NCBI GenBank assembly: GCA_024305405.1
Contig: JAKNDB010000088.1
Location: 1,630,001 to 1,694,000, forward strand
From: Dirofilaria immitis
Lineage: Eukaryota > Nematoda > Chromadorea > Rhabditida > Onchocercidae
Reading direction: 5' to 3'
DNA length: 64,000 nucleotides
Shown here: positions 1-64,000 of the stretch, one piece after another
Layout of the letters: every line of letters begins with the position of its first letter
Numbering within the stretch: position 1 is the first letter of the stretch
Made by a program: the position numbers and the translations under genes
The notes under the pieces: model-generated
What the model was told of the DNA's origin: nothing
What the model saw: the letters and a program-made list of their open reading frames with translations, nothing else
The model's database searches: none

Positions 1-579
1 GTATAATAACATTAACAGAATGTTTAACGATTACATCGATGCATCAAAAGAATTTGCAATGATAATTAACTTGTATAAGCAATTTTGATAACATGAGCGT
101 TGATGAAGGCTTTGGTTTCTGATATTTTGGAAGACAATTTGCAATATACGTGTTTCCTTGCAAAATTTGTTATTAATGTAAATATCAAAATTTCGAAATC
201 CGAGAACTTCTAATAGAAAAAGAAAGAATTTTTCAGATACTCTTCCTTATTTGCAAAATTTGTTAAATAGTTTCAAAGAAATCAATTAGTTTTGTTCAAG
301 CATCAAATTCCGAAATTTTGGAATGATTCTGAATAAAAATACGTCATATTAAAAAACCTCTTCATAGTTCAGGAATTGATCAAAAAATTTGTTGTGAAAA
401 TACAACTCAATATGGTAATGGAAAAAGAGCATTGAATTTTTCCTCATAATTAATAATATTTTTAAATTATTTTATCAGTAATCGTAAATGAACAAATTAG
501 AGTTTTATATAATTATTTAACAGTTATTAAATTAGTCATTATTCATGTATACCAAAACTGCAAGCGTTATCTTTATTAC

Positions 580-732
580 CTTAGCAGTGATATATAATTT
601 GAGCAATTCAGAAACTGATTTTTTAGAATGAAATACTTTAATGATTGCAGCAAATGATTTACTCAGTAATTCTTCTGGCAAATATCGCTGTTTTGGTAAG
701 ACATTAAAAATGTTTTTGATAAGCAGAACCAT
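580..732 (-). CDS. Candidate exon of an unrecognised minus-strand gene
   Basis: The frame reads 51 codons from an ATG at 730-732 and ends at a plausible donor (AAG followed by GTAATA). Its composition is protein-like: a hydrophobic start, then LPKQRYLPEELLSKSF, then a helical Leu/Lys-rich tail. The same frame extends upstream over one TGA to another ATG at about 790, so the start is uncertain. A further open stretch on this strand at about 357-450 (RKNSMLFFHYHIELYF) could be the next exon, but the phase does not fit with the splice sites I can see. It stands head to head with the acyltransferase gene, 240 bp away, so the two may share a promoter region. I do not recognise the family. The rest would run past position 1. 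Bases 1-350 otherwise show nothing. Confidence 0.3.
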
Positions 733-955
733 TGATAAGATTCTTTCTTTGCTTTCTCAACGTTTTCGTGTCGTTTGTCCCATTTTTTCTATTATTATTA
801 TTTACTAATAACTTTAATTTTGAAACTAATCAAACATATTTATATATTCACGTATTCAAACCAATTTATTACTAAACATTTCTACGCCATAACAAAAATA
901 ATTTTGAATTAAAAAATGATATTAATTTAAAGAAAAAACTGTTGATCATTGATTA

Positions 956-961
956 TTTCAG
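956..961 (+). promoter_or_regulatory. Candidate spliced-leader (trans-splice) acceptor
   Basis: TTTCAG stands 8 nt before the ATG of the acyltransferase, after an AT-rich stretch with no upstream coding exon. A strong acceptor directly before a start codon is the usual sign of SL trans-splicing in nematodes. Confidence 0.45.
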
Positions 962-969
962 ATCCAAAA

Positions 970-3900
970 ATGAGATTATCGACGATATTGGTTCTATTGT
1001 CGGCAATCAGTTTCTCACTGGTGTTTTCAATTACCTCAGAAATCAAAAAAGCAAGATGGAAAGTATCGGTTTAATTCCGAATAATATTTCTAAGTTTCAG
1101 AAAAATAATCAACGAACAATAAATGTTAGTATTATTGCAATGTCAGCCAAAGCATAACATAAAATATATCTAAAAGTTCTCTAATTAAATAACTGATGAT
1201 GTATCTTAAAAATAAAACCTCTCATTGATTTTAAAGTTCCTTATAAGATATCTTGCAAATACATTTAGTCTCATTAAAGTGTGTTTCATAGTTTACGGCA
1301 TTATACTTCCTTCATTATAAAAGCAGAAATTTCCTCATTAAATCTTTCAGAATAAAGCATTTCTATTGCCGCGAAAAATATTACCGAATTTCGCAATGGA
1401 AACTCTAATTAAACTTATTTACACCGAAATGGATCAATTATTGCGTGGTGTCGATAAAATTGATATTATTGAAGGTTTTTGATTGATTTCTGCACCCGAT
1501 TTCAATTGCTATATAGCATGTGCATGCATAATATACGTTACGTTATATGCTTACGTTACATGTCACTTTCTATCCTTTTTTAAACTTCGAAAGATTGAAA
1601 GTCAAAATATAAACAGATATGAAATATTTTAGCATGGCTTTGAATATTTATTGGTCAATTTTTCAATAGAAAAGATGGATGCCTTCAGAAAGTAAAATAT
1701 TTCAGAATGCAAAAAGATATGAAACTGTCTCTACAAACCATCAATGACTTTGTAAAAAATGATCGCGAAATGTCGAACTGGCAAAAATCTTATTTACAAA
1801 ATGCGTTGCTTCCAAGTTGGCTTTAGCATTTGAATATTATAATTATTTATTGCAAAAGGATAAATATGTATTAATAGAACAGGAAAGTGGAGATAAAAGT
1901 TTCAAAATAGAGACATAAATTTTAGGAATTGATAACTTGCATAGTTGGATAATCTCAAAAAATTGAAAAAATATATTAAGCCAGTTTATCTTTTCTTTAT
2001 ACAATTATGCAGTTTTTTTTTCTGCTAATATTTCATTCAACTTAGATTTTCCTCACTGTGAATACTATTTTAATCACATTTATTCTGTCGAACGCCTTAT
2101 CACTAAATGCCTCTCCGTAAATACCCTATCAGAAAGTGTAATTCAACGTTACATCAGATAATTGCAGCACGAATTGAATACAGAGAGCGGAAACTGCAAA
2201 ACAATGAATTTACACCACTTCCTATAAAATAAAATTAACAAGATTATCTATCAATCAAAAATATTTAAAATGCTTCACTGCTTGCAGTGATTGATGCAAG
2301 TGCCAAAATACCACCTTCGGGAATTCTTCGAGGTCATGTTACTGTATTTGGGCAGTATAAGGAGTGCATGTTAGTCAAGCAGCAATTGCCAAATTCTACA
2401 CGTGTTATTACGGGTAGTTACGTAAGGTGAGTATATATCCTTTATTTTTCAGAATGTTATTCTATCACTTAGTAATAGATTCGCTTGTTGATGTAAAATC
2501 ATAGATATATTTAATTTTTTGTGAAACATTCTAAATCATTCGCACAAATAAAAATTGCACTTGTAATTACGTGTAAGTAAAATGCAATTTTAGTGCAGCT
2601 GTATTTTGCATTTTTACTTTGTTGTTCCTTTTTTCATTTAACTTTTAGCAATTGTAAATAACAACAGCTTTATGTCAGATAAAACATATTTTTCAGAATC
2701 TTTGTTGACAAGAAGTTAAGAAGTTACAACACAAAAGGTGCTTGCGAGTTAACTGAATACAGTATCGGTAATCCATCGTTTGACGTTTGCCTGCCCTCGT
2801 CATGCGACCAATACCAGACGTTGATAACTCTAAGCCGTTCACGTAATTTACTATGCTAGCAAAAAATTATTTTTTTTTTTGGAAATTTTCAAAATATTTT
2901 ATATTCCAATTTAGTTTTTTGCAAAATTTATTTGTTTCAGTAATTCAATCGGATGGTTCTACTCCCGTATGTACTGTGAAACAAGCATCTGTTCGATTCA
3001 GACCTATCGATTACAAAACATGGATTGTACTGTATGCTTTTAAAATACCCGTAATTAACAAAATAACCGTAATTACCGAACGCCAGAAGTAATAGAAAGT
3101 TCAACATAAGTGGATAATATAGATAGCGCAAACCTTAAGAACATCATGAAACTAATCAAGACCATGAGATCTGAATCAATGATAATTTGATCAATGGTTT
3201 CTTCAAATGTGTTCGATGATTAGCAAATGCGCATTATCATTTAAAAGTTGTGCGAAACTAAAATAACCAGATTGTTCTTTAAGTCCAAAGACTTCATTTT
3301 TATTGTTTTGATTATGATTATGAATGACGACTGATTCACAATTATTAAATTTTCGTTTTAATATTATTTAAGCTCAATAATAGCATTGATTGGAGCAGTG
3401 GCTATGGTAGCAACTGCATGGGATTTGTTTAAAATCTATTTTGATTCTCACTATTACAAATTGTCTTCATATGAATCAGGTAATTCCTTTTACGTTATGC
3501 GTGAATCAAGCGCTAATTGTTTATTTAGCAATTTTGCATTATGCAATCAATCAACAAGAATTGTCATCAATGAAGCAAGACAAAAGGATGTATATTTTGA
3601 AAATTCATAAAGCTTTGCAAGTCAATGTTTAGATCATAAATTAATTCACAATTCGGTTGCAGCGCAATGGTTCCGTTGCTTAGTGGCATTTTCGATGATC
3701 CGAAATACTAAAGATGTATTCAATATCGAGAATGCCAATAAATCGGGCCAAATAGGACCAATTCATTTTATGCGTTTTATAAGTATGATATGGGTGATCT
3801 TTGGACATGCAACAGCTAGTTATATGATATTTAGTTGTAAGTACAGTTTGATTTCGGTGATATATATATTGAATATTCTAAAATAATCTTTCACTTTCAT

Positions 3901-6095
3901 ATTGAACTTAAATGCCGATTTTCAGCAAATATCTTAGATTGTAAGGAAACATTTAAAAATTTGTGGACGCAATTTTTGACCAATGCATTCTTTTCTGTCG
4001 ATACATTTTTCTTCATATCCGGTTTATTAGTATCGTATATTTGGTTCAAGGAATATAGAAAAGATAAAAGGAAAACAATGTCTCCTACTGCTTGGGTCAT
4101 ATTTTACATCCATCGAATAATTCGGTAATTATTCTTATACTTTTCTTATCCTAATAGTTTTGTTTTTGTTTATTTCGTAAGACAATTCTTCTCAATAAAA
4201 GAACGTTTATATGTTTGATAGTTTACACATTTTCCCACATTTTTTTCATAATTTCAAATTATTCTGAAATTGTTTCAACGTTATTCAAATATATCGCTGA
4301 AAAAGTTTGCTTAAGTTTTTTCAAATTTTCTGTTTAAAATTTAATCCATCCGGAATTGAAATTTTATGAATCTCAGGAAGACAGCAATAATTAAAAGCGA
4401 ATTATTACCTTTTCAAGAATTTTCATAGCTACTAAATAAATGCTCAAAGATTTTTTTGTCGTAAATTGTTAGCTATTAATATTTTGCAGGCTTTCGCCAC
4501 CTTATTATTTTGTGATAGCATTTTATTCATTTGTATTCAAATCATTCTTAATTAACATGCCGCTTATTTTGATAACAGTTGATGATTATTGCGAGAAAAG
4601 TTGGTGGACTAATTTTTATATCTCAACAATTTTATTCATTATAACGATCAAGTGAGTCCATTTATCACGTATCTAACTATTTATCGGTTCTATTTGATCA
4701 AATGCATTTGTAACAGACGATTTCATAGATCAAATAATTATTAATATGAAATATGGATAAAGTAAGCAAACTATATCACTGAATATACTCAACTTAGAAT
4801 GATAACTTGATAAGTAAAGAAATATATTTATTGATCTTTTCAGTGCTATTTGGTGTCGTGGTATCTAGCAACTGATTTTCAACTTCATATTTTTTCACCA
4901 ACATTACTGATACCGCTAGCCTTAAAACCTGTGCTGGGATACATTGTTGCTGGCCTATTGATATTGCTTTCCACTATTGCGAATCTGGTGACAATGTATA
5001 TGGGATACTTTCCACCAACAGACTTCTTCATAGGTGCTATGGATCCAAGAATGGGTTCATATGAGTTCGTTTTTACATCATCCGAAGCAATAAAATAAAA
5101 AATTTTCGGAATTCTTTAATCGAAAATTTTCAGTTTACTTTGATTAAATGCAAAAACTAACTCAGATATTAAATATTTCTTTTCAGAAGTCTGTCAACGG
5201 CCAAATAATGCGTTATATCGGAAATATTAAAACTGAAAATGATAGTGAATTGCAAATAGAAAAAATAAATTCTTAAGCAATTCCGAAAAATTATGTCGAA
5301 ATTTTTGTAGCATAATGCTGATAACAATATCTCTCATTTCATTATTTCCTATTATTTCAGATATTATTCGCTTTTGATCTATCAAGCACCGTGGATCCGA
5401 TGCCAAGTTTACATTATAGGCATTCTCGTTGGCTACTTATTTCAAACAAAAAAACTCTTCATATACCAAAAGTCGTTCTATATTAACTTTAATCTTTTTT
5501 TTCAATCTTTGATTATAATGTTGCAAAATGGAATAAACGATAAATTTATCAGAAAATTAAGTTAATACTATAAAAATTCAGATGAAAAATTTAAATCACT
5601 CGAGTCTAATCAGTATCCACTCCTACTTTCCAACGTTTTAGTTATTACCAATAGCATCTAATAATTGTTTTATCAGTGCTTTCCTCCAGATTTGCTTTCA
5701 AGTATTTCTCGGAAAAATTTATTAAATCTTATTACCAAATTCAAATAGCATAATATGATGATATTTTAACCGAATAATAATTATTGTTTCATTGAATTTC
5801 CGTTGCTAAAAAATCATTTCAGCTAATGAATATTATTTGTTGGATTATTTCGGTGATACTTGGTCTATTACTGATAATGTCATTAAGAGATTGGATAGGC
5901 TATGACATTGTGATGGATTTATCTATGCGAGCTTTCTATTCTGCATTTAGTAAACTTGCATGGAGTTTAATGCTTGCTTATATTACAATCGCTTGCTTTT
6001 ACGGTTACGGAGGTAAGTGTATGATATAGCGTATGATACATTGACCGCTAAGAGTTATTAAAAATTATTATATCGAAGTAAATAACAATTACATA

Positions 6096-6136
<41 letters not shown>

Positions 6137-6940
6137 TATTTTGTTGGTAGCATACTAGCTAAAATGCTTATTAAGTCTGCTTAATTGATTATGATAAAAA
6201 GAAATATCAAATACAATTAAGCTATCAAAGCTATCATTTTATCTTCATTGTCATCTATATGGTTAGGTGATAACTTTCGTAACATATTTTTACACCCAAA
6301 GTCCCCTTGAGCGGGGTTACAGTCCATAGAAGATACCAGACCTGTACGGATGAATTTCTCATATATTATTCGTTTCTTTGTTTTGAATCAAAATAACAAA
6401 CAGTAATACTAATTGCATTGTCCTCTTCATATAGAATATATGAAATTATGATTTGGCTGAAGTTTAATTCCAGGACCAATAAACGATTTCATGTCACTGT
6501 CAATATGGAAACCATTAGGTCGACTTACTTATTGTACATACCTAATCCATTTAATTGTAATGTTATACATCCTATGCATAGGTGTTAATGCATTTAGTTT
6601 CTCGAGTATTACTCATACGGTAACTATTTCGTAACTTTTAAAGATTCATTAACTTTAACGAGAATTATCAACAACATAAAGAAAGATTGTTACTGAATCT
6701 TTTTATCTCCCATTTTATGCTTTGTATTGAAAATTTTCCTTTCAGTTTTTCGTCTTCACATTGCCATGTTGCATTCTCTCATGGTTTTTTGCTTATTGGT
6801 TAAGTATATTGTTTGAATTACCAGCAAGCAAGTTAGAGATGATATTATTGGATAAATTTATTGATACGTCACCTCAGAACTCAATACCATTAGAGATACA
6901 TGCAGTGGAACAAAATTATCCGGAAAAGTTCGGAGAATAA
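970..6940 (+). CDS. NRF-6-type (nose resistant to fluoxetine) acyltransferase-3 membrane protein
   Basis: A multi-exon gene with an N-terminal signal peptide (MRLSTILVLLSAISFSLVFS), an extracellular NRF domain, and a many-pass acyltransferase-3 domain. Visible exons: 970-1062, 1351-1474, about 1706-1815, 2288-2426, 2697-2842, 2941-3031, 3373-3479, 3529-~3625, 3663-3836, 3926-4124, 4490-4651, 4844-~5095, 5361-~5470, 5823-6012, 6474-6619, 6746-6940. Diagnostic stretches are IDASAKIPPSGIL, CLPSSC, a first TM helix IIALIGAVAMVATAWDLF, WVIFGH, FSVDTFFFISGLLVSY, RLSPPYYF, WYLATDFQ, APWIRCQVYIIGI, PLGRLTYCTYLIH, and a final LFELPASKLE before the stop. In worms the family acts in uptake or transport of lipids and drugs (NRF-6, NDG-4). 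Phases agree at most junctions. They do not close at about 1475/1706, 3625/3663, 4651/4844 and 5095/5361, so either exon edges or single bases there are wrong. The 3' part is clean, which argues for a working gene. Confidence 0.85.
6099..6134. repeat. (GT)n microsatellite
   Basis: Eighteen uninterrupted GT units in intron 14 of the acyltransferase gene. Confidence 0.95.
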
Positions 6941-7074
6941 TAAAAATGAAATATTATTAGATTCGCTGACTTCTTCAAATTATTATCTAAAGAAAAAAAA
7001 AGATTTGATATTTAGTTAATATTGTATAATTTTCAATCGCAAAATTATACCAAAAACTCAATTTATAACTAATT

Positions 7075-7197
7075 TTACAGATAATTTCATCGATCAGAAA
7101 TTAAAGAAAAGTAATGGATCAAATTAATCAAATGACAATAATCAAATACTGTCAATAATATATTATTTGGTAAATCATTTATTGTAATAAATGTTTC
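7075..7197 (-). pseudogene. F-box domain fragment (decayed copy of exon 2 of the 13.8-17.2 kb gene)
   Basis: On the minus strand this reads NDLPNNILLTVFDYCHLINL, clearly related to NDLPNDILLIIFGYCHPIDL of the intact gene. After IHYFSLISDR comes an in-frame stop where the intact gene has HRW. The similarity ends near 7075, just beyond the 3' end of the acyltransferase gene, so this is a duplication breakpoint. The other F-box exons are not seen here. Confidence 0.75.
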
Positions 7198-8436
7198 CTT
7201 AATAAATTATGACTGATATAATTTTCGTTTGCAATGATCAGTTACTATTAAATTATGCTTTCAAACATTTATGATCGAAAATAAACAAACGATTGATAAG
7301 CTTTCATTGATTATAATGGGAAAATGAAATGAACCTTTGGTGAACGAACATTGAAAGTAACAAATTTGACAATTTTTTGTCTAACTACGGTGATTCATAT
7401 ACAGTCAAACTTGCAGTATTAAATAGTTTCAACATTGGAATGAAAATTGATAAAAGGAGCGAAATGACAGAAAGACAGAAACAAAACGAACTTATCGAAA
7501 AAGTTGGAATGTTAAGCTAAAAAGAAAAAATAAATAAAACAAGCAAAATAGCACACAAGAAAGCGAAAAATTTTTCGCAAAAATCTAATCTTTTCTGAAG
7601 GATTTGACATAGTAGATATGATTGTCATCTGAAAAGATTGATAGTTCATTTAAATTCATTCTAAGATTAAATGATAATTTTTGGCTGGTGCATTTTTAGC
7701 TAGTGTATTTTTTTTTTTTAATTTGATTATAGATACGGATTAATGCCCGCATGATACAATTCCAAATAAACATTTTGAATAAGTGATGATTTAAGCGTTG
7801 TTTTAATTGCAAGTACAAGTCTTCATTCCAATTCGATATTGGATATTGATATTTAGAAATTTGGATAATACAAACTTAACAATCAGACTAATCAATCATT
7901 TGCGATAGAATAAACAAACTAGACAGGTAGTAGTAACTAGTCAACAATCCTCTCGAAAGTCATTTCAGTAATGGTGTTGCATATTAATATTATTTATAAA
8001 TTTTAATAATAATATTCATTGAGAAGTATTTGGCAGAATCAATTTACTGGAATAGAAATTATTTTTGTATTGGAAATTCTAGCATTTCTTTGATAAAAGA
8101 AATAAACATTTTTCATATTAGCAAATTTTTTTTATGAACATTTATAATTACTATGATAAGAGGAAAATGAATCTTTCCTTCTTATATAATTATGGAATTA
8201 TAGCACTTATTCAACACGATATAACTTCTCATGCTAAAAGCTTTGGATGACGTTAGTCACGGTATTGATTATTATAAGAGATAACAATACAAAATATAAA
8301 AACTTCTCCTAAGATTAAGAAATACATAAAAGAAAAATTACAATGCTTATAATTTAGCAGATGGATTTTTTTCCTTATTTCTATTCAACTAATTTAAGAT
8401 TTTCATAACAATTTAAATTTAGAGCCTGGAAAAGAT

Positions 8437-8619
8437 ATGATACAGAAGAATCTTGATAAGAAAGGTTTTATTTTACAAAGAATCATTTCTTTACCTAAAT
8501 CAGATGAAATAGAATCAGATAATATCATGATTAAAAATGATCAATTGATTGTAGTAGAGATGGATTTGGTATATATAGCTCATTGGTCCTATTTCATCAT
8601 ATACGTTATATGTAGATGA
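8437..8619 (+). other. Short open frame of unknown nature, with a broken copy at about 18.31-18.44 kb
   Basis: Sixty codons from an ATG, with a hydrophilic acidic first half (SLPKSDEIESDNIMIKND) and no recognised domain. The duplicated block at 18.3 kb holds the same stretch with indels and a stop. It could be an exon of a lost gene or plain non-coding sequence. A donor-like GTATAT follows VVEMDLV. Confidence 0.15.
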
Positions 8620-9808
8620 AAGACTATAGAGAAAGGAACACAAAGAGAGAGAGAGAGAGAGAGACAGAGAGGGAAAGAGAGTTGAATGATTTTTAATGCT
8701 GATTAATTACATAATCACTGATTAAAATATCAGTTTACCGTGAAAAAAAAAAAGCTCCTGTTGTATTCGTAATCTTTTTATCTCTATTTTGAGCAATAAT
8801 TTACAGTATTATCAAAACAAAGAATAAGAGATGGACAATATTTACAATTATATTTCAAATACACATAAGCATTAATCTTTGCAATATTCCAAACAATTAA
8901 CATGATTTTCAACATCTTGCATAATGTACGTAAACTTTATGCGTAAAATGTCTGATTCATTTGTCTGAAAAATATTACGAAATTTTCTATTAAATAAAAT
9001 TCTTTGATTATTTTATATTTATAACATATTTTATAATATTTTGATTTCTCCAATAAATCAAATGTAATGAAAAGTATAGCAAAAGCATTGTTGCCAAATA
9101 AATCGATAAAAATTTTTAATTTTTAATTCTATTCAATTAATTATTTTTGCCAAATCTGAATAACTTCCATTTTTTTTTTTTTTGTTAATGGATGGATTAT
9201 TGGTTTGAAAAAATTTTGTAGTTTCGGCGAATTTTTTAATTAGCAAAAAAATTAAAAATTTTTTTACCGTTGCATAATTAAATGCCAAATAATAATTATT
9301 AAATGATAAAGCATCAAGAAATCAATGATTAGTTCGTTTGAATGACTTAAAAACATTAAATGAAATATTTCGGTTATTTAAGCAAAAATTAAAATGAATT
9401 TCTTTCATCGAAAATTTTTTGCTAAAATTGCTTTTGCTATAAATATCAGATAAATCGTTATCACCATTATTCATACCTTATGTAAACGTAAACATATCAA
9501 GTGATTCGGTTGCTTTCTAAATGGCAGACAAAAAAGGTCATTAATAACTTAATTTGAATCAATTTTTCATTATGTGACTTAATATAGTATATTGTTTTGC
9601 TAAAGTAAAGTCATATCTAAGAAGGATAAGATTTCCGGACTATTAATTTTAATTAAAATTGATTGAAATACTCTTTTAATTGAGCATAATTTCTTTTATT
9701 TTTTAAATTAAATAAGAGACAATTTTACTATCATCTATTTTTATTGTTATTTAATCAGTTTTTTTCTTTTTTTTTTTAACGAAAGTTTAATTTTAAACAC
9801 AATTTTAG

Positions 9809-12247
9809 CGAACCTAAAAAAGATGATCAAAAGCAGGAACAATTAAATGTAGATGGAAAGATAGCACAAATACCAATAGAAATAATTTCGCCATTAGCGG
9901 AATCAGAAGGACGAGGTGCATTCCGTAAATTATTTATGAAATTGGGAGAAAAAGTTGGTACCATCAAGATATCTGAGCTTAGTTCGGAATATTTGAATCG
10001 GGTAAAAGATGCAGATGCATATAAGGTAGTTGATTTTCTTACCTGTAAAATATATAATAATGCATTCATCAATCAATCAATATAATCTTATTTCATTCGA
10101 ATTACATCAATTTATAGAGCGAATAAAATTTTTTTGAATTCTCTATTTTTATAAAGAATTTTGAAATTATTTTTTATGTTATTTTATTAATTTAATTTAA
10201 ATAATTTTGAATGTTATCCATCTAAGAATTCATTTCTATCTTAATTTTTTGCTAGCTATTTATGATCATTTGTCCAATTTTGTATTAAATTTGTTTAGTT
10301 TCGATTAAATTTCTTACAAAAATTTAGGAAATATTATGCAAATTATCGGAAAGCATAATGCATGTAATGCAACAAAATCCAAAATTAGTACCTGAAGCGG
10401 AATCAAAATGGAATTTGAATGTCCATTAAATCAAGATCCTATGGAATTATTAGGCATATCTTTGCAAGCAATGAAAGAAAATTTTTCAACTCATATTCTA
10501 GCACTTGAAGTATGATCGAAAATGATTAATGAAATTTTAAATTATTATTATTGATTATATATCAAAAATTACGAACTTAATTTACCAATGAAATTTATTG
10601 ATTCTGCATATGAAATGAAAAGCTTTTTCTTAGATTTAATATCCCAAAAGGATTGAAAAATATTTCTCCACATGGTTTTATTAAAATGTTTCTACAGTGA
10701 AAAATTTATCCTCCAAAAAAAAAATTAAGTTTAAATATACTAAATTAAATTCAAATGTATTTAATAAAATTCAATTTTAATCTTAATTATCATCCATAAA
10801 TAGTTATTTCAATGAGAAAAATATTTCAAATTCAAAAAGACACACTTCGAAAAAAAACATTTCTATGCAACTCATTATTCTTTTTCTTAATGTACAAAAT
10901 TTTTATTTTAAAATTTAATGAATAACATCGACATAAATCAAATTACAATCCTAGGCTTGTATTAACGCTTGTGCAAAATTGGCCATACTACGTCGATCTT
11001 ATCATAAAAGAGGACGTCGAGCTATTCATTACATTCGAACATTTATCAATGTCGATTATGTCTGTAAGATATGCATTTGTATTAAAATTTAATATTTGCG
11101 TATTCATTATATTGATTTACTAAATTATCATATAGTAACTATCAAGGAAAGAAGAAATCGATGAAGTGCGAAATGGAAGATTTAATTTATCAATTAGCGA
11201 ATTATTAATTAATCTCCCTCTATCGCTGCATCATTAATTGTTAATTATTAAAATAGTTTTACTAAATATAAACATAGCAACACGCTATCATTTGTATCAA
11301 ATTAATATTGAAAAAAATAAAAAAAAACAGAATTAGTGGTAAAATAAAACTATTAACTTTGTTATAAATAAAATTTATTTTTAACCAAGTGTTAACTAAT
11401 CCAAAGATTAAACTCTTAGATACTTGATGCAAGAATACAATAAATTTATAAAAACAAGAAAATTTTTGAATAAAAATAAATGAAACTAATCAAGCAGAAA
11501 AAAGAAATTTAGTTAAGGGAAAGGAAACTTTATAAATAATAGTAATTATTTAATGAATAATTTGAGTAGGATAAAATTTTACAAATAATTGATAGCTACT
11601 ATTATATTGTGAATATTTCAACAAGGCAATAGATTGTAGTGATCGAACAAAGAAATGATTTCTATCGAAATAATATAGAACAATAATTTTAGTATTGAAT
11701 AATCAACGTCAAGAGTTAATTAAACGAAGAGAAGAAATGGATTTTGCAAGGCATGAATATACGAATAATCCAAGTGATCAAAAAAAGAAAATTGTGATAA
11801 GGCAACTGCAAGATTTAATGAACAATCAAAAGAAGTAAAAATAGAAAAAGGCTTAAATATTTTATCATTCATACTAAATAAGTGAAAGTATTTTATTATT
11901 CAAATTCAACTTTATTAAAGTCAAACAATAGCAAGATAATAATATGATCAAAATATTCATTATTAATTTTTATTGATAATTTAGATTAAATACTATTATG
12001 TAATAATTCTTTCTTATGTGTGCAAGTTTTATTTAGTAATCTTAACACTATTCAATATAGCATCATCTAAGTTTTACAGTGATTCCAAAGTAACTTTGAA
12101 TTGTTGCAGGTTCTTAAAACTCTAGACACTATTCAATCTAAAAAGGAAAAGCATCATTTGGAGCTTATAAAAGTGTTGGATGAAATGCGCAAATATCACA
12201 ACAGTGCTGCTGAAGAATGTTTTCATGCATGTAAAGCAAAATGGTAA
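9809..12247 (+). CDS. BAR-domain protein (endophilin-like), five visible exons, start not found
   Basis: Exons at 9809-10025, 10328-10509, 10955-11063, about 11138-11230, about 11705-11880 and a last one from about 12112 to the stop at 12247. The order of motifs follows an endophilin-type BAR domain: FRKLFMKLGEKVGTIKISEL, a Tyr-Leu-x-Arg helix, QQNPKLVPEAESK, ILALE, RRAIHYIRTFINVDY, an Arg/Glu-rich stretch with EVRNGRFNLS, RQELIKRREEMDFARHEY, then FNEQSKEV and a C-terminal helix HHLELIKVLDEMRKYHN. BAR dimers bend membranes in endocytosis and organelle dynamics. Two frame breaks lie in A-runs at 10405-10408 and 11780-11786, and one added A repairs each (EAESKMEFECPL; DQKKENCDKATARF). The junction at 11063/11138 is ambiguous. 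No ATG exon or SH3 domain is seen. Either a working gene with assembly errors or an ageing paralog. Confidence 0.6.
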
Positions 12248-12389
12248 TTTGATATATATATTAATTAAAAACTAAAATGGATATTATCAGTTATCGCTTA
12301 ATAAAATTATGAACTATTCTGTATTCCGGTAGTATTTGAAAAAAAACAATTTTATCAACAATAAATTATTAATTTTGAAAGAAGTTAAT

Positions 12390-12620
12390 ATGGAGTAGAG
12401 AAATGTTGAAAAGAGGACAAATATTGTTGAAGAAGTTATTGAATATGTTGCAGTTTGTATATTATTACAGTTGTTGAAGTTGATATAGAAAATGCTGCAT
12501 AGAAAACTGAATTGTTAAAAAAAAAAAATGCTATCGTTGGGAAAATTGTTGACGATGATATTATTACAGCTGTTAAAAAATTTGTTGCCGAAGTTATTAC
12601 TATTGAAAAAATTGATCAAA
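12390..12620. repeat. Degenerate copy of the Val/Glu-type repeat found at 20.6-22.7 kb
   Basis: Short GTTGAAG-, GATATAGAAAATG- and ATTATTACAGCTGTT-like units repeat here as they do in the long array at 20.6-22.7 kb, but stops break every frame. It follows the BAR gene directly. From 12620 to about 13010 I see nothing further. Confidence 0.4.
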
Positions 12621-13019
12621 ACCAAGACTGATGATATCAATAACTATGGCTGAACTAGCATACATCAGATCACATTTTATTCATTAATATTGTGTTATTT
12701 TTTGAAAAAATTTAACATACCCCTGTTCAGGTGGCAATTAGTTAAACTGCTGCTGAAAAGACGTATACAATGGAAAACTAAATTCATCTCAATTTCTCGT
12801 TATGATTTGAAATCTTAATAATCCACGAGATTATGGGAAACGTTAAAAATCTCTTCCTAATTCTGCAACAATGATGAAGTAGTGATCTGCAAATATCTAT
12901 ATTTTTTTAGGAAAAGATGAATGATCTCAAGCACTACATAGATTTCCCTATCTCAAATCGATCTTAGAATCATTGCTAAATTTTATATTCTTTATCGTAA
13001 AATTTTAACGATGATTAAG

Positions 13020-13640
13020 TGAGAACGAAGTTATTTATCGAATTACTAATGTCTGAGAAATTATATTCGCGAAGAATTAATATTTGTGCAGTGTTATGAT
13101 AAGTATATGGACAAAATAGCTACTATTGAAACGAACAAGTGTTTCTTATTCTTAAGAATTTCCTATGTGTAGTTGACGTATCATACAACGGGAAATTCGC
13201 TCTGCAACATTACTTTATCATAATTTATTAATTCTGAACTTCATAAAAATCAGACAGTAAGGAATATCTGTTCGCTTCAAAGTTTTGTAATAAGTATATG
13301 CATAAAATATCCAATTTTGAAACGAACAGGTATTTCTTATTCTTAAGAATTTCCTATGTAGTTGACGTATCATACAACAGGAAATTCGCTCTGCAACATT
13401 ACTCTATCATAATTTATTAATTTGAACTTCATAAAAATCACAATATTTTAAAAAAGTGAGTGGACATAACGCGCATTTCCACTCACACTGATTCATCTTA
13501 TCACAGAACGAAAATAACGGCATGCTGACCGGTAAATGTTAATGGGAATAAAAACTTGCGAAGAAGCTAATCTGACCATTTTTATACAGGTTTAATTCCA
13601 ATTACACTGAATGGTTAATGTTGAAACACTTTGTCGCAAA
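13020..13640. repeat. Dispersed repeat (second copy near 27.0-27.56 kb) with an internal tandem duplication
   Basis: About 155 bp are repeated in tandem at 13093-13255 and 13290-13443, nearly identical around TTCTTATTCTTAAGAATTTC and the stretch with TGACGTATCATACAAC. The whole unit, including the tail with TTACAGAACG/TTACAGAATGG and the ATTACA..GAATG end, resembles 26.99-27.56 kb. No coding potential was seen. A perfect 9-bp inverted repeat (GTGAGTGGA/TCCACTCAC, 13456-13486) lies in the tail. Confidence 0.65.
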
Positions 13641-13815
13641 CTCATCCAAATCAACTGATGATGAATGTTTCATATGATAATTATCAAAGTCGTAACTGAA
13701 ATATATGTAATAATAGAGTTATATATCAATAAAAACTGATAAAATGAAACTAACATAAAAGATGAAAAATCTAAAAAATGGTATAAATCAATAAATGCAA
13801 AACGGAACTAAATTA

Positions 13816-16800
13816 TTAAAAAATTAAAATAAAAGCCTTAACAAACATTATGATTGAATGAACTAACAGGCATGATGAACTAATTGTAAAATCACGCAAT
13901 CCATCGATTTGAGACAAATCATTCACTATAGTTCCGATATCACCATCAAAAGTGTTATGGAAAATACAAGAATTTTTACTTCTAGTCCAATTAATAAAAT
14001 AATTTCGTTTGTATGAAATTAACAATTTAGGTCTTCTCAAATTTAGCCGCCGTAAATTTTCTACGTTAGTCTGAAAAAAAACATTTTAGAAAGATTTTAC
14101 ATTTATTTATCTATCACGATTCTATTACCAATCAAAAAATTTTATTCTTGAAACACCAAAAAAAGCTTTCAGCCATTAAAATAATTCCTCTCCCTTCTCT
14201 ACTGAGTATTTCTTGTCATAACTTCAATAAATTTAAAACAAAGATCATTTAATATTTTTTAGCAATTATCTATAAATTAAAATAGCTCGACATCATCCAT
14301 AATAATTGGAATCTCTTCAACAAACGAATTTTGACGCCCTTTGAAATAAACAATACTTTATTCCCATGAAGCTTGAGAAGGCGCAAATTCGGCAAGTCAT
14401 CATCCTTTAGATTATTCCAAACTTCATCTTTATAGCAATGCCCGAAATGGCTTAGATCCAGAGAGACTAAACGTCTGAAAAGGATGCACGAAATCATTAT
14501 TTAACTTCATGCATGATTATCAAATTCAAAACATGTGGACTGTTGAAATATAAGCCTAATTCTGAATCAATTGACTCTTGTTGAGTCAGAAAAATTTGTA
14601 GTATCCTAAACGAGCATTGAAAAGGCTGAAATGCAAAATAAAACGTATTATTTGAACACTGAAACAACTTTTAAAACAAGAAACAAAAATCGTTCGTAAT
14701 AATCAAGAAATCAAATAACAATAAATGAAATTATTTACTTGAAATGAGTGACAATAAATGGCATAACTCTATCACTAAACGCAAAATATTCATTATATGG
14801 TAGACCGAGTGTTGTCAAATTTGGGCAACTGAAATGATTTATATCTAATTACTGTACAGATATGTTCACAATAATTTACTAACATGAAACACTGATTAAA
14901 GTAATATTACGCTATCACCTGCAAATGCATTTTTTGAAAAAAATTAACTCACTTTCGATCAATAGCTTTAAAAAGATCGACATTGCCTTCGAAGTAATTC
15001 GCAAATACCAAATGTTTAAGTTTAAATGGGAAAGACTTTTCGGGTTCTTTTTCTGGCAAGGTGAATAAAGCAATCAATCCCTCGGGAGAAACGCTACAAT
15101 CTTCGCCTCCGAACCATACTCGTAATTCTTCCAAATTGCACAAATTCTGCAACATTCAAAGAATAATTGGCGATAGAAAGCAGCAATTCATTTCACAATG
15201 CCTATTGCAAAATTTATGAACAGAATTATTACATCCAAATTAAATTCGCAACAAATTTAAGGAGTAGAAAGAATTATAAATTGGAATTACGAAGCACTTC
15301 ATTTCATAACCTTCTAAAAATCGGAAATATAAGTTATCGTATGTAGTGAAGTTTTCAGAAATTTATTAGATTCCTAAAAATATTCCTTCATAATCTCTAA
15401 AAATTTAATTACATTATTCTCACATTCTGGGAAAGCATTAATATCAATATGAATATTCTTTTGGAATTATTTTGCTCGCCTTTAGATGAGCGAATTCTTC
15501 ATCCAACGTATAAAGACTCAAACCCCACGAAAAAACTTTTAAATTATGTAAATATCCAACATATTCAAGGCTACCATCAATAGTATAATAACCAAGATGA
15601 AGTTCAGTGAGTGTTGATCGCCACGGAGAAGTTATGATATTGCTGAAACTGAAAGATATAATATTAATAAATCTACTCAAAACCATCGAAGTATAGCGGT
15701 TACAATGTTTAATTAAACGTTCTTCAATGTCAATGATTTTTTCCTCAAAGAACAAGTTCCGTAGTACGGTTTTAATAAACAATAGCGAAAGGATTTTAAA
15801 AGAAAATAGACTTACTTAATATACGGTGTTCCCTCATAAATATGTAATAAATTAAGCGGACGTTTGTAAAGCGGTAATTTTGGATCATTTTCTGGAGTAT
15901 AACAATTTATATCACAAAGGAAGAAATTTTCCATTTTCGGAAAAACGTTTTCTTCTTCAAATAACGTTTTCAATGTCACCCATTCATCCTTACTATCATC
16001 ACAACTTGACGTCTAAAAACGTAGAGTGTAAATCGCATGGTATTAAATTTAATAATGTAAATATTTAATAATATCGAAATCGTTAATTTCTAAACTAAAA
16101 TCACTATCAGTAAATGATATGCAAATAATGACGCATTGAAAAATTGCATACCTGAAATAGAACAGCGATGAAATAAACTAGAAAATATGATGAAAAGAAT
16201 AAACTTATTAAAGAAATAAAATTTTTGGCGGTGATAATAATAGTACCAATTTAATTATTCAGGTTCTAATCAGCACTCTATTTATCAAAATATTTCATGC
16301 AATTTACGGTATAACCATACCCATTCCATATTTTCCATGTGCAATGTTTGAACATTCGGGAAACAATTTGATAATTTCCTCAATAACGTAGCATTCATTT
16401 CTTTAAAAAAATCATTATTTAGAAGGAAAAATTTTCAAATTCAAGCAAATCAATTCTTAGTATATTATTTCCTTTCTTTACAACAACTTTCTGTCAAATA
16501 AAAAATCAATTTATACTTTTAAAAGAACTAATATCGAGATGGATGACGTAAGGAAAACAAATGTCGAATAATGCGTTAACTTCAGCAGAGGGTAAACGAA
16601 TCGAACAATTAATGCATAGTTTTCGAAGATATTGTGAAGTCTAAAAATATATATACATACGAATGAACTGAGTCTTAAAATATATATAAACGAATGAAGA
16701 TTAAATTCATCAATCAACAAAGAAAAACAAAAGAAAAGCCAAATTTATTTTCGTCTCCAAATAATTATGGCTCATAAATGTAAGAATTTCTCTCGTTGAT

Positions 16801-17172
16801 TATCATACATTATTACACATACCCTGTGGAAAAATGTTTTTACACTGCCATATTTCAACGAAAAATCGTTGATTAATATCCGGACTTCGGTGAAGAAAGC
16901 AGGATGATTCGCCAAACAATTCCATCGATGAGAAACCAAAGAGAAGCAATGGATTAAATCAATCGGATGACAGTAACCAAATATTATCAATAATATATCA
17001 TTTGGCAAATCATTTATTGTAATAAGTGTTTCCTTAACGAGTTATGATTGAAGGAATTTTCGCTCGTAATGCTTCGTTCCATTAAATTATATTTTCTAAT
17101 AATTATGACAGAAAATACCTTCTTGACGTTTGAATCGGCCATAAATTCATCGACGTCTATTTCACTTCCCAT
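13816..17172 (-). CDS. F-box protein with leucine-rich C-terminal part, 10 exons, intact
   Basis: Exons from 5' to 3' on the minus strand: 17119-17172, 16823-17032, 16517-16640, 16321-16400, 15816-16012, 15480-15648, 14953-15146, 14739-14828, 14357-14474, 13816-14070. All phases agree and the sum is 1491 nt, 496 residues plus stop. The protein starts MGSEIDVDEFMADSNVKK. An F-box follows at about residues 27-65 (NDLPNDILLIIFGYC, LVSHRWN), then LRR-like units such as YLRKLCINCSIRLP, LLRKLSNCFPNVQTLHMEN, STLTELHLGYY, LCNLEELRVWF, CPNLTTLGLPYN, LVSLDLSHFGH and VENLRRLNLRR. By family it would be the substrate-binding subunit of an SCF ubiquitin ligase. The intron after exon 6 begins with GC (AAG then GCGAGC), and the phase on both sides supports it. 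A TTTTCAG lies 6 nt before the ATG. Two decayed copies lie at 7.1 and 31.8-33.7 kb. The last residues (from about SSCLLVHS) depend on the final exon call. Confidence 0.88.
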
Positions 17173-17178
17173 TGCAAT

Positions 17179-17185
17179 CTGAAAA
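17179..17185 (-). promoter_or_regulatory. Candidate spliced-leader acceptor of the F-box gene
   Basis: On the minus strand TTTTCAG ends 6 nt before the ATG at 17170-17172, the same arrangement as at the acyltransferase gene. Confidence 0.45.
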
Positions 17186-19210
17186 TTTATTTGTTAAGAA
17201 ATAAAATGCAAATATAAATATAACAGCGAGCAAGTCTAGTTTTTCTAAAAACTAAATCACCTGGGACTTTGAAGAAGTAGCACTGACTTCAGGAGATGAA
17301 TATGAAGCATAACCAAGTTTTTTAATGGATAGTATGTTTCCAACTGATAAGCATGAGGCCTAAATCTGACTCGAAATCAGTTAACCGATAAATGAATATT
17401 ATTTCAAGTTAGAATCTCTAAAGGAAAACTCTTCTCTTGAATTTTGTCCAGCATCTTCAACAGCAGAAGGAAACTTACGCCTCAAAAAATTTGTATTTTC
17501 TGTCCACCGTGTCATATTTGCGCGATAAAGGCCAATATCGCCCGGGCGATTTTGTTATTTCATTCATTCTAAAAGAAAATAAATTTATATTTAATTAATA
17601 TGGGCAAAAATTAATTCAATAAGAAATTATCATCGGAATTTCATATGTTGAAAACAAATAATAGTCATTTTTTGAGCATAAATTGAATAATTATATTGAA
17701 ATCACTTATTACAAAAATCAATCGATAAACAAACGAATGATAAACTTTCATTAGTCATAATAGAAGAATGAAATCAACTTTTAGTAAACAAACACTGAAA
17801 GCAACATATTTGACAATTTTGCCTGTAACTATGCTGATTCATAGTTAAACATTCAAACTTTACCTGTAACCACGGTGATTCATATTTAGACATTTAAACT
17901 TACAGCACTAGATAGTTTTAACATTCAAATAAAAATCGATAAATAGAGCGAAAGAACAAAATAATCAAAAACGAAATGAATTTATCGAAGAAGTTGGAAC
18001 AGAAAGTAAAAACAAACCAAATCAAAGTGACATACAAAAACGAAAATTTTTTCGCAAAAGTAATAAAATTATTAAATTAATCGTCCCTTCTCGTATAATT
18101 ATGCGAGTCATTTATATGATGTCAGTCGCGGAATTGGTTATTAGAAAGGTAACAAACAAAAAGTCTTCCTAAGATTTAAGGAATACAAATTAAAATGTTT
18201 ATAATTTAGCAGATGGACTTTTTTTCGTTCATTTCTGTTCGGCTAATTAGATTTTCATATTAATTTGAATTTAATGTTTTCAAATTTCATCATGTCGGGA
18301 AGATCTTTTGTGATATGATACAAACGGATTTTGATGAGAAATGTTTTATTTCACAAAGCCAGGATAAAATCAGATAATATCACGATAGAATTTGATTAAT
18401 TGGTTGTGGTGGAGGAGGGTTTGGTGCAACTCAAATTGGATAAAATTGGAAGGTATTGACTGTCAGGTAACCTAATGAGTGCTGATATTGATAGATTGAT
18501 AATTATCGATTGAAACACTGAATCTCAACTTCAATCATGATATTATGTGATTGGAAGATTCTTCCTTTTATATGGATAATACTTGGTCCTTTGTAGCGAA
18601 ATGTGACTTGCAGTATTATGCAACAATCAGTATCGGTTATCAAACAAACGACAAGAAATATAGGCAATATTTACAATATTTCAAGTAATTAAATAAATCT
18701 TAGTCCTGGCAATATTCCAGATAATAAATATGTAAATCAGGAGATGAGATAATAAAGCATCTTTGTATGATATTTGGATAAATGATTCATTTGTCCGAGA
18801 ATATATAAATAAAATTCTTATATTTCTATCATATTTGTATTTTATAATTTGGCTTTTCCGACATTGAATGTAAAGAATTAGATCAATTCTTCTTTTTCTG
18901 CTGCAATTTTGCCACTTAATAATTATTAGTGATAAAACGTATTGATAATTAGTTTGCTTTGAAATATTAAATGAGATATTTGATTTGTTTTAGTTATTTA
19001 AATGCAAAAAAATTAAAATCAAATTTTTCTCATCGGTGGCTTATTGATAAAATAACTTTGCTCTAAATATCAGACAAATTGTCATCATTATTATTCATAT
19101 TTTTATAAATGTATCAAATGATTCGTTGGTTTTCCAAATGATTTAAAAAAAAGATCATTAATAACTAAACTTGAATCAATTTTTCGTCAAACGAAAATAT
19201 AGCATATTGC
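17186..19210. repeat. Duplicated block, copy B (flank of the F-box gene)
   Basis: Non-coding flank upstream of the intact F-box gene. It matches copy A (7.2-9.6 kb) over most of its length and copy C (32.7-33.7 kb) around 17430-17560 and 18050-18290. At about 19210 it passes into decayed acyltransferase exons, while copy A at the matching point (9610) passes into BAR-gene flank. This is a recombination junction. No intact gene is seen inside. Confidence 0.7.
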
Positions 19211-19230
19211 TTTGCTACAGTAATCCTTCA

Positions 19231-19740
19231 GAATGAAGCATTTCTATTGTCACGAGGAATATCACTGAATTTCGCAATGAAAACCCGAAGTAAAATGATT
19301 CATAACTGAAATGGATCAATTGTTTCGTGGTATCAACGAAATTGATATTGATGAAGATTTCTGATTATGATTTGTGCACCTGATTCTAATTGTTATAAAG
19401 CATGTGCATGCATAATATACAGCATGTTACATATTATTTTTTGTCATTTTTAAAGACTTCAAAAGATTGAAAGTCAAAATATAAACAGATATGAAATATT
19501 TTAGCGAAACTCTTATTAATTTTTCAATAGAAAATTTGGATACTTTTAAAAAAATATTTTAGAATGTAAAGAGTACGGACGTCATATGTCGTAACTTTAT
19601 ATACAATAGTTAGTCCGATTTGTCAATTTGAAAACTATCTCTACAAACCATTCCTAATTTTGTAAAAATGACTGCGAAATATCGAATTGGTAAAAATCTT
19701 ATTTACAAAATGCGTTATTTCCTCAATTCCAAATTTTGAA
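19231..19740 (+). pseudogene. Decayed copy of NRF acyltransferase exons 2-3
   Basis: 19231-19420 matches 1351-1540 (GCATTTCTATTG, AATTTCGCAATG, AAATGGATCAATT, GCATGTGCATGCATAATATAC), and 19640-19720 matches 1730-1810 (CTCTACAAACCAT, TCTTATTTACAAAATGCG). The copy carries stops and frame changes (AAC TGA in the exon 2 counterpart), and about 60 bp unrelated to the parent are inserted at 19573-19630. No later exon of the gene was found here. Confidence 0.75.
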
Positions 19741-19953
19741 TTATATGAACATTTTTCTGAAGAAAATGTATTTTCATCAGTCTTATGAAAATCAAAATCA
19801 TATGAATCACTTTCGTTCTGAATTTTACGATAATATCGAAAAAAAAATGCTATGTAAAAAACTGTACATGTGCGATTTAGAAATCGCAAAAAGTTAGTTT
19901 GACCAATCAAACCAACTATTATACATGAAATTGCGACATATGATGTCCTAGGC
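19573..19953. mobile_element. Inverted-repeat pair enclosing the decayed exon (possible MITE ends)
   Basis: The left arm starts at 19575 (GGACGTCATATGTCG) and the right arm, read on the other strand, starts at about 19952 (GGACATCATATGTCG). They stay similar for about 50 bp, with ATACAATAGTTAGTC against ATAATAGTTGGTTT. No transposase frame is present. The material between the arms includes acyltransferase-derived sequence, so a simple MITE is not certain. Confidence 0.4.
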
Positions 19954-20600
19954 AATCTGTAGCTGCATGTTAACATTATGAATGTTCGATAGCAAGTATT
20001 CTTGCGACTTTACAGAAAATTTTTTCATTTATCTTTGCTAATCAATTATTTAATATCCCATTGTGACTTTCTCGTTTAAGCAAATAATTTTTTCATAAAA
20101 GTTCCAAAAAATTTTTCCAAGATGGTCGTTGAAATATTCTAAAGAAAAAGCTTTCTTATTCAGTTTCCGTTTATACCTTCAAAACTATAATATCATTATA
20201 CAATTTTTCCAAAATTCTTGAAACTAGAGTTGATCGATTTTTGGTAAAACTGTTGGTAGTAGCCAATTTTTTACGCCAGATATATACGAGAATGATATGA
20301 TATTATATGTAACCATTATGTTGAAAATTCCAATCTAAGCTGATGATATTTAAAAAATTGGTGAAAAAGAAATCTTAGTATGCAATTGTATAATCAAAAT
20401 CTTGATCAATTGTTGCATCCATCTTTATTTGCCCTGCTTTAATTTTAAATAAGTTGAAATTATTTAAGTAAAAGTTCAAACAAAAGGCGCAGAATCCAAA
20501 TTCAGTTTATTTTCATATTCAAACGGAATTTGAGCGTTGGGAAAATTTTTTGACGAATATTTTTCCAGTGAATACTTCTTTCTTCCATTGTAATGTATAT
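19954..20600. other. No feature seen
   Basis: AT-rich sequence without long open frames or clear repeats. The Val/Glu-type repeat starts to become visible from about 20600. Confidence 0.5.
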
Positions 20601-22680
20601 TTTCTATTAAGGAGAAGAAATTGATGTTAAAGAATTACTTCGACTAGCTCTTGATAATTCCAGGCTAGGAAATGCTGAAATGAGACGAGATTGAAGGATT
20701 TTAGTTTCATTTAGAAACTTTGAAAAACAAATTATAGATGCTGCCATCATTGCTAGCATGTTAAAGCATTAGAAATCAGAAGACGTCGAAATATAAAAAT
20801 CAAATATCCCACAGACAATTGAGCTGCTGAAAGATAAATTATTTGTTATTACTGACATGATTAGTAAAAAAAACTGTTTTCCTTTCGAACTTTTTGAAAT
20901 AGAAAGCACTGTTGTCTGGAATGCTGCTGAAATAAAAGAAAACATTTCTTGTTGCTGCAACTGTTAGAGAAGAATCTGATGTTGTTCATGAAAGTTGACA
21001 TGAATGAGATTTTCAAAAATTATTAAAATGATTGGAGAAAAAATTGCTAATGTTTTAGAATCTGCTCAAGAACACTTGTTATTCGAGTTAAGAGTTGCTG
21101 AAAAGTAAACAGCCGTTTCGGATTTATTGTAAAAATTGCTAGGCTGCTGGCGATGATAATAAAAAGACGCTGCTGTTGTAGTTGATAAGGAGAAAAGTGT
21201 GTATACCGTTACTCAAGGAGCGGTAGTTATCGCAAAAATCATTATAGCAGTTGTCATTACAGCTTATACTTTATAAGTATTAAAAAGAAGCAGTTGTTGT
21301 TGGGAAACTGTCAACGATTCAGTTGCAGTTCTAATTAATGGAAAAGTTGGTGTGAAAAATAAGTAATATCGAACAAGTTACTGAAGACTATGTAGCAATT
21401 GCTGTAACTGTAGAAGAAGATGTTTCAGCTGCGAAATTGCTAACTTAGAGGCTTCTGCTGCAGCAGAAGTTCTTGAAGAAGGAAATATCGTTGTTGAACT
21501 TATTGGAGAAGACAAGGAAAACTCTATTCCTGTTGGCGAACTTGTTGAAAAAGATTCTGCTGTTCGTGTAGCTGCTGAAGGAGTTAATGTGGAGAATTCT
21601 ATTGTTGCTGGAGAAGTTGAAGAAGACGATTCAGCTGTCGTTGTTGTTGTTGTCGATGCAGTTAGTATTGAAGAGTTCGTTTCTATTGGAGAAGTTGATG
21701 TAGAAAATATTGTTGCTGACGAATCTGAAGAAGACGATTCAGCTGTCGTTGTTGTTGTTGATGAAGTTAATGTAGAAAAGTCTATTGTTGTTGACGAATT
21801 TGCTGAAAAAGATTCTGCTCTTCCTGTAGCTGCTGAAGAAGTTAATGTGGAGAATTCTATTGTTGTTGGAGAAGTTGAAGAGGACGATTCAGCTGTCGTT
21901 GTTGTTGTTGTCGATGGAGTTAGTATTGAAGAGTTCAGCGAATTTGTTGAGAAAGATTCTGCTGTTCGTGTAGCTGCTGAAGGAGTTAATGTGGAGAATT
22001 CTATTGTTGTTGGAGAAGTTGAAGAGGAGGATTCAGCTGTTGTTGCTGCTGATGAAGTTGATGTAAAAAGTCTATTGTTGTTGGCGAGTTTGTTGAAGAT
22101 TCAACTGTTGTTGTTGTTGTTGTTGATGCAGTTAGTATTGAAGAGTTCGCCTCCATTGTAGAAACTGACGTAGAAAATATTGTATTTGGCGAAGGTGAAG
22201 AAGATTCAGCTGTTGCTGTAGTTATGGAAGAAGTTAATGTGGAAAAATCTGTTGCTGTTGGTGAATTTGTTGAAGACGATTCAACTGCTGTTGTAGCTAT
22301 TGAAGGAAATTCATTTGTTGTAATTTTTGGAGTTGATGTGGAAATTTCTGTTGTTGTTGGGGAAGATGTTGCAATTATTTGATATAACATTTTTAAACAA
22401 TAACAATTTGGTGGAAAAGTTGGTAAAGGAGGCATTTTCGCTGTTACAGAAGTTGTTGAAGACGGAATGATGGTTGTTGAATTTGTTCGAAGACCTGATG
22501 TTGAAGGAATTATTGAAGACAATGATATTGTCGTCGGGGAAGCTGTCAAAGATGAAGATGCTGTTGTGATCATTGAAGTTGCTTCTGAATCTCTTGCTGT
22601 TGAGGAAATTGATGGAGATAAGGTCGAAGATGATGTCGATTTGAATGGCTGAAGTAATGCAAGCTTATTTTGATGAAGAG
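20600..22680. repeat. Long GTT/GAA-rich coding-like repeat; open on both strands
   Basis: From about 21400 the plus strand reads a repeat of about 36 residues with the pattern VNVENSIVVGEVEEDDSAV, a Val run, then SIEEF. It is open from 21385 to 22161 without any ATG. One missing base near 22062 shifts the frame, and the same pattern continues to a stop near 22381. Another piece (EVVEDGMMVVEF) runs from 22427 to 22652. The minus strand has an ATG-started open frame of 232 codons (22001-22699) rich in Ser, Thr and Pro (TTTTTTVESS, NSPTTIDFS), a mucin-like composition without a signal peptide. From 20600 to 21380 related units are broken by many stops. Both readings arise from one expanded nucleotide repeat, so which strand codes, if either, is undecided. 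Confidence 0.55.
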
Positions 22681-22699
22681 GTGTTATTGTAAGAATCAA

Positions 22700-23523
22700 T
22701 TTTGTTCTTTAGTTAAAAAAATTTAATTTAACATCTTTTTTTCTATATCTTTTAAAATTTTTTTCATTCACTGTTACATCCATCATATGACTTTTTTGAA
22801 AAAATTTCTTATTTTTAACTCATTCCATGTATTGCTAGATTACTAATAATTATCTTAAATTTTCTTTCTATTCATATAATTTCATAGTATTTCCTATAAA
22901 ATAACATGAGCCTATTTATCTAAAAACCAAAAAAAAAAAGAAAAATAGCAGATATGATTTTATGTAGGAACAGTGAAAACATGCTGGATTGTTGGTTTAC
23001 TTTCTTTAACAATTTTGGCGTCATATCAAGATTACTAAAGATTATTTTTCTCAATCCTTTTATTCATTTTTAAATTAAAAATTTCACGTTAAGATTCTAT
23101 GATATTTGCAGTCAGGAAAAAAGTCAGAAGAAAACAAAGCAAAATTATTCCTCTGATGCTGTTTATCAATTATATTGAAACAATATTAATTATGACAGAA
23201 GGGAAGAGGGATTATAAAAGTTCGATAAAAATAAAAATACACGATTCTTTAATCGCATAGAAAACCATTGAATTAATGCAAGAATAGATTTCCGAATGAA
23301 AAATTTCCGATTTGAATAAATTAACATACTAACAACTCAGTTATCAAACGAAACTCTAATAAGCACTGACATCATCAGCGACATATGCCTCGAAAATCTA
23401 AACTTTACGATATCGAGCAATTAGTATAGTATTGACCATTTCATTTCTAAAATGGTTTTTGAAAGGTAATCGCTTCCTAATTTGAAAAACAGCACACACA
23501 GACACACACACACACATACACAG

Positions 23524-23561
<38 letters not shown>

Positions 23562-26500
23562 ACATGCACATATGTACTGATATACGATAGTTATTTATGC
23601 ATAAAAAAGAAGGAACATTGATGCAAACATGCTAAAATTAGATCACTTATTGAAATTGGTAAATTCTATTTAGCAGATTATCATTTAAAGTTAGCCAAAT
23701 CGAATTTTTGAGTTTTCCTTTTTTTTTCAAATTTCTAATTTTCATCAAAAGATAACCGATTGCTATATTCCATTTTAAATTGGAATACCAGAGAATTATC
23801 ATCTTATTAATAAGATAAACTGATTGAGAGTAATAACCATTTAAAATAAATTAAATACCATTGCATAAGACGAAGAGATTATAATGAACAGGAAAGCGAT
23901 TCCTTGCTTGTTGTTCATCGTTCAATACGATTAATTTGAATTCAAATTGAACAAAAAGCAATCAACTGCAAATCAAAACATTAAGCGCTTCATTTTTAAG
24001 CATTTCATTAATTATAATACTGTTGTATTAAATCAACTATCATATCAAATCAAAATAATATTAATGTATCAGTAGCATTGAACTAGAGCATCAACCATAA
24101 ATTTATTATAGTTTGAAAAATCTTAGTGCAATCCCTTGGTAAGCGTTAAATTTTTAATATTATTAAATCTTTTCTTAGATCTATGTATAAACAAACTTTC
24201 GCTGTACGATGCTCAATTTTGTCTTTTGCAATTTGATGAAAAAAATTATGAAGAATCATATAGTCTTTAGATTCCAATCTGGCGATAATATACTGAAATT
24301 GTTATAGGGTCAGCGCTTTAACTTATACTGCAAAATTCAAAAACATTTATATGCGAATTGTTTTCATTTTGTATCTACGAAATTTCCATTGAATTAAATT
24401 GAATTGATGGCATTGTGCTTCAAAATTGCATTTCTCATCCAAAACTTGAGGAAAAAAATATGCATTGCTTAGAGAAGGAATACGTACCATAGTCATTGTT
24501 TTTCTATTTAAATGGGTGAGGTTTTATTATAATAAAAGAAAATCAAAGAAATGTTCCTTTTCTTATTTTGTAAAATTAAAATAAAAAAAAGACTATTCTG
24601 GTTGTATAATAGAAACTCAGCCGATACTGAACAATTTTTCCTTTTGTTCAATACTCGTGTTTTCTCGAAGATGTTAGCAAAAACGAATGGTAACGAACCA
24701 ATCATTACTTCAGGCATTTTATATATTAGTAATCGCTCATATCGAATTATCGAAGTCGGAATAACATGCTATTTGAAATAAAATGTTGTACATATACAGT
24801 GCGTCATCAATGCACAGTTTTTTTATATTATTAATGTATAAATTGCATAAATGCACATTGTTTAAAGCATTAACAAATAACAAAAGTAAACTTCATTTAT
24901 CAAAAATTCTCTGAAAACCTGTATCCAAATTTTTGCAAAATTAAAAATTCAGTAGACGAAATATTTATCAGAAACTAAAAGTTTGAATTGTATTCATATT
25001 AAATGCCATTAAATTAAGTTAAAAATAGATTCAATTTTAATTTATTTTGAAATATTTCGTCTGATTTAATATTCAATTAATAGGTATTGCGCAAAATTAT
25101 TTTTGTCTTACATAGTTTTAACTCTCAGCATCGGTTAATAAATGAAAATATTCATAGAATCGATCTATTTTGGCTAGCAGAATACGGTATATTTTTTGAT
25201 AATGCGAAATGATAATGATATATTAATATTATGATAATAAAAGAAGGAATCGTTCATTTATATAATCGCCTAGATTCCATAAGTCAATATCAGTGTTTGT
25301 CCTTCCTTAGTTCGTAGCAAAGATTGGAGCAAAAAGGTATAATAACTGTTACTTGAAGCAACCGGATAATTATTTTCGTATTATAGTGAATTAGTATTTG
25401 CAAGTCGATGACATAATTTCGCCTTTTTTCAACAAATATCACCGAGAATTTCAAGTTACGATTTTGCTGTTTACCGTTTGGAAGCATAAGATATATTTTA
25501 TTAACTATTCAGTTAATCATTATATATATTAACCATTATAACTATACCTATTCATTTTTCTTAAGAACAAGTTTTTCAATGTATGAATATCAGGAAGCAT
25601 TGGCAATTTAAATTATTGTACTGCTACCGACATTTATATCGCTATAACATAAATTACGGTAGTAACATATGTGTTTGATAAAAAATGTGAAAGGTGCTGT
25701 TTCCTCTATTCCGTATTAAATTATTTATTTGCAAAAGTTTTGGTTTATTTAGGAAGAAATAAAAGATTGCATTCCTTCACTATTATTTGCTATATGACAA
25801 AATATAATATAGAAATTAACATTTCCTAGGAAATTTCGACCAGATTCAGCAATGTTGCCCTTTTCATAGTATTCATTTATATTAGATAAACGTAAAAATG
25901 GTTGATAGGTTGTGTTAAAATGTTAATTTATTCAGTTATATCAATATATATTATATTAGAAAATTGCAGCAGATAAAATCCAAGATAAATGAAATATCTT
26001 AGATAATGATCATACATTATGGCGTAAATGTTTTTAGCAATACAATAATATGTTGGAATGATTTCAATCGGATTCTAATCAATTCAATTTTCTAATTCAA
26101 TTAATATTTTCTAAGTTATTCTGCAGCAAACATTTCAAAATGCGATCACATGTTAACATTTTCTATCAGCCATTTCTGATATTAGCAATTTATTTCAAGT
26201 AAAATTTCATTTGCTTCGATTGTTATCAGACGGTAACATGCTATTATCAAGCGTGAATTAGAAATATTATTTACCATATATTGATTCCTAATCTTTTAAT
26301 TGCAATCCTTCGTTCTTATAAATCATAGGACCGTGAAAAGAATTGAAAAATGTCTTAACTCTAAAACGTTTGAAAAATTTCTTAACTCTAAAATCCATCT
26401 ATAGATGAAAGATTGTGGCATAATTTGAAGACAGCATTTTCGAAAATAGGGCGAATGATCTTCTTGATGATGTGATTCCACTGCATTGGCAATAAGATAT

Positions 26501-26985
26501 CTTTAATTGGTTTTATATGTTATTGTACAAAATAATAATCTTTATTGATCGTGCATGGTAATAGAGATAACATCGCGTACTCATACAATAGTAGAAACTA
26601 GGTGAACACCGCAAATACGTAATCTGAATGTTCATTATATTACCGTACTCCCTTTGTGAATATGGTTTTCCTTTCATTCCATCACTGTTGCTAATCTTGT
26701 TTCTATGTAACTATCAAATCATTTCGATTATGGCTGCTCATGAACTATCGAATCACTGCTTCTACCGCCGATCTTTTCGAATTTCAATTGAAGCTGAATT
26801 AATTCCAACCACTGAGATCCTCTCCTTTTAAATCTTATGATGCTTCTCATCTATCTGTTTCATGTTTTGAAACTATCCGTTTCATGTTTTTAATCATTCC
26901 TGCATACGACTGGATCTGCTTGATGATGTGATTCCATTAATTGATAATACTTTTATTGGTTTTATACGATATTGTGGAAAATATT
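22700..26985. other. Long intergenic stretch without a supported gene
   Basis: AT-rich. A CA microsatellite lies at 23.5 kb (listed separately). Short open frames at 24.5-24.8, 25.3-25.5 and 26.6-26.8 kb show no domain, no signal peptide and no convincing splice partners. A short direct repeat, TTGATGATGTGATTCCA, occurs at about 26463 and 26921. Confidence 0.5.
23490..23561. repeat. (CA)n microsatellite
   Basis: An imperfect CACACA tract with a few CAGACA and CATACA interruptions, pure from about 23529 to 23559. Confidence 0.95.
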
Positions 26986-26989
26986 TTTT

Positions 26990-27560
26990 GCTTCGCTAAC
27001 GGAATGAGTGACAATAGATGTTGCAGGCGAAGTAGTTTACTGAATTACTGAAAATGTATGGTAAGAAATATTTAAGAATACATGTTTTGCGTAAAGATTA
27101 ACATTCATGCAGTATTATGGCACAAAATGGCTAACTACTAAAGCATATATTCCTTTTTCTTAACTACAAAGTTTGACGTATCATACGTCACCGAAAATAT
27201 AATAAATAAGGAAAAAAATTGAGAAGATGAAGCTTCACACTGCTGTATTATGATATCATAATTTATTACGTCTGCAAATTCCGTAATAAATCACGATAAT
27301 CTAAAAAGTAAATGCATGCTATAACATAGATGTAGCACTGGATTGAACGGTATTGTAAAAAGCACAAAACACTTATACCTGTATATCAACGATAATACAG
27401 CTAACGATTTTATTGATTCACTTTATTACAGAATGGAAATAATGATATGCTTACTGGTGCGATACCAGTGGGCACAAATAAAACAGGACATGCCTATTAA
27501 AGATTAGCCTTTATACAGCATAATTTCAATTACATAGAATGATCATTAATAATTGATGAA
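26990..27560. repeat. Diverged second copy of the 13.0-13.6 kb dispersed repeat
   Basis: Shared order of blocks with 13020-13640: TGACGTATCATAC, CATAATTTATTA, a TTACAGAATGG-AAATAA tail, then TTTATACAG and CAATTACA-GAATG. There is no open frame. From 27560 to about 28260 I see no clear exon, though a 13-codon open piece around 27970 (RRELLFPVKKPKE) is coding-like. Confidence 0.5.
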
Positions 27561-28264
27561 AAGATAAATTGTAAATTTATTATAAAATTCAAATAATATC
27601 AAAATCATCGAACAAATGGCGAAGTGGAATTGATATTGTAAGATAGAAGAATATAAATAATTTAATCAAATGAATAACACTATTCTAAATGCAATTAAAA
27701 ACATTGGATTTATTGTTAAATCATGTATAAAAATCTAATAAATTGTACTGCAAGCTCATCACATAAAAACTTTACACAGTTGAAGGTCTCAAAGATATGT
27801 TTTAAAAGTTTTCAAAGAAAAAATGATCTGTCTTCAAATATTTGAAAATAAAACGAAGTTCAGCAATAATTCAACATTCGAAGTGTCCGGGTTTAGAAAC
27901 AAGAAAGCTCTAAACTCATGAATAACAAAGCTAACATTTAGATATATAGCATATTTCGGGTAGGAGGGAACTGCTTTTTCCTGTCAAGAAACCCAAAGAA
28001 AGTGTGTAGTCCATAGTTCACATTCAGGTTTAAGAATATATTTATTGCCAGAATATTATCCATTGATATCACTTAGAAACATTTTTTATCGCCATTACAT
28101 GCTGTTTGCTTCCTCTTATGTATATCAACAAATGTAGCTAAATGTGGGAAAAATGAACTCTCTTCTTTCCTATCGGTTTCGGCCTTTTCCACATAACATG
28201 ATATTACTTTGATTTATCCCATGTATATTTAGATAGTCTTATATCTTTATCTCATGCACTTTAG

Positions 28265-29158
28265 ATCATTATTACTTTTGCCTATATCCTGCTTCCCGAA
28301 GGCATATAGATAGTGTGTTACCAATCAAAGCATTTTTTGAGTCATTGTTTAGTAAGGTTCCGGTGGTAAATAATCAGGATGCAGTTAAGCTCTCACAACC
28401 GGTAGAAATGAAATCTTTGTTTCGTCCGGAAGTTTTTGTGTTTTCCTACAATAGTTTCCTTCTTATTTTATGCTGCAATGTGAATAAACTAATAAACTAC
28501 AAAATTCGAAGTTTTTTTGTTAATTATCGAAATACCCTTCCAAATCAAACACTTGCAACTTTCTCCCATTACTCATTTTTTTTTTTGCTTCTAATGTTCT
28601 TTCCTGTTCATTTCACTGTACAATCGTATTAATCGTAAATATCATTCTTATTTATGACTAAGCATACGACGATAGATATCTTTTTTTTTTGGTAGGAATT
28701 TCGGTGAAAGAAGGCAAACGCTATGAAAAAATTAAGATAAAAATCTGAATAATTCAACCACTAAATAGATCAGTACCTTGTATTATTAGAAAATTTTAAA
28801 CAAAACATGCATCATGTAAACATACGACAAAAATGCAAATATACTAGCTGATCTATCAAATACTGGAGAAGAATTACCAAGGAAAAATATTAAAAATAGC
28901 ATATGTTCAACCAGTCTACAATTTGAAATTGATCAAGCATCAGGATCTGTCTGTTCTAATTTGACCTTATCTAGCTTTGCTTTAATTTCTTTATCAAGGT
29001 TCTTCTTTATACCACCGTGTCATAGTAATCCAGTCTATGTTGATATGCCTTTAGATGGTCCTATTTGGCGTCCTAGGATGAGCTTCGATGAAGATCTAAT
29101 ATTTAATACTGTAATTGGTAAACTTGGTGAGGCATTTGGAATCACTAAAAATCACTAA
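28265..29158 (+). CDS. Candidate gene of unknown function, two visible exons
   Basis: Exon one (about 28265 or 28310 to 28431) reads DSVLPIKAFFESLFSKVPVV and ends in EMKSLFRPE before a GTTTTTG donor. Exon two (about 28852 after ATACTAG, to the stop at 29156-29158) reads DLSNTGEELPRKNIKNS, QFEIDQASGSVCSNL, then PVYVDMPLDGPIWRPRMSF and EDLIFNTVIGKLGEAFG. Codon use and the lack of low complexity make both look coding. The start exon was not found, and the phase across the intron could not be checked because the acceptors are weak. I do not recognise the family. The bases between 28632 and 28850 contain poly-T and nothing else of note. Confidence 0.4.
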
Positions 29159-29505
29159 CTTATCATTAGCGTGTAGATTTGAAGAAATAGTCTGAGAAAT
29201 AATTTTATGAAAAGATTTAAATCTCGAAGTGTATTAACATTCAGAAGCAAATGTTGAAATCACTTCATACTGAAGTTCAACAGTACTAAGTTTAAGAATT
29301 TTCTTTCGTTGTACAACATATTTAAAAGATTTTTTAAAGCAAATATTTATGAATTTACGGTCTGCAATAATGTTATATAAATTGATAAGTTTAACTATTT
29401 TAATCATTTGTATGTGAGAAGTAATATTTTTAAACACTGAATCTGTGCCTCTTCTTATTCACTAAGTTTGCATTATTGCTCTATAAGTGCCAGTAAATTT
29501 TAACG

Positions 29506-31009
29506 ATGAATCTGGTTATAATCAGCATTTCATTTATCGCTCTATTTTTCGTCAAAAGCACTTCTAGACAATCTTTTTATGAATTCAGTAAGTTTTCTAA
29601 TTCATACGATTGAGTCGTTCATATATTTTCGAATTTAAAATTTTTTTTTTATAAAATGAAAGTTTTTGATGGACTTTAAATTGCTATTTTCTATTGTTTA
29701 ATATGGCATTCCAATTTTCGAAACCATATTTTTTTTTTTACGTATTTGGCATCAGTCATTATGTTATAATATGAGGAAAAATATAAAAAATTTGGAAAAT
29801 TTCTTGCACTCCAATGATGATAATGAGAGGAGATCAGGTTAAACCGAAATTGAAATTAAGCTTTAATATCAATGAAGAATCTAAGAAATGTACTATATTT
29901 GCATCAAAAAAAGATGCTGCAATCAAAAGACATTTGCATCTGTTTTTACCAATGAAAAAGTTCTTTTGTCCTAATTCAGCTATTTTAGATTGATTTGACG
30001 TCATAAAAATGAAGCAAAAGTAATACTGGAGTTCTGTTGTACTGAAAAGAAATATGGATTAATATTTTCGATATTATTTTCAATTAAAGTATCGGTATTT
30101 AAAATATAAATGATACGTATCATATAACGAAAAATTCTTTAATCTATATAAGAAAAACAAATCACAGGCGAAGAAAGATCACCAAAATCAAGCAACTCAA
30201 ATTATTATCGATTAAATTTACGAATTTGCCTCCTCTTAATGCTTTCATTTTCAGTGGATCCGTTATTGAGGGCTTTCGATATTTTATCATCAGATGATCC
30301 GTATATGCAGAGGTATTTGTTCATTTCTAACTTTGAAAATTGTGGGTTTATAATCCTTTGCTCCTTCTTTTCTGTTTCATTACTGAATTTTGGAGTAAGA
30401 CAGGTATAAATATTTATTCTCTAACAGTGCTGTCGCGTCTTTATTGGGTGTGAGCTGACGTCGAGGGGACCAAATGTAACCAGTGTTGGGTATTGAGTAG
30501 GGTGTAGTGGAGCTGTACTGAGAGCACACCGTGAAGCCGAAATGGTGATAACAATAATCTTGATGATGATCACTCGTGGTTTATATCTTCCCAGAAGTGG
30601 AAGTGGTTAATTCTAGCACCGGAAACATACCGGATATGGAGGAAACATTACAGTAAGATTAAAAGGGAGATTAGCGTGGGAAAATAAGCGTTTAAACATA
30701 AAGATGTAGATTGGTTAGATAACAACAAAAACGTGTGAAAAAACAATTTTGTAGATATGACTGGGATGATTCATAGTTTCATGAGCATTAATTTACAGTG
30801 AGTAATCTATTTGCTTATTTGTTTACAATAAGAAATTTATTTAATTATGTAATTGTATGTTGGAGTTCCGCGAATCAGCGTTCGCGACAAGTGCAAGAAT
30901 CAATGGGAAAATTAAAAATTCATCTTCAATTAAAAAATATTTTGATTTTAGGTTTTTTATGCTAGTAAAGATATCAAGAATGAAGCAACTTTGGTTAAAA
31001 TCAATATAA
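29506..31009 (+). CDS. Small secreted protein, three exons, about 65 residues
   Basis: Exon 1 (29506-29587) encodes a signal peptide, MNLVIISISFIALFFVKSTS, then RQSFYEF, and ends at a strong GTAAGT donor. Exon 2 (30255-30312, after TTTTCAG) gives MDPLLRAFDILSSDDPYMQ. Exon 3 (30952-31009, after GATTTTAG) gives FFMLVKISRMKQLWLKSI and a stop. The phases (1, then 2) close exactly at both junctions. A CAG lies 12 nt before the ATG as a possible trans-splice site. No known domain, and no dibasic-flanked peptide repeat, so a neuropeptide role is only a guess. Intron 2 carries an LTR-like insertion. The last exon is short and could be a chance fit. Confidence 0.45.
30455..30889 (+). mobile_element. 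LTR-like fragment (possible retrotransposon 3' end or solo LTR)
   Basis: A GC-richer island in an AT-rich intron. A purine tract GAGGGGA (30463-30469) sits just before TGTAACC (30475), as a polypurine tract precedes a 3' LTR. The segment ends near GCGACA at 30889, giving a 415-bp TG..CA-like unit. A further GC-rich stretch with GTCGCGTC and GTGAGCTGACG precedes the tract. No reverse transcriptase, integrase or gag frame is present and no second LTR was seen in the window. Confidence 0.4.
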
Positions 31010-31755
31010 AAATTCCAAAAAATAAAAAGAGCTTGAAAACATTAATCTGTCATATATATCTATTTTTATGGACTATTTTCTTCATTAACACAATCTTTGA
31101 CATTTGCTACAACAGTTTGCGATATTCAAGTTGGATAACATGTATACTGTCATGTTCTCGCTGACAAAACTTTATCCAACTCTCGAATACAGTTGCAATT
31201 TGTGCTAACTATTTCGATGTTAAGGGACCAATTTATGGAAAATTTTATATAGTTTTGGAGAAATCTCACATTCATTTAATATGTACTTTTGTATTATATA
31301 AATTTTATATCCATATTGTATGGAATTTTGATTCTCTATATTCACATCTTAATATTTTTAGGGATTATTTTGTTTGTCTCTATGTGATCAAATTTTTCAT
31401 CGACAATACAAAGATTCAAAATCTGCGAAGAAATTTTTAAATCACGTGAATAATCAATGTATCAAATAATACAGTTTTTTTATTATTGTAATTAACGATA
31501 AGGCTCGACGAGAATTAATCGAAAATTCTAACGTCCCTGAAATTAAAAAGTGCATACTCCCACAATACTACCGAAGTGAAGGAACTAATCAAACCCGTTC
31601 AAATAATAGATTTTGAAGCATAATGTTGTAAAACAGCATACTTCAAAAACCGAATTAAGCGATTAATGAGTACTAAAAGAATTTTAGAATAATATAGATT
31701 TATTCGACATAGAATGTTCTCGCGTAAATATATAATAACTCAATGAGCTCTTGCA
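31010..31755. other. No feature seen
   Basis: AT-rich sequence after the small secreted-protein gene. A 61-codon open frame at 31255-31440 is Phe/Ile/Tyr-rich and looks like chance. Confidence 0.4.
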
Positions 31756-31759
31756 AGTT

Positions 31760-33735
31760 GGAAAAAAACACTTTTGTCTTCAAAGAAGAAAAAAACATCA
31801 TCAAATAACATTTTCAATGCTCTAATTCAGTTCTTCTTCATTATTATTGAGTTCTGAAAAACGCAAGTAATATTATTAAATTTTAAACTAAAATCGTTTT
31901 CAGTAAATGACGTATGACATATTTAAAAATCAAAGTACTCAAAACAGGCAGCAATTAAGGATCATGAAAATAATAAAAATATCGGTAAAAAATAAACTTA
32001 TTCGAGTTTAATAAAATTTTTGGCAGTAATAATAATAATGATTACAATGATATATTATCTTACTTAATATCATATCGATATATTTATAAATCATGTATAT
32101 ATTATGCTTTTTCCATGTGCAGCATTTCAATATTCGAGAAAATTGCAGCATTTGTTTTAATTAAAAATCGTTATGTTCAAGTTTCAAGGAAATCATTTCT
32201 GATTATATCAATTTCTCTTTTGCAGCAACTTTCTGACAACTACGAATTCAATTTATGCTCTCAAAAGATCCAATATCAGGATGAATGACGTTAAGACAAC
32301 AAATGTCGAATAATCATTAATTTGAGCGAATAGTAAGAGAATTGAGCAATCAATGCATAGTTCTCGACAATGTTACGAAATCTAAAAATATTTAAAAAGT
32401 ATAAAAGATGTATATATTTGAAAGTATAAAAGATGTATATATATAGCGAATAGTAAGAGAATTGAGCAGGCAACGCATCAATTTTAGCAAAAGATATGAA
32501 CGAAAGGGAAATAATTTCAAGACAAGGCAAAAAGTTTATACTTCGAATAATTGCAGTCCTTGAATATGAAAATTTCTCTGGTCGATTCTCAAATGTTATT
32601 ATATAAAAAAATCGTTTGCTTATCCTATAAAAGCAAAATGATTCGTAGTTGAATTACTTGGGCTTAAAAAGTAACGATGATTTTAGTAACTTAAGTAATT
32701 TTACGCTTCCGATCGATTATCACGTGTCCTAAGACTAATTCGAAATCAAAATCAAATTGAGACATATGTTGCACAGTCTAATCTATACGATTAGAATGCA
32801 TATCTCACAAATCTACGTTAAATATCTTCAATAGCAGAAGAAAGCTTACACTTCAAAAAATTTGTATTTTTATCCATCATATTATAATTGCATGATACAG
32901 ATCATAGCAACCAGACATTCTATCATTGCATTAACTCCAGGAAAAAACTAAATTTGTAAATAATATAAATAAAAATTGATTTGCTAAGATAGCCATTTTC
33001 GGGCATTAAATTGAATAATTGCATTTCAGTTAGTTTAAGAAAAAAGCAATGAATAAACGAATGAAAAGCTTTCGTAGATTGGAATGAATTTTTCGTGAAT
33101 AACCGTTGAATTCGGCTATCATAAAATATGATTCCCTGAAAATTTCGCAACGATTTGACAATTTGATTAGAATTCAGTTTGAACATATATGATAATTCTT
33201 AGCTAATTTATACTTTTGTAATTTGATTAATATCACACCTGCACATTTATAGCTGCATAATATAAATTTTAGGAAAAGATAATGATCAATCTTCAGTTTT
33301 TTTATCAGTTTAAACAATAATATTTGCGAAGAGAATTGAATGGAATTAATTTTTATTGCAATGGAAATTATTTTATTATTGGAAATTTTAGCATTTCTCT
33401 GATAGAAGAAATAAACATTATAATCAGCTTTAATTTGAAAAATGTTCGTAACATTTCCAGCAAGTTTTTCATTACTAATCATAAAGTTATAATTAAAAGA
33501 AAATCAGTCCTTTCCTTCTGTTATAATTATTGCACTTATTCGTATGATTTCTTATGTCAAAAAAGATGATGCTAACTGTGAAATGAATTATTGGTAAAAT
33601 AATACTATAAAGATTTGCTAGAAAATTTAAGAGATATCAATAGCAATATAGCTGGATTTTTTTCATTCATTTCTATTTGTCTGATGAAATTTTCATGTTA
33701 ATGAATTTAATGTTTTCAAATTATGCTAAATGAAT
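31760..33735 (-). pseudogene. Duplicated block, copy C, with decayed F-box exons
   Basis: Matches 15.9-18.3 kb in order: exon 5 area (31770-31830), the intron with AATAAAATTTTTGGC (about 32010), exon 3 (about 32270-32385), the end of exon 2 (about 32560), then flank (32800-33000 with 17440-17640). The exon 3 copy carries stops, and the main part of exon 2 and exon 1 is missing. A 40-bp piece of the exon 3 copy (GCGAATAGTAAGAGAATTGAGCA) occurs twice, at about 32318 and 32446. The block 33340-33730 also matches 8040-8400 of copy A. Confidence 0.7.
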
Positions 33736-33739
33736 AAAA

Positions 33740-34290
33740 ATCTAAAAAAACATCGCTAAATGAATCAAACGAGAATTATTTATTTATTTTTAATTTTGAT
33801 CAATTCGTTTATCTTTACTCATTCCCGAATAGCTTCCATATTTGTTTAATAGTTCATTAATTCAATTGCCTGACTATTCTTTATATTAATGATGAAGAGT
33901 AAATAAATCGATGAATAATTCAATTTAAATGATATAAAAAATATTTGATAAAATATCTGATTTGTCTTCAATTGTTCAAATGCTTAAAAAAGAATTGAAT
34001 TTGAAAATTTTTCTATCAAAAATTTATTGATTAAAATAGATTTTGCTGCAAATAAATATATTATTAATTTAAATGAACCATAGCATTGAAGTTAAAATTT
34101 ATAGAAGAAAATATACATTAAAATAAAATATAAACAAGCAATAATTAAACTTACAATTGAGATTCGTGAAATATCTATCATGTTTCCAGAAATTTTGCCA
34201 TATTTATTTCTAATGATTATTGATTATTGCAATCAGAAATTTGTCAATATGATCGAGAATCAGACTTTTTTATTTTATGAAATGAGTCTT
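33740..34290. other. No feature seen
   Basis: Very AT-rich, with no open frame or repeat that I can support. Confidence 0.4.
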
Positions 34291-34292
34291 AC

Positions 34293-34377
34293 CGGGGTCG
34301 GAGTCCTCCGTTATCGATGTACATTGTCGTTGTTGAAACAACGACTTACAAAAAATGCTGAGGGCGAATGTTTCCAT
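34293..34377 (-). CDS. Candidate first exon of an unknown minus-strand gene
   Basis: In an AT-rich surrounding this stretch is GC-richer and reads METFALSIFCKSLFQQRQC then TSITEDSDP (28 codons plus one base), ending at a good donor (CCCCG then GTAAGA). An ATTAG acceptor-like site lies 7 nt before the ATG. The N-terminus, with Phe, Leu, Lys, Gln and Arg and no acid until residue 24 apart from Glu2, would suit a mitochondrial targeting sequence. No further exon was found at lower coordinates, where copy C of the F-box block lies, so the gene may have been cut by that duplication. The segment also contains perfect inverted repeats (34326-34345). Confidence 0.3.
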
Positions 34378-34524
34378 TCACTTGCTAATTGCTAGCATTG
34401 GAAACAAACGAACAGAGGGTTTGAGAATCAGACGATCCATTCATTATTCATTCATTTAAATTTCGACATTTTTCCTCATCATATATGCTCTCGAACTTCG
34501 TTTTCATCGTAATGAACTATTAAT

Positions 34525-34875
34525 TCAAATCACTCTACCATCATATTGAAGTTTTCATAATGCAGCCGATTCTAAGCGAATGCACATTTATTGATGTATT
34601 CTCAAAGTCATCATGACGAACGATAAATTTAAATCACTTATATTTGATTGGCTTCTACATTATCATTTTTGAAGCTTCTGTAGCTGATTCTAAATGAATG
34701 CATATTTATTTCGAAATTCGATGGTATTCTCAAGCTCTTTATCATCAATATAAAAGATAAATTCAAGTCACCTATATTTGATTGGCTTCTATACCAGTGT
34801 TCTTGAAGTTTTTGCAAATGTAGCCGAATGAATATGTTTATCTCAGAAGTTGATGGATTTAAATCAATTCAAAGT
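34525..34875. repeat. Imperfect tandem repeat, about 130-bp unit, nearly three copies
   Basis: Units begin near 34527, 34632 and 34763 and share AATCAC-TATATTTGATTGGCTTCTA, GAAG-TTTTGCA/TAATG-AGCCGA and GATAAATT(T/C)AA. They are non-coding. Confidence 0.65.
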
Positions 34876-34879
34876 CTAA

Positions 34880-36340
34880 ATATCAGATTCATAATATTCA
34901 AAATTCTTATGCAAATGAAGAAAAGAAATAATTATTCTCTTGCTTGTGTAAACAATATGGAATACTGCGAATAGTTCCAAGGGATTCAATAAATCATATT
35001 TCAAATAAAAGAAATATGAAAATATATAAACTAAAATAAATTAAGCACTTAACTATGTATTTCAAATAATTTATTAAAAAATATTAATTATTTTTAGTAC
35101 TAAAGTATGGCAGGTATAAATTAATACTTCAAAATTTAGAATATCATTTGAATTTTGTTGAACATACAAAGTAAATTTAATATAAAACTAATTTACGACT
35201 AAAATGAGGAAGGAAATTATTAGCAGAAATTAATTAACTATTAGTTCTTTCTTTTTTTTAAATTTAAACTGGAAATTTTATGTTTTAACTGGTGGAATTT
35301 TCAAATTTTAAATAAACAATATGTCCTAATAGAGTTTCATATCATTTCAAAACAATTTCATTATTCAAGATACAAATTTCATATCATTAATACGATTGCA
35401 CAAAACAAATTGATAAATTGAATCATAAAGAAAACAAGGAAATATGTTATTATTCTAAAAAAAAAAAAAAAAACAGATGGAATCAAAACAATTGATTTGC
35501 AAAAAAATTATTTCTAAATTTATAGAATCAATTAAACAAGCTATTCTTCATGCAATTCATCAGCGTTTTATCACATCTAAAAAAAGTTTAATTTATTTGT
35601 TAAAAAAATAAATGAAATTATCTATTATTCTAATTTAATTAATACTTAATTTCAATTTTATTCATCTTTCAAAATTTATTTTAAAATTTGATTTCAATTA
35701 TTAATTTTCAAACCAGTTTCATTTATTAAAGTTTTATTTTTTTTTGTTAATACCTCATTCGAAATAATATAGAATGTAGTAAGATTTGTGTGCAAAATCT
35801 AAAAATATTATTTAATACTCAAATATTTGATGGCCAGAAAATTATTCGATAAAATCATTTTTATACATGTATGTTGTTTATTTTCTTTTTGAGAATATAT
35901 ATCGGATAAATTTTAGAATAAATTCGAGATTTTTGATTTATCGTAAAGCTTAAATCAGGATTTGTTAGAAAATTTACGTCGAAAAATTTTGCAAAGATGA
36001 AACTTATTTACTTTGATGAAAGTAAACAATCTCCGAGTCATTTATAATTAATCAAGCAAATAATTTAAAAGTTTGTATAATATTGTCATTTGTCTAAAAA
36101 TTTCCAAATAAACTTTAAGTAATCAAATTTGAAATCTTATGCCCTTTATATCAAAACTAAATTTATGCATCAAGTATATTTTAAGTTTATTTTTATTGAT
36201 TTACTAAAGTTGAAAAAAAAATGAAGATAAGAAATTTTAACTGATAACAAAATTATAAGAATTAAAATTTCTAGAATTTTCAAGCTATGTTTTTTTACGC
36301 AAGAATTATCAAAATTAAATTTTTAAACTCCCAATGTTAA
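34880..36340. other. No feature seen
   Basis: AT-rich intergenic or intronic sequence with a poly-A tract at about 35457-35473. A small last exon of the hormone gene (Cys-x-Cys end) should lie somewhere below 36470 but could not be placed. Confidence 0.4.
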
Positions 36341-36344
36341 TTCA

Positions 36345-36440
36345 GAATTCAATGTTTCAGATTCTTACCTAAACAATTCAGCGACTAATTCAAATTCTAT
36401 TTAAACAATTTAATGCTAATTTAGATTTGATGAATTATCA
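36345..36440. repeat. Direct repeat flanking the hormone exons (other copy 37035-37145)
   Basis: Both copies read TCTAAC/TTAC-CTAAACAATTCAGCGA, AATTCAAATTCTAT and AAACAATTTAATG(C/T)TAATTTAGATTTGA. They sit on either side of exons 2 and 3 of the glycoprotein-hormone gene. Confidence 0.7.
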
Positions 36441-36471
36441 AAATTAAAACTTATTAAATTTTTAAACTTAC

Positions 36472-37316
36472 GCTTTGCAGACACATTTTGCATTACGTAA
36501 TATTGTTACTGTACGAATTTCCGGTTCAGCATTATCATCGCAGTCTGTTAATGTTATCTTTTCGAATTTGCCACCTTCCGGAACGCATACTTCACTTTTT
36601 GACTTCGATGAGGGAATTCATGAGTTCCAAACTAAAATTTCAATTGAACATCTTTCCCGATAATAATACTTTTTGGTATATGTAGGTATATAGAAAGGCT
36701 ATAGAATATTATTTTCTAATTTATGCAAAGCAATGAAAGCAAACCTCATAGGTTGGACAAAATCCTCGACAAACTGGAATTGTCAGATTAATCCGGCAAG
36801 TTTTACCGTTTTTATCTGTTCGAATTAACGGATTCATGCCTGGTGCATGTATCATCTTCAGAAAACATACATTATGCTTCTTTTTTTCTGTTTCTTGAAT
36901 TTTTCTCGGATGCTAAATTGGAAAAAATATGGAATGAAACTAATTGTCATTCAAAAAAAAAAATTTTATTCGATCATCATTACTTTTTGCATGCTATTTT
37001 TTCGTTAAATATAAACAGTACATTTTTAATACTAATTTAGATTCCCATCTAAACAATTCACTGTTAATTCAGATTCTAACCTAAACAATTCAGCGATTGA
37101 TTCAAATTCTATTCTAAACAATTTAATGTTAATTTAGATTTGAATTTTTGCATAAATTAATAATAATTTTTGAAAAATAGTTTTTTTAATAATTTTTTGC
37201 AAAAAGAAATTTTTATCAAATAAAAAAATAAAGAAAAAACCCACAATTGAAGATGAAAAAGCAATTGATGTAAAAATAATTGCCATCAAACAAATGACGC
37301 TTAACGATGAGAGCAT
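36472..37316 (-). CDS. gplb-1: Glycoprotein hormone beta subunit (GPB5/thyrostimulin-beta-like), cystine-knot preprohormone
   Basis: Exon 1 (37245-37316) is a signal peptide, MLSSLSVICLMAIIFTSIAF. Exon 2 (36745-36912) gives NVCFLKMIHAPGMNPLI, RTDKNGKTC, then RINLTIPVCRGFCPTYE. Exon 3 (36472-36631) gives FGTHEFPHRSQK, then SEVCVPEGGKFEKITLTDC and VTILRNAKCVCKA before GTAAGT. The spacing of cysteines, the D-x-x-G-x-x-C motif and C-x-G-x-C fit the beta type of invertebrate glycoprotein hormones, which pair with an alpha subunit (FLR-2 in C. elegans) and signal through an LGR receptor. In exon 3 the frame breaks in an A5 run (36596-36600). One added A restores it and makes the exon phase correct. 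Otherwise a weak acceptor at 36603 would remove FGTHEFPHRSQK. The last exon, with the final cysteine, is not found. An alpha-type assignment is less likely but possible. Confidence 0.72.
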
Positions 37317-37518
37317 TATTCAATAGTTGGAGGATGAACGAGAAGAAACGTTGTTAAGCATCCGTTACATAATCATCAATTTGCTTTTGCAATATCAACA
37401 TCATTGATCAATTTTTCTATCACTGTTTTAAATGATTATTCATTGATGAGAAATTTCTTCATATTTTAATTTTATCATTTTTACTTTAACTCCATTCTAA
37501 ACACTGCGTGTTGAAATT

Positions 37519-37850
37519 TGCTTAAAAATATTTATCAATAATTACTGCAAACAAAAATAATTTTGCTTAAAAATATTTATCAATAATTATTGTAAACAAA
37601 AATAATTTGCCTAAAAATGTTTATCAATAATTATTATAAACAAAAATAATTTGCTTAAAAATGTTTATTCAATAATTATTGTATACGAAAAAATTGCTTG
37701 AAAATGTTTGCCAATAATTATTGCAGACAAAAACAATTTGCTCAACATTGTTTATCAATAATTATTGCAGACAAAAACAATTTTTTCAAAAATGTCTATC
37801 AATAATTGTTGTAAACAAAAATAATTTGCTTATAAATGTTTATCATTAAT
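37519..37850. repeat. Tandem repeat, about 44-bp unit, eight copies
   Basis: Unit TTTGCTTAAAAATGTTTATC followed by AATAATTATTGTAAACAAAAATAA, with moderate divergence between copies. It lies just upstream of the hormone gene's start (minus strand), where its promoter would be. Confidence 0.85.
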
Positions 37851-37859
37851 AATGATAAT

Positions 37860-40320
37860 ACATGAAAAAATGAAAGGAAAAACGATTTAAAATAAAATTT
37901 AAATCTTTTCAAATATTAAAATATTGTTTGCACATTAAATAAATATTTAAAAAGAATTATTTCAAAATATTTATCCGTTCCTTAAGTAAATTACATTTCT
38001 TATGTTTTTATTTGTTTTTATTAAATATAAATTACTAATTTTTGCAACTTCGATAAAAATTAAATAACAATAAAATGAAAATTTAAAAAATCCAAATCCT
38101 AAAATATTTAATTGACTGAAGAAAAAAATGTTAAAATATTTGATTAATATTGGCGCAATCGTTTATCAATATCAAATTACGAATATGATAATTTTATTGC
38201 TATATGATAATTGTTGATATTCATATTACATTGTAATTGCTAGGATGAATAAAAACTCATTCAGTTATGGAAATATAATAATTTAAATCTAATAATAAAT
38301 AAATTATTATTCCTTTACTAATTACGAATTATTAATATTTTCATTTCCAGCCTAAATAAGTCGAACATAGAAAATTTTATTATTATATTATTTTTTTCTT
38401 TTAGCAATATAATTTCTTCTCGACACTTTTTTAAAATTAATTGCTAATATTTCTAACTGATTAAAACTTAAATGCAAATTTGAATTTCAGGAAATGATAT
38501 TTTTTTCGACTGCTAAAACTATCACAAATTTTCAAAATGTTTGAAATATCCGATTTTCGAAAAAGAAAAATCATATTTCTAAAACTTGATCAATATATTG
38601 TTTCAAATTCTAATAATATAATTTTATTTGTTTCTTCAAGTTTCAGTTTTTTTTACAAACCATTGAGGACGAAATCATTGATAAATTAATTTTATCAGAT
38701 TTTTGATAAAAATATTTTTAATCATTTTCATTACATTTGTTAATAATATGAATATGAAAATATACCGTTTGTAGAAATTATTGCAAAAACTTTTGATATA
38801 TTGTTTCGAACAATTTTTGAATAATATTTTAAATTGTATTAATTAAAAGTTTTAATTATTAAATATTTCTATTGGAATATTTTAATAGGAAATTAATTTT
38901 TCGTAAATAAAAATTTCAACCGCTACTATTACCTATAATTTTGAATGTATATAATTTGTTTTTTTCTTAAATTATATTTTATACTAACGAAATCAAATTG
39001 GAATAATATTTTTAATTCAAAAAAATTAGAACTCTCTTGTACTTAATATAAATTAATGAAAGAAAATTTTTCATTTTACCCAATTGTGTTATTTTTTCTT
39101 ATCATTGCTATTTAAAAAATTTTTAAGTTTTTGTGATATTTTATCAAAAGGATAAAAAATGATAAGCAAAATATCGTAATAAACAATGAAATATGATATT
39201 GGGAATTGTTTAATTTATGTTCTAAGTAGTATTTTTGATTTTATTAAAATTTGAATAATTTTTTTTGTCGAGGAAAAAAAGCCTTGTTATAATTAATTAT
39301 ATTTCTCTTCGTAGTTTATTTTCTATTTTGTGATAATATTTATGCTAAATTGATGATGATACTGTAATCAGAATTTCAGTGATAATTTATTCAAATACTT
39401 CTTTTCGTTTTTTTTTTTTTTATTAAATTTGACATATTGAATATTGAAATAAGTAAAACGTTATCACATATTTGAAATATTTTATTCGCTCTTTTTGATA
39501 TTTTTGAAAAAAATAATGAATTTTCAAAAAATCATAATTATAACTTATCAATTTTGTCAATTAATTCAATGATTTTTAATCAGCTTTATCAAGCGTCATC
39601 AAGCGATACGTTTGATTAATACTACAATCATATCAAAATTGATATGATGCAAATTTCTGAAATCATTTTTTCTTTTTTTTTTTACAAATGAGCAATTCAT
39701 ATATAAAATTTTGCAAAAAATAGAAGCAAAAAAATGATTGTATCACTGAGAATTATATAATAATACTGAAATAGAAACAAAATCTACATATAATACGACA
39801 AATGTTAAATATCAAAAAAATGATAATAATAAAAATAATCGATTGACCTTTCTTTGATCTTTTAGAATTCCTTATCAAAAAATGAATTTAAACAAAATAC
39901 AGCATGAATAATTCATACAAATATATATATATAACGAAAAAAAAAAATCAAAAAATTTTGCTAACAAAATATACAAGCAAATAAAACAAATTAAAATGCT
40001 AAAACAAACAAACAAACAAATAAAAAAAGAAAACCTACATATTATAAATATAGCATTCAAAAAAAGGAATAAATTATATATTATTTACTAAAATATATAT
40101 TTATATTAAATAAGAAAAAAGAAAAAAATATTTTTATACAATTTCATTTAATTACAAACAAATAATTTGTTGAGAAAAAGGAAAGCTTTTCTTCGTCGTT
40201 TTTTTGTTTTTATTTGTAAACTAATCAATTTCATTTTAAGTAATTATCAATACGATTTGATATCATCGATATGATGTCGCAATTTGTAACGAATGAAAAG
40301 TAAACAAATAAATAAGTAAT
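37860..40320. other. No feature seen
   Basis: Extremely AT-rich intergenic sequence between the receptor's stop and the hormone gene, full of poly-A/T tracts. The open frame at 39875-40060 (minus) is Phe/Ile/Cys-rich and looks like chance. Confidence 0.45.
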
Positions 40321-40322
40321 TA

Positions 40323-43300
40323 TTAACTTCGTTTTAAAAATGCCATTGTATTTATGCCACCACCGGTATATTGTCGCTTCCAATTTCCCGTTAAAATTCG
40401 CATATAAGTTAAGCGAAATCGCGGATTACAAAAAGCATAACAAAATGGATTTATTGTTGAATTAATATAGCATAGAAAATATGCGATATGAAAATATACT
40501 GCCGGAATTGAATCCTTATAAAATGCTTCCCAACATACGATAACTGAAAAATACAATATGAATTAGAAATGATTAATAATATTAATTAATTAATTTATTT
40601 ATTTATTCACTGTAATTTACTTTTTTTAATCAAAATATTGAATTAAGTTCCATGGATAACGATTGTTACATATATTTGTATTGAATTTACAGAGAGATTT
40701 CTAGATTTGTATCAGAATTTTCAAAATTTATTGCATATATTTATTGACATATTATGAAATTTTCATATTATATTTAAAAAAATTTGTTATTTTGAGGAAT
40801 CAAAAAATATTTGCAGAAATTTTTGATTGATTAAAAAAATTATCGGAAAATTTTGAAAAAAGTTAAAAATTTTAATAATAATAAAATAATTTTTCTTTTT
40901 TGGATTTTCATTTACAAAGATATTTTTATCATTTCTAATTTTTCTAAAATTATATGTTTAAATTGCTACCGTATCAATTTTCTTTTGCACATTATCATCT
41001 TTAACAAATTAAAATACAGTAATCTAAAAAGAAAATAAAAATTACGATATTATTGATTTAAACGAGAATATATAATTTATTTAGAAAAAATTTTTTTATT
41101 TTTACTTACATAACAGTAAATGATAAAAAAGAAAAAATATATTCATTTCCAATTCTCATCATTTTTACAACTTTTTTTTCGAACTTTTTCATTTTGCCAA
41201 ATATTAGCATTTGAAACAGTAATAAGAATATCAAATATTTTTAGTAAGGCATTAAATTTTTTTCTTTTTCAAATTTAAATTATAAAAAAAATGATAAAAA
41301 GTTTTTAGAAGTTTGATTTCATTTATCATTTTATAAATGAATCATTTAATAAAACAAGAAAAAAATAAAAGTTTATATTTCCTGGCAATGAATCATTCCA
41401 TAAAACATAAACGATGTTTATTCATTCATTTCCAATTTTTTCATTTCAAATATAATTAAATTAAATTAAATTTAACAAATATTATTTTTACCATTATAAG
41501 GCGTCCATGTAATAATAAATGCTAATAAAATGGCAGAAAGTGTTTTTGCTGCTTTACTTTCTTGTTTTCGCTCATTTTTCGTCGTTCTTTCTCACTTTTT
41601 CGTTGCTCATTGAATAATTTACTGAAATTATTCATTTTTGATAATTCTGATAACATTTATCAAATATTACGAAATATTCAGAATAATTAAATTTGAAAAT
41701 TTTTTTCACTATCGATGTTTGAATTTTGAATCAAAAAATTTTTTTCATTTCAACATTCAACTATATCAATGCATAATGCATACATGGAAATAAAACTGAA
41801 ATAGCATAATGCATACATGGAAATAAAACTGAAATAGAATTAGATTTAAGAAGAAAAAAGGTTATTTTGGTGATTATAAATTTGTAATATGTAATAATTA
41901 AAAATAAGAAATGATTAGAAGCAAAAAGAATTGAAATAAATTTAATTTCAAATTTGCCCAAATTAGCAATGAAATTTATTAGAATAATCAAATTTATTTA
42001 TGCTAATTAGTTCCGATTAAAAATATTGGAAGTGGAAAAATTTTAATACACAAATAATTTATTATTTGTGTATTAAAATTAAATTATGCAAAATTTAGGA
42101 ATGAAATAAAACTTACTTGGCTATAAATGTTCCATTTAAAAGTTGTTGTGAGACCATATTTTTACGAATATCGTCGATTTTCTCTGATACAAAACGTGAT
42201 GGCCTTTAACAGAAATTGATAAATGAATTTAAATTTGATTATGAATTTGATTAAATAATAATGATAAAGAGTAGTAGCGGAGATTGAGAAAGAAAGAAAT
42301 AAAATAAAAAGAAATTTATTACCATCTATTATTTGAAATAAATTAATTCCATTTAATTTTTGATTAATTATAACAAAAAAAAACAATTTCTTACCTATTT
42401 GTTAATAATTTTAAAAGTAATAATAAAAAAAATAGCAAATTATCGATTGCTTTTTTACTTTATATATTTATAAATAATAAATTGATAAACTTTAATGAAA
42501 TAAATAATTATAAGAAAAGAGAATAATAATAATAATAAATTTTATTGCAAAATTTTGAATTAATAAAATGATAAAATAAAAATTATCAAATTGTAATTTC
42601 TGTTTAAATTAAAAAGATTATCAAAAAGTTAATTATTACTCGGAAATATCTGAACCAGATGAAAGACGTATACGTGATTGTCCCTGTTCATTATCTTTTA
42701 ATTCAATTAAAACAGTATATGTGGAAGATTTATCTTTACGAGTGATTGTACGATTTCCGGTTGATAGTATCGATTCCGATAATAAGCTATTATGTTCCTA
42801 AAATTTTTTCATTCCAAAAAAATGAATTATTTCCTTTTTTTGAATTTTTATTTATATTGAATAAATTACGTAATAAATATATGATAAAATTGATAATAAA
42901 ATTAGAAATTTGTATTTAATAAATTAATTCATAATTTATTATTTCAAATATAGTAAAGTAGTAAAATAACTATAATATCATAGCAAAAAAAAAAATTTTC
43001 TATATGAAATTTTTAAAATTAGATAACAAGAAAAAGAAGGCAATTTGAAGCAAAATTAATAATAAAATATGATCATCATAATTATCATAATAAAAATTGA
43101 TCATATCAATAAACTGATAATATCAGTAATTAAAATATAATAATTGTTATAACCAAAAAAGATTGATAGTATATCAATTAACCTGATTAGCTAAAATTGT
43201 TGGTGATGATCGATTGAAACGATTTTGTGCACAATAATATCGCGTATAATTACTACTAGCTCCCGATACATCATCATCTTGACCAATTTGTTGAATATCA

Positions 43301-46300
43301 CTGTTACTTTCATCCAACGAATTGCCAATAATTTTTCCATAACAAATTCGTAAAAACAATTTCGTTTTTTGTTATTCTAAAATTTTAATTAATAAAATAA
43401 TAATTCTTATTTTAGATAATAATAATAATAAGTATAAAAATATTAAAAGTAAAATTAATAAATAAAAAAGTTAATCAAAAAAATATGAATTAATTAAATA
43501 ATTTACTTTGATAGATAATTATTTGATTGATGATTTGTTATTCGTCCATAAAACGAATTTTTTGTTGAATTTGATAAAGTACTTGATTGTGCTTCTTTTT
43601 AAATTTCTTATAATGATTCTACAATAATCAATACATATATATGCATGCATATACTGATAATATTCAAATTTCAAACTTATAATAAATATGTATATGCATG
43701 TACTGATAATATTCAAATTTCAAACTTATAATAAATATGTATATGCATGTACTGATAATATTCAAATTTCAAACTTATAATAAATATGTATATGCATGTA
43801 CTGATAATATTCAAATTTCAAACTTATAATAAAAATCTTTTTAATTAAGCAATTATATGAAATATTTCTTTTATTAATATTTTTAAATAAATATTTTTTA
43901 CTAAAAATTATAAAAATTTCATTAATATTAATAATTATTTAATGCTATTAATAATTAATTAGTTTTAATAAATATGGGAGTGAAATAATTATTGTTTAAA
44001 TAAAATATTAAACAATAATTGATTAAATACAAATAATAAAATAACATATTAAGTTATGATGCTCTTGCTAACAATTATTATTAGCATTATCATCATTATT
44101 ATTACTTAAAATGATGCACTAAGTTATGATGTTCCTGTTATCAATTATTATTATCATTATCATTATTATCTAAAAAAATAATTTTATTATTTAAAATGAG
44201 GCACTAAGCATGATGTTCTTGTTTTCAATTGCTATTATTATTACCATTATTATTACTTAAAATAACACATTAAGTTATGATGTTCTTGTTATCAATTATT
44301 ATTATCATTATCATTATTATCATTACCTGACCAGCTTGTAAACGGCACATATCTTTCTGTTGTTTTTTGTTTCATAATATACTCGTGAATATAATATAAT
44401 CATAATTACAAGTGGTAACCAAAATGCAGCAATTGTTGTACCAACAGATGCAAATTGATTCGTTTCAATAAATTGTACGACACAACGATCTGACTGAGTA
44501 AAATGACCTGAAATTAATAAATTATAATTTTACAACAAATCTAAAAATTATATTTGAAAAAAAAGTCATTAGCATATCATACCTTCAATATATGGCCAAC
44601 TAATAATCCATGGTGGCCAAAGCATAGCAGAAGCAATATAAGTACTAGCAATCATCATAAATGCTTTTTTGCAGTTCGTCTATAAATTGATTTGTTTTTA
44701 ATTATTGAATAGAAATTTAAAGAAAAAAAGGAATTTAAATTTTAATAAATTGGAAATAGAATTAGAATAAATAATTAATTAAATAAAATTAATATTATAA
44801 AATGAAAGGGAAAAATTTCAATTTCAACAATTCTAAATTTATGAATAAATTTCTATTTTTAATTTATCCTTACTAATTTTTATCAAAAAAACTAATAAAG
44901 TAAAATATAATATATACGTTCAAAATTGCGCAAATAAAATGAAAAACCAAAAAAAAACGAATCAAATATACAAAAACCTTGGCCGATAAGTTAATGGCCT
45001 AGTAACTGAAAAATATCGATCAAATGAAATTAGTAATAAATTGAGCACCGATGCATTACACATCATATAATCAAGGCATAACCAAAATTGGCACATTGCA
45101 TAACCTAAACCCCAAATAGTATCAGCAGCCATATAATATGTCATAACTGGTATCGATACTAAGCCTGAAATTGCAATTATCATTTTTTTTTATTATCTTT
45201 GGCCAAAATTATTATTTTTTTGTCTTCTGAAATATCTAAGATTGATTTTTATATTTATATAGTAAAAAAATTATGTATATATACATATATGAAAATGAAT
45301 AGAAGTGAAGAATTTTATTCTTTATTTTTTTTTTTTTTTGAAATTCTTGGCTATATATTACTAACTTTTAATTCATTTGAGAATTTAATATTTCGAATTG
45401 GACTGTTTAAATGATTTTTTTGTTGTTGTTGTAATAAATAAAAGATAATAGTGTGTAAGGATATGAGAAATTTGATTTAAAATTTTAATTAGTTAATTTA
45501 ATCAGTTTATTAATTAACCTTATTTAAACACTTTGCATAATGCTTCTTTTAGATTCCCCATATTTATTTTTAAATTTAAATAAAGTTATCTGAAATTATC
45601 AAATTTATTAATTGCAAATTTTAATAAAAGAAAAAAAAGAAAGAAAACACAGATAAAGGAATTTTCATTTTTGTTTACTTTTTTTTTGTTATCGATAAAA
45701 ATATTTCAGTTGTTTATCGATGATTTATTTTTCAAAAATTACTGATGCAGCAAAAATTAGCTTTCAAAGGATGAAAAAAAAAGGAAGAAGAAAAAGAAGA
45801 AGCATAAACAAATATGAAAATTATATATTTTGCTTATTATTTTAATAAAATTAAATTCCATTTTGATTAATTGAAAACAAAAATTTTTTTTCAAAGGTTT
45901 TCTTTTTTTTTTGAAAAATTTGATTGATAAAATATTAGAAAGAAAATTAAAATTAAATAAAATAATTACAACGAAATGTTATATTTTTGATTTCTTTCAT
46001 TTCTCTCTTTCTTTTGATTTCTTTCGTTTCTCTTTTTCTTTCTTATTTCTTTCGTTTCTCTCTTTCTTTTGATTTATAATTTAGCAAATAGTAATTGAGA
46101 AGAAATTGGAAAAATTATTCCAAAAAAAAAATTAATAATATTGAAATAATTTTTAGATTGTTGATATTTACTAAAAAATTATATCATTTGTAAATAATAA
46201 TTTTCAAAAAGTAAATATTTAAATATCATAGCCAAATAATCATTTCCAATTGATACTTAAGAAAGCGATGATAAAAATATTCTTTGACTGATGAAAAAAT

Positions 46301-47570
46301 GAGGCCATAAATTAGATAGATAATACGATAAAAGTTTGGTTAAAATTGATTGAAGACACGGCTTCAATACTAAATATGTAGTACGAGAATAGTAGATTTG
46401 AACTTTAACCTATCCATATGAAATATGCATAAGAACTATTAACAGTTTTATTTATGATTTAAGTAAACCATAAAATAAATTTGTTGAAGCCAATTACTAT
46501 CTCGTGTAATTTTTAATCAGTTTGAACTTTAACCTATCTAAATGATTAATAGGAATGGTTAAAAGTTTAATTCTAAAATTTAAATAATCATATAAATAAA
46601 CTAATTCATTAAAGTTAATTATTATTACCTCACATAATATATTGCAAATTAATTGAAATAAAATAAATATTAAAAAAGAAAAAATACGAAAATTAATACC
46701 GATAGCAATATCAGCAACAGCAAGACTGAATAAGAAATAATTACTGATTGTTTGCAATTGTTTATCAATTTTAAAGCTTATCATAACCATTAAATTACCA
46801 CCTGTTGTTAAAATAGCAAATACACTTCCAATTGCTATGATACATATTAATCTAAATTTAAATCGATCAAAAAATTATTAGCTGTGATAAAATTTGACAA
46901 AAACAGTCACAAATCAGTTAAAAATTTTAATCAAATAAATTCACAAATTTATCAAAATTATTAATTTAATTTAATTAAAATTAAATTTATTCCATAATTA
47001 ATCCATCACAGATTTGTTATTTATTAAATATATACATTCAATGAGTATTTGAATACTTAATATCACAAAATATGCATTAATTTCAAATTTAATTTATTTT
47101 TCTTAATTAGTAGAAATAAAAATTTGCATAAAATTAATAATTTATATATCGTAATAATTTATAAATTAAATCAAAAAATAGCAAAATGCACAAAAATAAT
47201 ATCATTAATATGAATTATTCCAACTTAATAGAAAATTCTTTATATAATTAATTGATTAAATTAGATTAAATCAAATTTTATGAAATTTTTCTAAAATTAA
47301 TTAATTAAATTAAAATAAATAAAATTGTATTAAATTATAAAAAAAAACTTACTTTGGATGATCAATTTGTTGTTGTATATATTCGATGGTAAAATTAGAT
47401 AGCATATCATTAGTTTGATTAATTATGCTATTATTCATTTGTTCAGGATAAACGGATGTTGATTTTGCTGTATGATTAAAAATCAATGTTAATTCAGGAT
47501 AATTTGAAATATTTTCATCATAAGTAGTAGTAGTTGTTGTTGGTGATGATGATGATGATGATGCAAGTAT
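40323..47570 (-). CDS. Muscarinic-type acetylcholine receptor (GAR family GPCR)
   Basis: Exons 5' to 3': 47353-47570, 46700-46851, 44978-45164, 44583-44679, 44327-44507, 43183-43376, 42640-42797, 42117-42203, 41492-41621, 40323-40543; about 542 residues. The N-terminus is Ser/Thr-rich with four N-x-S/T sites. TM1-2: [21 protein letters not shown]3: [21 protein letters not shown], with the amine-binding Asp and the DRY motif. TM4-5: [35 protein letters not shown]. The third loop is long ([10 protein letters not shown]). TM6: TWTPYN. TM7: [20 protein letters not shown]. Family knowledge makes it a G-protein-coupled acetylcholine receptor of neurons or muscle. Four exons (4, 5, 6 and 9) lack one base in runs of A (44665-44670, 44363-44368, 43332-43336 or 43365-43370, 41575-41579). 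Adding one A each restores both frame and splice phase, so I read this as a working gene with sequence errors. Which GAR subtype is unclear. Confidence 0.9.
43635..43833. repeat. Tandem repeat, 49-bp unit, four near-identical copies
   Basis: TACTGATAATATTCAAATTT begins at 43652, 43701, 43750 and 43799, exactly 49 bp apart. It lies in a receptor intron. Confidence 0.95.
44045..44325. repeat. Imperfect tandem repeat of 68-83 bp, four copies, abutting a splice donor
   Basis: Units start with (T)AAGTTATGATG near 44051, 44121, 44204 and 44272 and continue with ATCAATTATTATTATCATTA. The last copy runs into the donor of receptor exon 5 at 44326. Confidence 0.85.
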
Positions 47571-48900
47571 CTATAATATTTATTTCATTTCATTTCTTTT
47601 TTGTTTTTGAATTTTATAAAAATAATTATTAATTTAAGTATTTCATTTTATTTAAAATTAAATTTGGAAGAATTTTTTTGTTATTTTTGTAAAATAAATG
47701 CAAATAATATTATTATGTATTATTAGTTTTATTTATTTTATTTAATAAAAATTTCATTTAGCATTTTTAACTAATATTTCAAATATTAATTAAATCGCTA
47801 CCTTATTTTTTTCGAATGGAAGAAAAAAATTTTTCAATTAGATAAGCTAAATTAAATTAAATTTAATTTGATAAAAGTTTGTCGTTTGTTGTTTATAAAA
47901 TTAAATTGATACATATAAACATATTAAACAAATAAAAAAAAGAAAGATGAAAATGATATTTTTCAATTTAAGCTTAAGTTCATATTATATATATTCTTTA
48001 ATAGCCTAAATTCAATGTAATAATAAAAATTTCAATTAATTTATTTAAAATTTAATTTAAATAAATATATGTTTACAAAGAGATGTTAAACAAAGAAAAA
48101 GAAAGAAAAAAACTAAAAATTCATATGTTTTTTCATCTCAAACAAAAAAATTTTATAAAACGATGCAAAAAAATTAAAAAGGAATGAAATAAATATGAAA
48201 TGTTAAATTAAAATTAAATTAATATTTAATAAGCGAAGTAATTACTAAATTATGGATACAAAAAGGAAATAAATACTAAATTTAAATAAATGAAATAATT
48301 AAATTATACATGCAAAAAAAGGAACGAAAGCAAAACATATTTTGATATATAAATAAAACTAAACAAAACAGTTATTATTTATCATTGTTAGTAAACAAGA
48401 AGGATTAAGTCAAGAAAAAAGAAAAGAAAAGGAATAATAACAAAGGAAGAGAAATTAATAGGAATTAAAGTATTAAATTAAAATAATTGAAATAATTAAA
48501 TTAGAAAGCAAAACATACTTTGATATATAAATAAAACTAAACAAAACAGTTATTTATTATTTGTTAGTAAATAAGTAGTAGTCTGCAAGAAGTTAGTAAT
48601 ATAAATTTTCAAATTAATATTACAAAACAACTGAAGCATAAATTAACGATTGCTATTATCTTTTCTTTTTTTTTTTTGCATAATAATAAATATTTTGGCT
48701 TCTTTCTTTTTTTTTTGTTCATTAAATTTTCATCAACAAAGAACTTTTTGCTGTTATAAGATCATTGATGCTTAACAAATATATGTAATAATGTCAACAA
48801 ATATTGTCTGTCTTATTAACATACCTATCTATCTATGTATCATTTTAAATGTAAACTAAATTTTTTTCTTTCTCTTTTCCTTATTTACATATATATTTCA
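47571..48900. other. No feature seen; probably first intron or upstream region of the receptor
   Basis: AT-rich. Two related stretches of about 70 bp (AAAACATA-TTTTGATATATAAATAAAACTAAACAAAACAG) at about 48330 and 48506 form a diverged direct repeat. Confidence 0.4.
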
Positions 48901-49475
48901 ACTTCATCTTATCATCTTCTTCCTCTTATTGATTCTTCAAATTTTATAGAATTATTTACCTAGATATTTCAACTTCATCTTATCATCTTCTTCCTCTTAT
49001 TGATTCTTCAAATTTTTATAGAATTATTTACCTAGATATTTCAACTTCATCTTATCATCTTCTTCCTCTTATTGATTCTTCAAATTTTTATAGAATTATT
49101 TACCTAGATATTTCAACTTCATCTTATCATCTTCTTCCTCTTATTGATTCTTCAAATTTTTATAGAATTATTTACCTAGATATTTCAACTTCATCTTATC
49201 ATCTTCTTCCTCTTATTGATTCTTCAAATTTTTATAGAATTATTTACCTAGATATTTCAACTTATCTTATCATCTTCTTCCTCTTATTGATTCTTCAAAT
49301 TTTTATAGAATTATTTACCTAGATATTTCAACTTCATCTTATCATCTTCTTCCTCTTATTGATTCTTCAAATTTTTATAGAATTATTTACCTAGATATTT
49401 CAACTTCATCTTATCATCTTCTTCCTCTTATTGATTCTTCAAATTTTTATAGAATTATTTACCTAGATATTTCAT
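48901..49475. repeat. Homogeneous 72-bp minisatellite, eight copies
   Basis: Units start at 48901, 48972, 49044, 49116, 49188, 49260, 49331 and 49403. Each reads ACTTCATCTTATCATCTTCT, continues with TCCTCTTATTGATTC and ends in ATTTACCTAGATATTTCA. Copies differ by single-base indels only, so the array is young or homogenised. Confidence 0.97.
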
Positions 49476-49564
49476 CGTATCATCTTCCTCTTCTTCTATC
49501 CTCTCAACTTTTCAAAATTTTAAATTAAAATTTTATAAAATTGTTTATTTACTTCTCATCGAAC

Positions 49565-49690
49565 ATTACTAGAACTAGTGTAACAACTGCAGAAACAGTA
49601 GAATTACTAAAGGAGCTGAAGATAGATGAACGTTCTGTAAGAGGCAAGAAAGATTTAATTGAAAAAATAAACAAACTAAGGTTTCAAAGG
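49565..49690 (+). other. Candidate exon or gene fragment with SAP-like sequence
   Basis: Plus-strand open frame TTAETVELLKELKIDERSV then RGKKDLIEKINKLR, followed by a donor-like GTTTC. The Leu spacing and GKKDLIEKI resemble a SAP-type helix-turn-helix of DNA-binding proteins. It is GC-richer than its surroundings. No second exon was found, and it lies in the supposed intron or upstream region of the minus-strand receptor. Confidence 0.25.
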
Positions 49691-51068
49691 TTTTTCATTT
49701 GTTATATCTTTTTTTTTAAATTTCTCGACCTTTAAAAGGTTATCTTGCCATCTTTCTCCTTTTATGTCATTTGTTTAAATTTTAAAATTAAAATTTTATG
49801 AAATCAATTAATTAATTTTCGTAATTTTGCCTTTGAATTATATAAAAATTATTAGCTTCATTGATTGATCTATAATTTAGGGATTTGATTGATCTATAAT
49901 TTAGGGAATTGATTGATCTATAATTTAGGAAGCTTTTTGGAACTTAAAAGAATTAAATAGCAAATAAATGTAAATCAATTAAACAATAATAAATAAATGT
50001 ATGAAAATTTAACAAATATTAGCTTAAAAATGCTATATAATATAAGAGGCAAAACGAAAGATAGAAAAATTATCCAATAATGAATAATAAATTATCATTT
50101 ATCATTTCAAAATTTCAAATTATCCAATAATGAATGATAAACTATCACCTATCATCTCAAAATTTACAAGATTGATATCAAAATTATTTGCTAAATTTGA
50201 ATACAATGTTTTTTTTTCGCCGAACTGAAACGAAATTTGTTGCTAAAAAGACAAAAAAAAGCCCTAATAATAATAAAATACTTATTAGAAAAAAATCAAT
50301 TATGAAAGATTGCGAAATATTTCTCGAGAAAAAAGAAAGGATCAATCATTGCAACATTTCGATATATTTTAGGATAGAATTAAAAACAAAACAAAAACAA
50401 AAATAAAAACAAAATCAACAATTGTTGTAAATTCAAAAAATATTTTCAAAACTATTTTAAATTTAAGAAAAAAAAGAAAGATTTCAAGTTGCTGTTTCAA
50501 ACTTTAGTAAGCTATTATTAAGGAAAAAAATTGCCTAAGCTTAAAACTTTTCTTCTTCCTATTCGAAAAAAAAAACTATGTGTAACTTTTTGAAAAGCCA
50601 TAAAATTTATGTAAGCTATCAGCATAAAAATTTATTTCGTCTTTTTTTAATCCTTCCATTTGTTGTTTGCTTAAAGCTGATATTTAGATCAATAAATTTA
50701 AATTGATCAAAAATTTTACAAATATAAATAATTGAATAAACACAAGTAGTAAACAAGTTATAGAAGTTTCTAATTATATTTAAATGTGAGAAAAAATTAA
50801 TGAATATAGGTGGTAAACAAATTTTATAAGTTTTTAACTATAAATGTATATGAGAATTATAACTGTAGTTTAATAATTTATTTTTAAAAATTTAATTCCT
50901 AATATTATATAATTCAATGATTAAATCATTTTTCAAAATTTAATAAATTCATAATTAAATTAATTTACTAATATTAATAATCGGTTGGATGAAATGAAAT
51001 GAACTTAAATGAATTGATATTTTTTGCATAATTTACTAATTAAACTATGCATGTTCGTTACAATTCAC

Positions 51069-51260
51069 CTGCATGACAATTCGAAATATTTTTGAATGAA
51101 CAAAAGATCCAGGTAATGAATGCAAAATATGCTCATATGAAGTTGCTGCTGTTGTTGTTGCGGTTGCTATTGGTGATGATGATGATGATGATAATAATGA
51201 TAATGATAATAATGATGATGATGATGATGCTGACAATGATGATGATGATGATGATGCCAT
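51069..51260 (-). CDS. Possible first exon of the GAR-type receptor
   Basis: An ATG-started frame of 64 codons: long Ser runs from a TCA repeat, then ATTTAATSYEHILHSLPG and FVHSKIFRIVMQ, ending exactly at CAG followed by GTGAAT. The phase is 0, which fits the acceptor of the next receptor exon at 47570 ([10 protein letters not shown]). Because the Ser run is just a trinucleotide repeat (listed positions 51170-51256), the coding claim is weak. There is no signal peptide, as is usual for this class. Bases 49740-51060 show nothing else I can support. Confidence 0.3.
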
Positions 51261-51299
51261 TCTTCACCTTTGAACCAAATTATCAACAATTTTTTTGAT

Positions 51300-54200
51300 T
51301 ATAAAACGAAAAAGAAAAAGAATGATTTCTAAACGCTTTTTTCTCATCAACAGTTAATATGAAATAATGAAAAAGATAATAATTTAATCATTCAGATACA
51401 TTTAGTTAATTAATTAAGTATTAAAGTATTTTTTTGATTTAACACAAATAATTAAATATCGATAAACAATTATTAATTATTAAGAAAAAAAAGCAAAAGA
51501 AAAGGCGAAATGTGTAATATTATTGAAAAAAATTAGAACAAAAAAAAATTTCTTCTAATTATAATAGCAAAAATCAATTAGCACTAAGTAGTAAAATATT
51601 TTCATCGATAAATCTTTTATCTTTAATAGATTCATAGATTAGTTTTTTTTCTTTTTTAAATAAATACGGATTCATAAATTACTTTTTTTACTTGACGGAT
51701 TCATAGATTAGTTTTTTTTACTTGACAGATTCGTAGATTAGTTTTATTTCTTCCTTCCTTCCTCACTTATTTGTTTTATTTCAGTTGCATCATAAAGAAA
51801 AGGGAAAATAAAAATTATTTTTATGTGAAAAGAAAAAAAGAAATTGCTTCCATAATAGTATTCGTTCAAATGTTAAAATGAATGATAATGGAATAGTTGA
51901 TATCAGTATCGAATTAATTAATATGGAAATGAAATAATATTAGATGAATTAAAAAAAAGTGTTATCTTCTTTTTTTATATAAAAGGAAAAATTATTTTCG
52001 TATTAGTAATTTAGAGAAAACTAAAATTAATAATGAAATAATTGATTTAATATTTTTATATAGTAATAAAATAACCATAAATACATTGATAATGAAATGA
52101 TAATTTTAGTTTTTCAATCGCAGCTATATCAATTTATTTACTTTTTCTATTTCAAATATTCTGAATTTTAAATAGAACAATCATAGCAAATAATAAATGA
52201 AATTTATTTAAGGCGAATAATTTCAATACTGTTAAATGATTTCATTCCAATTTAATTAATTAATTTATCAGTCTTAATGGAAGATTCTCGAATAATATGC
52301 TATCGAATAAATTGCTCAAAATTAATATTGGAATTCTTTTTTTCTGAAATAATTTATTCGGCCAAAATTGTTTATCATTAAGTAATATATGAATTTCATT
52401 TTGAAAATAAATGAAAATTGATGCTTATAAATTGATCGCGATGGGAAGATATTATGATTTTATGTTAGCGAATTATCAAAGGCAATTGATAATTCAAAGA
52501 AGGAAGAAAAATGAAGTAATTTAAGTAAACAATAGAATTTAAAACAAAATCAATCACTGATTCTAATTTTTCTTAATCAATTCATTATTTTATAAAATCA
52601 CTTTTTGATCAATTCATTGGTTTGTTTTAAATTTCATAGATCAAATAGCGGAATACTCAAATAGGAGAATAATGAATATACTACAAATTAACCATTTTTT
52701 CAATAATAATAATAATAAATCAAATGTTTATGTTTTACTATTTATTTGTTTACAATAAATAAATAATCAAATGTTCATATTTTACTATTTATTTACAATA
52801 AATAAATAATCAAATTTCGTTTATGTTTTGCTATCTAATTTGAAAAAAAAGTTTCTGAGTTGATTTTAATTTGTTAAAATTCTTACCTATCAAATGCTTA
52901 TCACTTTTTAAAAGAAAAAAAATGATAATATTAAAAAAGAATTTTATTTTATTTCTTTTAATTTTTCTTCTCACATAAAATTCCTTATATTATGAAATTA
53001 TTGAAATGAAAAAAAATTATTTTAATTAATAAGAAATATTTATTTAATGTGAGTTAAAAAGAAAAGCGAAGTATATCAACAAAATAAAAAAAAGGAAAAA
53101 GATTATCATAAAATAACTATTATATTTAAGATAATTTAATGTGTAATAAAATAATGAGATAATAAAAGAGAATGAAAGATAAAATAATAATAATAACAAT
53201 GTAATAATTGAAATATATAAATTAAAAAATAAAAATACTTTTTTTTGTAAGGAATATTTGTAAGAAAGAAACAAAAAGAAAACAAAAATGAAAGAGAAAA
53301 TTTAAAGCAAAGGCAAAAATACTAAAGCCTTTTCTTATCGTTTCCTTCTACTTCGATCTTTCTTGAAGCTCTCGATATATATGTATATACATATTGTTAA
53401 ATAGCTCCTTTTGGATTCAAGGCTAAAAAGAAGCAAAAAAAGTTGAAATTGATGATTAAAATGACTCATCATTATCAATATTTTTATCATTCAAAATTAT
53501 CCTTAAAAAACTTCCTTCAACTATTGCTTAATTTATAACAACGAATTATTTAATTTTAATCATCATCAATTTCAATAAACTTTATTAATTCTATTATTGT
53601 ACGAAGGAAAAGATTTTCAATTACTAATAATTTGTTTTTTTGGAAAAGTATAATAAAACATCAGGTAGGATCAATGCAAGGAATGCTAAAATGAAATTTA
53701 AAAATTTATCACTTTTGATAATTAGCTTATCTCAAATTCTTTCAATCTTGCGCATCGTTTTTCTCGAGAAAAGTGCATTGATTACTTGCAGTAATCAGTT
53801 ATAAATAATTATATTGGCGAACGAAAAAAAAGTTGTAAAATTAATTTAACAATGCAAAATTAAGCAAATAAAATCGAAGTTTATCTTTTACGAAATTATT
53901 AATGATAATAAGTTAATTGATTAAAATATACCACAGCATTATGCAAGAAATGAAAATTTAAGAAATTGATTATCAAAGGTGATATATCTATCGTATAAGC
54001 ATTCTTATCAAATTAATTTAAAAATAAATAAACTTTTAAATGTCATCTTAACAAACAAAGATAATAAAAAAATAAGACGCTTATTGAATTTTTGTACAAA
54101 TGACGAAACTAAAAGTTAAATAATTAATAAGAAAGTGAAGAAATTGGCAAAATTGTACTGTTAAAGTATTTATTGAATTAATTTTATTCTTTGTATTGTT

Positions 54201-55050
54201 AAAAGATGCCAATATTGATTGATTTTTTTCTATCATACATATGTATAGAAATAATTATATATAAATAAATAAAATATGCTAAGACATTAATAGGGTGTAA
54301 GACGATAAATTTTCACATTAATAATTAATTAATTTCTTATTAAATTTATCATATTACTGACAAAGAAACGAAAAATAAAATCAATGAAGAACAAACAGAG
54401 AACTGATAAATATATATCAATCGAAATGATAAACTAATCAGAGAAATCAAAAACAATAACTTTATGCTTATATATTATGATAATAAAGTAATCAAAATAG
54501 TAAAAAAATTTTGATTATTTCATTTCTATGTTAACTTTAAAAAGAAAAGAAAATAATAAAAATAAAAAAAAGCAAATGGAACAAAATTGAAAAAGAGTTA
54601 AATAAAAAAATGGAAATGTTTAGAAAATATCTGATATGCATCGATCAAATATTTATTTTGTCAACAGCTGATAATATACGCTGATATGATCATTTATTGT
54701 ATATCAGCCTATCTTCTTTTCTTTTTTCAATGTAAAATATTTTTCTCTTTCGTTTTTGATCTGTTATTATAAATTATTTCATTTTGATACTTTTTTTCTA
54801 AATTATAGCAAAGAGAGAAAATGTTTCGCTCTACTAATATTCATTACCTAATCGAAAATAATGAATAATTAAATCATTTTTCTATTTAGAATTATAAATC
54901 ATCACATTTTAATGTATTTAACATGTAATAGCAAAAAAATGGGACAAAAAAGTTTTGAGATAATTTATCGATTAGTTGAAAAACATATTTTTCAGTTATA
55001 TTTAGTAGTATATATAAAAATACATATTTTTTGATGATATGATATTTGAT
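51300..55050. other. No gene seen
   Basis: Very AT-rich intergenic sequence with poly-A/T tracts. Small direct repeats occur at 51645-51730 (TTCATAGATTAGTTTTTTT) and 52680-52830 (AATAAATAATCAAATGTT). A perfect 8-bp inverted repeat (TGATTACT/AGTAATCA) lies at 53779-53797. Confidence 0.4.
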
Positions 55051-55053
55051 ATT

Positions 55054-55056
<3 letters not shown>

Positions 55057-55133
<77 letters not shown>
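55057..55133. repeat. (TA)n microsatellite
   Basis: About 37 uninterrupted TA units, followed by further TATATA clusters to 55450. Confidence 0.97.
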
Positions 55134-55137
<4 letters not shown>

Positions 55138-55539
55138 ACATGATGTAATTCGTGATAATATTTGATACAAATAAAAATATTCTTTTTGATGCTATTTAAT
55201 ACATATATATATATATATATTAAAAAATATACGTGTTTATAATGATATTTGATACATATTTATTACGTATATTTTTAATGACATCTAATATATATGCATA
55301 CATATATATAATTTTTGTGATATTTTATATATGTGAATATAAAAATATTGTGATATTTAATATATATGAATATAAAAATGAATGTATCTTTGATGATATT
55401 TAATAATATATAAAAATATATATATTAATAATGTAATAATTAATAGCTATATAAGAATATAAACAATATAATTATATCAATAATATTCAATATATAATAT
55501 TATTGAATATATATATTATTAATACTTAACATACATATA

Positions 55540-55720
55540 CTGCTCTACTGTGATATGTTTTTGCGATAGTAATCCTGTTCAGTACGAGAGGAACCGCAGA
55601 TTCAGACATTTGGTTCATATGCTTGGCCGATCAGCCAATGGTGCGAAGCTACCATCTGAGGGATTATAATTGAACACCTCTAAGTCAGAATCCCACCTAG
55701 ACAAGGCTTCGGTGCAAGTC
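55540..55720 (+). rRNA. Fragment of 28S (large-subunit) rRNA, 3' region with the sarcin-ricin loop
   Basis: Contains TTTTTGCGATAGTAATCCTG, then the universally conserved AGTACGAGAGGAACC, TTCAGACATTTGGTTCATAT, GATCAGCCAATGGTGCGAAG and CCTCTAAGTCAGAATCCCAC. The match to the 3' part of eukaryotic 28S rRNA is recognised from memory of the conserved core. It begins and ends abruptly in AT-rich repeats. The rest of 28S and the 18S, 5.8S and spacer parts are absent, so this is an orphan rDNA piece, not a working gene. Conserved helices show little decay, so the insertion looks recent. Confidence 0.93.
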
Positions 55721-55749
55721 ATTAAATTACCGAGTAATTTAATTTAAAT

Positions 55750-56240
55750 CAAAAATTTCGAAACATTTTAATAATGCTTCAATTCTCGTTTTACCGAATA
55801 TATAATGATGAAAATATATATATTAAACATTCAGTATATATATAAAAGATATATTTTTAAATAACATTTAATGCATACACGTATGTATATATAAATATAT
55901 ACAAGAATAGATTTAAGATAATATTTAGTACATATATATATATTCCTGCATAAATATATACACATATTTCTTTATGAATATATATATATTTCTGCACAAA
56001 TATATATATATTTCCGTACAAATATATATATTTCTGTATAAATATATACACATATTTTTTTATGAATATATATTTCTGTTATTAATATATATTTCTGCGT
56101 AAATATATACATATAAATATATATATATATATATGAAGATATATATATATACATATCTTTTGTACAAATATATATACATATCTCTCAATATATACATATA
56201 TATTGATATATATATATATTCCTGTATGACTATATATATA
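55750..56240. repeat. Degenerate AT-rich satellite-like stretch
   Basis: Many variants of AAATATATATATTTCTGTA and ACATATTT-TTTATGAATA follow each other. Minus-strand open frames here (Tyr/Ile repeats) come from the repeat, not from coding. Confidence 0.8.
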
Positions 56241-56244
56241 TTTG

Positions 56245-56963
56245 ATGCATTAAATATTCAAATATTCTGAACCTTTTGGAGTTGACATTCGATTTGGAAA
56301 GTATTTATACCAAAATAAATTGATATAGAATATCTGAAATTTATAATACTTTCAAATTTTTTTTTTTGAAGAACAGATCATAAAACCAAAACGTCCGAAT
56401 ACTGCGACAACTGCTATGTTGTGATTAAGCTCTCGAATGTTATGATTAAGCTCTCGAATATATGTAATCTTTGATGCGTATACGTGTATGTGTGTATGTG
56501 CGTGGATGTATGTGGTCTGTCTTGAAATTTAATCTTTGACATTTCATGACATCGTTGTAAGTTTTTTTGATTTCCTGTTTAAATTTTCATAACATCTTCG
56601 GAGATATTTCGAAACGTCAGTGATTAACCGTGTGATGTTAAACTATGAAAATGATAATGATAAAATTGTAAATTTGATTTTTGAACAAAGTTTAAGTGAT
56701 AAATTAGTAATATCACTTGTCAAAATCATATATGATAATATTATTAAATAACCTTAAAAAATCCATTCCAATTTTTATAAATATAAAGCAAAATTATTTA
56801 CTATTCTTTACAAAAATTTATACAATTTCTTTTTGCTTCTTTTTGGCTTTTTCTTTTTTTTAAATGCTTTTATTACTATGCTAACAATAATAGAAAGTTT
56901 AAGAAATAATTTTTTTGATTTTATTTTATTGCATTTGCGAGATTTCATCAAATAAATAACAGC

Positions 56964-56995
<32 letters not shown>

Positions 56996-59900
56996 TAATA
57001 ATAATAATAATAATAGTAATAATAATAATAATACTTCTATATTACAAATAAAAATATAATTGAAATAATATTAAAATTTCTAATATTTTCCTAATAAAAA
57101 TATGCAACGAATTCTAAATATTAATTTATTTTATATTATCTATGAGTTAATTAAATGAAAACAAAAATTACATTAACAAATATTTTGATTAATATATTAT
57201 TATTATTATCATATTTTTATTATTATTGTATTTTTATTATTTCAATTTTAATTTTTCCTACGAGATGATTAATATATATGTATTGCTTAATAGATCAGAT
57301 AACAAATGTTACTTATCAAACATAAATCTTTTCTGATGAAAATATTTAGATGAAAAAAGATTGATGATATTACACGATAAAATAACTGATAATAACAAGT
57401 TAACAAAATGGAAAAAAAAGAAATAATACTATTTATCATTATAGCTTATTACGTAAATTATGTAAAAATAAATTTCTACCATTACGATAAACAAATTTTA
57501 CGGTATAAAATTTGTAATTTCTATTATTACGGTAAACAAAATTTACGGTATAAAATTTGTTTATTAATTTTTCAGCAAATTTATATTATTACAAAAATAT
57601 TTATTTCTAAAGCAAAAAAAAGTTAAAATTAAAATAAAATAGCAATAGCAAAATTAGAAATTAGAAAATTTAAAAAAAAAAAAAGAAAGAAAGAATAAGA
57701 AAAGATTGTGACGTGAATTGATGTGAAATTGGATGAAAATTCTGAAAAATATCATCACACTTTCTCTTCTTAAAGCTTTAAAAATGTTTTTCATCTAATT
57801 GAATTTTCGACAAATAACGACCAAGAAAATCCAAACAAAAGTAAGAACGATAAAAGGAAGGGAGGGGAAAAAAAACAAGAAAAAGAAAAACATTTCATTC
57901 TAATAAGCATTTCCTTATTTTCTAAAATTAAGTTTGGCATCTCGATAATGGCTTAACAACTTAATGCGCTAATTTATTTGCATATATGCATGCATGCATA
58001 TATATATACATTGCTACTTGCATTGCATTAAACAACTTTTCTCGTACAACTTTTTTTCTCTATCCTTTTAAAGCTAATATGAAATTGTTTAACAGAAAAT
58101 AAAATTAAAAAAAAATTAGTTTGCTAAGTTGAAAAGAAAAGCCTTTTAGAGCAATAGAAGAAAACCGTATGATTTGACAAAAAAATAAGTAAATAAAAAT
58201 TAAAATTATTAATTTCAAAATTTCATTTATATTATGATTTTTATATATTTTATCTAAAAGATACGATACAGAAATTAACATAAAAGTTAAATTATTTTCA
58301 GCAATAAAATCAAAAATGAATAAATTTATTCCTATTTTCAATATAATCATATAATTAGAATGAAAAAGCAAGTGAAAATGAAATAATTTCAAAATTTCAA
58401 ATATTTATATTCCTATATCCAACTTTAAAAAAGATTAAAAAAATATGACATAAAAAAATGTATTTGTGATTTTGCCTAAAATTTTTCACTTAAAATTATG
58501 CGTAGAGCGAAAAATTTGTTATATTAAAATAAAATAAAATATTGGAATTAAAAATTTGAAATAATTGAACAAAACTTTTACACATTGTATTAAAATATTT
58601 TTGCTATATATTTTATCTCATACTTAAATTTTTTTTTATTTTATATCAAATAAAAAAAGAAATTAAAATTTTATACTTGAAGTTAACCAGCTAAGGTTAA
58701 TTTGAAATTGATATGAAAAGCGATGAATTAAATTAATTGCATCAATTTAAATTAATTGTACCTATCTGACTTAATTAATAAGAAACAAAATTAAATTCGC
58801 TGAATTGCATTAATAACAAAAAAATAAGATTCTGATAAATATTTTTATTGTTGTATCAAAATATTATTGTTTTATTAAATCGTTGTGTAGTAGCAACAAT
58901 TAAATCTAGTATTAACTGATTACATAGTGACAATTCATTATCGATATTGATATTATCGTATATATATATACAAATATTTAACATATAGCAAATAATAAAT
59001 TATAAATTATGTATTAAATTAAATTTTTATAAGAAATCAATAATTGATATATGTATTATGTATAAAAGTATTCTGTTTTAAAAAAAAAATTAGGTTTTAA
59101 AAACGAAATTTTCAAATTTAAATTCAATTTTTTTTTGCTTTTCTTTCAAAAAATAGACATTATTTTATGATGCAAAATTTAATTAATATATAAAAATGCT
59201 TATTAACATATCTATATTGTTATCGATTGATTTTTCTGCTAATTAATTATTAAATATTATTTCAATTAGTATATATATAATTCAATTTAGTATTTTTGAA
59301 TATATTTCTTATAATTATTATTGTTGCAATTCTGATTAATTAAACAATTGTAAACGATAACGTTATCACCAAAATAAGGAAATCATAATATTTATCATAT
59401 TATATCATGATATATATCACATGATTCATCATAAGATTTCATATTTGATATATACATATAACATTTAATTTGATATTATATATCATTAATATATTGTGTA
59501 AAAATATTTATAAGCTTAATTAGCTTAGTTTGATATTTTATGCTTACTGTAATTGTATTTTTATACTTAACATGACGAATATTTTAAAATATTTGATTGA
59601 AATTTTTCTTTAAAACATTCCACTTTCAAATATTATTTCATTCGTCTTTTTCTTAAATGATAATGAAAATATTTAAAAAAAAGAAATTAAATTATGTCTC
59701 AAATTAAATTAAATATAGTGATATCAATAATATAGTAGTTTGGGAAATACAAATATATCAAAATACTTGAAATGTTGTAAAAGTATATAAGTAGTAAAAA
59801 TTAAAAATATATCACTTTTTTTTCTAATTTAATTTTGTCCAAAAAATACTGAAAATATTTGAAAAGTTTTATAAGAAAAATATTTCAAAATGTTTGAACA

Positions 59901-60360
59901 AAAAGAAAAAAACAAAATTATTTTTTATTCTTTGTTCATTTGTTTTAATTTAATATTTTACCAAAGTTTGCATTAATTTTTATTGTTTATTCGTATATAT
60001 TTTGATAGGTATAAAAATTGATTATTAATGAATTCTAAAGTTCTTTAGTTTTTCCTCCTTTTATCAATAAAATATCAGTATTTGATAGAATTATTAATTT
60101 AGAATGCTATTTGATTTAAAAAGTTTTGTAATATAATTTTTTCTTAAAAAAAAAAAAAAGGAAAAGGAAGAAAATGTAACTTAACGAATTATTGTCAACA
60201 ATTCGATCATAAAAATGAATCAAATTACATATGTCGACGATAGCCAAAAAATATAATTAGTTGTATAGAGAGATAAGAATATCAAAATGTCAAATAGCAG
60301 GCCATAGTTAGAAAGAGGTCAACAAGCCAAAAAAAAATGACCATCTTTATAGCCAAAACA
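56245..60360. other. No gene seen; contains simple repeats
   Basis: AT-rich. An (AAT)n tract with few interruptions lies at 56964-57033. A 45-bp unit with TTACGGTATAAAATTTG is repeated twice at 57474-57560. A TGCATGCATGCATATATATA stretch lies at 57985-58008. Nothing else is supported. Confidence 0.5.
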
Positions 60361-60367
60361 CTCCGAT

Positions 60368-60664
60368 TCAAAGGTAGGCAAAGTAAGATCGACTAATCAT
60401 GGGCGATACGTTGTAGATCAGGCGGTTCAATTCAATTCGGAAATACAGTTCGATACAGTCGGACGGTTCATTAACAGCAGTTCGACGCAATCCACAGCAG
60501 CAAGAATTTAGGCGATAATTCGACAACAGCAATAAACATAGTTTAACGGCATGCATGATAGCATTGGTGAAGCGAAAGGCGAACAACAGTCGCAAATGAA
60601 AGATACGACAACATCGTAATAAGCTGTATCTCGATTTTGCTATGCATGTATTCTTTGATATCAT
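60368..60664 (-). other. GC-richer island with a 98-codon open frame; possible exon
   Basis: This 300-bp stretch stands out by base composition. The minus-strand frame starts MISKNTCIAKSRYSLLRCC and continues through MHAVKLCLLLLSNYRLNSC, NEPSDCIELYF and NVSPMISRSYFAYL to a stop. The amino-acid mix is varied and Cys-rich, but no domain is recognised and no splice sites stand out. It could also be a transposon piece or a non-coding conserved element. Confidence 0.25.
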
Positions 60665-61454
60665 TGTGTATTATTGTCCATTTGATTCATAGAATTATAT
60701 AAGTGTGATATTATTTTTATAAATAAATATCCTATAAATCAAAATAAAGCCTATTGCAGATCTAACCAAATCATAAAATAGTAAGATGAATCATTTCTTC
60801 AATCAACAAGCTATAAAACAAACAAGAGGATTTTCTCGACGAAAAAAAAAAGCTCTCAATAACATAGCTTGAATATTATGGCATTATTAAGAAGCATCGC
60901 CTTCAAATAGACTAATTATTCTTTTTTTTTTTTTTGCAAACATGCAATCACATTACAAGCATGCAGATTTCTTGCAAATCTTCTTATCACTCACTATTAC
61001 TATTTTTTCTTAAGTGATAATTCAAAGAAAAAGAAATTCCTTATAAAATATTATTTATTTGTTGTAATTTATTGAAATTAAATATACTTAAGAAATATTA
61101 ATTATATATATGTAAAAAAATTTGAAATTATAAATTTAAAAATATTGCTCTTATTGAAATTAATAAAATTTATCTCTTATTATATAAAGAAAAAAAAAGA
61201 AACGAAAAATATATTGATCATATTTAAAATTAAAATATCATTTTTGCTAAATTTTTTTTCTCGCAAAAGATAGTTTAAAAAAAAAAAGTTTGGAAGAAAG
61301 AAAAAATGCATTATATGAGAGCAATATCCCAATTCTTTTAGCATATACTATTGATTAAATAATTAAAAGTTATTTACCAATTATATAAAATAATTGAAAT
61401 TATAAATTAAAAAAAATATATATATATATGTATATTGCTCTTGTTAGCATTAAG

Positions 61455-61622
61455 CATTTATTATACTGTAAAAACAAGAAATATCATTTATTATACTGTA
61501 AAAAGAAAAATTTATTACATTGTAAAAACAAAAAATACCATTTATTATACTGTGAAAAAGAAAAATTTATTATACTGTAAAAACAAGAAATACCATTTAT
61601 TATACTGCAAAAACAAAAAAAT
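61455..61622. repeat. Tandem repeat, about 30-bp unit, six copies
   Basis: CATTTATTATACTGTAAAAA followed by CAAGAAATA, with a few substitutions. It gives rise to a spurious Tyr/Lys open frame. The surrounding 60665-62217 holds poly-A/T tracts and a (CT)n tract at 61842-61867, with no gene. Confidence 0.85.
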
Positions 61623-62217
61623 GAAAGAAACATTGAACATATTGGAATTTAAAATAAAAGAAAAAATGCCATATCTTGCAATTCGATGCAAAGCTTAAAT
61701 ATACTAAAAAAATAAAAGAATTTCTATGAAAAAATTAATTACAAAAAAAAGGAAAATCAGTAGTTTTTAAAATGAGCCAAATATAATAAATTCATTTGGT
61801 AGTTATAAATTTCTTTCCCTTTAGGCGATCCATTTTCCCCTCTCTCTCTGTCTCTCTCTCTCTCTCTTTTTTTTTTTTTTGTAAAATGGTATTAAATATT
61901 TCCTTTCTTTTTTCTTTTTCGGCAAAATTTGATAAATCTATGGAAAAATTATCTTTTCCTTTTTTTCCTTTTCATCCTTTCCTTTCTTTCTATTTCGTTT
62001 GATTTAAAATTCTTTTCTTATTTTTTTAGTTTGATAGAAAAAAAAGGAACGAATAGATGAGGATGCTATTTAAATTGATTTCAAATATATATATATATAT
62101 ATTTAAACTACTAACAAGATAAGGAATGAAATGATGAAACATACGAATAAAATCAAATAAAAGAATTTATAATTTATGAAATTTTAACTAAAAAAAAAGA
62201 AACGAAACGAAAAGTAC

Positions 62218-62690
62218 ACTTATTCATTCATTCATTCATTCATTCATTCATTCATTCATTTATTCACTCATTCATTCATTCATTCGCTCATTCATTCATT
62301 CATTCATTCATTCACTCATTCATTCATTTCATTCATTCATTCATCTTCGTTCATTCATTCCATTCATTCCATTCATTCATTCCGTTCATTCATTCCATTC
62401 ATTCATTCGTTCATTCATTCATTCATTCATTCATTTACTCATTCATTCATTCATTCGCTCACTCATTCATTCATTCACTTCATTCATTCATTTCATTCAT
62501 TCATTCCATTCATTCATTCGTTCGTTCATTCATTCCATCCATTCATTCATTCATTCATTCGTTCATTCATTCCATTCATTCATTCATTCCATTCATTTAT
62601 TCATTCATTCATTCGTTCATTCATTCCATTCATTCATTCATTCCATTCATTAATTCATTCATTCATTCCTTCCTTCGTTCATTTGTTTGC
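62218..62690. repeat. (ATTC)n tetranucleotide array, about 470 bp
   Basis: ATTCATTCATTC units with scattered CTCA, GTTC and CCATTC variants. This is the longest simple repeat of the window. From 62690 to 64000 only AT-rich sequence without supported features follows. Confidence 0.97.
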
Positions 62691-64000
62691 TAAGATAATA
62701 ACAGTTAATATTTTACGAAGAATTGTATAACAAATACATTTTTTTCATTTCAAAAATTAGAATGATAGCATAATTTTGCTTATCATAAAATTATCAAAAT
62801 TTTCAAAAAAAAATTATTTAAAAAAATTTTTTAGCTATAAAATTAGGTAAAAAGATAATAAAATTAAATTATTGCAATTATTGTAAGCAATTATTGAAAT
62901 GATAATTTTCATTTTTATTTTATGATAAAAAAATTAACTATCATTTGATAAAAATTTTTATCGTTTTTTTTGGAAAAAGATGAATAAAAGGTTTAAAATT
63001 AATTTCTTGCATTTTCTTCCTATTTAAATTTAGTTAATTTATTTTCATCTATATACTACAAAAATGATTTAGTCAGATATATTAGATATTTTAATTTGAG
63101 CAGAAATTTCCAAAATTATAAAAACCGCTTTAATATTTAGAAATATTTCAAAATATTATCCTAAAATTGCAAGCCTATATATTAATAGATATAATTAATT
63201 GAGCTTTCTTATCAAATATTTTTTAGAAATATTTTAAAGATTATTTCGAATAGTTGCAAAAAAAGATAGCGTAGAATTAATGATATAAATGATTAAAAAA
63301 ATTAGTGATAAAAAAATTTTAATTTAAAACTAATTAACTTTTATAAAATACGGGAAAAAAGTATTATAAAAAAAGAGAGAAAAGAGAGGAAATAAAAGTG
63401 AGAAAATAGGAAGTGAAAGAAATAAATTTTTATAAGTAATTAAATTGAAATAATAAAAATTATTTGTTGAATAAATAGCAATTTTAATTGATCATAAAAT
63501 TGCAGTAACGGAGAGAATATAATCTAATCATTATATAATAAAATTAAAGACATCGAAATATAAAATTGTAAAATTTATTAACAAATTTTGTGATAGATTT
63601 TTCACATCTTTTATCTTATCATTGATAAGATAAAAATTTTGATGATATAATATCTTCTAACATTTAGGTAATAAAAATTTCAAAAATTTACAGAGTAATT
63701 TCGATTTAGAATAATACTTTAGCCTTAATTTTTTAGAAAAAAATCTCAAATAGCAGCAATATTAGGTTTCCTTTTTTTCACTTTTATTTGTATCTTTTCT
63801 TATTTCTATTTTATCTTTTATTATCAATTGATCGAATCTTTTCTTATTTTTATTATCAATCGATCAAAAAAATTTTACTATAATTTAAAATTATACTATA
63901 AACAATTAGTGTTTTTAGGTACTATTGAAATGTTAGGCAAAAATAGTTAGTATATAAGCAATTTTATTATTATATAAAAAAATTTTAAAAGAAATTAATA

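What the first reader, a model, noticed from the sequence alone, without database searches (positions are those of the whole stretch)
10405..44670. Seven frame breaks, all in A-runs of the coding strand, all repaired by one added A
The breaks lie in the BAR gene (10405-10408, 11780-11786), the hormone (36596-36600) and the receptor (41575-41579, 43332-43336 or 43365-43370, 44363-44368, 44665-44670). Each sits in a run of 4 to 7 A in the sense strand. In the six cases where both exon edges are clear, the added A restores the conserved protein and also brings the exon length to the phase needed by both neighbours. Random mutation would not choose only A-runs, only -1, and always keep splice sites and motifs. 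The likeliest cause is homopolymer undercalling. The alternative, programmed or tolerated slippage on A-runs, would be remarkable.
Basis: partly seen in the sequence, partly recalled or inferred. Interest (0 to 1): 0.8.

Follow-up and report, generated by a model that had tools for sequence, protein, structure and literature searches.

The report
Broken frames are likely sequencing errors
Three worm genes look broken because single letters seem to be missing in runs of the letter A, and since the same kind of loss turns up in actin, tubulin and chaperonin genes on other contigs of the same assembly, it is most likely a sequencing error and not biology.

Summary
The window lies in an 86.7-Mb, 65-contig nematode assembly. 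Six of the seven reported breaks are supported as one-base-short frame switches at or beside A-runs: hormone and two receptor sites firmly by homologues, one receptor site less firmly, two by the Pfam BAR model. The seventh (43332 or 43365) is not established. The same lesion occurs elsewhere: 19 breaks in 19.3 kb of actin, alpha-tubulin and chaperonin coding sequence (18 losses, one doubtful gain), in 13 of 17 genes, against 3 in 92.8 kb of simulated genes. Of 16 breaks placed on a run, ten are in A-runs and six in T-runs, so sense-strand A is not special. Twelve of 19 lie within 6 bases of a run of 5 or more, against 6% of random coding positions. The window's run content predicts 4.2 breaks; 6-7 is unremarkable. 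In 224 kb of this genome, A/T runs of length 6 and 8 are 30% and 35% rarer than their neighbours imply, and likewise after masking open frames (33%, 26%). Homopolymer undercalling in a long-read consensus explains this; expression-level slippage or pseudogenes do not. Platform and species are unknown, and no reads were seen. Not a biological feature.

The parts
10405..10408 (+). BAR gene, frame switch 1 at an A-run read as 4 (one base short)
   Evidence: Pfam BAR 59.3 bits with the switch, 42.1 without
11780..11786 (+). BAR gene, frame switch 2 at an A-run read as 7 (one base short)
   Evidence: Pfam BAR 59.3 bits with the switch, 41.2 without
9809..12244 (+). BAR-domain gene (PF03114, E 5.9e-16), exons read by eye at about 9809-10027, 10329-10511, 10957-11063, 11705-11836, 12112-12244; no second copy found with its first 101 residues as query
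36596..36600 (-). Hormone gene, frame switch at a sense A-run read as 5 (one base short)
   Evidence: alignment to PDB 8enb_B, E 9.2e-21
36484..36912 (-). Cystine-knot hormone-like gene (PF00007, E 5e-5; only PDB match 8enb_B), two exons read by eye; no second copy found
41568..41579 (-). Receptor, probable frame switch before TM6 (one base short; exact run ambiguous)
   Evidence: human M3 alignment, shifted codon 41568-41569; M5 alignment begins after the site
43332..43370 (-). Receptor third-loop exon, claimed break: not established
   Evidence: nothing aligned covers it; alternative AG acceptors inside the exon
44363..44368 (-). Receptor, frame switch after TM5 at a sense A-run read as 6 (one base short)
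   Evidence: human M5 alignment, shifted codon 44366-44367
44665..44670 (-). Receptor, frame switch before TM4 at a sense A-run read as 6 (one base short)
   Evidence: human M5 alignment, shifted codon 44671-44672
40346..46860 (-). Muscarinic-type GPCR gene (PDB M5 E 6.6e-79; 7tm_1 E 9.4e-37); introns 45165-46699, 44680-44977, 44508-44582, 40544-41491 placed by the aligner; other matches in the assembly at most 42% identical

Best explanation
The frame breaks are most likely homopolymer-length errors in a long-read consensus assembly, in which runs of A or T are read one base too short, and the genes themselves are probably intact in the worm. Shown: six of the seven sites are frame switches of one base lost at or beside runs (one of them less firmly); breaks of the same kind occur in conserved housekeeping genes on other contigs; they fall in T-runs as well as A-runs; they sit at long runs far more often than chance; and the run-length spectrum of the assembly dips at lengths 6 and 8, also outside open frames. 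Inferred: the data were nanopore or another deletion-prone long-read type with little accurate polishing. Untested: raw reads or RNA at the sites.
For: (1) Beyond the window: 19 breaks in 19,326 coding nt of 17 genes (3 actins, 1 actin-like, 8 alpha-tubulin-like, chaperonin subunits CCT3, 4, 5, 7, 8): 17 of -1, one of -2, one doubtful +1; 13 of 17 genes have at least one. The aligner makes 3 false breaks in 92,844 simulated coding nt. Three breaks lie between flanks that match 12/12 residues on both sides: one in an actin, two in one alpha-tubulin. (2) Two alpha-tubulin genes on different contigs (C60, C10) are one base short at the same conserved run. (3) A-runs and T-runs break alike: 10 and 6 of 16 placed breaks; for runs of 4 or more, Fisher p 0.79. 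(4) Long runs: 12 of 19 breaks lie within 6 bases of a run of 5 or more, against 6.3% of 5,512 random coding positions, p 1e-10. With breaks placed by eye: 1/563, 4/184, 8/49, 2/16, 1/4 for runs read as 3 to 7. (5) The window is not exceptional: 4.2 breaks expected from its runs, P(>=6) 0.25, P(>=7) 0.13. (6) Run spectrum over 224 kb: length 6 is 520 against 741 expected from lengths 5 and 7 (z -6.2), length 8 is 89 against 138 (z -3.2); length 6 for A alone 0.72, for T alone 0.69; Markov simulations 1.07 and 1.04. With open frames of 60 codons or more masked: 0.67 and 0.74; in introns of the surveyed genes 0.71 and 0.67. (7) Yardsticks: a MinION assembly of B. malayi kept 553,752 indels in 90.3 Mb after polishing; its authors name homopolymer indels as the platform's commonest error (PMC6925183, passages). 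Nanopore reads underestimate longer homopolymers, mainly by deletions (PMC8486125, passages).
Against: No raw reads, short reads or RNA could be examined, and the platform is inferred. Break density in the window (6-7 in about 2.5 kb of exons) is above the survey mean of about 1 per kb; run content accounts for part of it (4.2 expected). Four of 17 surveyed genes have no break. All 3 false breaks of the simulation are losses too, so the sign bias alone is weak evidence; the 30-fold excess is not. Three of the 19 survey breaks are doubtful and the placing on runs was by eye. The phage controls for the spectrum (1.10 and 2.00) are weak because those phages hardly have runs above 7, and no accurate nematode genome was at hand. 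In the five 10-kb pieces the length-6 dip is milder (0.83; length 8 0.58).
Confidence: 0.95

Rival explanations
1. The DNA really is short and the worm would restore the frame by slippage of RNA polymerase or ribosome on A-runs (programmed or tolerated).
For: Three of the six located window sites read as X XXY YYZ heptamers in frame (A AAA AAG at 11780 and 44665, A AAA AAC at 44363; read by eye). Slippage at poly(A) that corrects frames is known in insect endosymbionts (PMC5009743, passages).
Against: The other three located sites are not such heptamers. Elsewhere breaks also lie in T-runs and once at a run of 3. All three surveyed families (actin, alpha-tubulin, chaperonin) have breaks, 13 of 17 genes. 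The run spectrum is distorted outside open frames and in introns too, which slippage during expression would not do.
Confidence: 0.02
2. The three genes are real pseudogenes, each carrying inactivating deletions.
For: As assembled, the next stop in the old frame comes 4 to 18 codons after each of six sites. No second copy was found.
Against: The receptor alignments (conserved transmembrane parts only) need no stop codon, only -1 switches. The same lesion is in chaperonin subunits CCT4, 5, 7 and 8, which are essential in other animals (recalled).
Confidence: 0.02
3. At least one of the seven reported breaks is an exon-model mistake: a different splice site avoids the frame change.
For: The 43332/43365 exon has AG acceptors further inside that would bypass it.
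Against: For 44363 and 44665 the aligner was free to place GT-AG introns and still chose a frame switch; the hormone match continues across its site. So this can touch the seventh site, not the set.
Confidence: 0.3

Closest known systems
Homopolymer deletion errors of nanopore assemblies (Brugia malayi MinION assembly, PMC6925183; read error profile, PMC8486125; passages seen)
   Same: Short losses in homopolymers, more with length, spread over the genome, cutting coding sequences short
   Different: Platform of this assembly not known to me; about 1 break per kb of coding DNA here, against about 6 indels per kb of all DNA from that paper's table
Transcriptional slippage correcting poly(A) frameshifts in insect endosymbionts (Buchnera, Blochmannia; PMC5009743, passages seen)
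   Same: AT-rich genome, frame breaks in A-runs
   Different: Described there at long poly(A) runs in a few genes; here runs read as 3-7, T-runs too, and run lengths outside open frames are affected
Frequent +1 ribosomal frameshifting in Euplotes (PMC4759687, PMC10235951; listing and abstract starts seen)
   Same: Many genes need a frame change
   Different: There +1, at stop codons; here one base is lost and the next stop in the old frame is 4-18 codons on

Membership tests
Long-read homopolymer undercalling | Deletions dominate | tested here: met
   18 of 19 survey breaks are losses; the aligner's 3 false breaks in simulation are losses too
Long-read homopolymer undercalling | Errors concentrate in long runs | tested here: met
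   12 of 19 breaks within 6 bases of a run of 5 or more, 6.3% of random positions
Long-read homopolymer undercalling | Independent of strand and gene; spread over the genome | tested here: met
   A 10, T 6 of 16 placed; breaks on eight contigs besides a doubtful ninth
Long-read homopolymer undercalling | Distorts run lengths outside genes | tested here: met
   length 6 ratio 0.67 with open frames masked, 0.71 in introns
Long-read homopolymer undercalling | Raw or short reads show the longer run | not testable with these tools
   no reads available
Programmed -1 ribosomal frameshifting | Slippery heptamer X XXY YYZ at each shift site | tested here: not met
   3 of 6 located window sites fit (by eye)
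Poly(A) transcriptional slippage | Confined to long A-runs of expressed genes | tested here: not met
   runs read as 3 and 4 and T-runs; introns affected
Euplotes-type +1 frameshifting | +1 shift at a stop codon | tested here: not met
   losses; next stop 4-18 codons on at six window sites
Pseudogene | Mixed disabling lesions such as stops and insertions | tested here: not met
   receptor alignments: 0 stops, only -1 switches; hormone and BAR not tested for this

The most novel reading that the evidence does not exclude
A nematode whose DNA truly carries one-base-short homopolymers throughout its genes, essential ones included, and corrects them all by slippage during transcription or translation.
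Probability: 0.015. Interest if true: 0.9.

Novelty: not a real feature. Interest (0 to 1): 0.1.

Why it matters
It warns that gene models from this assembly cannot be trusted at the base level. At about one break per kilobase of conserved coding sequence, many genes will look truncated, and any claim of pseudogenes, lost exons or recoding made from it needs accurate reads first. If the slippage reading were true it would be a new kind of genome-wide recoding in an animal, but the run-length evidence outside open frames speaks against it.

Tried and rejected
Searches found nothing only because I set the E-value limit too strict; I repeated them. The COX1 search gave only weak matches, so no mitochondrial genome was at hand as a check. 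Paper searches did not identify the assembly or species. Rfam found nothing in the window at gathering scores. Six longer ORFs of the window had no Pfam match at E 0.01. An HSP70 survey did not run.

Rows left out: of 9 actin-family places, 4 were fetched. Of 26 merged stretches (8 genes) were taken as alpha-tubulin; 8 other tubulin stretches under my score limit were not surveyed; 11 were chaperonin stretches. Of 8 chaperonin genes pieced together, 5 were surveyed (no PDB searches left for the other 3), CCT7 only in three pieces. Of 19 survey breaks, 3 were not placed on a run (two in the actin-like gene, including the only +1, and one in the C16 tubulin); one search uses all 19.

Full report
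Setting. The window is G000:C18:1630001-1694000 of an assembly of 86,694,620 bases in 65 contigs. The 22-base nematode spliced leader SL1 (sequence recalled) has 58 exact matches, 40 of them in a tandem array on contig C13 with a period of about 420-435 bases, and none for the reversed control, so the host is a nematode. Species and platform are not known to me.

The genes. The receptor is a muscarinic-type GPCR (best PDB match human M5, E 6.6e-79; Pfam 7tm_1). The hormone has a cystine-knot domain; its only PDB match is chain 8enb_B, named Cys_knot domain-containing protein (E 9.2e-21); that this is the C. elegans glycoprotein hormone alpha subunit is recalled. The third gene has a BAR domain (E 5.9e-16). 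Searches with parts of each found one copy in the assembly; the receptor has more distant relatives at 33-42% identity. Hormone and receptor are not an obvious ligand-receptor pair (inference from the families).

The observation. I wrote an aligner of protein to genomic DNA that allows GT-AG introns in all phases and frame switches of either sign at equal cost. With human M3 it puts one at 41568-41569, in a stretch with several short A-runs, whereas the M5 alignment begins after that place and needs none. The hormone match to 8enb_B runs on both sides of the named run in two frames. The BAR switches lack a homologue, but the Pfam BAR score is 59.3 bits with both and 42.1 or 41.2 bits when one is not made. 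The seventh (43332 or 43365) is in the unconserved third loop and is not established.

Local or genome-wide? I aligned conserved proteins to other loci of the assembly. In 19,326 coding nt of 17 genes (three actins, one actin-like gene, eight alpha-tubulin-like genes, chaperonin subunits CCT3, 4, 5, 7 and 8) there are 19 frame breaks: 17 of one base lost, one of two bases lost, one doubtful gain. Thirteen genes have at least one; two actins, one tubulin and CCT3 have none. A control on 72 simulated genes (92,844 nt, 60-85% identity, six introns each) gave 3 false breaks, all losses: the rate is about thirty times lower, but the sign alone should not be leaned on. One actin and one alpha-tubulin (twice) are broken between flanks with 12 of 12 residues identical on both sides, and two alpha-tubulin genes on different contigs are short at the same conserved run. 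CCT7, on the window's own contig, is broken near an exon end.

Which runs? Without placing breaks by hand, 12 of 19 lie within 6 bases of a run of 5 or more, against 6.3% of 5,512 random coding positions (p 1e-10). Sixteen could be placed by eye: ten in A-runs and six in T-runs of the sense strand (one T3 could also be C2, one A4 could also be G1). Among runs of 4 or more, A and T do not differ (Fisher p 0.79). The share broken is 1 of 563 for runs read as 3, 4 of 184 for 4, 8 of 49 for 5, 2 of 16 for 6 and 1 of 4 for 7. The window exons hold 39 A-runs and 23 T-runs of 4 or more; at the survey's rates 4.2 breaks are expected, with P 0.25 for six or more and 0.13 for seven or more, and a chance of 0.17 that six would all be in A-runs. 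Neither the number nor the base needs a special cause.

Run lengths outside genes. In 224 kb of this genome (window, five 10-kb pieces from five contigs, gene loci) A/T runs of length 6 number 520 where the neighbours 5 and 7 imply 741, and length 8 numbers 89 where 138 are implied (z -6.2 and -3.2); A and T alone give 0.72 and 0.69 at length 6. With open frames of 60 codons or more masked on both strands (115,894 bases left) the ratios are 0.67 and 0.74, and in the introns of the surveyed genes (21,514 bases) 0.71 and 0.67. The five 10-kb pieces alone give 0.83 and 0.58. Third- and fourth-order Markov sequences give 1.07 and 1.04 at length 6. Two AT-rich phage stretches give 1.10 and 2.00, a weak control because they hardly have runs above 7. 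Bacterial and human reference genomes are reported to have run-length distributions that tend to fall exponentially, and nanopore signal to be well segmented up to five bases with longer homopolymers underestimated (PMC8486125, passages). Dips at 6 and 8 fit a consensus that miscalls run length; a biological cause is hard to see (inference).

Rivals. Slippage in expression would not change run lengths in introns, does not explain T-runs or a run of 3, and only 3 of 6 located window sites are slippery heptamers. Pseudogenes would show mixed lesions; the receptor alignments have no stops, though they cover only the conserved parts. Euplotes-type frameshifting is +1 at stops (PMC4759687 and PMC10235951, listing and abstract starts), whereas here the next stop in the old frame is 4 to 18 codons away.

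Verdict. [quoted passage not shown] What remains untested is the direct look at reads.

Noticed in passing
   Followed up: partly
window 43650-43835: Several near-identical tandem copies of an AT-rich unit of about 56 bases in a receptor intron (by eye).
   Followed up: no
window 48933-49322: Open frame made of tandem copies of one peptide (FYRIIYLDISTSSYHLLPLIDSSN), so a DNA tandem repeat.
   Followed up: no
window 62151-62730: Three overlapping frames all open over a simple repeat (HSFIHSFIHS).
   Followed up: no
window 21378-22161: Long open frames on both strands over a low-complexity serine/threonine-rich stretch.
   Followed up: no
window 1-64000: GC is 23-32% in the first 32 kb and 19-22% after 36 kb.
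   Followed up: no
G000:C64, C58, C26: Six COX1 matches are weak and five carry stops by the standard code: probably nuclear copies of mitochondrial DNA; no intact mitochondrial COX1 seen in that search.
   Followed up: no
G000:C13:1458577-1475216: Forty exact SL1 copies in tandem with periods of about 420-435 bases; the units could serve as replicate measurements of run-length error.
   Followed up: no
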